Shown piece after piece: positions 1 through 64,000 of a stretch of DNA of 64,000 nucleotides. The DNA is from Macrocystis pyrifera (Eukaryota; Sar; Phaeophyceae; Laminariales; Laminariaceae), in assembly GCA_031763025.1 (NCBI GenBank), contig JASSKH010000017.1:6171361-6235360 (forward strand). Direction: 5' to 3'. Each line of letters starts with the position of its first letter. The first letter of the stretch is position 1. The notes beneath the pieces were generated by a model that did no database searches, was not told the origin of the DNA, and worked only from the letters and a program-made list of their open reading frames with translations. The translations under genes and the position numbers were made by a program.

Positions 1-235
1 CCATTGGCGCCCAGGGGGGACACCGATGTGCCACTTGGGTGCAAGTCAGAGAGAGCGTAGAACATGCGACTGTATCGCAAAAAAAAACAGACGCATGCTT
101 GACCACTCTGTCCCGAAATATAAGCTTTATGTGGTTTAGCAATTAGTGTAGAACCGGTGCTTAGATAGAGTGGTTTACTACAGTAGCTCTAGTACGGTAG
201 GGATGCACCTGAAACATTATGTGCCACCTCACGTG

Positions 236-510
236 ACCTCTACTGTTACTGTTACTACTACTGCTACTACTACATACCATGTTACTACCAGGAATACACT
301 ATACTACTACCACTGCTACTATTACCGCGACTACTACCACCACCACTCCTACTACTACTACTACCACTAATACTATTAATATCCTACTACAACTATCCTA
401 TTACTACTACTAATACTGCTATGCTACACTACTATCCTACCACTACTACTACCACTGCTACCACTACTATACTACTACTGCCACTACTACTACTATTACT
501 ACTACCCGAT
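236..510. repeat. TAC/CTA trinucleotide microsatellite
   Basis: About 270 bp of imperfect CTA/TAC/CAC triplets. No gene is assigned to 1-1183; the kinesin 3' exons may lie partly here or beyond the window. A GACCC-rich short repeat follows at about 860-940. Confidence 0.85.
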
Positions 511-1183
511 GAACCAACGATAAATCAATCCTATGGCCCAGGTACATCAAGAATACGTCGTACTTGTTTGGTAACTTTGTAATAAAACACGTCAGCTGTA
601 TGAGTTCGACCGATTGGGTGGTTGATACTGAACTTACACTAGTATTGTAATGGGGTAAAGAAATTTCAGTGACAACGAGCAGTGTTGTCAGTGCCCTTAA
701 GGAGCCTCCGTCAGTTCGAAACATGCTTTGTATTGAAAATATTACGCCTCCGTATCGAGGGCTGTTTGCGGGTCATGACCCCACCCACGGGTTGGTTCAG
801 AAGTTCTTCAAAAGATGTCACGGGTTGGGTCGGGCCAGGAGGTTTCCAAAATCACACGGGTCGGGCCAGGTCAACCTGACCCGCCCAACTCGACCCGACC
901 CGACCCTATCCGACCCTACCCGACCCGACCCGATCTGACCGGCGAGATCTGACTTAACTACATACATACCCGTCGAAGTCTGGCCGCTTCGAGAGCCCCC
1001 GGTCCCCTGCTTGTTCGTTTAGCAATTGGTCGGTTCGATGGAGGTTGATAGATTGGTTATTGGGTTGGATTGATTGATGTTATTGATTGATTCCCCGCCC
1101 AACGCCCCCCTTCGAAGGCCGGCCGCGTCGAGTGATCCGTGACCCGTGACCAGCCCTACCCATATCGTGGCACGCGTCCGCAC

Positions 1184-4100
1184 CTGGAGTTCTGCGTTCT
1201 CGCCGAGCGTGGCCTCTAGAAGCTGCTTCACCTCTGCGCTGGCGTGCTTGCCGCTAGCTCGTCCCTGCACAACCGGGGGGGGGGCGTGAGCGAAGGTTGG
1301 AAAACAATGTTCAGGAGACCGATTCTACGATGATTCCGTCTCAGAAGCGCGGAAGGGAGGGGGGGAGAGGGGAGGGGGGAGGGGAAAGGGAGGACACATC
1401 ATACCCCATACTTTAATGATAATGCCACCACCAGTGCCCCTGGTCACTGAAAATTATCGGTTACGTGAGAGGTAGGAGAGCTGCTGAATATTCAAGAATC
1501 GTTTGTTGTCAAACTGCTCCAATCCCAACACGGCGTTTTTCCATTGGAGACACAGTGCGTACGTAACTGTGTTGAAAAACGATTTGGACATGCATTATCG
1601 CCGTTCAGAGGTGTGGGAATGGGTTTTGAGGAGCCGCATCTTCGACTCATGTTCTAATTCGTGGAATCGGGGTTTCCACGAATTTCCCATAATTCTGCAT
1701 ATACGGCTCATCAGAGTGGGCTAGTGTTATGATACTGCTTTGTATGAGGTTGAAAGCCCGGTAATTACCTGGGTTCAGCCACTGGGAACGTATTTGTAGT
1801 ACTTGGAAGGTGTATCTTCGATGGAAAATGGAAAACCAGGGGTTTTCCAGAGGCGCACGAGCTTGGTCTCAGTCTCCGCGTGCACGAAAGGAATAAAACT
1901 GCTCTTTTTCTATAGCTAAGCAAGCAACACACGTGAGTACCAATGATTACCAACTTAAAAGGCAGACCTGCCTTGGGATACTAAGTGTCCCGCAACCGTT
2001 GATCTTAACACGTGGCTGTGTTGAAGAACAACATCACAGATGTAGCTGAGTTGAAAAACAACTTTGGAAATACATTATCATACCCAACTGTGTTGGAAAA
2101 ACAATTTGGAGACGGAGCATTACATGGAACTGCTGTGTCCAGAACAAAAACTGGAGGTGCAGTATAGCGCGGAACAACTGGGTTGAAAACAAGACTGGAG
2201 CCACACGACTGCGTGCTGTGAACACCTTTTCGTCGTCTCCATCCTTCAGTCCTTCGTCCCCCTCCTCCTGCGCCAACATACCCTCGCCCCCGCCGCCCTT
2301 TTGAGCCCCGTGGTCGCGCGGCCCCCCCCCACCCTTCCCCTCCTGTTTGCCAGCCTCGTCGTCATCCAGATGCACGCTGACGGCCGCATCGACACAGGAA
2401 GGGTTATTGACGGAAACATAATCGGCACAGGAAGGCCTGAGGATGATGTCTTGCAGCTCTCGGCAGCACTGGAGGGCTGAGATGCGATCCAGTTCCTGAG
2501 CGAGCAAGAGGCGGGGGGGGGGGGGGGGGGGGTTGTCTCATGTGTTGCTAGCCTTATTAATAAGGCCACATTGACCACGCACCTCCTTCGAGACGGAGCA
2601 CACCGTTCCCACTCCCAACGGAGACACTTCCAGCCTCTGGGCGCTCAGTACGTCTAGTTTCTACGAGGTACGTGTTCGCATACCGTAGTTTTTTTTTAGG
2701 CGGAAATAAATTGTCGAAACGGAAGCGTGTGCATGAACGTATTCTGCAATTTTTTGTGATGCAGGTGGGAATGAACAGGTAGGTACGATGATGTGGCCGG
2801 GATGACTGACGAGTTTCGACGAACTTCGGCCAAGTTTCGACCATGTTTTGACGAGTTTCGACGACGTTCGTCGAGTTTCGTTGATGCTTCGACAAGTTTG
2901 ACGAAGCTTGATGCACCCACCCACCCACCCACCCACCCACCCACCTACGCACGCACGTACCCGTACGCACTCAAAAGAGATTTATTTTAGTGCCCAAATA
3001 TATCGTTGAGTTATGGTACGGCTCCTATACCTCTGGGTGGAGAGGAGGACGAGTGCCCACCCCTCAGGACAAAAAGGAACCAAAAGTAGTACACAGAACA
3101 TTTAAAGCAGATTTGTACGCCTCATATAGTGAAAAAAGAATGGGGGCTAAAGATAGAATAAGAACTAATAACTTCATGCCGATACCGTACAGCAAGCGGT
3201 ACTACAGTCCGTAATTCAAGACAGCGGCTTAGGACTTAAAAGTAGAAGAAATCATAGAGGAACGTGTAGTGAGAAGGAAGGAGCAAGAAGACCAATTGAG
3301 GTCGGTAGAGATCAAGCAGGATGTACGCGCAGAAGGGAGATATTAGATTTCGTGCAGAGATTTTTCTTTTATCTCTTGGCGTCCCTCGTCTTTCTTTGTT
3401 CGGGGAGTGTTTGTGAGCGATCAGCGATGAAGCTACTGTAGTCCAATAGCCTATTAGCCTACGTAGTCCAACAGTCTACTGTAGGCCAATACGTTTGTTT
3501 TTTGCTCCTGTTTCCCTTGGTTCTCTTCTTTCGTGGAGTGTTTATGAGTGATCAACGTTGAAGCTCGTGCTGCACAGTATCGGATGGCGAACGCAGTCCA
3601 AATCATAGTAATTAGTACTAGTAGTATTGTTTTCGACATCCGAGTGAGACGATTGTAACCGTAGTGTCCCACCTCAAGAGCCTCCTCGGCCTCGTGCGAC
3701 CCGTCGACGAGGGCCTGCGCAAGCACCGCGCACGCGTCTCTGTCCTCCTCCGTGGGTGGCCGCATGGTGTGGAACGCGTGCGCTGCTTCTACCGTCTTTT
3801 AGCAACAACAGCAACGAAAACAACGACAACAACAACGGGAAAACAAGATCGTGAGGGGGCGGGGTGGTAGTTCCAGAGAAGAAAGGAAGCAAGGAAAAAG
3901 CAGCGGAGACCGTCAAAAGAGATCAAGCTTGATCATTTACTGGTACCTAGGGTGTATTTCCAGTCCCATTCGCCGGCCGCACTTTGGCGCTACGACAGTG
4001 CGCACGCATCTGGTTAATACGGTATATACGCTGTGGTGAATGCCAATGCTCGAGGCGGAGATAGGTTGGATGCGGGAGGGCACGGCGGCAGGCGGTGGGG

Positions 4101-7100
4101 ACGGAGCGTGGTATGACGCTACTGCAGAAGACAGATGGACTCCGTCGTGAGTGACGCCGGCGATAGGGTTCTCGCAAGGGATGCCTTTGGCGCGCTGATT
4201 TTCGTCATTGAAGGGGGGGGGGTACAGTAGCCCTTTGGCGTGGAAACAAAAAAACGAAGCATGTGTTTGCCTCTGTCTGTATTTTCGAACACAGCGCTTC
4301 GAGAGAACAACGGCATATACAGCAACAAAAAAGGGAGTATTAGTATTCTGTTGGGCCACCGGTAAAAGGTTGACCAATCACCTACCCAAGCTAAGCCTTC
4401 TCAAAACTATGCCAGTATATGCAACGGTCCTCACTACCTCGTAGCGTGTTATGTGTGACATGCATGTTTGTCACCCTTACAGTGTGCAGCATGATGATCT
4501 TCAACGTCGATAGCTCAGAAACATTCCCATGAAGAAAAAAAAAAAAGAAGAAAATCAAGGGAAACAAAACAATGGGAGTATTGTGAGACTAGCGAGAGAA
4601 CCGGTGCCGCTTGCGTCCTGCGCATTCAGCGAACTTTTGATAGGGTCAGCTTCCATGCCCAATCGAGATGAAGCGTTTGCCTCCGCATGTTTCATACGAG
4701 GTTCCGTAGACCGGTCGTCGTTCGTGCGCAGCAGTGGTTCTAACCTCGAGCCTTGTCGTTGCCGCCTCGAGGTCGTCATCCTTGTCCCTGATTTCGCCGG
4801 CCAAAACCCTCAAGAGGTCGTCTTTGGCCTGAGTAATCGTATCCATTGAAGAGCAAAAGCACAAAAGCGAACGGCACGTGCAAAAAACGCGCATGCGAGA
4901 TCAAACTGTGCGCTCTTGCAGCGGTGATCGATGAGTAGAATCTTCGCGAAAAATGGTGCCTAAAATAAGCCGCAAAACACGCAAGATAAGACACCCCCTG
5001 CGGCATGAATTTTCGTGTCGATTTTCTCCAAAGCAAAGGTGGAGCACGCACAACGAACACGGTGGCCTTAGAAGGAAAGCTAAGTCTCGTCAATCTAATT
5101 TTCCATGGACACATCGCTCGGCGTTTCCCCCCCCGTGCTCTCGAGAAAATCAGCTCGGCAATTCGTCCGAGGGGGTGCGTTACCTTATCACCCGGTGTGA
5201 TGGTGTTATACGGTAAGAAAATATGGAGATGATCCGCCCTAGGCCCGAGGTTCGTCACGACGAATACGCAAATGACAACGTTCCTTTTTATGTCGTCGGT
5301 TTCAAGATGGAAATAAAAACACACACTGTGGTCCTTACAGCTTTCTTTGAATTTGGCAGGCATTATTCACACAGTTTTATCATTAATAACACGCAGTTCG
5401 GTTCAGTACTGCTGACAATTAAAAGGGAAACCAATACCACGCGACGCGACGCGACATCAATACTCTCCTTTTTTTTTCAAAAACCTTCTGAAAGTCCTCC
5501 TTCCTAAACCAGGCGATGCAGGTGCGGCGTTTGAAAACAAGCGGTGTTTTCCTGTGTGGAGTCGTAAAACGGAACTTGAAGTACGACCGCTATCATGACA
5601 TGCACGTATAATACGACGACCTAACCACTGGTGACAAAATAATTCGAACACTTCAATAGGGCTCATTCTTTCAGGCTTCCACGCACCATTAGGGAAGGCC
5701 CTCAAGTGTTACTCCAAATTCCAGTTTCCAAATTTCCCAAATTTACCGCCCGATAAGAAGAAAAAACTCTACGTACGAGCACGGACAAAGTAAATTTAGA
5801 ATTTGGAAAAATTGGAGAATTTGGAAATTTAGAAAAAAAAATAAAAGACGGCCTTTCGTAGGGCTCATTCCTTCGGGCTTCCACTTACCATTAGGGAGGC
5901 CCTCAAGTCGGCAGCCTCCCGCCTAAGCAAGCGCAGCTCTTGCGCGGACTCGAGGCTTTCGTCGGCAATAGGGCGAAAAACAAGTTTCCGGCAACTCTGC
6001 GCGAACCTGCGAGGGGCAAAGATGGGGGGGAGTGACGGCAGTTTTAGGGTTGCGCGCGATCGACGGCATTTTTTTTTTTTCGGGGGGGGGGGGGGGGGGG
6101 ATGTCGTGACCGACAGCGGTTAACACCGTAGACTATCAGCGTAGGTTTTTAGTGTGGAGCAACGTCGGTCGTACGCCGTGACCGCTGCTCGTTTGTTTTA
6201 GTGACCGACCCGTCACTCTCCATCTTTGGTTTCGGGGTGAAGGGATGGGAGCAAGGCGAATCGACATAAAGGGCTGCTATATAGTTGGCTGACTAGAATA
6301 AGTCGCCGGCTAGTTAATGGCTCACTAAGTATTGCAGACACGGAGTTCTACGGCCGAAGTCCCTGACCGCGAGTAGCGCGTTCGTTCGTGTCTCGATGTT
6401 AATATATAGTTGACAAAAATACTTAAGGACCGGTAAGTCAGTTAGTAATATTAATATTATCAGTTGGCTTCCACACGTTCGTTCGTGTCTCGATGTTAAT
6501 TATGGTGGACAAAATACGTAAGTGCCGGTAAGTCAGTTAGCAATATTAATATTATTATTACGGGGGGGGCATGGTAAATAAGACCTACGGTAGACACGAA
6601 AACCTATATATTTCGCTATTTTTCTGGCAATATTTGGTCCTATTTACTATGGTCCCCCGTAATAGTTGGCTTCCACATCTCCCCCCCAACCACAGAAGTA
6701 ACCTATAACGACTGTGTCCCTCAAGGTAAGGATCGTTTGAATGAAACATTGATATACACCTGTTTCTTGTATTTCGGGACAGAGTGGTAGCCGTAAGTCC
6801 AACCAGTAAAGCATGCCTTATTCATACCCCGACACACGAAGCGAGTCTTGAAAACGTCGCGTTGCGACCCACGACGGTGAGCTGCTGACCGTCTAACCTT
6901 TGAGTTTAATCAAGGGGGGCCGGGCCGGTTGAAACGACGTGCATACGTCACAATCACGATTGACGTGCTTGGTGGATACTTATAACATTGAACAAACAGC
7001 AGCTGTGAGATCGAGAAACTTCGTCGAAACTCTCGTCTTTGCAAGCTGCTGTGTGTGCTGTTACGGGGGACCATAGTAAATGGGACCAAATATTGTTAGT

Positions 7101-10100
7101 AAAAATAGGTAAATATATAGGTTTTTATGTGTGCCGTAGGTCCTATTTACTATGGTCCTCCGTAATACCATTAATAGTCGTACATCGATCGCCCGTGTTA
7201 CGGGTTTTACATGGCCTCACGCAGGATATACATCTCCCACATGTGGAAGACAAAATCTGAAGCTGCAGAATTCAAGGAGTGTGTTTGTGTCTATATACAT
7301 TTGGAAAATAATTAAAGTGAATTTCCGAGGTTCACATAGCTTGCCACGGGTGGGGAATTTTTCTGGTGCGTATTTCATACCTGGTATTACTGAATTATAA
7401 ATATATATAAATATTTGGATACCATCATCATCACTACTCTATGTACAAAGGAGGGCGTCTCACAATCTATACCTACTGTTGCTGCATTGCAGTTGAGAAC
7501 GCGTTGTTGTTGTTGGTCTGCGTTCTCCCGGCCCGCCCATTGGCCACGCGTGGCGTTTCATTTATACTGTCGGCCTCTCATTGGGTCAGCTCCTCCAGGA
7601 TTACGACTACACGACGAAAACGAACACCAACGCCTAACATACGATTTTCCCTTCGTAGGGGGGGGGGGGGGGGTACTCTCAAACCAAGTCAAAGTAGAGA
7701 TGGACATAAAAAAAGACGTTTTCCATTTATTTTTTTAAGTTTGCACAGAAATCTCAACCCTCAGGCTTGTTTTTCATCCTGATCTCGGCGGGCATTACGT
7801 ACATTTCTCTCTTTTTTTTTGGTTCCGTAGAGCTCACCACTTGTTCGATCGACGCTACTCGTATAGTTGACGCACACTGCATGTGTAGGAGACAATGGTT
7901 GACGGGGTAAGGGTTGGGTTATGGTTAGGGTTAGGGTTAGGGCTAGGGCTAGGGCTAGGGCTAGGGTTAGTTAAATTCTTATCGCACACAGTGATCCTCA
8001 ACCATGGGTAGTGTCGAACGAGTGGTAAGGTTCCTTCTCTCACCACTGGCAAGGCGTGGCATTTCATTCAATGTCGTGGGCCCCTCAACAGCAACGCGCG
8101 GCGTTCCGTTTATATTGTCTGCTTTGTTGTAATCGGCGCACACCCTTCACTGAATGAGAGTTGGCATGCCCTCGTCATGTCTTGCCTGGAAAACCTGTCA
8201 GTATCAGAACATCAACTGGAAATGTCGACGAGGTTGCACCGAGCGATAGACAATCAAACCAAAACACGTTTTCTTCGCCTCGCCTCGAGCCTATGTTGTC
8301 GGAGACGACACGTTCGGTATACTACGCTATGGCTGGCATATTTACCTGATATTTATACACGTTATATTCAGCTTGTTCATACAAACCTTCAATACCCCAG
8401 CGTACGGTAAAAAGATTCGTTCAGCATATTGGCCACCTTCAGATTTTGCCTGCACGACAGTTTTGCGGTATGAGATTCAACGTTGATCACTCAAACACAT
8501 TCCCAGAAAAAAGAAGAAAAAAGTCAAGGGACAACTCAATTGTGAGAGACGAATTCACTCTATTTTTACTGTATTGTCACGCCGCTCTCACCGGCAAGAG
8601 GCCACGGTCTCCGCGAGGTCTTCCACGTCCGAGCTTAGGGTAACCAAAAACACCGCTCGACACCTCCCCCCTAGCGACCTTCGTAGCACCGAGGTCAGGG
8701 CGCTCTCGCGGTAGGCTACGCAGGCCCCGGGTGTTTGGAGCGTCAGTATCACCTGCGTGTTTTGGTTTCGTTCGTTGTTTGTTACCTCGCCGTAGGTTTG
8801 TTGTGCTGTTTCTGCTCCCTACCTGGTATCATAACCTGGAAGCCTTCTGTTCCTGTACGTACCGTAATTTTGGATTAAAGCGAATGTAGATGGTATTTTT
8901 ATTTTGCCGGCGTACGTGCGCACCTTCGTCAAAGTGGACCAAGGATCGTGGTTCCAATCACTGGCAATGCGTCTATCCGCGGCTAAAAACAAAGTTTCGA
9001 TGTTGGGATCTGGCTACGCTGTGGCTACGCTGTGACTACACGTTGGGTTGCAATTTCCCGTGAGCTACTCCATCCTACCGCTGTCGGGTATTGATAGCCG
9101 ACACGTATCGTGCCTTGGTTTCACCTATTACGGGGGGCCATAGCAAATAGGACCAAAATATTGTTATTAATAGTAAAAATATGGAAATATGTGGGTGTTT
9201 GTGTGTACCGTAGGTGCTATTAACTATGGTCCCCCGTAATAACACAGAACATCCTCACACTCGTATGCCGGGTGACACACCGATGCGCCGGCCAGTCGTT
9301 TTCGTCGCCTATGACTTCGGGAACCACCGAGGAACACTTTCACAAGATGCCGTAACCCGCGACCCTTCAGTCCTCTAGCCGCTACGTAGCCTCGCGCCTC
9401 CGTCTTGTGCAGAAATCCTGGGGAGAATCATACTTCGGCACGGACAGGTAACGATGGATCCATCGCAAAACAAAAAACAGGAACCTCACCTTTTCGAGTT
9501 TCTGCAGGGATAGGTTGATGTTATTCCCGGCGCGTTCCCGCGCATCCTTTCGCGCGTTATGGGCGGCCACGACAGAAGCGTTGCCGGCATCGCCCGCGAT
9601 CAAGTCCAGAGCAGCGCTGTTGTCGAGACCCACAGAGTATCTTGACATGCCAGTAGCCAGGGTGTCCCGCCCATGCGCGACCGCGTGATCAGCAGAGAAA
9701 TGCATCACGTACGTACGTAGCAAGGAATGGGCCGATGCATGGGCAGCCAGAAGAGAGAAAACGCGGGGGGCGGATAGTAAGAGAGACAGTCAATCAAGAC
9801 CTTAAGGCATGCAGAGCAAACAGGGAAAAATTGAGGAAACGGGCTAAAACAGGCTGTTGCAGGCTAAAGCAGGCTAAACCAGGGTACATTAAGCTGGGCT
9901 AGATGAACGCTGGTGCTTCTCGACGGACCATGCGGTACACATATACGCAGTCAGGCGTTCCTCGCGCGAGAAAAACCTTGGTCGAAAACAGCACTCCGAC
10001 GGACCTTGTGTACATCATCGACATGTATGTGCTAGTAGCAACGATTTCGTGATGCACGATGGGACTGAAACACGAGAGCCCACAGTTCAGTAACGTAAAG

Positions 10101-13100
10101 CAAGTCGAACCATGATTCCGCATTACCCCTCTGGACAGAAAATTAGGGGCCTTTTGGGGTGCTACTGTTAACACCTTTGAAGGCTTCCGCGCTTCGCACA
10201 TATTATCTATTTCGCTTCAGGGCAGACACCGCTACTGACCTGTACGATCTACGATCTAGCTCACTTCGCCGGGTGGGAGTGTGGGAGTCGCACGCTCTGC
10301 ATGATCTTACATACACAAATCCTGCACGACCACCCCCAACGGCGGGACAGATCCTGCTTGATCTAGATATATCGAGGGAGATATGGGTGGGAATCGTATA
10401 ATCTGCATGATCTAGGAAATATTTCCTGGTTTGAATATATACTAATAATACCATACGTACACAGATCCTGCACGACACTTCACAACGACGGCTTAGGATC
10501 CCCTTGGATCTACTATCACGGGGGAACATAGTAAATAGGACCTACGGTACACACAAACACCTACACATTTTTTTATTTTTGCAAACAGTATTTGGTCCTA
10601 TTTACTATGGTCCCCCGTAATAACTGTAGTAGATATATCGTGATTTGTTCGCGGTGTGAAAGGTTCTTGCATTTCCGTTCAGAGTGATACCATGTTAATT
10701 AAGCCCATGATCGAGGCGGCTAAGCATACGTCTTCGTTTCCCCCATTTTTCTAGCCCCGAACATTCATACGTGCCCCCGTTTCGTTTAGTCTCTCGAGTC
10801 TCCAGTGTTCTTTCTACCTACCGACAACGGAGTCAGCTGTGTGCATGAAGAATGCAGGAAGGGCGACACGACGATCGAGTGCAAGCCGAGGCTACATCAA
10901 TTCTCCCGCGGATCGCACATTACACGAACCCCATGCCCGTACCCTGGACCCCGTGGCATCGCGTGCAACGAAGGAGCACTACCGTTGAATGCTGTATCGA
11001 CCCGGCTAACCCGCCCAGCACCTTCCTGTTTTTCGCGTTACGCCTCTGGTCCCTGTCTACTCCTACAACCCCCACCCCCCCACACTTTACCGCCCAAGAG
11101 TACAAATACCTACGCCATTTTTTCGAGTTATGTAGACCCTTAGACAGTCACAGGTGTTCTATGAGTCCTTCACCCCCCCTTCGCAGTTCTATTAATACGA
11201 CTACGGCCATGCATGAGATCGAGTACATCTCTCCTATCGAGTACACCCCCCCCCCCCCCCCCCGAAAACCCAAGGTACTCCGTCCCGGTATTGTAGGGAT
11301 GCGAGGGTCTACAGGCATGCGACCACAGCCATGCATGATATGAGTTATGAGTACACCCCCCCTCCCTCCCCCCCTCATTCACCCGCATGGGTCGTTCTTG
11401 TACATCCTCTCGTATCCCGCCAGATCGACCAGGGTAAGCTCGGCCCGGCCCACGATCGTGCGAGTCTCGCTACGAGCGTCACCGTCACCACCCAGGCTGC
11501 CACCACCGATCGCTTCTTCTTCTTCTTCTTCTTCCCGCTCAGAGGACACGGCCAAAGTGAAGACGGCGTGGCTGCGCGAGGACGTGCGGTTGGCCACCGT
11601 CTCGCCCATGATGCGGCGCGAGTTTCCCATGAAAAACAGGTTCAGGGCATCCTCTGGACGAATATAGCGGAGGTGCGGCAAAAACAGTTGGCGGGAGGGG
11701 GGGGCGGGGGGGCGGGGGGGACGCGGAGTCGGTCAGTTTCTTTGCACCATGATGCGGTGTGAGTTGAGCGTAGCACTGGAGGGTGTTGGTAAAAAACATT
11801 GCGGGGGGGGGGGGGAATAGAGCGGGGTTGGTCAGGGTCTTGCCTCATGATGAGGCGCAAGTTGCCCATGAAAAACAGGCTCAGGGCGTCCTCTGCAGGT
11901 ATATAGCGGAGGTGCGGAAAAACAGGTGCGGGAGAGGGGAACAACGCGGGGTCAGTCAGCGTCTTGTCCCATGATGCGGCGTGGATTTCCCATGAAAAAC
12001 AAGTTCAGGGCGCCTTCTGAATGTGGCGGAGGCGTGGTAAACTAGTGGCGAGGGAAGGGGGAAGGGGGGTAGTCTAGTTAGTGCTCAAGCAATGCATGCG
12101 TTGGCAGGGCATTTGATGAATGACTTCCCGTCTTTCGGTGGTCGACAGAACCCGGCCTTGTTTTGTTTTCACGGCGAGCGGAGAAGACTGGAAACAAATG
12201 GGCTCCACGTATGCGTATAGTAAAGCCTTTGCGAGAACGCTGTCTCTTCAAGGGATATACTGCCTCTCGTTTGGATGCAGGACACAAACAACTGAAATAC
12301 TGGGCTCTCGGCTTTCCCATCATGACCCACCGTGCACCAATTGGTGTGCCTGGATAGATCGAGTTTACTATGTGTTTCATGTATCGCGACGTGCAGTTTG
12401 ACCATGATGCAGTAGGCAGAGCGGTTTAAGAAAGCCCTGGACAAGATGAAAAAGCCAGGGATAAGAGCAGTCAAACCGGCTTGTCATGAAAAGCAGTCTG
12501 ATATATATGGTTATTTGTATCTCGAAAACGCTCATTTTAATTTAGGCATGCAACGTCTCCACATCACTAAATAACCCTCCAGTGAAAAACCCGGGCGCCG
12601 ATACAGAGCAGTCAGTCACCATGCCCTTCAACTCGGACACAAATTATGTACTGTTGAAGCGATAAACTGCCGGTATCGTGTTTCGCTCGATTTTCGCGAC
12701 TCTAGAGCGTTTCGGCTATAAGATATAGCAGGTATATATAAATTAATGTTCGAAGCCTGGCAATGAAGCAGAAATATTGTAGTTTCCGCCTATCGTCTCG
12801 GCCTGGAAGCGGGATCCGTTCGCCTCCGGTCTCTGTGTTCGCCCTCGCTTTCTCGCCCGCTCTTCTCGAGGATCGCGTTCCTCGGCCTCCGCTGGGCCTA
12901 TTCCCGCGCGCGCAATCTCGGGGATCGCCCGCCGTAGCCAAGCGCAGCGACCCTGAACAGCGCTTGTCCCGATGGATCTTGTGGAGATGGAAAAACATCA
13001 AGACTGTTTCCTGGAGACAGCGAGATCCTACTTTTCTGTATCCGCCCCCTCCGCCTTGCCTCCTCGGGACACGAGTACAGTGCAATAGTAAGAAGAACAG

Positions 13101-16100
13101 CAATATTTGCACAGTACAACACAACAACAAAAACTCGGCTTAATAGTGCCAGGTATCTTTATGTCCACGGGTGATTGCATAGCTCCTTTTTCGCGGTGTA
13201 ATTATTGTATTTACAACAGCAGTACTGCTGTACAGCAGTAACTGCTGCAGAAATTCATAGGTACGAGTCTGCTCAGAAACGACCCTAAGAGAAGGATGAC
13301 ATATAGATACATACATCGACTGCTGCTGTATCCAAGAACTGAGCCTCTCTGGTGGGTGAGAAGTCAGACTCAGAACTGAGTAAGTTCAGAAAGAGTGATA
13401 CGTCAGATTGAGAATGGAGAAAGTGTTTTCGTTGGTGTGGTTAAGAACCTCAGAAATGCGCCAGACTTGAGAGAGACAGGTAAAGGAATACTGCACTACT
13501 GCTGTAGTATTGATATACTAACTGACTGTAGCAGTATTGCTGCAGCACATTATACCAGAAACGAACCTGAGAGGAAAGATATATACCTGGACTGCTGGTG
13601 TGTCCAAGGGTGAGCCTATCTGGTTGGGCGAGAAATAAGACTTAGAACTGAGTAATATCAGAAGTGATGATAGATCACGTTGAAAATTCAGAAAATATAT
13701 TTGCTGGTAATAAAGAATCTCATAATTGCGCCCGACTCGAGAGAGAGACTGGTAAAAAAATACCAGGTACCGCAAACGAGCCTGAGAGAGACATTGAACT
13801 ACTGCTGTGGGAGTTAACGTTTGCAAAATGAGGGCGAGGACTGAATACCAGAAAACAACGAGCCCGATAAATGATAGTGATGGATTAGACTGCTCTGGCT
13901 GCTGACACAGTTGGCATCTTACCTTCATCCTGTGATACACTACTTGGCATTGATTGGACTGGCTTAGTTTACCCTGTAAAAAAAAAGTTTGTTCAGCGTT
14001 GCCTTATTCCTGCAACACTTGGCACTGACTTGATCCTGTACGTATAAACAGATCTCGAAACATGAATACTACTGAGGTATATCTTCCTATCCGAAGCATG
14101 GGTGCCGGCATTATGCCGGCACCCATGCGGAGCCCTTGTGTGCACTATGTGCAACGTGCTCTTAACCCTCTTAGGACTTCAGAGGGGAAAAACATCGACG
14201 ATACTAACGGAAGATTGCAGCAATGGTTGCGGCTACCGCGTGATCGGGGGTTGATACCAAAATCGGTGTCCGAGTTACTACGCCAGGACTCGCACGACAC
14301 GGCCTCAACATGACCCCACCCGTTCTTCTGGGCGCTCACGCTGCTCCTAGACGGGCAATAACGCCGAATTTGCAATGTTTTGGTCGCCATCAAGGGCTCC
14401 CAAAGCAGAATAACATATCCCGCTGAAACACATTCAAGTTTATTGGCTTGACACGGAGCGCGCTAAAGTGGGGTACCCACAACTCTATCTGTTCGTTTTA
14501 CAACGGTTAAACCACCGAGCTACTCAGTCGCACTCAGTCGCTACATTCTGGAATTCATGCGACAAGGCATGGGATGTTTCTCTTACGGCTCTGTCTGCTG
14601 CGCTCACCCTCGTTGTCGACGTCGAACGTCGCGAGGCCCTTGAGCACCTGGTTTCCCTGATCGTCTGAGCTTAGCGAGACTGCCGCCCACTCCTCCATCG
14701 GCTTGTCTCGGTTGGAAACGTCCAACAAATCATAAACGCGCTCTTCGTACACTTCGAGGTAGGACGCGCGCACCTGTTCAAACACAGCGAAACAAAAAAA
14801 GGCGACGATTGCTCCCTGTCATCGATCCCTCATACGTACGTATGAACGATGAATCATGCACGCACACCCTTGTACAATGAAGGTTGTCTGACAATCCTAA
14901 TATGCAAACAGCATCGTATACGGTCAATTCCTGAGTGGGTTCTGGTCGCCACATTTAGGGGGGCGTTCGGGCCTCGACTTACCTCGTACCGCACGGGCAA
15001 GCCCGCCGTCTCAGCGTTCCTGATCTCGCGAAACAGCAGCCCGATCGCCCGGGGTGCTATGCCTCGCTCCTCGAAGCTCTCGCCCCCCGTAACGGTCCAC
15101 GTCTTGCCGCTGTTTGTCTGGCCGTAGGCGAAAATCGCTCCGCTGAAGCCCCGCAAACACCCCACGACTGTGCTCGACGCCACCGCGTTGAAAACATCCT
15201 ACTCGTGCGAGTAAAGAGTCGTTGTGCGTGTTGCGTTGGCGTCCGGCGTTGTTGGCCGTAGGTGCGAGCGGGGCAAAATGAAGGGGGGGCATACGGGGGG
15301 GGGGAAAGGCGTGTGTCGTATCGTGAGTTTAGTCTTTGCAAGAACGCAACACGCTTTTGGCGGTAACCCACAGCCAAAAGCTCCATGGTCGTGAGTGAAA
15401 TCCCACGAGGGCGGCAGTAGTGCAGGGCCTTTAGATTGTTTACTGGTCGAAGTTTTGCCGCGCAGGCCGAACGTTACGCTCAGAGCTACGCATGGATTTC
15501 GAAGTAGACTACGCGGCGACAGAGAAAGGGCACACGTGGGATTTGCGTAAGTTGTTGGTAGAGCAATCACCCAACTGCACTGCTGTGCCGAGCCGAGCCA
15601 ATATCACAACAGCTTTGAATTCGACTGGATTTGTTGGTCGGTACTCAGCTTTGCAAGTTGGTTGAGTGACGCGTCGCTCGTGCTCGTCCCTTCCCTTCAT
15701 CGGGAAGGGTAACCCCCCCCCTAGTGATACTAGAGGGTCAACAGGGTGACTTTACGAGGGCGACTACGGTCCGCAATCAATGTGCACCCGCGAACTCAGC
15801 ACAGATATTAACAGCAAATACTAAAAAATAAAACATTTACATAGTCTACAGCAGTAGTCGGAAGTTCTTGGCGGGTCGGGTCGACTCGTACGCACAACAA
15901 TATCACATCCGACACCCCTTACCCCCCGAATTGGTACCCAGTGGAGGGAAATTAAGACGATTATCTGTTTTCACACGCGACAAAATGAACAGGTTGGCCA
16001 CGTCCATAACCATCGACTCTGACAGCATTCACACCTCTTGCGTAGAGTTGCCGTCCAGCACTTTTGAGAAGCTGTACCGAACGGTATCCCTGGTCCCTAC

Positions 16101-17514
16101 CGCGCTCCGATGCTCCTCCGGGACGGCCAACTGCAGCGTCTCCTGCAGGAGGAAATACCAGGTGTCGGTATCGTGCAAATATGTATTATACGGCGTACGC
16201 ACTCGTAAAAAAATGGTATGGCATGATGTCATGATAACTCCGTGAATCGTATTAACCCCCTTGGAACTGCTGTCCCGTTTGGGGGACAAACTACTTGGAT
16301 TTTGAGTGGCCTGTCCCCAAAACGGGACTTCAGTCCTAACAAAGTTAACAACGAGCATTATTTTTTGTCGCTATACAGAGTGTTCTCATGAACCAGTCAA
16401 GCCACTGTTTGTACCTATGGTATCAGGTGCCTGGCGGTAAAGAACGGCAAGGTTACCAAGGCAGCGACTCGTACAGGACATGTACGGTACGCACGTCTGG
16501 CTATCCACTACTGAACATAAGACAGCTTGCTTTATTTACGAATGGTTACCGGATCCGGTGACAACTGTAGTTACGTACGTACTCGTATAAATGCGACGTT
16601 CTTGTGACTTTGCGGACGTTCTTGTTGGGTACAACAAACAACAAACACCTCGTTGTTCCGCTCGAATGTATGTTCGAATGATCAAAAGGTGCACGCTGTG
16701 ATGATAGACTGCTGTGCCTATACACATAGGCCCCGGGACTCGGGACTGGAGGCACTTTTGACTCTCGAGAGAGAGAGTTTCGACGAAGAAACCGTCCCAA
16801 GTTTACTGGTGGGAGTCAAGACGCCGCCCATGAAGAGAGAACCTCAGGCATGAAGACCCGGAGAGCACATACATACTACGTACGTACCGTATATTGCGTG
16901 TGTTCTTTCACATTAGTAAAGCGTTCTCCTATTTCGTCGACATCTAGCACACCCAGTGTCCGTGTTGATTCTTCACCCTAGAGAGATACAAGTTCTGTCG
17001 TATGCGAGAGTACGGCGCTACGATACGGATGTCATATTGCACGATCGTACGGAGCAAGCACACAGTATTAAACCGACCTCGTCTGATGCTCCATGATCGC
17101 CATCGCCTTGATCGTGGTGGACCTTGTAAACGACGGGCCGACCGAGGGATCCGGAGACGCCTTGATTAGCCGAGGGACGCAATCTCGCGAACGTCTGAAC
17201 TTCTCCTCTTCTGGGAAGGGCCGAACGGCATGATTTAACCCGCCCTGGTCTTCATGCGAATGCCACGCGGCGATAAATTGAGCAGCGGCGTTGAGCCGGA
17301 ATGTGGGGATATGCTGTATGACGAGAACGAAGAACAAGCCGTTTGTTGGAGGGCGCGGCGCGCGGCGTAATAATCCGGAAACTGAAAAACGAACCGGCAC
17401 ATGCATGTTGACGTTGAGGTTTGATGTGATTTATTTCCAGCTCCCACGCTCGCACGCTCCCACACATCTCACTCACAACCCACAGCCACCGAAGACTTGT
17501 CTTGCCCCCCGCAT
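1184..17514 (-). CDS. Kinesin-9 family motor (KIF6-like), 3' end beyond window
   Basis: ATP-driven microtubule motor; kinesin-9 proteins act mostly in cilia/flagella. Exons in transcript order: 17514-17477 (ATG), 17210-17078, 16142-16035, 15198-14983, 14773-14608, 11653-11404, 9616-9490, 8752-8592, 6006-5889, 4828-4745, 3795-3673, 2495-2226, 1264-1184. All junctions keep phase and give 625 codons. Visible motifs: FARLRP (~20-25) at the motor start, P-loop GQTNSGKT (119-126), switch I NRTSSRSH (242-249), switch II DLAGYER (297-303, Tyr where Ser is usual), NINLSLQKLEKV, YRESALTSVLRRSLGG and TVASCRFAQ. The CRFAQ ending and EDALNLFFMGN segment are typical of KIF6/KIF9. A neck/stalk coiled coil follows (~410-470), then an acidic Gly-rich exon (509-598). 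About 30 residues are inserted after switch II. No stop codon is seen, so the gene continues left. The start is the only in-phase ATG exon found, with donor GTGAGT. The motor fold is certain; the subfamily is likely. Confidence 0.93.
2015..2195. repeat. Degenerate ~50-bp tandem repeat
   Basis: Units like 'ctgtgttgaaaaacaa' plus 'tttggaga' recur three to four times; a further unit lies at 1565-1600. It is within the last visible kinesin intron (2225-1265). Confidence 0.6.
2513..2650 (+). mobile_element. Family B repeat, copy B1 (antisense to kinesin)
   Basis: Begins with a 20-nt poly(G) run (2513-2532), then 'tgtctcatgtgttgctagcc' and the family signature 'gaccacgca' plus 'ttcgagacggagca', ending near 'gggcgctcagtacgt'. 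Read in the kinesin direction, its poly(C) sits 17 nt upstream of the acceptor of exon 2495-2226. Confidence 0.75.
2806..2945. repeat. TTTCGACGA-like repeats and (CCCA)n microsatellite
   Basis: A degenerate 'gagtttcgacga' array (about 2806-2907) runs into a (CCCA)n run (about 2914-2945). Intronic in the kinesin gene. Confidence 0.75.
3390..3620 (+). repeat. Dispersed repeat C, copy 1
   Basis: 'gatgaagctactgtagtcca', 'gtaggccaatacgttt' and 'cccttggttctcttctttcg' recur in order at 51070-51300. Shorter reverse-oriented relatives are at about 4500-4580 and 8465-8545. Confidence 0.75.
4975..5215. repeat. Dispersed repeat D, copy 1
   Basis: Shares 'ttctccaaagca', 'cgacatcgctcggcg'-like and 'cgaggggtgcgttaccttat'-like blocks with 62150-62450 in the same order. 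In a kinesin intron. Confidence 0.6.
5655..5705 (-). repeat. Copy of a kinesin exon 3' end
   Basis: About 50 bp that nearly duplicate 5858-5907, the end of exon 6006-5889 with its donor ('cttgagggccttccctaatg' in transcript sense). The donor here reads GTGCGT instead of GTAAGT. Confidence 0.75.
6558..6662. mobile_element. Palindromic MITE, copy 1
   Basis: Begins TTACGGGGG and ends CCCCCGTAA. Long terminal inverted repeats (TTACGGGGGACCATAGTAAA type, about 27 bp, then imperfect pairing) make nearly the whole 105 bp self-complementary. In a kinesin intron. Confidence 0.85.
7061..7165. mobile_element. Palindromic MITE, copy 2
   Basis: Same element, about 105 bp, with near-perfect ends (GGTCCTCCGTAA on the right). 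In a kinesin intron. Confidence 0.85.
7905..7970. repeat. Interstitial telomere-like repeat
   Basis: TTAGGG units followed by GGGCTA variants ('ggttagggttagggttaggg', 'gctagggctaggg'), about eight or nine units. Single short matches also occur near 21235, 40990 and 43305. Confidence 0.75.
9128..9239. mobile_element. Palindromic MITE, copy 3
   Basis: 112 bp, flanked on both sides by TA (CCTA|TTACGG and CCGTAA|TA). In a kinesin intron. Confidence 0.85.
10516..10620. mobile_element. Palindromic MITE, copy 4
   Basis: 105 bp; left end TCACGGGGGAACATAG has two changes from the family consensus, right end intact. TA flanks present. Confidence 0.85.
11160..11365 (-). mobile_element. Two family A head fragments in a kinesin intron
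   Basis: Two poly(C)-terminated heads in series, each with 'catgcatg' and 'gagtacaccccccc', one with the same duplicated motif seen in copy A4. These are the only family A/B copies that lie in sense orientation to their host gene. Confidence 0.7.
11606..12045 (-). repeat. Tandem partial copies of a kinesin exon start
   Basis: The acceptor and first ~55 nt of exon 11653-11404 recur upstream in the intron: at about 11843-11905 (reads EDALSLFFMGNLRLIM after CTGCAG) and about 11970-12025 (GALNLFFMGNPRRIMG after TTCAG), with a weaker copy near 11750. Spacing is 110-140 bp, separated by G-rich runs. Confidence 0.8.
13235..13770. repeat. Diverged direct duplication (~250 bp x2)
   Basis: Units at about 13235-13500 and 13525-13770 share blocks such as 'cagaactgagtaa', 'ttcagaaa', 'cgactgctg/ggactgctg' and 'gagagagac' in the same order. 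In a kinesin intron. Confidence 0.65.
14097..14129. repeat. Near-perfect 33-bp palindrome
   Basis: Two 16-bp arms (GCATGGGTGCCGGCAT and its complement) around one central base. In a kinesin intron. Confidence 0.85.
16255..16342. repeat. Hairpin element with ~20-bp inverted ends
   Basis: 'gctgtcccgtttgggggaca' pairs with 'tgtccccaaaacgggacttc' across a ~25-nt loop. Related sequence lies near 62385-62440. In a kinesin intron. Confidence 0.6.
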
Positions 17515-18110
17515 ATAGTACGTAGCCTAGCCTGGTCTCTGCGTGTGCCTATATGCTTGCCTTATCGTACAGCGGGGAGCGGGGAAGTACAATTGACAAA
17601 TGCCCAGCTCAGCTCCAATAGCTCCGCTCCACCAGGTCCGCAACACTGAACAAGAAAGGGGAAAAAAACTTCGGGAAAGAAAACAAAACAGCAGAGTACC
17701 TGGTACGTACGAAATATCCAGACCCCAGACCATCCTAAAAAGAACTTGGTTACAGTACGCTATGTATTTAGCAAGGAAGATACGGTATGTTATTTATTTC
17801 TCAGTTCTTGGACTCCCCATCAAACTTACCACATTCTAGGATCCGGGGACATTTCCCACCAGCCCCCGGGGTTTTTCAGCGGTTTGCTTTGTCTGCACCT
17901 CTCCACGCATCGATCAATTGCACGCCAGACGTACTTGCCACGAAGCGAAAGCGCACGCCTGGGCCAGCAAGTCTGCCTCTTTCTTTTTCGAGCTGTGGGG
18001 TTCCACAGCTGCGGCAGCTATAAGCTGCACCTACTTGGCAGAACAAGCACTAGAGAGAGCTTACGAATAGACCTACAAGAAACAGCAGCAGCAGCAACAA
18101 CAGCAGTAGC
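17515..18110. promoter_or_regulatory. Divergent intergenic region (likely bidirectional promoter)
   Basis: About 600 bp between the kinesin start codon (minus strand) and the ATG of the plus-strand gene at 18111. It has no convincing exon. A CAG/CAA-rich leader (about 18083-18110) lies directly before the plus-strand ATG. No TATA box is obvious. The promoter role is inferred from the head-to-head arrangement only. Confidence 0.45.
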
Positions 18111-18269
18111 ATGGCCCTAGTAGACACGCAAGGGTTCGCCACTGCCGTGGACAGGTCTCTCTTCGGACCGCAGGGCAGGCGGTGGGTGGAGCGCAAGCTA
18201 CCCGAGGTGGTGACGAATGTGGCCTTCATCGCGGTGTCTACGTTCGGCGCCTGTGTGCTTATGCTTCAC
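18111..18269 (+). CDS. First exon of an unidentified membrane protein
   Basis: An ATG opens 53 codons that end exactly at a strong donor (CAC|GTGAGT) in phase 0. The peptide begins MALVDTQGFATAVDRS, has a basic patch (GRRWVERK) and then a hydrophobic stretch of about 22 residues (VVTNVAFIAV to CVLMLH) that would form a membrane segment or signal anchor. The downstream exons were not found. The nearest phase-compatible plus-strand exon is at 23427, so this may be the 5' end of that gene, but the tentative minus-strand gene at 20926-22546 would then lie inside its intron. Family not recognised. Confidence 0.5.
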
Positions 18270-18869
18270 GTGAGTTGTGTATCGAGAGATCGCGACAGAC
18301 ATGGTAATTGTACCTGGTACACAACAAACAATACAGCAGCAGCAGTATATGAGTCTAAATTCAAGTAAAGTACCAGGCACATATTTCTGATTCGTTTATG
18401 CGTTTATACGTTTCAGCGTTTATACAGCAACTGCCGTTTGTTTGGCACGTCACATCAACCAGTCCAGAAGCATGAGAAGGAAGTAATCTTCGCAGAGAGC
18501 AGTACAGCCAGTTGGTAAAGCAGCAGCAGCAGCGGCACTGCAGCTCATCATATCATTATCATCATACGAGCATTCGTACGAGGTGCGTACAGCCCCTGTG
18601 TTCGTATGACTTGTTCGTTCAGTGTCGGCCTGCCTCTGACTCAAACACGACGGGGGGTCACATGACCATGCGCTGAGTCCAGGCTTTCTCTCCCTCGACG
18701 TGCGTGAAAGGTTCTCGGGTTCTGGTCGGTAGCGATGGCACCGACTGCCACAACCAAACCTCCGCCATCCTTTATTTCGAATTATTTTACGACGATCACG
18801 AAAAAAAAAAAAATCTACACCGCAGGCATCAAGATCAAGGTTGAGGTTGTATTCTGTAGGGTTTGCGGA

Positions 18870-19450
18870 TTCGGGAGTCTTTACAGAACTCACAGAAATT
18901 CCGGGTAGGTACAAGTAGGTACAACGAATGTTTACCCTTACACGTATCCATGCGCACCCGGCCGGGTATTTTTTAGGTGGCGTAGGTGTACTCCCTGGGG
19001 CGCGGGCATACAGAACTTTACGAAGTTCCGGGTACGGGTGTATATGTCGTACAGAACGTACAGAAGTTTCGATACGGGTAGTACACGGGAAATACCCGGG
19101 GCATGTACCCTGCAGAACACAACCTTGACCTCTACAGAGCTTGCAGAACTTCCGGGTATACGGGTATGGAGGTCTTCCACAACTCACAGACAGAACTTCC
19201 GGGTACGGTATGGAAGTCTTACAGAATTCACAGCAGTTCCGGGTAGGTACGTCGTATGCGAATGTTGTACCAGAACCCGTACCCGCACCTGAGTTTTTTT
19301 CAAATGGCATATCCGTACCCCGGGTATTGTGCCACGGGCGTACAGAACGTGCAGAAGTTCCGGGTACGGGTATGAATATCTTACAGAATTTACAGACGTT
19401 CTGGTACGGGTATTATCGGGGACAATTCCCCGTATGGTTCTGTACGTGCC
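18870..19450. repeat. Degenerate tandem array, 'cagaacttccgggta' units
   Basis: At least eight irregular units of about 45-60 bp with the core 'acagaa(c/t)ttccgggtacgg'. Long open frames here on both strands are by-products of the repeat. Confidence 0.7.
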
Positions 19451-19760
19451 ATACAGAACAACACCTTGTGAAATTACACAAAGTACACTTCGTACTGCTG
19501 GTTTTTTTATACACCAGAACTTCTCTCTACTCTCTACCTATCTCTTGCGTATGTACGATATGATACACACCGCTTATTATCATTCGTACTCCAACCTCAT
19601 TGTACTATTATTAATAGTAACTGGTACTGGACTCGTAAGCAGTACGCAAGCACTCCTTGCTCCTTGCTGTATTGTACCGTTCTACGGCCTGGCACGGCCC
19701 TAGTACCCGTAATAGAAAAGTACGGGAGCGTTTTTTTTGCAACCCGCAGGTTGCAAAATA

Positions 19761-19866
19761 TTACGGGGGTCCATAGTTAATAGGACCTACGGTCTACATA
19801 AAAACCTATATATTTACCTATTTTTACTAACAATATTTCGGTCCTATTTACTATGGTGCCCCGTAA
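19761..19866. mobile_element. Palindromic MITE, copy 5
   Basis: 106 bp, TA on both sides (AATA|TTACGG, CCGTAA|TAGT). Confidence 0.85.
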
Positions 19867-20227
19867 TAGTAATTTCTTATTCGTACCATAGTAGCCGGAA
19901 GAGCTGACGAGAGAGAGACGCGCGGAACGCTCAGACACTCTACAGGTACAGTATGCTTAACCCTACCCACTAACCACGCCTTCGGATGCCTTCATCAGGG
20001 ATCATATTTGTTCATGTTTTATGCTCCTGTTTGCGCTTGAAAGTGATATCGAGTTGAGAGATTTAAGCTGAAGGGGGTGCTCTCTGCACCTACAGCAGTA
20101 CATATGCCCTGTGCAGCTATCTGAGGGCATGATGGGGAGTTCGGGGTAGGGTTAGGTGTCAGCAGTGCAGGGGTTAGAATTAGGGCGTGCATGGAGGTCT
20201 ACTACTAAGGGTTATTGCGTACGTAGC

Positions 20228-20412
20228 GAAATTGCGGGCCGCCGCTGAGATGACGTTCGACTTGGGACTCGATAGCGCGAGGCGCATTATCGATACCACC
20301 ATTTTTCTGCGGCAAGGGTATATTGCGGAAAACGGTGGTATCGATATAGCGCTTCACGCTATCGAGTCGTGAGCCGAACGTTATCTCAGCGGTGGCCCGT
20401 TATTTCGCCTTG
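20228..20412. mobile_element. Second palindromic MITE-like element
   Basis: About 185 bp with ~80-bp imperfect inverted repeats. The left arm has 'gccgctgagatgacgttcg' and 'gactcgatagcg'; the right arm returns 'cgctatcgagtc' and 'cgaacgttatctcagcggtg'. A short loop around 20310-20325. Confidence 0.75.
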
Positions 20413-20925
20413 ATTTAATTATCATCGTACGTATAAGTCGCATAAGCCGGCCGGGCGTCGTAGGTGAGACGTCGTCTTGTCTGAACCTTCTCACCACAAA
20501 GCATCCGAATCATGCGGTGTAAGTTTAATCGCTGGTGCGAGGGCGCTACAGCAGGACTTTACAGTAGCATACCTGGTGTGATCACACGAGGTTACGGTTA
20601 TTTATGTGCATGCCTTCTACTGCTCCATGCACAAGAATCTCTTGGGGTGCCTGTGATAGTTCTCAAAGGTGCGAATACTTGAGATTGAGACGAGTCGTTA
20701 CAGCCGTCAGTATAGACGTTAAGTAGTGTGGTGTATTTAAATAGTACCGTACTACTGCTGCTGCTACGAATAGTACCGTTTGGTGGCAAGTTTCACGCTT
20801 GGTGCCCTTCCAGCTGCTTCTGCTGCTGCTGCTGCTTCTTCAAGAGGCGGCAACAAGCGGGAGAAACACCCTAATGCAGTCACCGGTGGGTGTAGTGCAG
20901 GCGGAGCGATTACCGCTGCACACCA

Positions 20926-22546
20926 TCACGCCAGCCCGATCACGCCTTCTAAGGGGAAGGTTGTCGTACTAATAGAGGCAACATCAACCTGGTGTTTGGA
21001 GGATAACCTAGAAGAGATAGAAACATAATGCGATCCACACAATGGGACCAACGGGAGACTCGTCCTAGATGCAGGACGGCCCGGCAATAAAATTCCTGCA
21101 GGTCGTTGGTCTGATTGGTCGAGGCTGCCCGTTCGGCCGCCCGTCTTTTCTGTTAACGCTACCACAACACGCTGCGGAACCGCGCCACCGCCGCTGCCGA
21201 CCTCGAGCCCCGCGAAGGATTGGGGGTTCGGATTAGCGTTAGGGCTAGGGTTTTTGTCTGGGGTCGGGTTGGTCTGTGCCGACGTGCCGACGTCCAAGAT
21301 TGAAACTGACCACCAACGGACGACCTGCAGGAAGTTTTTTGCCGGACCGTTCTGCATTTAGGGTGAGAGAGCCCCGACGGGCGGGGTTTGAACAGGATGA
21401 TCGGGGATGTTTATTACAGGATAGTGTTAGAGGTAAGTGATGGTTCCAGGGTAGAAGGAGCCAGAGAGAACAACCCTGTGCACCAAACTGCTGTTGTGTA
21501 GAACGGTATTCAGCCCACCGACGACCGATTTGTCGTATCGAAGCGATGCAGTGTCTCTGTTTGGCGGCGCTTTTCTTTCATCCGGAGCGAACCGCTGGCT
21601 TTGTTTTCGGTCGCGATCTGCAGTTTGCCGTCGGCTGCACGTTGATGATGGCTGGCGGGTCGTTTCTCACGTCGTGCACTCCGCGCCGCTGCCATATACG
21701 AATGGAAGCAAATAATTGGTCAAGCTGTGCATTTTTGAGGGTGTCCTCCTGATTCGTGTTTTCTTTCTGACAAGCCGTTCTTTGTCCTGCGCGAGCTTTA
21801 TAACATGCACCAAAGGGATACCTTGCAGTGTTTTTCTCCGTCGTGTCCGGAAGGCGAATGGCCATGTGCACCGGCAAGGCCATGGTTCTGCGCAACAACG
21901 ATAACACTTTGCACCGTGCGTCCACTTTAAATGGACCGGATCCGCACTCCCTTTTCTCGCGACGTACTCCACGGAGACTCACCAATCAAACGGCTACTGT
22001 GTGTTCTGTAGGTGTGCTTTGCTTTTTTTCGCACCCAGTGTGCAGCAACTTGGAGGAACAACGACAGTGCGTGCGGTTGTTCAGTTGTAACGTGAAAAAA
22101 TATGCCACTATCCATACCTTTTTTTACGGATTCCGTGATTTTTAATTCCCCTTTCCCCCCCCCCATTCCCCCTCCGCGCCCTTCCCCTCCGCCCCTCCGT
22201 TTGTGATCGCTCGCTTGCAGGTAAGTGCGGAATACCACGCACTTGGGTATTGGGCCATCCTCCACACTCCGAAGCACGTCATAAATGGGGTGGTAGTGCA
22301 TTTGATCGCTCGAGCCTTACGATGGCACATCGATCGCATGCTCGGGCGCAGCTTCCAAGTCGAGGACGAGGCGAGCAAAGAGGGTTGACCGGCTTTCCCT
22401 GTGACCGGAGGCGTTTTTTTTTTTGTACGCATGTCGTTTTTGTTTGCACACCCGCGTGTGCGTGCGACCGCGACAAGCCTCTTGAACTTGGAGAAACGTA
22501 GGCCTGGGTTGGCAGCGGCGCGGGCGGCACTTGCTTGCTCTGTCAT
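20926..22546 (-). CDS. Hypothetical protein, tentative five-exon model
   Basis: Not recognised. Proposed exons in transcript order are 22546-22479, 22398-22321, 21924-21822, 21766-21671 and 21324-20926, about 247 residues ending in TGA. Phases fit at every junction (2, 2, 0, 0). Acceptors are ACAG, AAAG, TCAG and GCAG; donors two to four are GTAAGG, GTATCC and GTGAGA. The first junction needs a GC donor (AG|GCTTGT), so the start exon is the weakest part. The peptide starts MTEQASAARAAANPGLRFSK, has a helical stretch STLFARLVLDLEAAPEHAID, a His/Gly-rich part and a Pro/Asn-rich C-terminal exon. Plus-strand frames across 21828-22387 are also open and were considered as exons. The minus-strand model was preferred because four consecutive exons stay in phase. 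Confidence 0.42.
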
Positions 22547-22742
22547 GAGAGGGTGATCCCCCTATAATGATTTGTCAGTCCTCCATCGTTCCGGGGTGAG
22601 CGATCGGCTTCGATGTACCATTTTGGCCGGAGCGCTCTTCGATGTGTCTCCATGGCGTTGACCGTCCCCGCCGGGTGTTACGAGAGGAGGGGGGCGGGGG
22701 GAGGATGTTCCAGTGGCACACCACTCAGGAGGGAGAGGGGGA

Positions 22743-22972
22743 GGGGGGGGGGGGGGGGGGGGAGGGCGTACTTTTTTATTGCTTGCCTTGGTCATTTGAC
22801 CATTGACCACGCATCTCTTTTGAGACGGAGAACCGTTCCTACCCCTATAATGGAGACGCCTCTAACTTTTAGGCGCTTCATAACGTTGTTTCTATATATC
22901 ACGTATAAAAGTTTCGCTAATCCTACCCCCTTCCTGTTTCGTCGCCTGTGGTCACCATATCTCTTAGGATAG
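22743..22972 (+). mobile_element. Family B repeat, copy B2 (longest)
   Basis: Poly(G) head at about 22746-22762, then 'ttattgcttgccttggtc', 'gaccacgcatctcttttgag', 'ggcgcttcataacgttg' and a tail 'cctgtttcgtcgcctgtgg'. About 230 bp. Matches copy B4 over its whole length. Confidence 0.8.
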
Positions 22973-22984
22973 GGGGGGAGCAGC

Positions 22985-23260
22985 AGTAGCAGCAGTGCCG
23001 AAACCTCTCCGTCGGCGCCGCTTGGTTTTGCTTTCCGCCGTCCGCGTGCCCGCCGATTTCTCGCGAAGGAGCCGCCCCCCACATCCCCCATTCCCACCTC
23101 AGCCAACCTCCGAGCGCTTAACTCGCGAGCGTCAGGAGCAAGCGATGCGACCTGGTTGAGCGCCTGCAGACACTACGACCTGTACTTTTTACTTGCCATG
23201 CTCTCCTGCATAGGCACCGCCTGCCGCGCGATTGGATCTATCTCGTTACGTATTCAGCTA
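22985..23260 (+). other. Possible coding patch, frame unresolved
   Basis: Two plus-strand frames stay open here and both read like protein: one has SERLTRERQEQAMRPG after a good acceptor (CCCACCTCAG at about 23105), the other has CDLVERLQTLRPVLFTCH. They may be 5' exons of the gene whose later exons begin at 23427. I could not find a donor that joins either to 23427 in phase. Confidence 0.22.
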
Positions 23261-23426
23261 AAATCCCGCCCCCCCCCCCCCTCCTGATCCCACCTCTTTC
23301 ATCCCGCCTCCCTCTCTCCCGCCCTCTTTCCCCCCTGCATGTAGTTATATATCCCAATCTCACACAACAGGTCCTTGTCCCTCCCCCCCGCACCGCGGCC
23401 GCCGCCCCTCCCGTTTCCATCGACAG

Positions 23427-26400
23427 GGACCTGGATTTTTTGAGGCATCAAATGAGGGTGCTGATGATGATGTCGACCGAGATAGCGCCGGGCCGGTGTT
23501 GTGGCCGTGGCAGTCCGGTGCGAATGCCTCGACGCGGAAGGTGCGCGTCGACGCCCAGCGCCATGCGCCCTGAATCCTATTGTTTATGGGCCCTTTTATT
23601 TTGACGGGACATCAAGCGTCGCCTCAGAAACGCCGTCCACGGTGAGGAGGGGGTTACATTTCACGGTTCAAGAGGGATCCTGTAGTTTGTATTTTTTGTA
23701 GGTTTTGTAATTTTTGCATTTTTTTGTCTTTATACATTTTTGACTTTTTTTTGTGTTTCTCAACACTCCGTCTATTCCTTCTGTTTGGCGCATCGGCCCG
23801 CTGTCGCAGTTCTCGATGCGAACTATCGCTGCAGGGCTGGTGTGGTTTAATGGACAATATTTTTTGTAGCTTTACTAAATTAATTCAGCGGCGTGTGATC
23901 GAGTACGCTCCTGACTTACCCCGTCCCCTCTCTCCCGCCGTGGCATCCTCAGCGCGGATATCCAATCCGGACAAGGTGTTTTTTCTGCTGCAGGGGGAGC
24001 CCATCTAACTTTCTCATATGACTGCACCATGCGGTACTGCCTTTACCATGCAATGGAAACCCTCACGGTTTCTCCGCTCGGGGTAGATAGCCTCCACAAC
24101 CTCTCTCCTCCGCCCCCTCACCCCTGCCGCAGGTCCTTCCCGACGTTCCCGAGACTCCAAGTGACGACGGCCACAGCGTATGGCGAGACCCGGGAAGCGA
24201 TGCCGATGACAGCCTCCCTGCAAGCGGACACCACCGGAGATCGCAAAGCGCGGGCGGAGTCGAAGGCATTGCGAAAAGTGTGGCGTCCGCAGCAGCTGCA
24301 GTAACGGCAGCGGCAGGTTATCAACACAGTTCGGCCCTTGGCGGTGGTGGTGGCGGTGGCGGTGGCGGTGGCGGCGGCGGCAGTGATGGCGACAATGCGA
24401 TGCCTTCGTCGCCGAGGAGCCGAGCCGCGGGAAGGTCCGGAAACGATGAGCCCCGTGGAAGAAATGGGGCAAGCGGTGGTCTCAACGACAGTCACCACGG
24501 CAATCACAAGAAGCACGAGAACCAGCAGCAGCAGCAGCAGCCACATCATCAACCCAAAAACATTAACTTCCCCAACCTGTTCGCAGCCTGCCAGCCCGGC
24601 CATCACCCGCAGGTGCCTTCTCCGCCCTCGCCCTTGCCGTCGCATTTGTCGAAAAGGAATCCGCCGATGTCCGCCGACCGACCCCGCCGCCGCGGCCGTG
24701 ACAGCTGCGACAGCCGCGCGTCCGCAGAATCGCATATTAATTCCCCACCGACCTCCCCTCACCGCCAATCCGAAGCTTTCGACGGCGACGGAGCTGACGT
24801 GGACCGCTTCGACCGCTCGAACGCCAGTAGTGGCGGCAATGGCGGCGGTAGTGGCTGCAGCAGTGGCCGCGGCAGCGGCGAAAGTCGGCAGTCCGAAGCG
24901 GGGGCGGCGCGAGGGTCGAGAAGCGGCTGGACGTCGGACGACGGCGGGGCCGGAGGGCACGGGACGGGGTCAAGGGGGAGCCGGCGGCGTCTCCGAGCGC
25001 TCACCGCTTCTTCCCCGGGCTCGCCGGTAGTCTCGGCGGCGGTCGCCGGGGGTACCGCGGAAGGAGAAGGTGACGACGGGCTGCACCAGGAGACCGCGGG
25101 TGTCGTGGCGGCGGCGGCAACGGCGGCGGCAGCGGCAGCGGCAGCGGCAGCGGCGGCGGCGGCGGCGGCGGCGGCGACTGATACTAAAACGCCAGGCGAC
25201 GGTAGGGGTGGGGGCGGGGGGCGGACTGTCAGCCGCTGGACATCGATCGACAAATGGTCTCGGGCGCTGGGCACCTCGAGGCGGCGAGGGTCGCGACAGC
25301 AGGTGAGGGTGGTGGTGGCGCGGGTGTGGGGGTGGGCATTGTGCGTGGTGCGCGGTGCTCGTTGCAAGTTAGTAGTTGGCGCCTAGTGCTGCGGAGGTGG
25401 AAAGGCTGCCGTTTTTTGTTGGCAGGGGGTGGTGGCCGCGCCCCGCTGCTGCATTGTAAGTTTTTATTTTCCTGCGGACGGGCGATTGGATTATCGTCAG
25501 TTGGTTAAGCCTCGACGACTGATGCCATGCATATTTTTTATTGATATGTGAGAGTACTGTGCCGGTCGGTGGGGGACAGCGAGTCTTGGTGAAAGGTAGC
25601 CAAAGGTGCGCGTGAAAAATGTACAACTACTTCTACTGCTCTAGGTTTAGTTCGCGCCCGGGGCGATAGGCGGAGGAAGCGTCGGTGCCACCGTGGCGCG
25701 CCTGAAGGGCTTCCACGCACAGGATGCAAGACGCGAACAGTCCCTACTGTAGTCCTGTCGGTCCACCAGTGAGGGCGGCGCAACCTCGCACGTTTCGGTT
25801 CCGTCAGCAAGACATTGAAAAAACGGACTGGTAGACTTAGCGGTGCTGCTTTAGACCTCAGGTCGGCGCGATTACTTTGGTTCTCGCCCGCACCAACCTC
25901 TCCCGGCCCCCTTATTGTCACGCCCTGTTTTGATACCACGGCCACGTCTCCTGCCCCCCCTCCTCCCCCACCTTCGACCTCGATAAGTTGGAAAAATCTA
26001 TGTAGTATACAGAAGAACAAGTAATGAGCACCCAAACGTAGCAGGTGTCTCGATCAGGAGTTTGAACGGTGCTCCGTCTCGAAAGGGATGCGTGGTCGAT
26101 GGTCATATGACTAAGGCAAGCAACAAATGAGTACCCCCATCCCCCCCCCCCCCCCCTCCTCCGCCTCCTTATCCCCACCACCCTTCCTTCCCACGCCTCC
26201 GCCGGGCCCCCTCGACCTCTCCCGGCAGCCGAAGATGAACTTTTTTACGGAAGACGACTTCGACGAGCTCCTGCACAGCACCTTCTTCATCAAGATGTGC
26301 GACGATGCTTCCTGGCTGTACGTCGAAGAGCAGCCGCACCACCCGCAGCTGAACTGGCTGCTGTCCTTCTGGGGAGGATTCAAGATCGCGCCAAGGTTCC

Positions 26401-28945
26401 CCGGAGAGGTTGGTGCAAAACGAGAGGAAACGGGACAATAGAATACGTGCGTTTTTTTTTTTTTTTGGTAGCGCAAGCGGGCGTGTTGTCTTGAGTTTGC
26501 TCCTGTTTGTTGTTGCTGCTATTGCTGTGGGTGGTGGTGGTGATGGCTGTGTTGTTGCTGTTGTTGCTGCTGTCGTTGATTCTTGTCGTTGTTGTTGTTG
26601 TTGTTGTGGGTGTTGCTGCTATTGCTACTGCTGGTGGTGTTTGTTTTTGGTGTTGGTGTCGAGTGATAAGTGAGTTCAATGCCTTATCTGCGACTTTTTT
26701 TTGCGTTTTGTTTTTCGTCGACTGTGTGCACGCACGCACACCCGGCGGCTGCAGGTGACGCAGCACGAGGCCCACCGCATGCTTTTCCAATGCGAGAACG
26801 GGCGGCACAAGGGCCACGTGCGAATCCGATCGAGGGCGACCAACACATTCCTCTTCTTCCTCGGTATCAAGCATCCGCTCACATGGGTGGTGAGTACTGA
26901 TGAGCTCGTCGCCGCCGTACGCGTAGCTATGAATATTGATACTCGTATCATAGCTATGGGCATTCGTTATCACTGTACAGTAGCACTGATGCCGTGTGTA
27001 TATTCATACGAAGCATTCCTTTTGGTCGATGTGCACCCGGTGTGGGCGTTTGCTAGTTTGCGCGTGGAGACCTGCTTGTCTCTGATCCGCTAGTTTATTG
27101 TTTTGCGACTTGCTTCTGTTTGAGCAAGATTGGGGCGGTAGAGAGCAAGACTGGGGCGTTTTGGCCCCTCAGGTGAGCTCTCGAACACTACGGAGGGCCT
27201 TCGTAGTCGGCCATTTTTGGGCCAACCCAAGATGGCAATTCCTGTCTTAAAAGGGAAATCAAGTGGAGAGAACCACAATAAAAGAACACGCGACCAGAGA
27301 GTCGAAAGTGGAGTGAACCACTTGAGTAAAAGAACGCACGACTAGGGAGGGGGACAACATGAAGTAAAAACCAGGCGCTGATTAGGGGCTTGATCAACCC
27401 CGGAGGATGTTATCGGCGGGAGGCCGTATCGAGCCCAAAGGTACTTCTTCTTTTGTTCCAAATATTTAGGTCGAACCACTGAGCTACTCAGTCAGCGCTA
27501 ACTGAGTAGCTCAGTGGTTTGACCTTAACATTTGGAACTACCTTGTCTTGCCTTGTCTTGCCTTGTCTTGCCACACGTTAACATTCGCCTTCACTGACTT
27601 GGTTTGGTTTCATGGGTTAGGCCGTGTGTCTCGCTGTGTTCGATGGTTTTTCCTCGTCGGCCTGGCACCGTGACACACTGCTGTCCCGTCGTAGTTGTGT
27701 CTGGTACGGTCACATACTTTGGTGCCTTACCTCGTAGAGTCGTTTAATTTATTTTACAATGCATACCGTCGGACAAAAACAGCGAGGAGACGAAATGTTC
27801 GGCTCCAATCTCACCTGGCGCACCCACTCCACGCAGGAAGGGTCTCGAGTGCCACTGTGTCGATGTAGCCATTGAAAACCTAGGCCGAAAATCGCCTTCC
27901 CATCAGTTAATTCGACGCTGTCATCCAAATGCAAAGGCTGCGTCACAAGCAATTCTTGACGGGATGCAGCTCACCCTCCATGCGACTCGCCCAACACCTC
28001 ACGGCGCTTCGCGCTTGATGCAAGCAATGTCTGCCTGGTCGGTGAAAACCCGACGTGCTCCATCCCGGCATTTTGGAGATGCGATGCATGACATCGAGTA
28101 CACCCCTCTCTACCCCCCCCCCTCGAGGCGACGATGTGACAACTGACAAGCGGGGCAAAAAACAATTCTCTACCCCTCCATCCCCAACCTGCCCTACGTC
28201 TACGGCCATTCATGACGTGGGTACACCCCCCCCACTACTCCCCTCCCCACACACATGATAATGAATATGCGAGGGTCTATGGTCATACGACTACGGCCAT
28301 GCATGATGATGAGTACACCCCCCCCCCCCCCCCCCTCCCCCACATCCTAGGAGTTACAGTAGATAATGTCCACAGGCGGCGAAACAGGAAGGAGATAAAA
28401 TCCGCAAAAAGTTTCCATGTAATATATGGAAACAACGTATTAAGCGCCCAACTGTTGGAGGTGTGTGTTAGGGATAGGAACAGTGCTCCGTCTCGAAAGG
28501 GATGCGTTGCCAATGGTTAAATACCCACGGCAAGCAACAAATGAGTACGCCCCCCCCCCCCCCCCCCCCCCCCCCACAGGCTTGGGATCGAGACGTCGTG
28601 GGCGGCGACTGGGAAGACCTGAGGCTGGAGTGGGTTGGCACACCGGCGGGCCCAGACGGCGTCCTGGTCGGAGACGAGCGCGGCCGAGTGATCATCCACT
28701 GCCGGTCACTGAACGCGTACGTGTCGTGGAACGGTACGGGCTTTACGCACGTCCAGGCGAAAGAGGGTGCAACGGTTTTCATGCTCCAGCGCATGTCTCA
28801 CTCGTCCTCGTCGGCGACGTTGTCGCCCGCGAGGCCCGGTCTGTCTCGCCGACTCCCGGGGTTAAACAGAAGGCATAGTGCGGGCGGGGGTGATGGTGGT
28901 GGTGCAGGTGGTGGCAGTAGTGCACGGGAAAAGGACGCCAGGTAG
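23427..28945 (+). CDS. Unidentified gene, 3' portion; low-complexity region plus conserved-looking C-terminal domain
   Basis: Function not recognised. Exons: 23427-23540, 24133-25302, 26229-26408, 26755-26889 and 28580-28945 (stop TAG). All are phase 0 and give 654 residues; the 5' end is missing. The 390-residue second exon carries Gly, Gln and about 20-residue Ala tracts and is probably disordered. The last three exons are different: rich in aromatic residues and His, with FFTEDDFDELLHSTFFIKMC, LNWLLSFWGGFKIAPRF, HVRIRSRATNTFLFFLG and GRVIIHCRSLNAYVSWNG. The repeated short beta-strand pattern resembles a beta-trefoil (fascin-like) fold, but that is a guess. Acceptors before 26229 and 28580 use poly(C) runs from antisense repeat elements. 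A Ser/Gly-rich basic tail ends the protein. Confidence 0.7.
25990..26156 (-). mobile_element. Family B repeat, copy B3 (antisense to host gene)
   Basis: Poly(C) at 26141-26156 preceded by 'gcaagcaacaaatgagtac' and 'gtctcgaaagggatgcg', the reverse complement of the family B signature. The acceptor of exon 26229-26408 lies 72 nt beyond the poly(C), and the interval is pyrimidine-rich. Confidence 0.8.
27479..27529. repeat. Inverted repeat with tRNA A-box-like core
   Basis: 'accactgagctactcagt' and 'actgagtagctcagtggt' flank a ~10-nt loop. The right arm contains TAGCTCAGTGG, a match to the RNA polymerase III A box. A related single arm lies at about 14510-14530. Confidence 0.6.
27850..28333 (-). 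mobile_element. Cluster of antisense family A copies (A8 and two head fragments)
   Basis: A8 runs from poly(C) near 28113-28128 down to about 27850 and keeps 'gaagcgccgtgaggtgttgg' in reverse complement. Two further heads, about 40-60 bp each, lie at 28199-28237 and 28262-28333, each ending in its own poly(C). All are antisense to the plus-strand gene, in its last intron. Confidence 0.75.
28345..28575 (-). mobile_element. Family B repeat, copy B4, forming a splice acceptor
   Basis: Full-length copy. Its head is the poly(C) run 28550-28575, immediately followed by ACAG and exon 28580-28945. The poly(C) is thus the polypyrimidine tract of that intron. Tail 'caggcggcgaaacaggaag' matches B2. Confidence 0.85.
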
Positions 28946-29324
28946 ACGACGATAGACGTCGTTTTTTTTGTATTGGTTGTGGATATTGTTATTGGCATGA
29001 ACCACATACTTTAGTAGATGTGTCGACGATGGCGGAGTCATTTGGGTTTGATTTCGTGCGTCTTGAAAGTGTAGACGGGGACGGACTTTTATTTTGTTTT
29101 GTTTTATGCGCCTTAGCAGTGTAAACAGTGGCGGTTTCGTTGATCTATTCTATGCGTATTTCACAGTGTTTAGATGCCTGGCCGTTTCGTGTTTGTTTCG
29201 TTTTTATTCGTCTGAGTATCACAACAGTAGTGGACGATGTTGTTTGGTTAATATTTTTTGTTCTGTGAGTCTTCAAGTCTCGAGTGGTTGCTTGTGTGTG
29301 TTTTGTTGATATGGCGGGGAGGGG

Positions 29325-29401
29325 TGGGAGCGTGCTCGTTTTGTTGCTTGCCTTAGTCATTTGCCCATTGACCACGCATCCCTTTCGAGACGGAGCATGG
29401 G
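29325..29401 (+). mobile_element. Family B repeat, copy B5 (head fragment)
   Basis: G-rich start, then 'ttgttgcttgccttagtc' and 'gaccacgcatccctttcgag'. The sequence then diverges. Confidence 0.7.
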
Positions 29402-31514
29402 TGAGAGGACGCGAAGTAGACGATAGTTTCACCTCTTTCGCCGTGTGCCTTTGGGGCTTGAATGGGGGAAACGAAACAAAATTACGACTACAACGCCAGC
29501 CACATGAAGGAAGCAGCCCGGAGATCTCCGACACGGGCTCAGCATGACACTAGTCGTGCAGCTGCTCGCTCCTACTATATGCGGTGGGCTGCACAGCAGT
29601 AGCACTCGTCTCGATAACCAAGATGGGCCCCGAACTATGTATTTACTCTTATGTTTGTACAACCATATCTTGAGCTGATCACTACAGTACACATATATAT
29701 ACCTGGTACCTGATATGTTCTACATGGCGCTTCGCTCCGCGGGCGGCCTATGCCGCCCGCTACGTTCGCTCAGGAAGAAAAAGTACATAATATATGCGAA
29801 GCGGACAGAGGTCCATGATTGAATTTACTCCTGTAGTTTTTTTATGAGTGCTTGTAGTTGCAAAGTGGCGACTTGATAATGCCAAGAGTCCCCCGCCGCC
29901 GCCATGCTTCAGGAGAAAATAGGTCGGAAGGCACATACGCTTTGCGTCGAGGGCGTTTTGCTCACATGCCGTTCGTACGTACATACCCCAGGTACGTAGG
30001 GTACTGATTCTCTTATTTTGAGTAACTAAATAATTGCTGTATGTACGAAAAACAGCGAAAGAGAAAGCACAGCACAGCAGCAGCACCACGCTAAAACAAT
30101 GAAATGGACCCGAAATTTCGGAAAGAAAAAAAAATCCTCGTCCTCTCTTATGTAATAATTCTCAGCCTGATTGGAACACCTTGCACTAGTCAAAAAAGAA
30201 AAAAATCCAACAGCAGAGCTTCCCTCTCAGCCCCGTACGCCGTCCGCCCCTCTACGATCTCGCTACCGATTCGGTCCGGGCAAAGCTTCCCTCACTCTCT
30301 GCCACAGTGAGCCCTGTCGCCCGCCTCGCGTGAGGCCCGGTGCTCACCGTGGCCGTGGTTCGCCAGTTCGACAATGTCGGTGCTCAACCTGCGTACCTCT
30401 CTCTTTGAGCTTCAAGCCCGGTCGCAAAAATAAACACCGCTTGAATCTTATCTTGCAATCCCGAGCGACCCTTATAAACTCGTAGATACTCTATCAGAAA
30501 CCGCAAATGGAGGCCAGACAGAGCCCATTCATGCTTCCCTCGTGTCTCGAGGCACACGCGACGCCTGGCCAAGAAACCGGCGACCACGCTCCTTGCAATC
30601 CCCTCTCTACCGGCCACCATCCGCCGACACCCGCGACGGCGCCGGGTTCGCCCGCGATGCCGTCCTCCGAGTACACGCACGCACACGAATCGAAAGAAGA
30701 AAAAAGGAAAGAAGGACTGAAAGCCAAGAGAAATGGAGAAAACAAAGACCCGCTGGAAAAGTCCGGCAAGTAACAAAAGGAGGCGATTCCCAGGTGGGAG
30801 CTCTGAGGGGCCAGGGATGTACCAACCGAGCACGCCTAGAGATCGAGATATCTACAAGTAGTTCTATAACATGTCCCCCCGTGGACGGATGGTAACTCCA
30901 CAGCTGGGGCAAAATTTTGGTCGCTATTCCCTGGGGTTATCCTGGGGTATCGAGGGAGATCTACCCCGCATGTTGTATGATTCAATGGTCTAGATTTTTC
31001 AAGGAAAGACCTATCACCCATCTTATACGATTTTTACGTACGTCGCTTCTTCATGTGGTGCCGGGTGGGACCCGTGTCATCCATATGATCTGGCGCACGT
31101 TTCCTGGACTTGCATCTTCGCTGCGTGCAGATCCTGCGCAACCTCTCACACTGGCAGGTGAGGAAGTAGATGATCTAGATCATGATCTATCTATAGATCA
31201 AGACCTGTCCGAGGTGTGCAAGGTTTTTGATAATAGTCGGTCGTCCCGTGAACAGTGTTTTGATTTGATCCGGAGCGAACCCGCCGCGTCCGTCCCTCTG
31301 CTACACCGGCTCTCAAAGACTACAAAAAAACAGGCGCATTGTCGGTTTCGTGAGGGTCACCCCAGAGCACAGCGTCCCCGCGATCTACGCCGCCACCCGA
31401 CAGGTTACTATCGTCGTACGAGCACCAGTTAGTAGTACATGACTAACTCAAAACGAGCGATACCGACGGTTGCCAGTAGCTGAAATCGATCAGGTCCTGG
31501 ATTTAGATCCCCCT

Positions 31515-31783
31515 CTGGAAGTGGGCACACCAGAAAACAAATCGATCAATTCAAGGCTGCCATCCATATGCAAGAAAGTCCGCCTGACAAACGGTTTTTA
31601 GTAGGATGCAGCCCACTCTTCATGAGAATCGCTGAACACCTCACGGCGTTTCGAGCTTGGTGTAAGCAATGTCTGCCTGGTAGGTGAAAGCCCGACGTGC
31701 CCCGTCCAGGCATTGTAGGGATGCTGTAGGGTCTATGGTTATACGATTACGGTCATGCATGACGTGGATACGCCCCCCCCCCA
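31515..31783 (-). mobile_element. Family A repeat, copy A9 (5' half)
   Basis: Reverse-complement family A from a C9 run (about 31773-31781) down to 'ccagagggggatctaaatcc', more diverged than A1/A2. Intergenic. Confidence 0.7.
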
Positions 31784-32706
31784 CGCATGCATGGCACAAG
31801 TCCCGCTCCCCATATATAACATCGTCCAACATAGCAAGAGCATGTGTACCTAGATTCCTAAACAAACATAAGAGACACACCAAACACCCCACAGGTGGAA
31901 GAACATCCCATTAGGCTATGTGAACACCTGTCGATACAAAAAAAAGCGTCTATCTACAACAAAGGTTGGGGCTAGAGACGCCTGCGATCAACGTTGAGCG
32001 TTTCGTTCGTAGTACCATGCTATTCTCTCGTTTCTGTACGTAACGTGGCTTTGGGGTGGCGGGGGGGGGGGGCGCTACGACTGCCAGCTTCCCGGAAGCA
32101 GCAGCAGTAACAGCCGAAACATGAGCACGAAAACCAGAAGAAACAACACATCGCATAACAGGGCGCAAACTTTCGCGAAGGCACGAAAATAAACCAAAAA
32201 AAACACCGTGCAACATAACAAGAGCGCACAAAAAAACCGTTGAAAGACAGCCCTTTTAAAAAAAACTGTTTCACGTTTTGAACGGCCCGGGCAACGACTT
32301 CCCATTGGCTAAATACTACCGGTAAACACCCCCGTCACCAGGAAGCTATGAAATGCACACCACTATATAAGCTCTCGGCCACCTGTCCCCTCCTTGACAG
32401 GGATGCAACACGACGACCACCACCAACAAAAATATCACGTTCCAAGCCGTCTGATGTTAGCAAAACGAGGCGCCGTCCGACAACGAGCACGACAAAAAAG
32501 GAGAAAAAAAAAAACTCGGGCCCTCAAGAAAACAGTGAAAATCAACACCCGAAACTCCGCACAGTACCAGAAGTACCTGATACACTAGTGTATATACCAT
32601 GGGGCGTGCCCGGTGATGGCAGTGGTTGTGGTTGAGTGGCTAGGTGGCTGATGGAGGTGGTGGGGGGGGTACTTTCTCAGCGAAAATAACGCCACCATAC
32701 AAGACG

Positions 32707-35700
32707 CTATACGGGGTAGGTTCTCTCCCCTTTCGACTCTTGAGCCCCTTCTTCTGCCAGCGGCTGCGCCTCGGGGACGACCTCTCCCGACGGCACGTCC
32801 GCAGGTTCGGTGTACACAGGCACCGTGAGGTGCTTTGTCTCGTGCATCTGCCGGTCGGTATCGTCACAAAAACAAAAATAACATTCAAGAAATAGTTGCA
32901 ACAACATAAAACGAGAGTGAAAAACAACGCCAAACTACAAGAAAACAAAGCGAAACAAGAAACATCAAAACATCAAAATTCAACAATACCTGAACAGCAA
33001 AACAACGAAACTAAAAGAGAAGAGTCGGCGTCGGTTCGAGCAGCCGCCGGGGTGAGGAACCACTCCAACTCGGCGAACGAGCGCAACGAGACGATTTTGT
33101 GTGTCGGCGCGCAGGCGTGCAAGTTACACCATCTCAAGCGCCACGCCAAGCAGGCGACGTCATGCTAAACAAACACAAATGACGAGGTGCATGTCTGGGG
33201 TTAGGTACGTGCCACACTTGTACGTGAGTGTCTCTAGAACGTCCAAGTCGTGTTTTTGTTTCACAGCAGAACTAGTTTCTTTCAGGGGACGGGTGGAGAA
33301 GAGGGGGTTGACGGCGCGGTCGCTCCTTCCCCTACCCAGAGTGTTTACAGGCACGACGGAACGTCGACCAAAGCAAGGGGCAACAAGGAACGATGTGGGG
33401 CGGCGCCATCCCCTGCTGTGCCACGTCACGTCCATCGTCTAGTGGTTCCGCCGGTCCTCCCGCCGCGCGCATAAACTCATCCTGAGTACGTGCGAATGAC
33501 ATATTTTTTCATACCTGAAGGTGGACGTTCAGCCAAGCGTACGCCACAAGTACAGGGACCGCTACGGCCGTCACCGAGAGCCCGAAGAACGCGAACACCC
33601 CGAGAACAAACGCCATCGTGGCCAGGTCATACAGAAGAAGGCCCATCTTGAAGAAAAAGGAAAAAAGATGGCGCGCATAGACAAGGAGTGAAAAGGCGGG
33701 GGCGGGGGCGGGAGGGGGGGGGGAGGAGGAGGAAGGGAAGGAGGATGAGCAGGAGGAGGCGGAGAAGCAGGAGGAGGCGGAGAAAAAGGGCGGGGAGGAG
33801 AGGGAGCAGGCAAAATGAGCAACACAGTTAGTTGTAGGCAGCAAGTAGAAGCAACGCTCAAGGGGGAACCGCATTTCGTGCCGCCGCTCGCCCTACGGCT
33901 ACATGGGAAAATGCGTAACCAAAGGCGGGGATAGCCGCTTCGAGGGACACAGCAGCGATAGCACGGGTTCACGGTTTGCACGCGCACCTAGGAAGACTTC
34001 GCGCGTTGTCCACACACGTGTCGGCAAATAAGGAAGCGGGGGGTAGATAATGCACAAGGGGAGGGGAGGAGAGGCGGTGGCACACGCACACGCGAAGCGT
34101 AACGTATGCCCTACCCACTACGTTTGCGTAACCGCCGCCATACAGCGCCAAACAAACAAAACAGCAGTCAAACCCTGGAGGGTGAGCGTCTTCGCTCCCG
34201 AAACCAAGCCTGCCACACCAACAGCAACAATACCGCCATCGCCGTCACTATCACCAACACCAACACCACGAACACCAACAGCAGCAGCACCACCGCGACC
34301 AACAACACCAATACCAACACCGCCACTAACATCATCGACGGCACCACCAACAACACGCCGCCACCACCACCACCACCACCACCACCACAACCACCATACC
34401 TACAACCACCAGCACCACCAATGCTGACGACACCGTCACAAACACCACTATCAACAGTACCGGCGGCACCATTACCATCAACACGAACGCCACCAACATC
34501 GCATAGCAATATCACCACCAACCGCACCAGCACCAGCACCACCACCACCACCACTGCACGACCACCACCGACACCTCAACACTACACCGCAACCACCACA
34601 CACCATCAACACCAACAACACCACTACAACCACCACCACAGAGAACAGCCCCCCTTTCACCTTCCCGTGCCATCGGTAGTTTCGTTTGCCCCTGATGCGT
34701 CCGTCCGCCCCGCTCGTAGAGAAGCCCGCTTGCTTCAGCCGGCCCACCATCACCTGCATCACCATCGCAAGCAGAGCCTGGAAACGCAGACACCCGGGCA
34801 GCGGTGGGCGGTATAAACAAAATACTCGTCAACAAACCGAAAAACTGCAGCACAGCACACAGCAGCTTTTTTTTTTGTCTCAACTCTTCTCTCTTGGTGC
34901 GTGTGACACGGCAACAGGAGCAGCAGCAGCAGCAGCAGCGCAGCAGCCGCAACAGCAGCAACAGCGGCGGCGAAGAGGGAGCCGCGAACAGTCTCGCCAA
35001 TTGCTTCCAAAAACACCAGGCATTCTCACACAGCAACCCTAAACACTACGACACACCAGGTACAGCCATTTGTTTTCTCCATTATTCTCTCTTGGTCCGT
35101 GCGATGCGGCAACAGCAGCAGCAGCAGCAGCGGCGGCGGCGGCGGCGGCGGTGGTGGTGGCGGCGAAAAAGTCGCAAACCATCTCGCCAATTGCTTTCAA
35201 AACCACCAGGCCTTCCACGTATGAGCAGGTAGAGATTGCATTGGCAGCGCGCAGCAGTGCCATCCGCAAGGAATCACCAAGCAGAGGCTAGGCTGGCGGT
35301 CGGGGGCTAGGCGTTGGTGTGGAGGGCTTGGGGCCGCTAAAAGACAAAAAAAGAAAAAAAAGAAAAAGTGTTCAAGCACACGTACAGTTTGACCATAAGT
35401 CTGCACCATCACCACCACCAGCACCACCACCACTACCACCATCACCACCGGTGCGCTAGACCCATCCAGACTTCTGCTACTTCTCTACAGCAACAGTGGT
35501 ACCGAAAGCTTGCACACGTCGGACATATCACACCGCTGTCGTACAGATCAAACAGTTCATTTCCATTGATCTGCACAATCTGCACAAGTTTCCACGGAGC
35601 TGATCTACGTACAGCATGTGCACTATCTGCACATGTTTTTTCCGCAGTGGTAATGATCTACAGTGTGTCGTCACCATATAACGCGTGTGCCCGGGTTTGT

Positions 35701-38700
35701 AAGCACGTGCTTGTCTGATCTGGTACGTATCTGTGATATATACGTAGTACACGTTTCCATGTGACGATTTGGCACCGTGTGTATGAATATATACACATGA
35801 TCCAACCCATCGATCTCTACGACCTATCATTACGGGGGACCATAGTAAATACGACTAATTATTGTCAGTAAAAATAGCGAAACATGTAGGTTTTCGTCTG
35901 TACCGTACGTCCTATTTAATATGGTCCCCCGTAAATAGCAGGCCAGGCAGATCATGATATGTCCGACTTGCGTACATGGCACGTCTTGACACGTCGCGGC
36001 AACGTCGAGAAAATGGCGGGGCGGAGACTTACGATAGTGCCGAGCACCGAGTGCATCGTGTGCGGCAGGATGTTTTTCCCCTGGTAAAGTTTGTTGGCGG
36101 TGATAAAAAGCAGGCCCAGGGAGGCGAACAAGGATGCCAGGATCTGCATCAAGAGGCAGAGACAGAGGGGGAGGGAAAACACGGAGAACGTTGATATACC
36201 ACAGGTACATCGCAACCAAAACAAGAAAAACGGCAGAGCACACGATTGATATTTATGGGGGGGGGGGGGAGGTGTACTCATGATCATGCATGGCCGTAGT
36301 CAGATGGCCATAGACCCTCGCATCCCTACAATGCCGGGACGGAGCACGTCGGGTTTTCACCGACCAGGCGGACATTGCCAGCACCAATCGCGAAGCGCCG
36401 TGAGGTGTTGGACGAGTGGCGTGAAGGGTGAGCTGCATTCTACTCGCAACCGATTTTGCGGTGGATTTTCTTGCGTATGGATGACGGCGCCAATGATTTT
36501 TCTATTTTCTGGTGTGGCCACTTTCAGAGACAGCAGTGGGTATGCGTGAAGTACTACGTAACTGCCTGGTGGATGCCTTACCACATACACACTACGTGAT
36601 ACGATCATCCCCCTTGTGCGGAGTTAAGGTTCTTCCAGCACAATAATGATCCAACTCGACCGCCAGCCGTGGTGACCGCCAAAACAAACACAAAAACGGC
36701 ACCCTGGTTGTCTAGCTCACGTAGTGAGAGGCGTGTTTTACAGCGTTGTCGCTAACCGATGCCAACCCAACCTATATATACCAGGTATATACTACGGAGG
36801 GGGGGGGGGGGGGGTACTCATTATCATGCATAGCAGTAGTCTTATGGCCATAGACCCTCGCATCCCTACAATGCCGGGACGGAGCACGTCGGCTTTTCAC
36901 CGAACAGACAGATATTGCTTGCACCAAGCGCGAAGCGCCGTGAGGTGTTCGGCGAGTCGCATGAAGGATGAGCTGCATCCTACCAAGGACCGATTTTGAG
37001 GCGAATTTTCTTGCATATGGATGACAGCGTCAATGAATTAATTAATTTTTGGTGTGGCCACTTCCAGAGACAGCAATGGGTTTACTATGCAACGGCCTTG
37101 TAGGTGTCTTACCATATACAAACTACGTGATACGCTCATCCCTCTTGTGCGGAGTAAAGGTTCGCCCAGCACAAAAATGATCTAACTTGAACGCCAGCCG
37201 TGGTGACCGCCAAAAAAAAAAAAAAACGGTCTTCCCTCTGGTTGTCTAGCTTACGCCGTGAGAGGCGTGTTGTACAGCGTCGTCGCCAACCGACGCCAAC
37301 CCAACGTATATATACCAGGTATACAATATAGAGGGGGGGGAAGGGGGCTACTCATTTGTCGCTTGCCTTAGTCGTTTGACCATTGACCACGCTTTCCTTT
37401 CGAGGCGGAGCTTATGTGGGGGGGGAGGCGGAAAACAAACAAAGGGACACATACGCAAGAAAACGGGACAGTCGGAACAGTCGACAACAAGGCGACAGAA
37501 ACGACGGCGACATATCACACACCCGGAGTACCTGGAATACCTGTAACGTAACGCAAGGAAGAGAACACCAACCTCCCAACCTCCCTCGGTCCAAAAAGAA
37601 GCAAAAAAAAAAATAAGGGAGAGGCGAGAGAAAAAAAAAAACTCCCCTCCCGCCCACCTCGCGTCGTTGACACGATGTGAATTGGGACAAAACAAGGAAG
37701 ACAACCTGCTTCACCACATATTAGGGCCATGTCGCCGAATCAGCAAACGGATCAGTCGTCACCGTGGGCTCTATGACCGGCCGTCGCTACCCTTCATTTC
37801 TCTTCTCTAGAGAAAAGCAAAGCCTTTGTTGCTTTCTTCTCTAAACGCCTCCGGAAGCAGGAGGTCAACATGAAGCAAAACAAGCCGATTCATCACGTGC
37901 CACCACCCCCCGCCCCACACCCCCTCTTCCCCCCTTCGCCGTCACTTACCCCTATCGCTCATCCTCGTCTGAAATTTTTCTTCTGAAAGTTCTCTTACTA
38001 TTTTTTTATGTTTATCTTCAGATCAGATTCTCAGAATTTTCTTAGCATCCAGAAAGTTATCGACACCATTCTTCAGAAATTTCTTGAGAATTTTCTTCTT
38101 AATTTTTCAGTTCACTTGCCTGCAGCGTCATGTGAATCGTCCTGTTCTTCGCCTTCGTTCCGTTGGACATGATGGGGCCGAAAGAGTCCAGCAGCAGATG
38201 GTTCTTGTACGCCACCACTCCTTCTGGCATGAACACCATGAACGCCAGGGCCATGCACGTCGGGTGCCTGCAAAAAAAAAACAACGCAAGAGGCACAGAA
38301 AGATGGCTGGTTTATCTCAGATGTTATAATCAATACTGCTGTACTTGCTACCTGTGATTGTGAGGGCCGGGTAGACTGCTGTAGACCCTTGGCCCAGCTC
38401 CGGCAGAAACGGTTGAAACATTTTAGAGATTGGAAACCCCAGCTCTAACCCTGCGACCCCGACCGCCCGGGGAAAATTCTCGGAATTATGATATAAGGAG
38501 CTATTATATTACTACGGGGGAACCATAGCAGTTAGAAGCAAATATGGTGTGTGAACATAGGGGGATACAAATTTTTTGGGTTCATCGTGGGTCGTAATTA
38601 CACCGGTAAGGATTGCACTTTTTTGGTTTCTGAGGAAACATTTTCTGACCGGCTAAGCTCCTCAAATGAGCAACTACCGCTACTTGTATGATACTTTCAA

Positions 38701-40413
38701 CACTGTAGTATATACAGATATCACTCTGGCCGGAAATATATACGGAACACTCTGGCCGGATATATAAGGAACAATCTGGCCGGATATATAAGGAACACTC
38801 TGGCCGGATATATGAGGAACACTCTGGCCGGATATATAAGGAACACTCTGGCCGGAAATACAAGGAACACTCTGGCCGGAAATACAAGGAACATTCTGGC
38901 CGGAAATATAAGGAACAATCTGACCGGAAATAAAAGGAACTTTCTAGCCGGCTGGTCGGGTTGCGCGAAAAAAACTTGTTCGAAATCATGTTTCAGGTGA
39001 GATATTACAGTAAGTATGAGTCCCTCGTGTGAGGAGCTCAGAAAGTAAGTCACCACCCCTACCGGGGCAATGTTTCTGACTGCGGCCCTCCGCAGCGGCA
39101 GTTTTGGGGACCATCAACCGTCTTTGGTTCAAGTCGGGCCAAGACGCAAGCACTACCACGTACGGGACGAGTACACTGGATATCGGTGTTGCTTCTCGCC
39201 CAAGACCACGCATGCACATGAAGCGTCTCTTGCAAACCGTTTGCGCTAATACTCGGTTGATTTTTTTGGTGCAGGAGAAAGGGCTGCAAGTCTTGTCGCG
39301 ATAAAAAATGCAAAGGCAATAACCTAGCCCTCAAAGGGGTGAGAAGAGCCTGCTATATGTATGATCTCGGATCTGAGTCACGAGTATTTATAGGAGGGAG
39401 AGAGAGAGCCAGAAGGGCAAACATGAACATGACTAAACGGGACGGAAATGAACAAATAAAACAATGAAAAGTTGCAAGCGCCAAAGAATGGCTTTGATGT
39501 ACCGTTCCCCAGGGTACGGTATTCTGTGTTAGGTTGACGGCCGTATTCTGTGACACGAACGACTTCCCAAACAGCCTGTAGCAGCATCATAACGTGTGCT
39601 CCAAGTGCGACCGAGGTGGGAGCGGCGCGCGTTGACTTTGGTGTCATACAGCAATAGCTGCACTCAGAAACGTCCAGAAAGTACACCCAGGCTTCTTGGG
39701 ACAAAATCATTCGGCATTATCACGGCGGACCATAGCAAATAGCACCTACGGTACACACCAAAAACCTATATATTTCTCTATTTTTACTGACAAAATTTGG
39801 TCCCATTTACTGTGGTCCCCCGTAATAGTGTGAAATAATGTTTGCAGCGGTGAAAAGGGCTACGTGTGGTCGAAGTGCTGCTCGGAACGTTGCTTGGAAT
39901 CATCGTCGTACTACAATAATACACATATCAGGACCATGTTTTCGTTCCCAAGTTCCCGTGCCCACGAGCGTGTAGGAGCCAACCGACGGTCGGTGTATAG
40001 ACGGGTTAACCGACCGACAGACACGCAAATACCGACGAGCGGACCGCGTATTACGTTCCCGTTCCCACGAGCGTGTAAGAGCCAACCGACGGTCGGTATA
40101 TAGATGGGTTAACAAACCGACAGACACGCAAATACCGACGAGCGGACCGCGTATTGCCGACCGCTCGAGCGACACACCAAGGAGGCAACGGCGGCAAAAA
40201 ACAAACACGAACCCTCAAGGAGCGATTGAGTTTTTTGTTCCGAGCGGCCAGGGACAAAAATCGCAACGATAGCAGCAGCAGCAGCAGCAGCAGCGACAAT
40301 AGCAACGACGACGACGACCACACCAACAACTACAGCGACAACGTTAGCAACAACAACAGCAACGATCGAATTTTTTGCTTCCGAGCGGCCAGGGGGCGAA
40401 AACCGCGAACAAT

Positions 40414-40455
<42 letters not shown>

Positions 40456-41171
40456 GACAACAACGACCACGGCCACAACTACAACAGCGACAACAAGAAC
40501 AACAACAGCAACGATAACGAAAACAACACTACCATTACGGGGGACCATGGTAATAGGACCATATATTGTTAGTAAAAATAGGGAAATAAATAGGTTTTTG
40601 TGCTCACCTTAGGTCCTATCTACTATGGCCCCCCGTAATAACGGCAACAACAACAGCTACAGCGACAGTAACAACAAAAACAACAACAACAACAACAGCA
40701 ATAAGGCGCCCGCCAAATCGGACAACGCGTGCAACGCGAAACGCGGCGAGTTCACCGACACGCGCGCGGCATCCAAGAAGACAGCGAGTAGCCTTCACCA
40801 TGGCTTTCAGTCCTCTAAACATATATGCCGGATAAGAATTAAAAAGGTACGGAACAAATGGCACTGGGTTACGTGGTCCACACACTATGTTTAGTCAGGA
40901 AATTCGAAACGCGCGGCCCAAATGGACCTGCGGAGCCGTGCTCGGGTCGCGCTTTGCTGGTAACCCTACAGTCGATTCTTAGGGTTGTAGGAGGGTAAGG
41001 GCTAGGGTTTGGTTCGGGTTAGGTTCCGATTTTTGGAGAGGTCTCTCGGCACACTCACAAGCTGAAGAGGTTGAGTCTTTGCGTGTGGGCGAAGGTGGAA
41101 GCGATGACGAATACCGCGATCAACGGTCCCACCAGGTGGGTCAAAAATCGCGGCCGCGCCCACGACGGGTT
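32707..41171 (-). CDS. Cytochrome b561-type transmembrane protein
   Basis: Cytochrome b561 proteins are six-helix di-heme membrane proteins that move electrons across endomembranes or the plasma membrane, usually from ascorbate to monodehydroascorbate or ferric iron. Exons in transcript order: 41171-41059, 38267-38120, 36143-36033, 34777-34661, 33646-33515, 32847-32707 (stop). The joined 253 residues show six hydrophobic helices. Candidate heme-binding histidines are FSLHP (~39), IHMTLQ (~83), HTMHSVLG (~115/118) and YRWHGK (~161). A 46-residue acidic cytosolic tail follows. The intron after 38120 has a GC donor (CAG|GCAAGT). A short start exon is missing; an ATG near 41404 (MGALSWLCC) with a donor near 41342 is possible but unproven. 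Introns hold family A and B repeats, a 24-bp minisatellite and GGT/GTT-rich tracts. Confidence 0.9.
34200..34650. repeat. CCA/CAA-rich low-complexity block
   Basis: About 450 bp of ACC/CAA/CAG triplets on the plus strand; in the cytochrome b561 transcript it reads as GGU/GUU/GUG. It ends just past the exon 34777-34661 donor. Confidence 0.9.
35830..35934. mobile_element. Palindromic MITE, copy 6
   Basis: 105 bp copy in a cytochrome b561 intron, slightly diverged inside. Confidence 0.85.
36252..36785 (+). mobile_element. Family A repeat, copy A1 (full length, antisense to host gene)
   Basis: Poly(G) 36257-36269, 'aggtgtactcatgatcatgc', 'agaccctcgcatccctacaa', 'cggagcacgtcgggttttca', 'gaagcgccgtgaggtgttgg', and an end 'cgatgccaacccaacctat'. 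About 530 bp, no coding capacity. It starts 114 nt upstream (in transcript sense) of the cytochrome b561 acceptor at 36144. Confidence 0.85.
36796..37330 (+). mobile_element. Family A repeat, copy A2 (tandem with A1)
   Basis: Second full-length copy, head-to-tail with A1. The junction is 'atataccaggtatata' followed by a new poly(G) run and 'tactcattatcatgcatag'. It ends 'cgccaacccaacgtatata' and the palindrome again. Confidence 0.85.
37331..37412 (+). mobile_element. Family B repeat, copy B6 (head fragment)
   Basis: G8 run, then 'ctactcatttgtcgcttgcc' and 'tttcctttcgaggcggagc'. It directly follows the end of family A copy A2, in the same orientation, within a cytochrome b561 intron. Confidence 0.75.
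38509..38545. mobile_element. Palindromic MITE, one-ended relic
   Basis: Only the left end (TACGGGGGAACCATAGCA) is recognisable. Confidence 0.5.
38720..38955. repeat. 24-bp minisatellite
   Basis: About nine or ten units of 'aaggaacactctggccgga' plus 'tatat/aatac', strictly 24 bp, so open frames persist (ARVFLIYP repeated on the minus strand). In the cytochrome b561 intron 41058-38268. Confidence 0.9.
39720..39825. mobile_element. Palindromic MITE, copy 7
   Basis: 106 bp; left end TCACGGCGGACCATAGCAAA, right end intact. Confidence 0.85.
40260..40720. repeat. CAG/CAA microsatellite block
   Basis: Uninterrupted CAG runs near 40268-40295 and 40413-40452 within CAA/GAC-rich sequence, split by MITE copy 8. 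Two diverged copies of 'gagcggccaggg' suggest an internal duplication. Confidence 0.85.
40535..40638. mobile_element. Palindromic MITE, copy 8
   Basis: 104 bp inserted into a CAA/CAG microsatellite block (40260-40720), which it splits. Confidence 0.85.
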
Positions 41172-41828
41172 CTGAACGGCAAAGACAAGCGAACCCCGGG
41201 TAGTCGGGGGGCATGAGACGGGGGGGTTGGGGGCAGGGAGGGAGGGAGGTGTGAGGGTGGGGAGCTGCGGCACCGAAATATTCCGACCGCGGCTATCGTA
41301 TATACATAGCTGGCAACTGCGCTGCGTAAGGCTAGGCGGCAACCGACCACGCCCAGGGACGGTGCGGGGACACAGAAGCAAAGACGACGGCAGCACAGCC
41401 AAGAGAGCGCACCCATGGCCCCTCGCGCGGGACGCTCGCCTCCTGGCACACTCAGAACGGAGAGGGGCACATCTTGCGGACGACAACACTACGTCCACTA
41501 GGTGTGGCGTTCACCACGACTACATAGGGGCGATGGATATCACGCGCATGCCCGTTCAGCGTGCCTAACGACCTTCCTAATCACAGTGTGTTTCGGTCTC
41601 ATGCTACATTTTTTTCCATCGGGGCAAAATAGTTATCAATACATACATAAGAGACGATGCAGACCCCTTGCATACGGCCCCTGCGTACAGCAGTACCGTA
41701 CATCGAGGAACAAACACATTGCAACCTGCCCGGTAAAAGCAGTCGAGAATTTTCCCGGGTTGGTATACACGTCGGGCGGGACGTAATCAGAGGGCATATA
41801 TTCCGCACCCCGGACAGCTCATGAGCTA

Positions 41829-41935
41829 TTACGGGGGACCATAGTAAATAGGACCTAAGGTACACACAAAAAAACCTATATATTTACCTATTTTTACCAA
41901 CAATATTTGGTCCTATTTACTATGGTCCCCCGTAG
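41829..41935. mobile_element. Palindromic MITE, copy 9
   Basis: 107 bp, the best-preserved copy: both ~27-bp ends match, TA on both sides. Confidence 0.88.
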
Positions 41936-41939
41936 TAGC

Positions 41940-42300
41940 TCGTCTACATCGCGTGTAGCTCACGCCTTCATAACACATGTGTAGGTGAGCTACCTCCTAC
42001 AGCCCAATGTTTGAAAAACAAGAGCGCGTGAGCTATCGCCTACAAAGCTCAAGCCAGGAAAACATGTGCAGATGAGCTATCGCCTACACAGCTCAAGCCA
42101 GGGAAAAACGTGCAGCTCGTTTAGCTCCTCGTCAGCTCACCCAGGACAAATACGCGTAGAGGAGCTATCCTCCATATAGCTCTAGGTGTGAAAAATATGT
42201 GTAGAGGAGCTGCCCTCCTATAGCTCCTAGAGCTCAAGCCGGGTAAACATGTGCAGCTCATGGAGCTCGACCTACCCTCGAAAAGAGCAACAGTAGCTCG
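41940..42300. repeat. AGCTC-rich degenerate tandem array
   Basis: Units of about 45-50 bp with 'gagctatcgcctacacagct' and 'caagccagggaaaa'. It abuts MITE copy 9. Confidence 0.7.
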
Positions 42301-43027
42301 AGCTACCGTGAGCTCGGCTGTCCGGGATGTGAACTATTCCCAACTACAACAGTACTGGGGCCTATGCAAGGCGGTTGTATAGTGCGAAGAAACTTCGACC
42401 GCCCTATATCGAGTAACAGCCTCATCCGTTTTGGGGCGGTTGGTAGCCTGATTGCCGTGCCAGCCGATTTCGGCGGCCTTATCTCGAGTGACCACCGTTT
42501 GTTCATACCGCCTTATGGAGGCCCCACCATACACTGTCCTGATGTGTCTCCTTCGCGGGGAGGTGGCTTAGGCCCGCCAGTACGGGGATGGCAGCTGTTG
42601 TTGGCGAAGAAAATGTCGCGTAATCATCCAAAGCACCATGCCAAGGGCGCGGGCGAACACGCGGAGTTTTCAATGCACTCTAAAAAAGTCAGGGGGGGGG
42701 CGATTTCTCGGGCGTTGCTCGTGCGTACGTAGCAACAGGCGATTCGATGTCGGCGATCATCATGCAGAGAGGGCGTTCTGAAAGAACCCCCGCGCACGGC
42801 CTCGAGGTGTACAAAATAAAATACGTGCGTCTGTCTGGTGGAGGCACAAATACGTGTATGCGGTGTTTCTTCCGGTTCAGAAGAAGAAATCTTTACAGAC
42901 TACACCCAACTTTTGGGGTAGAATGGTCCCTCTATAGACCGGTTGCCTAACGTGCCTGTGGAATCGCTTGGGACAGCTGAGATTAACCAGGGTGGCAGTA
43001 TGCGGAGGAATTAGTGCCGGTTGACGC

Positions 43028-43070
43028 TGTAGTGCCGGTACTGTTGGCTGGCGCATACCGGCACTACAGA
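43028..43070. repeat. Small TIR repeat (TAGTGCCGGTA ends)
   Basis: Ends TAGTGCCGGTA and TACCGGCACTA flank 'ctgttggctggcgca'. A reverse-oriented relative lies at about 43860-43910. Confidence 0.6.
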
Positions 43071-44333
43071 GGGGCCACTACTGTCCTTAAGCGTGGGATG
43101 ATGTTTGAAGCGGTAAAAGGGCTTAGACTGCGAAAAGTCTTGCAGAGCAGTACAATACGAGAGCTTACCGCGTGTTTGAGTTAAAAGGTTGGGACACACT
43201 GTGTACGAGACGCAGGGACTAGTGCTAACCAATGGTTGATCGGGTCTGATCTGATTGGCTTGGGGTTGATTGGGTATTATCTGCTTGGCTTAGGGCTATA
43301 GGGTTAGGGTTAGTTTTGTTCGTCGCGTACCGCGTAGCACACAATGAGACCCTGTACCATGTTCTCGAACCTGGTACCAGGTAGGTTGATATGCTACCCT
43401 CTGACAGATGTCAATTCCAGAGAACTCGACGAACTCCCTCCCCTGCCAGCCCGTGCCGTAAGCGAGCAGAGTAGGCCATGGGGTAACCTACGGAAACAAC
43501 ACAATCCGACGATTTGACCACGAACAGCGCAGACTGAAGGCGAAATGAAAAAAAAAAAAAAAAAAACAAGAAAAAAAAAAACGGCTGTGAGATCGAAGAT
43601 GTCGTCGAAACTAATTAAACTCATCGTCGCAAGCTGTGTCATACTTCGATCGCGCGTACTACAGGTTTTATACAAGTATGGTCCCATGAAGGATATATAT
43701 AGGGTTATATCCCGCATTGAGGGGTACAAAAAAAAAATCACTTTGGCCGGAAACGTACGCACCGTTTGGGATATAAGACGAGTCTACAAACGATCCTTAC
43801 ATTTCTGGAGAGCGTGGTACCAGGTACCAGTATGATATACAGCAATAGTGGTCCCTGTATAGTGCTGGTATATATGCGCCAGCCAGTCAACAATACCGGC
43901 ACTATTATAGCGTGAACAGGCACTATCTATTTACTCCGCACACTGCCACAATGGTGAATCCCATCTGCGCCAAGTGCTTCCACAGGCACCACGTATAGTG
44001 GGCAACCGGTACCACTCAACCGGCACTACAGAGGGATCACTACGGTATCAGGAAAGAGCGAGACACGAGACTTTGGCGAGGGTAACAAATTTAGGCGAGG
44101 CAGGGGAGAAGAATACATGGGAGAAAATAGCGAAGACGCTCGTTTCTCCAGAGACTTCGGGGCCTAAAGAGCAACCACAGAAAAGGTTGCTCGTACAGAA
44201 GTGAAGGAAGTGGCAGCAGTAGTGGCAGCCATGAGGGAGGGATGGCAGCAACGGCCGCGGGGGGTGAATGGTGCCGTTGTTTTACTTTGCTTGAGACAGA
44301 TAGTCCATTCCTAGGCCGAGGCGATTGAGACCC

Positions 44334-45030
44334 TGCCGTACGGGTGTGCGACGTGGAACCTCAGAGCGGAACACTTTGCCAAGCTTCGAACGGCTCACCA
44401 CCAAGTCCTGTTGCGAGCCATTGGCCTCCAGCGCCGACTTCGTGCTGACCATACCACCCTCTCGTACGCGAAGGCCCTCAAGATGACACGTTGCGAGAGC
44501 ATCGAAACGACCATCCGCAAACGGCGGCTCTTCTTCGCGGGGGGGTGGCACGGCAAAGCAAGGATCGATTACCCAGTCGGGTAATGTTCAGGACGATGGC
44601 TGGTGGGGAGAACCCGAGACCTGGCGGACAGTTTAAGACTCGGCATAGATGCATAGTCGAAGACCTTAGGGAGTTCCGAGCCACCGAATGGTCAACGGAA
44701 CTTGCCCCCTTGGTGTTTGGAGTTGAGACCGCGCTGTGGTTCACTGCTGCAAAAAAGGCGGGGAAGTGGTACCGGGGGATCCTCGAAGCAGCCGAACGGT
44801 TCATGGTGAGGTGGCACGAGGCTGAGGCTGAGCTGAGTAGGCAGCGCCGCGCATCCGCCGTGGTTGGTGTCCAAGGGAATGGGGGGAGGGGGGGCAACAG
44901 GAGGAGTGGAAGAAAACCCGACCAAGGGAATGCGGGGAGGGGGGGAACAGGAGGAGTAGAAGGGAAAACTGCGGTGGACAAAAGTAGGAAGGAGATGGCA
45001 GACAGGGTAGCAAGGTACCGGGCAGACTAG
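44334..45030 (+). pseudogene. Non-LTR retrotransposon reverse transcriptase C-terminal remnant
   Basis: A plus-strand frame reads YGCATWNLRAEHFAKL, then LRTAHHQVLLRAIGLQ and KRRLFFAGG, the usual end of LINE-type reverse transcriptases (YGCETW, then a basic RRLRW-like block). After the G7 run near 44539 the homologous reading moves to another frame: RLPSRVMF, then KTRHRCIVEDLREF and a Gly/Arg-rich tail to a stop at 45030. So the copy is 5'-truncated and frameshifted. A second copy of its 3' end (GGCAGACAGGGTAGCAAGG) lies at about 45318-45360. It is dead and cannot encode a complete protein. Confidence 0.75.
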
Positions 45031-46217
45031 GAAGTAGAACATGCCTATACTACTCGTGCCACCAACGGGTGCAGCTGGTTCGAACGTGGTCTTCCTTTGT
45101 CTTCCTTTTGTTTTTGTTTATTTTTATTTCATTTTGTTTTCTTCTTTTTGCGCTGACCCTATGTGATTTTCATTTTATTTTCTTTCTCTTCCTTTCTCCG
45201 ATTGATAAGCCTTATTGAAGCTGTGTGGCGTGGGTGGATGACGAGCCTGCTTCGCTTGTTTCGTATTGTCCAACGCCGAGGGGCCGGGCATAGTTGACAA
45301 ACGCTGGACGGAGGCGGCAGACAGGGTAGCAAGGTACCAAGCGGACTAGCAGGGAGACCCTGGTTGTGCTACTCGTATCATAAGCTGCTGCCGCTACCTG
45401 GAGGATGCGTAGTGCGTTGGTTTGCTCCCTTGGTTCTTAGTCTTTCTCTGTTGACGACGACTAGTGGTGTTTTTCTTATTTTTCCTTTTTTTCCAGCTCG
45501 TTCTTTTTAAGTGTCTGCCAGATCCTCTGCGGGGGGGGCACGATGGTTTGTTTCTTATACTTTTTTTCTCGTTTATTTTTCTCTTTCGAATTGTCTTCTT
45601 TGTTTTTGTTTTTTTTTCTCTTTGTTTCGTTTCGTTTCTCTAGGTCATGGAATAGGTATGTCGTGCCTGTCGCATGCAGTATGATGACATGGCACCGCAT
45701 TGCATACGTGGCAACGTAGTATCTCTACTGTGGCGTAGGTTTGTGAGAACAGAACTTGTATCTCTCTAGGATTGAAGAATCGGCACGGACACTGGTCGTG
45801 CTGGATGTCGACGGGTAGAAAGAACGGTTTAATGTGAAGAAAACAACAACAACTTCAAGATTCAGATATTTCGTCTTTCAGGGCAGATTTCTTACATTCC
45901 CGATCTTGTGTGGTCTCGCCCATGTTGTGGCGTGGGACTTGTGTGATCTGAATGATCTACAGTACTGCTTTAGCACAGACGATGCTAACGTTTCCTGGGT
46001 TGCATCTGTACTGTCTATGTACGCAAATCCTGCACAACGTCTCGCAACGGCAGGTGAGGAGGAACTGTAGTAGATGATCTACTATTAATACCATGATCTG
46101 CTACCACTGCTGCTGTACATCATGATCTCTCCAACACGTGCACTGCTGAGGAATTATTTGTTGCGACGCACACTCCGAACAAAAGCAGGGGGTACTCGTA
46201 CCGGTATACCTGGCACA

Positions 46218-46433
46218 GTTTAGTGGGCGCCCGGTGCTAAAAACGTCAATTCGATGTCCAGGCTCAACGTCTTATTTTTGGTCCGACCTTGATCTAACTC
46301 CGTTGTATAGGAATTAGAGTTGGGCCCACAGTTGAGCTGTGTTTCTTAACCCAATTTTCTTGTTGTTCGTACCGATCTGAGCCTACTTTTCTGAGCATTT
46401 CTGGGGTTTTTTTTCAACTGCGGGCGCCCACTG
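46218..46433. mobile_element. TIR element with GGGCGCCC-containing ends
   Basis: Left end AGTGGGCGCCCGGTGCTAAA; right end, reverse-complemented, CAGTGGGCGCCCGCAGTTGA. About 216 bp and non-coding. Target duplication not clear. Confidence 0.55.
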
Positions 46434-46599
46434 CGGTACCGGGAAAAGAGGGTACACACCCACACTGTAAGCACATCAACGAGCGGGTATTACATACCTC
46501 CGTTCCCCTCGCTGCCTCGGCAAGGCATGCTGCGGGGGCATGCCCTAGGCTTATAGCGAGTGGGGTAGGTCTTTCTGGCGGGTGTAAGGCCGGACTCAC

Positions 46600-46708
46600 C
46601 CTCAAGGAGTGATACCTTCTTGCTGCTGCGTGTGGCCGCGAGGCTCAGGCGGCAGTAGAGTTGGGTCGTACGTGGTGCGTCAGGCACGGAGACCGGCGAT
46701 TCGTGCAT
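46600..46708 (-). CDS. Candidate exon, unknown minus-strand gene
   Basis: An ATG or AG boundary at 46708 opens 36 codons plus one base, ending at a perfect donor (GAGG|GTGAGT). The peptide starts MHESPVSVPDAPRTTQLYCR and includes LAATRSSKKVSLLE. It could be a first exon or an internal exon following the candidate at 48637-48807 (phase 0). No downstream partner was identified. Low confidence. Confidence 0.25.
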
Positions 46709-47848
46709 CTTTTTTTAGGCAGCAGCGACAGAGCAGCAATGCTCAATTGGGATGTCCGTGCGCGGAGGTAGGCGCCATCACAGGCCAAACTACGGCACAG
46801 TCTATTGCGCCGGTAGGAGGCTGGATTCGACGACGAAGGAGGAGGGAGACAGGGCGTCGACGAGCGGGGAAGAGACGGATTGAACTCACCCTGCGCGAGA
46901 ATTTTTGTTTTTTAGATCTAAACCGCAAGTGCGAGGAGCCTTTTGTTTTTCGGGAAGGGGAACCGACTGGAAGGGAGTGGCAACTAGAGCACGTGCAAGG
47001 GAGAGGGTGGATTGGGCTAAGGCGATGAGGCGGCCATGAAGAACGGCAGCAGGACCGCACACGGAGACCCATGACCGGCGCGCACACCATCACGAGAGAA
47101 GCAGTCATCGTTTTTTCTCTGGTTTTTTGTTTTTCACGAGGCAGTAGTATGTACTTGTTATTGACGTCACTGGTCTTTGTACTGGCGAGTTGTATACCCT
47201 TCACGTGGAATGACCCCCGCAATTATCAGGGACGGGGTATCATAGCTGTGCTGCACCTTTTGTGTCAGACAGCCCGGGAAGAGATGGCGATCGTTGATAT
47301 TCGTGTGGTGGTTTTAGGTTCGATTGCCCCTTTTTTCACTGCATATCCGCGAGCCGTCACTCTGACAGCACCCCAGACAGCAGGCGTGTTTCTCTCTGTG
47401 TTCACGACTACCGTGCGTTTCGTACGGTGCAGGCAGTACTGCAGACAGCAACCGCTGTAGTCAGCAGCCACGAGTTGGTTAGTGGTGGGAACGGGAGGAA
47501 CTCTTATGTTGTAGTTGAGGGGATATATACCCGCGGCCATGTATTTAATAGTTCAGTTTGCACATTGATTTCATTTCATCTTGTGTGCGCGTCCGCCTTC
47601 TTCGTCTCGTGCATTTTTAGGCAGCAGAATTTCGTTTTTTTTTTTTTTTTTTTTTTTTTCGGATCTTCCTAGGGTTCCAGCACCTTCGTGTGACCACGGA
47701 CTCCTTCGTTCGAAAGCGAATGTGAGAACAACAACAACAACAAACAACAACATACATACACCGGAAGAACATCAGACACAAACATACCTGCTTGGTAGAA
47801 CTGTGAGTCGGTACGTCTTCAATCACCAACTAGTTGTAAGTCGTATCA

Positions 47849-47953
47849 TTACGGGGGGCCATAGCAAATAGGACCAAGTATTGTTAGTAAAATTATGGAA
47901 ATATATGGGTGTTTGTGTGCACCGTAGGTCCTATTAACTATGGTCCCCCGTAA
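47849..47953. mobile_element. Palindromic MITE, copy 10
   Basis: 105 bp; its internal sequence is closest to copy 3. Confidence 0.85.
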
Positions 47954-48636
47954 TAATATTAGTTACCAATATTAATAGTTGCTGCCCCGAGGTGCCGACT
48001 ATCCGACTTGTTGGGTTACCATACTTGCAGAAGGATTGTTGAACGCGGTAAACGTACGTGCGTGCACTATGTTTTTGGGGGGCGTGGCCTCCTCTCGGTC
48101 GAGTTGGGCTGATTTTGCTCGATTGCCTGTCTTACGCCGGCAGGTCGGCTGGTCACCAACTGGCTGGCCACCAGCTGGCTTCGCTAGCCGATTTGCCGAC
48201 TATAGTCAGATAGGCACCTACCGACTGCTTGTTGCAGTAGCCGTGAGGGCCTGCCGACTGACAGCTCTACTGCTTGTTGCAGTAAGAGTTCAAGACCAGT
48301 ACGTACTGCTGTACTTGGTCAGAGATGGGGTGCGGCTATATAACCTTCCGCGTGCTATATACGAGTGTCGTGCTGCGCCTATCTCGTCGTAGTGGGGGGG
48401 CACCAGGGAAGCGGACATTTCACGCTGCGCTCGGTAGTGGGTGCACATATAGGTGCAAGGCATTGATCGCACGACCCAAACGGCTCAGTAATGTTCTTAC
48501 TGCTGTTGGACCAAGCCAGGTACGAAACTGCTGCTGCACTTGGTGTATGACAGAACAGCAGCACACGAGGCAGCAGTGATCGGCAGCTTGCAGCATAAAA
48601 AGGGATGACACTGCCTCTATTCTTTACCGTGCTCAC

Positions 48637-48807
48637 CTTCGCGGAGGCGATCAACCGAGCCCTAGCAGCCGTGATTTTGTCGAGCGCAACCTTTAGCCTC
48701 TGCACTAGCGCGTCCATGATTCCCCTGCTGCGCCCCAGCAACCCCACACCGTATATTACTAACGACGCGAGGGCGACAGCAGTTGATTCGATCCGCGAGC
48801 TCAAAAG
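48637..48807 (-). CDS. Candidate exon, hydrophobic/amphipathic peptide
   Basis: 57 codons lie between a CTAG acceptor and a good donor (AAG|GTGAGC), phase 0 at both ends. The peptide contains STAVALASLVIYGVGLL (a possible membrane segment) followed by a helical stretch DALVQRLKVALDKITAARAR. No family is recognised and no neighbouring exon is certain. A 174-codon open frame directly upstream (49332-48808) ends at the TAG that forms the acceptor; I cannot say whether it is coding. Confidence 0.3.
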
Positions 48808-50794
48808 CTAGAAGACGCCGTACCCCCGTAGATACAGCTGCCGTAGGATCAACGCCACCAGGCTGCTATTCAAAAACGAGGTAAACCTTGACGCACAGAA
48901 GGAGGTGTGGGAAATATACTTCAGTGTTATCTCTCTGCCTGTTATCCCTCTCCCGAGTCTCGAGAGATGCCGCAATGGAATGGAAAAACTGAAAACGCTC
49001 TGCTGGTGCGGGCCAATGGAGTTCAACACCTTGGAGAAGGATGTAGCAATCGGAAACTGCCTGTTTTTGTTTTTCGTAGGAACGCAGCAGGTGTGTGTGG
49101 GATCTGGGATCTGGTTGAAGATCCACGTGACAGATTGTACAACAGCTGTTGGTTGTGTGCTCTGCAAGAGGTTTGTTACACCAGATGCCGAACCCGCTGC
49201 ATCGTTCGTCCAGACCATACACATTGGACACTGGGAGCTGGGGGGGGCATTGTAGCGTTTTTCCTGTGAGCCAATGAATAAATGCCACCCTTTCCCAAAA
49301 GGAATCATCAGCCAATTACCAACAGCCACCACATTCCCAAGCTAAGACATACTGAGGGTAACGTACGTGATACCAGGTAGGTGCTAAGTAGCCTGCGTGA
49401 CTATATCGCACGCCCGCACATAGCACCAGAGTGGCATGTCATGTACCTGGCTGGTATCACGTGTATGTCGCACGTAAAACTTTCACTTGTACGTGTGTTC
49501 TCCTCCGTATATCATTCCTTTCTACAGCAGTATTAACATGTTAATAGTAGAGGTTATTTTACTCTTCTTGGGTTTTTCGTAGCGGCCAAATCCCAAACCA
49601 CTACTACCTGTAAGATCCTTGAAGACGATTCTTGACCCCGATTATCGCGATTTCTTGACCTCGATCTTGAACGCAACAAGGGGAGTTTGGCATTTCGGCA
49701 ACAATGTAATACGTAAAAGGAGTGCGATATGTGATACCTGGCAGCGGTATGTGATATATGACACAACAGTCAGACAGGGTCTGGCTACGACATGGGGTGA
49801 CCCAGCATGTTCTAGAGCAGAGTACACATGGCATGGAGCATGGGAAGTTGAAATTCCATGAAGAAGAAGTGCCCACCAGGTGGCCAGGGGTGTGGCACTT
49901 GCGCAATGTAATTAATAGCTGGTACCTGGCACGTACGTAGTACGAGCAAGACGTTCAGGACACCACCCCTTTTTTAGCACGCGAGCTACCAACAAAACCG
50001 TCCAACGTGCGCACACCGCTGTCGTTACGCCTCGGCATCTCCCCATTAAGTTAGATTGGCTTCTTCACCCGCAACCAAACGTGGTACTAACTGCATACCT
50101 GGTAATACATTCGAGACGATATTTGCAGCCAGCGTTCAGTCGGCGTACTCGCAGCACCACCGCCATATACACCGCGTGATCGATTCCCGCTCGGCGCACA
50201 AGAAGAGTTCAAAGTTGAATTTTGGTTGGTGGCTCTGTTCTTTACCCTCCCACCAACAACAATCAGCAGCTGATGGCTGTCACGCAGACGAAAATAAGCC
50301 AAGCTCGTCATTCTCCTGTGAAGCAATGCCCCGACCCTTGCCCACGCGTATGACTACGCCTACCTGTGCAATCAGCAAGCGGTCGAGCACCTCTCTCTCG
50401 GAACGCTGGTGCAACTGTTGAGCTTCGCCTATACGAAACATTAACCCACTCTCTCTCTCTCTTTCTCCCTTTCTCATTTTGCTTTCTCCCTCCACCACCC
50501 ACCCCGCCCCTTCCGTACAGCCGCTGCGTCGAAGCGTGAGCTATTTTCACGCCGCGAATTTACGCCAGGGTTATGCCGTAGTAATCCCCCCTCCCTGCCC
50601 CACCCACCCCCCCCCCTCTCTCTCATACGTCGGACGCGACGACCAGCACAAAACAAAACGAACCGAAATGAAACAAAAACAAACAGCCTAAACGCGCGCG
50701 TGTACAATCGGAAATAAGAAAAGGAAGCGTTGACGGGCGGGTCAGGAACAGTTCGGACGCAGCACGCCGCCACCCCGTCGAACCACCGCTGAGA

Positions 50795-53700
50795 CTAGTG
50801 ACCGAATGCCTCGAGCAGCCGCGCTGCGAGTACGGCCTTCAGCCCATCTGTGGGAAGCTTCATTTCCATCAGCTTCTTCTTCAGCTCCGCCACCTGTACG
50901 CGCCAAAAATAAGGCAAACAAAAAAAACCCAACCAATTGCCGCAAGGAGCAAGGACAGCAATTTACGTAGAGGTTAAGTTAATCACGAAGATATAGATAG
51001 GTTAAGTTAATCAGGAAAAATACAGAAGGGAGTTGTTAGACTTCGAGCACATCTTTTTCCTTTTTGGTTTTGGCTTCCCTTGGTTTTCTTCTACTTGCGG
51101 GTAAGAGCTTATGAGCGATCAACGATGAAGCTACTGTAGTCCAATAGCCTATTGTAGTCCAATAGCCTACTGTAGGCCAATACGTTTTTTTTTTGCTATT
51201 GGTTCCCTTGGTTCTCTTCTTTCGGGAGGGAATGTTCATGAGTGATCAACTTTTGAAGCTACTGCTGCCTGTACAATGTCGGATAGGCAAGCGCAATACG
51301 AGTGTATAAATGGGCAGCCGGAACGAATACTAACGAACGAACAAAAACGGAAGAAATAGTACAGCGGTCCGGGTCGCACTATCGCAAACTTGGGGAGGTG
51401 CTAGGGGATCAAGAGCAACCACTATTCGCATGAAATAAGACGCAGAGCGCCAACGAGACCCCCACCAGACGCCAAAACCAGCACCAAAAGCGCGGTCTAT
51501 TCGAAACGCCGTCAAGCCACGGCCTTTTGTAAGGAGGCGTTCTACGATAGAGGTTCACCCTAAAGTTTCCGAGACTTCTACGTACCCCCAAGGTGTAATG
51601 CGGAACACCACGGGGACAAACACATGAATACGACTGATGCTTGAGACGTGTGGGACGCGCACCTTCAATAACTTCAAATATCCCCATATGATCTGTGGTA
51701 CTGTTGTACCTCTTTCGACTAGTGTCCGGTAAGGATGCCGCGGCGTCTCAAAAATGTTTTTTTTTTCCCCTAAATGTGATAACTGATACCTCTTGAGCCT
51801 CTGCGCCGGTGCCGATACCTTGCCCGCCGGGGAAGTATAGTCACGCTCCGGGAGGCGGAAACGAGACAAAACGGCTCCCCATCAAGTACTGCACAACACG
51901 AGCGACAAGGTCCCACACCCCCCCGGACGATTCCAACCTGATTTTCTCAGCAAATATGAGAGAGTGCAAACGCCAAGAGATGCGCGCGCGCGCCTGACAA
52001 TATCTCCGGAAATATATCGACCCAAATATTTCCAAAGCTACGTATCGGTATCGCTGTTGTGTTGTATCCCCCTTCGGTTCTTATAATGGGGAGGGCTAAT
52101 CTTCTCCACACCTCCACCTCTGCTATCATGGGTTTCGTACGTTTTTTTTTTTTAAATTTGATTGTACCGGTAGAGAATACAGTGTTGCTGCCGAGGCATC
52201 GCCAGCGCGAGCTGAGCTTCCGCGGCCTCGCCCCGCGGGAGAATGTAGACCCGCCCCGATCCCTTCACTGGGGATCAGGTGTGGTGGAGATAGCCATCCG
52301 GGGAGAAAACTCTGCGGGTAGGCAACGCTCGTGCTTTTCGGCATTGAGGTGTCGACGACGAGGAGAGCGCGGGCGGCGCAGCGGGGCGGGTGCGCCGGCC
52401 CGGCCCATCTCGCCTACAAATCGGACGCCACCCGTACAGAAACGCCTGAAGATGTACAACTCTGGCCGTAAATGTAGGGATCGCTTGGATATTCTTATGG
52501 GTGTTTGAACGGTCCCTATATATCCGGCCACGGTGGTATCATCACAGCACGCTCGCCCGTACATAAGGCACAACATATCTCCTAAATATTTACTTTTCAG
52601 CGGTCAGCAGCCAATCCGGTGTCCATCCCTATACCCCTCACGCCAAAACAAAAAAAGAGAGTTCGTACTCGTACGTGGAGGCAGGGACTAACGCATGTCC
52701 CATTACCGACAGAGGGAAACAATGGGTCTCTCATCATGGACACAGATGAGTCGGTTTGGCACAACGCCATCGGTACATGAGGAAACCGCCTACCCACAAA
52801 ATCAGCGCCTGAATGCGCCGACAGCCAGCGGGGCAGAATACGCCGCGGCAGCTTTAGTTGCACAGCAGAAATATAGACAGAGCACGCTCAAATAAATCAA
52901 TCCAATCAAAAGGCTTCGACAGTTTCGTTCACTAAATTTCCCATATATCATGTCATCGACGGTTACTTGCACAATGCAAGTACAACAGGTTGAATGCTTC
53001 ACTTGGCGGCGGCGGCGGCGGCGGCGGCCGCGGCGATGCTTCCACGCGGTCGAGGCTCACGCTCGCTCGACGACAAGCACAGACCTTGACCGCGGGGAAG
53101 TCCCCTGGGCCTCGCCGCAAGAGCAAATAACTCTATAGGCCACACGGATGACACCGTTCGGCGCGTTCCGCCAGCAAGCAAACCTCGGGGCCGAAAGCGC
53201 TACAATCTATTATCCAACATCTTCTTAATCGCGGCGCCGCAGAGCAGGCCACCGCGGACCAAACCGATCCCCCGAACGTAAATGCCACCGGACGCGCCGC
53301 CAAACCCGAGCACCGTTACTATTACTACTGTAGCACACCGCCCACCTTAAACCCACCTTAAAAGACTTGATCTCAGACGCGGAGAGCTTCGGTTCCGCCT
53401 CCTCCTCCGCCGCCGCCATCACCTCCTCCTCCGCCATCTCCTCCAAATCCCCTCCCCCCTCCGCAGGCGCAGCCTCCTCCTCTTCCTCCATATCCCCTGC
53501 CCCCTGCGCAGGTGCGGCCTCTTCCTCCTCCTCCTCGTCCATACCCCTTGCCCCCTGCGCAGGTGCGGCCTCTTCCTCCTCCTCCTCGTCCATACCCCCT
53601 GCCCCCTCCCCAGATACGGTGGCCTCTTCCTCCTGCGCCACAACCTCCGCTACCGCCTCGACTGCCGCGTCTGCCGTGTCGTCCATTGGCTCTTCCTCTC

Positions 53701-56700
53701 GTTCCTGCCCCTCTTCGACCATGGCATCGCCATTCCCATCCTCACCCCCCGCGCCCCCCTCCGCCTTCCCCCCCCCTCCGTCCGACGCGGTGGCTTCTTG
53801 TTGTGTACCCTCGCCACTATCGGCTCCAGCTCCAGCCACTTCGCTGCCCCCCTCCCCCTCCCCCTCCTCCTCCCCACCGTCTTCGACATCCATGCCGGAT
53901 GTCGGCGCTGCCGGCAACGCCACTGCCGCAGGAACAGCAACAGCATCACCAGCACCAGCAGCAGGTGCCGCGTCTTGCAACTCCCCTTCTCCGTCAACGT
54001 CTCCGCCGTCTTGGCCTTCCGCGGGCATCGGCGTCACCGCCCCCACCCCCGCCCCAACCCCCGCCTCCGCCGCCGCTGTCACTGCCCCGGTTACCCCCGA
54101 AGAGCCGCCGGGAGAGGAGGACGCCTCTGGCGGCGAGGGGATAGCGGTGAGGGGGTTAGGCCCGCCACCCTCCGCTGCTTCCGAAGCCGAAATTTCGTCG
54201 CTCGCACCCCCATCATCGTCGCCGCCGCTTGCAGCCGAGGCTGGCGGAGGCGAAGCCTTCTCCGGAGCGGCGGCGGCGGCGGCAGGGGCTGGCGCGGCAC
54301 CGTTGGCGACAGCACCGCCACCACCACCACCACCACCACCACCTTGCTTGTAAATTGCTGACGGGATGATACCCGCTTGGATCTTCTTTGAGAGCATTTC
54401 GATCTGTTGTCCGGACCACACCGCCGCGCGGACGAGTCAGAGGGAAGGGGGTATAGAACGGAGATCGAGGGGAGGGGGGGGGGGGGGGGGGGGGGGGGTT
54501 AAAATTAGGGGAGGGGGGTGTACTCGTGTCATGCATGGCCGTAGTCGTACAACCATAGACCCTCACATCCCTACAACGCTGGGACGGAGCACGTCGGGTT
54601 TTCACCGACGAGGCAGACATTGCTTGCACCGAGGGGGGGGGGGTGTACTCGATAGGAGAGGTGTACTCGATCTCATGCATGGCCGTAGTCGTATGACCAT
54701 AGACCCTCGCATCCCTACAATGCCGGGACGGAGCATGTCGGGTTTTCACCGACCAGGCAGACATTGCTTGCACCAAGCGCGAAGCGCCGTGAGGTGTCCG
54801 GCGAGTCGCATGAAGGGTGAGCTACATCCTACTAAGCACCGCTTGTGAGGCGGACTTACATATGGATGACAGCTTCAATGAGTTAGTTTAATTTCCGGTG
54901 TGGCCACTTCCAGAGACAGCAATGGGAGGACTATGTAACTGCCTCTTGGGTGCCTTACCTTGAACACTACGTGATACGATCAATTCCCTTGTGCAGAGTA
55001 AAGGTTCTTCACTTCGCACAAAATATCTAACTAGACGACCAGCTGTGGGCGACCGCCAAAAAAAAAAAAAAAAAAAAAAAAAACGGTACCCTGGATGTCT
55101 AGCTCACGTAGTGAGCGGCATGTTTTACAGTGTCGTTGCCAACCGACGCCAACCCAACCCATATATAATATGTATATAATATATAATTGGGGGGGGGGGC
55201 GGAGGAACTCAAGTCGCGCGACTTGGAGGGCCTGCCCGGAGCACTAGGTTCGAGCAGTACGTGAGGCGGCACACAAGACTTTCCCACCCGCCAGCAGTCG
55301 TTCAGGGTACCCCCCCCTCCACTCCCTCTCAACATGTGTACCGGTGAAGAAAACCGTACGCCTTGGGACCAAAAACTCCTCGTAGGTCTTGCTTGCACAT
55401 GAAATATCAGAGTAAGCCGCGGCGGGTTCCATTCCACCTTTGCTTGCGCCGCAAGGTCAGATTTTTTCCCTCGCCATCGCGCGACCAAAGCTCCGAAACA
55501 CATCCCGATCCCCAGAACAGCAAAAGCGAAACTTTCCACAGCTACAGGTCACAGCCACAGTCACAGACCAACACTCGACCACGATGTGGGCAACACACTC
55601 CGTGTGCGTACTTGCATACAAATCTGGATGGAAACGCAAGCACCGAGCACCGCTTGGGTATTCGTAATGTTAATAATACATGATTATTCTTAATAAATTC
55701 CGTCCAGAATGGAGTGGTACCGCAGTAGATCATAACCCTCCCACACAACCACTGTCGACAGAGGATGCTCCGCTCGTCGCCCCCCCTACGATACCCCGTC
55801 GAGCGCTTGCTGGAATCCCCACCCCTCCCTCCCCGAAGAGCATCCACATCACCCCACGGTGATATATGGGTAAAGTCAGACCAGGGCAGGAAACAAGAAA
55901 GGCTATCCTGCTTGCTTGAAGCAAAGGCAGCCTGCTTGAAGCAAAGTTGGCACAAAAAGCGAAGTCGGTCCACTTGAAGCACGGCCAGTCCGCTTGAAGC
56001 AAAAGACCAGACTGGCTCCTTTCCTCCACATACATACGAAGTACTATTGACAGAGAGCAGCAACAAAGACCCCCCCCAAGCTCCTCGTGAGTCCGTGCCC
56101 GCCTTGACAGTTTTGCGTGCGCACGCCAAGCTAAGCCAAGACAATTAACCAAGCCACATGGGCGAGACAAATATTAATAGTAAAAAAAGGCCAAAGACAC
56201 AAGACAAGTAGCCCAACCAAAGCCCAACCGAACGAAACCAAACCAAAAAGCGAAGCCAAGCAGTGCCAACCAAACCAAACCAGACCAAACCAAGCCAAAA
56301 CTAAATCAAAACCAGATAAACCAAAACCAAACCAAAACCAAAAACAGAATCAAGCCAAAACCAACCCAGAAGCAGCAAACCAAATCAAACCAATCCAAAA
56401 TCAGCACAAACAAAACCAAAACAAAACCAAAACAAAACCAACCCAACCTCGGCGGCGGGGGGGGGGGGGGGGGGGCGTTCTCTCACCTCCTCCACCGTGG
56501 TAGCCTTGGCGATGCGGTCGGCGTAGATGGCTCGGTGCTCGTCCGTCAGCTTCTGCTCGGCCGCCGCCGGAGCCCCCGGGGTGAACGTCTTGGCCTTCTC
56601 GGCCTGCTTGGCCACGTCCTGCATCATCGCCTGCCCCGCCTGCGATCGCGTCAGTCTCCTGGCCGCCTCTCGCTCCTGTCGTTCCGGAAACACCCCCCCC

Positions 56701-59700
56701 CCACCCACCCCCGCGCGCCGGTGGAGAATGTAGACACAAACACACAAAACACACAAGAGCAAGAGCATGAGCAAGGCGAAGAACAAAGACAGGCCAACAG
56801 CAGTTCCACAACAACAAAAAAAAAACGTACACAGACAAATGGGCAAAAGCATATAACAAATGCAGCAACGAGTTGGTGAAAAAAAAGTAAAAACACTTTT
56901 TTTTATTGGCCAATCTTTAGAAATATTTGTTTGAAACAAGTTATTATAGTGACGACAAAACAAGGGCAGCAACAGCGGCGGAAAACAAGCGAAATAAAAA
57001 ACAAAACAGTTATAAATTCACGAAAAAGAGGAAAAACAAATTGGCAAAAACAAAAACAAAAAACAATTTCACTACTCTGCTCTGCTGCGCTGCTCTGTTG
57101 TTGCACCCGGTGCGCTGCTGAGCCGAACAACACACCACAACTCGCTCGCCTTCATCGTGACCTTCTGAAAGTCGAGCTGCTTGAGGCTCGGCACGAGGTT
57201 GATGGTGTAGAGGCGGTAGTACTGCTTGTTGACAACCTCGTTGTGCAGCAAGGACAGCATCGTCAGCTTCGTGCAGCTGCTGAGGCCCTTCAGGTCTCCA
57301 AGGGTGGATAGCTGAGCAGAGCAGGCGGCCGAAAAAAAAAACAGATGAATGGAAGGGGGAGGGGAGGGGAGGGGAAGGGGGGGTAAGACGAAAGTGGACG
57401 CCCTCTTTGACCAAGGCATTTCTTGTCGAAACCTTGGGTCCAACCGTGCGCGAATCGGTGCCAACATTCCCGCTGCGAGCCATCCGTCGTGCGATCTATG
57501 AGCGCGGCGAAGGTCTAGCCGGCAAACCTGCGCCTCCGTCGCGGTGCAAGGCATACTGTTAGCCTCAACCGGGACATACACAAAATAAAAAGAACATTCC
57601 GTCGGCCCATGACTAAACAAAAACAAAGGCGTGCCGTCGGATCTCCACCGAATCTGGGCGGAGTCGTTCCGTCAGTTCTATCTGCACAGAAATAAATAAA
57701 AAGCGTTCCAACTTCGCATTACAGGTGCGGTGGCGGTCGGTCACGATATCCGCAAAAATCGCCCAAAACAAAGTGCCCGGGGGCGTATGCAACCACCCAC
57801 CATAATCAAAACGCCTCCGTAAAAATGATGACATGCTAGAAACCAGACCCCCGACCGCGCCGTTCCCCTAGCTTCTCCTCCGCTACGGCGGTTCCTACTG
57901 TAGTTAGGCCGCGGGGTGGAGCACAAAGACACTCAACACACCAAGTCGGAGGAGGCAAGGACTACTACAGTAACAAAAAACATGCAAGTGGGATTCTATT
58001 GTGGGAATTATGATGTCTCCCCACGCAGGTGGTGGCAGAGGCTGACGCCCACCGACGTTAGTCGATGTTGTAGTAGCAGAAGTACGGCAGTACTTCAGTG
58101 CAGAAGACGATACTTCGATGTTGTAAACACGGCGTTTGTGGCCAACACGGACAGATGGAACAGAAAGACTGGTGGTAGTCCGGGCAGGACGATGGCAGCA
58201 CCCAGGAGTTGGCAAGGGTAGCTACGGTACCTAGAAGAGCCAGAGAGATCACAAAGAGCGAGACTCGTGTACCCGACAACATCGGGTGTTCTACGAATGC
58301 TAACACTAATTCCTCCGCATATGTCACATGCCAACCGGCACTAATCACACCGATCACACATGCTTCTACTACATGAAGTACATAGAACAGCGCTACTGAA
58401 CATTGATCACAAACATAAGGAAGATGCGTAGGCATTTCCATAACACTCTCCCTCAATGAAAGTTGCTTGTGACGTTGCGCTTGCTGTTTTAAGGCACTCA
58501 GTTTCACTATGCCTAGTCGTCTTGTGTACAGGCGGGGGCGGTGATCCTCATCCAAAGTGGTGCTCCGCACACAAGACTTCCTTCCAGGCGGGGGCGGTGA
58601 TCCTCCGCCAAAGTGGTGCTCCGTACACAAGACGACTAGGCATAGTGACGCTGGGTGCCTTAAAACAGCAGGCGCAACGCCAAGCTCAGGCACACTGGGC
58701 GGTCTTCCCACTAGAGCGTCTGCGCGTGCTTGCCGCCGCGCAGCAAAGTGTGGCAGAGCTAACGTATACTTGCTGCTGTTGAACAGACTCGGCCTGTTGG
58801 CATCCGTGCTGCAGCCGAATTCAAGCCTGCACTGAAAGACGTGTAGAATCTGTCTGAGCAATACATCTGTCACGACAAGTTTTACAGATTCATGTTCCTC
58901 AACCCCGAGTTTCCGGGCAAAAATCGAGGCACCTTCTCATCTAGAAACGCAGCGTACAAAGATGATTTTCCAAAATTAGATCTCGTAAGCTGTAATGTTT
59001 TTTTTTAATTGAGTAAAAATAGAACTCACAGCTCCATACGTTAAAAAAACAAACAAACAAACAAACAGATCTCGAAACACAGTCGATACTACGAAATATC
59101 TCAACATCTGATTAAGGTCACCTTGTTGTTGGTTAGGATGAGGCAGGAGAGGCCGGGCAGCTGTGCGCCAAGGTCCAGCGCGATTCTCGACACGTGGTTG
59201 TTGCAGAGCAGGAGGGACGACAAGCGCTTGTACCGCGGGAAGTTGTCGAGCTTCTTGATCTCGTTGTCGGAGAAGTCCATCGCGTCGAACTGGTCCTGGG
59301 TGACCTGTCCCCCCCCCCCCCCCCCCCGACCGAAAAAAAGGCGATGGCAACGGCAAAACCAATGACGACAACAACAACGGCAGCAACAACAGCAGCGGAG
59401 GATACAACATCACCACCACCACCACCACCAACAACATCAACGACGACAACATCAGCAACAACAATGGGTGAGAGAGGAGGAAACAATGACCACGACAGCA
59501 ACAAACACACCGCTACCAACAACATCAGCAACAATAACGAGTGAGAGGGGAGGAAACAACGACGGCGACAGCAACAACAACGGGAGAGAGGGGAGGAAAC
59601 AACGACGGCGACAGCAACAACAACGGGAGAGAGGGGAGGAAACAACGGCAACAGCGACAGCAACAACAACAACACCAACAACAACGACAACAGAAAAAAA

Positions 59701-59882
59701 CAACGACACCATCACCACCACCACCACCACCACCACCACCAACAACAACAACAGCAACAACAACAGCACCACCACCAACAACAACAACATCACCAACACC
59801 ACCACCAACACCACCAACACCACCACCAACAACAGCAACAACAGCAACACCAACAACAACATCAAAAACAACGACACCCATC

Positions 59883-59914
<32 letters not shown>

Positions 59915-60590
59915 CAAAAGCAACCATGACGGGGGAGAGGGGAGACAACAACAGCACCAACAACGACAACACCGAAAACGACAACCATGACACCATGCCC
60001 ACCAACACCACCACCACTACCATCACCAACACCATCACCACCACCACCAACACCCAACACCAACAACACCAACAACAACAACACGACGCCAACAACAGCA
60101 ACAGCAACGGCAACAGCAACGGCAACAGCAGCAATGAAGGGCGAGAGAGGAGGACGCAAGCCGCGGCTTGCTGCACCGCTGTTGTCGAAGCGGTGGCGTA
60201 CTACCGTACGAACGATACGTATTGCGGTTTACACGACTACGTACCGCAATACAGGTGCCGTCCTACCGCTACTGCTGTCATACTCGGGTGTTGCACATCT
60301 GACTCTCACTGCGGTACTAGGTGAGCATTCGCTACTACTGCTGTTGTACTACTGCTACTACCCCTACTACTACTGCGTTATAAGTCAGTTTATCGGGTGC
60401 TACAGCAATACTTGGTACTCAGTACCATACCTGGTATTAAGAGTACCATAGTCTACTGCTTGAGTTGTACGTACTGCTGTGGGCGTGCGTGACATCGTGC
60501 GCTCACCCCTAAGTTTTCAATCATCGGGATCTTGTACCCGCGGAGGTCCAGCTCCCGCTCATCGCAAGGGTTGATACTCGCACGGGCGTG
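50795..60590 (-). CDS. SNRPA1: U2 small nuclear ribonucleoprotein A' with C-terminal SAP domain
   Basis: U2A' is the leucine-rich-repeat partner of U2B'' in the U2 snRNP, which recognises the intron branch point; it acts in the nucleus. Exons in transcript order: 60590-60507, 59304-59122, 57311-57150, 56675-56487, 54403-53357, 50893-50795 (stop TAG). All join in phase 0 and give 587 residues; a start exon of about 10 codons upstream is missing. Diagnostic motifs: RELDLRGYKIPMIENLG, DQFDAMDFSDNEIKKLD, LPGLSCLILTNNK, NKQYYRLYTINLVPS, LDFQKV and TTVEEIEMLSKKIQAGIIPS. The joined text aligns without gaps to the U2A' pattern I remember. The 349-codon fifth exon adds a Gly/Ala/Glu-rich acidic linker with tandem DEEEEEEAAPAQG repeats. 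The last exon completes a SAP domain (KVAELKKKLMEMKLPTDG, then AARLLEAF), absent from animal U2A'. The donor at 57149 appears to be GC. Confidence 0.95.
51050..51305 (+). repeat. Dispersed repeat C, copy 2
   Basis: Matches 3390-3620 with an internal duplication of 'gtagtccaatagcctatt'. It lies in a U2A' intron. Confidence 0.75.
54474..54640 (+). mobile_element. Family A repeat, copy A3 (head only)
   Basis: Poly(G) 54474-54498, 'ggtgtactcgtgtcatgcat' and the first ~120 bp of family A, interrupted by a second poly(G) and copy A4. In transcript sense its poly(C) lies 70 nt upstream of the U2A' acceptor at 54404. Confidence 0.8.
54633..55195 (+). mobile_element. Family A repeat, copy A4 (full length, antisense to U2A')
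   Basis: Poly(G), a duplicated head motif 'tgtactcgataggagaggtg', then the complete family A body through 'cgacgccaacccaaccca'. An A-run of about 26 nt sits near 55058-55083. Another poly(G) begins at its end (about 55187). Confidence 0.85.
58465..58682. repeat. Inverted repeat enclosing a direct repeat
   Basis: Arms of about 57 bp: 'gctgttttaaggcactcag' to 'cgtcttgtgtac' on the left and its complement at 58625-58682. Between them a ~60-bp unit ('gcgggggcggtgatcctc' plus 'ccaaagtggtgctccg') occurs twice. Confidence 0.8.
59335..60150. repeat. CAA/CAC-rich low-complexity block in U2A' intron
   Basis: About 800 bp of AAC/ACC triplets with repeated 'gagaggggaggaaacaac' units. In the U2A' transcript it is GUU/GUG-rich. 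Long open frames on both strands here are artefacts. Confidence 0.9.
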
Positions 60591-61621
60591 CTGGAGGACG
60601 CAAACAATCACGACCGACGACGAACGAGGAGGATGGTCGAGGGAGGGAGAGAGAAGGGCCAATTCACATCAGCATCATCAACCAGAATACCGGCAACCAG
60701 CACCACTGAGAGATCATCAGCGTCATACGACAGATCGCTAGCAACACAGCAACAGACAACTTATTCGGCAACACAGACAGATCATCGGTATCACAGATAG
60801 AGCATCGGTATCCTAGACAGATAATCCGTATCATAGACAAAACATCAGCATCACAGACAAACCATCAGAATCATGAGGTACATCATCGGCATAATGTCAT
60901 ACTGTAGACAGTAGTATCACCGGCATCATAAATGGCAGCACCAGGGTCACTGGCATCAACGTTACAGGCAGCAGTACAATCAGGATCATAATTCATCATC
61001 GCCATCACTATCAACCAGCATCGCCACCATCAGCAACGTCAGGATCATCAGTACCAGGTCATGAGCATCAAATCGTCATGAGGACCACCCGCAGCATCCG
61101 CAGCAGGAGAGGCAGCAGCAGCAGAGGCAGCAGCAGCAGTGGCAGCACCGCCACCACCACCAGCGGGTGTGACCACTGGGACACGTACAATAATATACCC
61201 TGCCCGCTTTGCCTATTGAGCAGGGTCTCGTTGTTACTCACGTGTGTCGGTCGCTCAGAGATACAATTAGGATCAGCTTTCTCTCACTTTAGGTTACGAT
61301 AGAAGAGTGGAGCATGTGGTGTTACGATTATCCCGTATGTCCCCTGTTGTCCCATCTAAGGTAAGCCTGCCAAGAAATACGAGGACTCTCACGACCTAAT
61401 TTCCCGGGTAAATACCGGTTTTCCAAGGCAATGACATAACACTAGCCCACACTGATGAGCCGTAAATCAAAATGTGGGAAATTCGGGGAAACGCGGTTCC
61501 ATGAACTAGAATATGAGTCAAAGACGCGGCCCCAAAAAACTCACTCCCACTCCTCTAAACGGCGAGGCTACGAAGGCAATTCAAAGAAAGACAATACAAT
61601 TGGGCGACAGCGCCCTTCGGT

Positions 61622-61788
61622 GAACCACGAAAAATTTGCCGCAGCAGCACCGCATCGACTACGGCGAGCGGGGACACCTCTTATCCTCCCCGCACAATCA
61701 CGAACCACGAAAACTTTGCCACAGCACAGCAGTACAGCATCGACTACGACGAGCGGGGGCACCTCTCGTCCTCCCCGGACAATCACGC
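61622..61788. repeat. Tandem duplication, ~83-bp unit
   Basis: Two units: 'gaaccacgaaaa' to 'cctccccgcacaatcac' (about 61622-61700) and its close copy (about 61701-61788). Confidence 0.75.
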
Positions 61789-61895
61789 CCCATCTTCAAA
61801 GACGCTTCAAAAATCAATCATGTACCCGCATGCATATATTAACTACATCGTACCTAACTCTGCCAAGTGCTGTTGCTTTCTGCTACTGCTGCTGC

Positions 61896-61931
<36 letters not shown>

Positions 61932-62149
61932 GGCTTCTTCTGCTGCTGCTTTATCCACCGCACGTACGCGAGGACTACTCTACGCGCGAGTACGAGAGTG
62001 CTAGTATTACGAACTCAGCCGCTACGAACGCCGCAAACTCGAGATAGGAAACCCGAAACGGGGGGGGGGGGGGCTGTGCCAAGGCTATGGTAGGGGGGAG
62101 CTGGGGGGGACACAGGCATGAGCCCAGGTATACACCAGGCATTTACCCA

Positions 62150-62450
62150 AAAAAAAACGCAAGATAACACACTCCCTGGCAGGAATTTCCGAGCCAGTGT
62201 TCTCCAAAGCACGCCTCAAGGGGGGCAAACACAACGAAAAAGTTGGCTTTTGGAAATATCTCGACGACGTCGATCCATAGCCGCAGCATCCCTCGGCGAT
62301 AGCGCTCTCGTCGTTGACGAAAAAAACAACCTCGGAAAAGCCATCCGAGGGGTGTGTTGCCTTGCGTGCAAACTCCCTTTTGGGACTGCAGTCCCGTTTT
62401 TGAGACAAATTAAGTAGCTTGCCCTGAAAAGGGTTATACGGCGGTGGCAG
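62150..62450. repeat. Dispersed repeat D, copy 2
   Basis: Diverged relative of 4975-5215 ('cgcaagataacacactccct', 'gttctccaaagcacgcc', 'gaggggtgtgttgccttgc'). Confidence 0.6.
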
Positions 62451-63019
62451 TGCTGATGTATACACGAAGGAACTAACCGCACGAGCGCACGAGGCTTTGT
62501 GGCTTGTGATGGCAGGCACGAGACACCTATGATGTCTGTAGCATATAACTATAGGCCGTTAGACGATCTCTACAACAGCAGTATGTTTTACAGCAGAGTA
62601 GCAGCAGTAGCCCCCCAGCTATACATTGTAGGAGCTCAAGGCAGAGCCTTGAGGTCTGACAAATATCACGCCGCCGCTGTCATACCAATTGCTGCTGTGC
62701 TGCTGCTGCTGCTGCCGCTGTTGCCACTGCGGTTGCTGCTGTGCTGGCAGTCTTATTGGTGGTCGTAGACTGATTTTCGAAGTTTTCAGCCGAAAAAGCC
62801 TTTGCGCCATTTATTAGGACGGATGCTTGTGCTTTCTTTGCACCAACAACACCTCGTTATTTCCTCATCATGGCACCGCGGTCCACGAGTCCATGCCGCG
62901 AGTTACTTCACCGACAGGTAACCAAGGGGGCGCAGAGAGCAGCAAAGCCGCGCAGACAAGCAGCGCGTCTCGCACCGCACAGCGATCTTTGCATCGCATA
63001 ATCAGAGCCCCTCTCCGAG

Positions 63020-63312
63020 GTCGTTACATAGTGAACCCATTGTTGTCTCTGGAAGTGACCACATCAGAAAATAAATCAATAATTTGACGCTGTCATCCAT
63101 ACGCAAGAAATCCGACTCAAAAGCGGTTCTTAGTAGGATGCTGCTCATCCTTCATGCGACTCGCCCAACACCTCAGGGCGCTTCGCGCTTGGTGCAACCA
63201 ATGTCTACCTGATCGGTGAAAACCCGACGTGATCCGTCCCGGCATTGTAGGGATGCGAGGGTCTATGGTCATACGACTACGGCCATGCATGACAATGAGT
63301 ATACCCCCCCTC
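63020..63312 (-). mobile_element. Family A repeat, copy A6 (truncated)
   Basis: Reverse-complement family A from C7 at about 63304-63310 down to 'gtgaacccattgttgtctc' near 63020. Head-to-tail with A7 across an 'atacctggtatata' junction. Confidence 0.8.
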
Positions 63313-63339
63313 ATCAATTATATACCTGGTATATATAGG

Positions 63340-63870
63340 TTGGGTTGGGGTCGGTTGGCGACGACGCTGTAAAACACGCCTCTCACGGTGTGAGCTTGAC
63401 AACCAGCGTACCGTTTTTTTTGTTTTGTTTTGTGGCAGTCACTACGGCTGGCGGTCGAGTTAGATCATTTTTTGTGCGGGGAGAACCTTAACTCCGCACA
63501 AGGGGGATGTTTGTTTCACGAATTAATAATGTGCACTGGTGTATCGTAAGGCACCCACGAGGCAGTTACATATCAAACCCATTGTTGTCTCAATGGCCTT
63601 ACCACTCACCAGAAAATGAATCAATGAATTGACGCTGTCATCCATATGCATACGCAAGAAAATCCGACCCAAAAGTGGTTCTTGGCAGGATGCAGCTCAC
63701 CCTTCATGCGACTCGCCCATCAATCACCTCACACGACGATTCGCGCTTGGTGCAAGCAATGTCTGCCTGGTCGGTGAAAACCCGACGTGCTCCGTCCCGG
63801 CACTGTAGGGATGCGAGGGTCTATGGTCATACGACTACGGCCATGCATGACAATGAGTACCCCCCCCCCG
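63340..63870 (-). mobile_element. Family A repeat, copy A7 (full length)
   Basis: Reverse-complement family A from a C9 run at about 63860 down to 'aggttgggttggggtcggt' at 63340. Same tandem arrangement as A1-A2. Confidence 0.8.
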
Positions 63871-64000
63871 CCCCGCCGCCAGCCCCCCCCGCCACATCCC
63901 GCCCGCCTGTGCTGTGCTTGGGACCTCGTATCATATACCATCATCAGATTCGCCAAATTTTGTGTAGATTTGCGTCGGATCGGAGACCGGAGGGGAGCGC

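Follow-up and report, generated by a model that had tools for sequence, protein, structure and literature searches.

Genes and repeats of the window

The window, by which we mean the whole 64-kb stretch of DNA that was analysed, has a GC content of 52%. Its intron-split genes mark it as eukaryotic, and long introns, triplet repeats and a TTAGGG-like repeat give it a brown-algal look. On the minus strand there is a U2A' gene (matches to PDB sequences, 1.3e–27 at best with a partly mistyped query; Pfam LRR_9, 3.9e–21 and 7.3e–13). Exons 56675 and 54403, for which no family match was found, we take to belong to U2A' from our own reading against the known sequence of this protein, 54403 presumably being the C-terminal exon; exon 56675 has a strong codon score. 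A kinesin gene occupies ∼15.2–9.5 kb of the minus strand (Pfam, 6.4e–16, 7.6e–6, the latter below the cut-off, and 2.9e–14), its last exon at 9.5 kb having no Pfam match. A cytochrome b561-like gene lies at 38.3–36.0 kb of the same strand (Pfam E-value 4e–4 for exon 38267 and 0.08 for exon 36143, both below the curated cut-off). A plus-strand gene at ∼24–29 kb and a minus-strand gene at 2–5 kb are supported by codon usage only, and neither they nor the LINE-like frames at 42–45 kb match a Pfam family above the cut-off. Frame scores are 0.55 for exon 26229, 0.29 for exon 28580 and a weak 0.08 for exon 2495, versus 0.42–0.80 for three training exons. Support is therefore unequal among the five exons (2495, 26229, 28580, 36143 and 54403) considered below, with 26229, 28580 and 2495 being without homology support.

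Self-comparison of the window and profiles of the repeat heads revealed 18 copies of a repeat at 10 loci, to which all results on the elements refer. Head profiles assign 12 copies to type A and 6 to type B, with full-length copies of ∼525 bp and ∼210 bp, respectively. Strands given for elements are those bearing the G-run, opposite to the inferred element RNA.

A-type heads, start on the G strand: 11230–, 11359–, 28106–, 28229–, 28322–, 31777–, 36269+, 36808+, 54514+, 54658+, 63308–, 63865–
B-type heads, start on the G strand: 2529+, 22763+, 26139–, 28553–, 29328+, 37343+
2513..2661, plus strand: B copy with G20, 17 nt from proposed exon 2495 of the minus-strand gene
11195..11374, minus strand: two truncated A copies in array (heads 11359, 11230), in sense to the kinesin gene and with a donor ∼8 nt away
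22743..22970, plus strand: full-length B copy with G20, far end meeting G7
25992..26156, minus strand: truncated B copy, giving C16 on the plus strand at 72 nt upstream of exon 26229
27908..28575, minus strand: B-A-A-A array (heads 28553, 28322, 28229, 28106), C26 on the plus strand running into ACAG before exon 28580
29316..29397, plus strand: heavily truncated B copy, in sense with the plus-strand gene provided it extends this far
31513..31782, minus strand: truncated A copy with a G-tract at its far end
36257..37411, plus strand: intronic A-A-B array (heads 36269, 36808, 37343) in the cytochrome b561-like gene, which is on the minus strand
54474..55188, plus strand: two A copies in array (heads 54514, 54658), within the U2A' intron that precedes exon 54403 (minus strand)
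63016..63869, minus strand: two A copies in array (heads 63865, 63308), with no gene assigned

For 28322, 28229 and 54514, where the aligner ran into the neighbouring copy, the ends come from the head-profile match; for the 54.5 kb array we placed the far end at 55188, against 55183 from the aligner.

The initial annotation described two families, each headed by a G-run and an ACTC motif. The motif is borne out: a G-run followed by ACTC gives 15 overlapping matches at 9 distinct sites, versus 0.01 expected by chance. Two of these sites, 7658 and 55189, are not heads, and 7658 (G16-TACTC, with no further likeness) was left out of the copy list. Both families are real repeats, but they are related. 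The A profile matches B copies (best 2.7e–7) and the B profile matches A copies (best 4.6e–8) over roughly the first 80–100 positions adjoining the G-run, and the common core is visible in an alignment of 15 of the 18 heads. Judged by sequence likeness, A and B are one superfamily that has ∼80 bp beside the G-run in common and diverges beyond.

Constant ends, truncated ends and G-tracts

All 18 copies keep the G-run end. They were found with head profiles, which detect only head-bearing copies; as a control, a query of two full-length A units gave no A match in the window that lacked the G-run end. The opposite end stops at many places. A copies end near consensus positions 36, 39, 56, 89, 120, 231, 260 and 291, with four copies reaching 518–523, and B copies end at 68, 69, 124 and 147, with two reaching 209 (the B consensus was built from two copies). 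A copy 28106 also carries an internal deletion. A fixed end combined with variable truncation is the standard picture for a retroposon, the fixed end being the 3' end. Hence, the repeats would be 5'-truncated retroposons that had been read on the wrong strand, and the simplest reading of what was called a poly(G) head, although its G-run is indeed present in every copy, is a tail of poly(C) at the 3' end. The element RNA would read ...ATGAGTAC(A/G)CCCC..., with poly(C) as a simple-sequence tail beside the constant end; perhaps this tail is in part derived from the target. With the strand so assigned, a copy previously called antisense to a gene would be an element in sense orientation with a C tail.

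Far ends also tend to meet G. At 6/10 loci a run of at least four G lies no more than 25 nt from the far end, versus a background of 7.5% (P-value = 2.9e–5), and a run of at least six at 4/10 loci versus 0.014 (P-value = 6.9e–6), the background being taken from 20,000 random positions that avoid the arrays. Of the several widths and thresholds used, 25 nt with at least four G is quoted; widths of 15 and 30 nt gave the same direction. No locus (0/10) has a C-run of at least four at its far flank. The far G-tract is absent at the 2.5, 28.5 and 29.3 kb loci, and at 26.1 kb it starts ∼22 nt out and is counted only at the wider width. Near flanks past the head run are G-rich as well (0.40 versus 0.26 G, P-value = 4.5e–4).

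Five of the 10 loci are arrays whose copies run head to tail with G-runs at the joints, and these hold 13 of the 18 copies. Within them, 6/8 copy ends reach the next G-run within a few bases (11359, 28553, 36269, 36808, 54514 and 63865). Of the 17 G or C runs of at least 12 in the window, 9 are at arrays and 8 are without an element. Among six copies compared, array neighbours are 85.4% and 87.9% alike versus 78.6–89.5% for the other 13 pairs. Since neighbours are no closer than dispersed copies and two of the five arrays contain both A and B, repeated insertion is a likelier source of the arrays than recent tandem duplication. Together, the G-tracts at far ends and the arrays joined by G-runs suggest that the insertion target is likely a G-tract; in this window, far flanks and array junctions present one and the same kind of site. 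A test for target-site duplication gave P-value = 0.14 over the 10 loci, with G-rich flanks blurring the test.

Orientation and splice acceptors

The initial annotation counted about 11 copies antisense to their genes and 2 in sense. Using the same definition of orientation, we likewise found 12 of 15 placed copies antisense and 3 sense (P-value = 0.035), but by locus the count is 6 to 2 over eight loci (P-value = 0.29), so no orientation bias is shown. These counts omit heads 22763, 63308 and 63865, which have no gene to be set against, and include 31777 and 29328, which are placed loosely. In the five gene spans, element-free intronic tracts of at least 6 comprise 12 sense C and 8 sense G, and runs of at least 9 comprise 3 sense C and 1 sense G; three of the 20 tracts adjoin far ends of arrays. 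The first of these counts speaks against tract supply alone giving an antisense excess, and tract supply is unsupported as the full cause of orientation.

The poly(C) lies 17 nt from exon 2495, 72 nt from 26229, 4 nt from 28580, 70 nt from 54403 and 113 nt from 36143, distances that agree with those first proposed. The letters at 28550–28580 read C26-ACAG|GCTTGG, confirming that C26 plus ACAG abuts this exon. The final 40 nt before 28580, ending in ACAG, are 70% C, largely from the element; those before 2495 (C20, then GCCTCTTGCTCGCTCAG) are also 70% C and largely element-derived. Only these two of the five poly(C) runs sit where a polypyrimidine tract is expected. The idea that the repeats provide acceptor tracts is thus plausible on sequence at these two exons but does not extend to the other three. 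The acceptor at 36143 comes with a CCCTCCCCCTCTGTCTCTGCCTCTTGATGCAG of its own, the element being 113 nt off, and the 72 nt ahead of 26229 are themselves C/T-rich. At 54403 a branch-like CTGAC motif stands at –34 with the poly(C) at –70, upstream of it. Given this arrangement, supply of a tract by the element is not needed at 36143, 54403 and 26229. C-rich sequence also precedes element-free acceptors at 57311 and 11652. Speaking against supply as a general rule, poly(G) in the RNA lies just upstream of two further acceptors and beside a donor, ∼8 nt from the sense kinesin array. The two acceptors are:

59304..59327, minus strand: U2A' exon acceptor reading G19-ACAG in the RNA, element-free; another CAG lies 9 nt on
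56675..56702, minus strand: U2A' exon acceptor preceded at 17 nt by G10, element-free; the exon rests on our own reading and its codon score

Overall, we think that elements landing in C-rich tracts near acceptors is a better account than elements supplying those tracts.

The repeats had further been likened to introners, in which the element itself is the intron and its ends are the splice sites. This analogy fails in the bounded introns because the element is only a part of each. The cytochrome b561 intron is 1976 nt long with an array of ∼1155 nt, and the U2A' intron is 2083 nt with an array of ∼715 nt (its donor near 57143 was placed manually and may be off by some bases). In the kinesin gene the array measures 180 nt, and the next frame that we assign to the gene, by our own reading, lies over 1.5 kb further on. 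The introns at 2495, 26229 and 28580 are outside this count.

Origin of the repeats

At ∼525 and ∼210 bp, full-length copies are too short to encode a reverse transcriptase and an endonuclease. No pol III B box was found in the A or B consensus with up to 2 mismatches, A-box-like matches in the consensuses are no more frequent than chance, and the window has no tRNA or Rfam match. A tRNA-derived SINE is therefore unsupported. A conserved 3' stem is a weak candidate (predicted stem; covariation in 2/13 pairs, covariation term +0.29). Relatives of the elements were sought in viral contigs by exact pattern, with 0 matches. A 16-base pattern had 50 single matches in varied bacteria among prokaryote genomes; these were taken as chance and not used.

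On balance, we lean towards a superfamily of poly(C)-tailed retroposons that insert at G-tracts and sometimes in the C-rich tracts before acceptors. A and B would be short non-autonomous retroposons with poly(C) at the end of their RNA. Known retroposons of this kind, SINEs among them, can have their 3' end in common with a partner LINE, and a reverse transcriptase made elsewhere would similarly recognise the 3' end common to A and B. We infer that a G-tract, paired with the poly(C) tail, is both target and primer, and that cDNA synthesis proceeds inward from the G-run, often stopping early; as an outcome, the conserved end would adjoin G and the truncated end would lie on the remainder of the G-tract. 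New copies entering the G-runs of older ones would build up arrays in head-to-tail order. Seen from the opposite strand, a C-rich polypyrimidine tract is a G-tract, and some copies may land there and be tolerated because C-rich sequence is still beside the acceptor. At 28580, and perhaps at 2495, the tail would now be part of the tract.

A different origin of the arrays would be slippage or unequal exchange between the flanking G-runs of one old insertion, the G-run being a part of the element at both ends and no target at all. Full-length copies with G-runs at both ends fit this account, but the truncated copies 11359, 31777, 54514 and 37343 meet G at the break too, and neither the mixing of A and B nor the likeness of neighbours agrees with it, which makes it improbable. 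The proximity to splice sites might instead reflect preferential insertion or retention at places where poly(C) acts as a 3' splice site's polypyrimidine tract, the antisense orientation being selected. We consider this unlikely: while five of the 10 loci lie no more than 120 nt upstream of a proposed acceptor, element-derived C dominates the final 40 nt at 28580 and 2495, and antisense copies prevail by copy, their excess is non-significant by locus, pyrimidine-rich sequence independent of the element is present at three of the five acceptors, poly(G) stands at U2A' acceptors, and three of the five exons are without homology support. Poly(G) in nascent RNA or in the coding strand can cause trouble through G-quadruplexes or R-loops, and selection against it, independent of acceptors, could account for the orientation excess. 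The ratio of 12 to 3 by copy and that of 3 sense C to 1 sense G among the long element-free runs point this way; with sense poly(G) standing at 59304, at 56675 and in the kinesin array, and with counts so tiny, such selection seems quite improbable as the cause.

Retroposition at G-tracts has partial parallels among known systems. A and B share with SINE-like retroposons a constant 3' end, variable 5' truncation, a simple tail and two families alike only near that tail, whereas the tail here is poly(C) and there is no pol III B box. For targeting, the nearest precedent is microsatellite-specific elements. One study describes (TG)n-specific Togen, a microsatellite-specific non-LTR retrotransposon, and occasional tandem insertion of the related Utopia (PMC4640811); insertion into simple repeats is common to both systems, but the target here would be a mononucleotide G-tract and even our full-length copies are too short for a reverse transcriptase. 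For a tail serving as a pyrimidine tract, the nearest precedent is antisense Alu, whose poly-T acts as a polypyrimidine tract and creates new exons (PMC2639721). In both cases a retroposon tail read from the gene strand is a pyrimidine tract; here, in contrast to the antisense poly-T of Alu, it is a C tail, the element would be in sense, and existing exons are used. Introners are likewise mobile elements meeting splice signals, but they create the intron (PMC9860276), whereas our elements are parts of longer introns in three bounded cases. In the brown alga Nemacystus decipiens, the genome report gives SINEs as 0.0024% of the genome and lists Tx1 among LINEs (PMC6418280). In searches of the open literature, with most subscription journals outside this range, no listed title or abstract opening describes a poly(C)-tailed or G-tract-targeted retroposon, which is weak evidence of novelty.

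A bolder claim, which we regard as doubtful, is that a poly(C)-tailed lineage targets homopolymeric G-tracts in a genome where C-rich polypyrimidine tracts are such G-tracts when seen from the other strand, and is thereby drawn to 3' splice sites, the element itself now being the acceptor tract in some genes. Should targeting of G-tracts prove general in the genome, the elements would be mononucleotide-specific retroposons, and clustering of mobile elements at the 3' ends of introns could be explicable without selection for splicing. The system allows one to test directly which way round it is: elements drawn by intron signals, or intron signals supplied by elements.

Exon-segment copies and probable GC-AG introns

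One exon segment of the kinesin gene (...EDALNLFFMGN.../AEDALSLFFMGN...) is present as consecutive copies at 11640-12060 on the minus strand, and these copies are in part degraded. The row possibly represents duplicated or mutually exclusive exons. The cytochrome b561-like gene (minus strand) carries the junction CTGCAG|GCAAGTG at 38120, a probable GC-AG intron; AAG|GCGAGC near 57143 in the U2A' gene (minus strand), where the donor was set by hand and is uncertain by some bases, is possibly a second.

Tandem and interspersed repeats

A telomere-like, interstitial (GGGTTA)n array lies at 7905-7970, and a 24-bp unit (CACTCTGGCCGGATATATAAGGAA) is tandemly repeated in 9.5 copies at 38712-38951. 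At 7658-7678 we observed G16-TACTC, which beyond this shows no likeness to the A/B repeats (headed by a G run and ACTC); it is perhaps an extremely truncated family copy, or chance. Frames at 44315-45027 on the plus strand (ETLPYGCATWNLRAEH...) are similar by eye to the C-terminal part of LINE reverse transcriptase; a Pfam search of them gave no match.

Palindrome-like repeats

Short, palindrome-like repeats of one family (TATTACGGGGGACCATAGTAAATAGGACC... plus its inverse) occur in the window.

Copies of the palindrome-like repeat
6557-6667
7038-7165
10514-10625
19759-19838
35807-35934
39718-39830
41827-41940
47826-47953

This family resembles MITEs.
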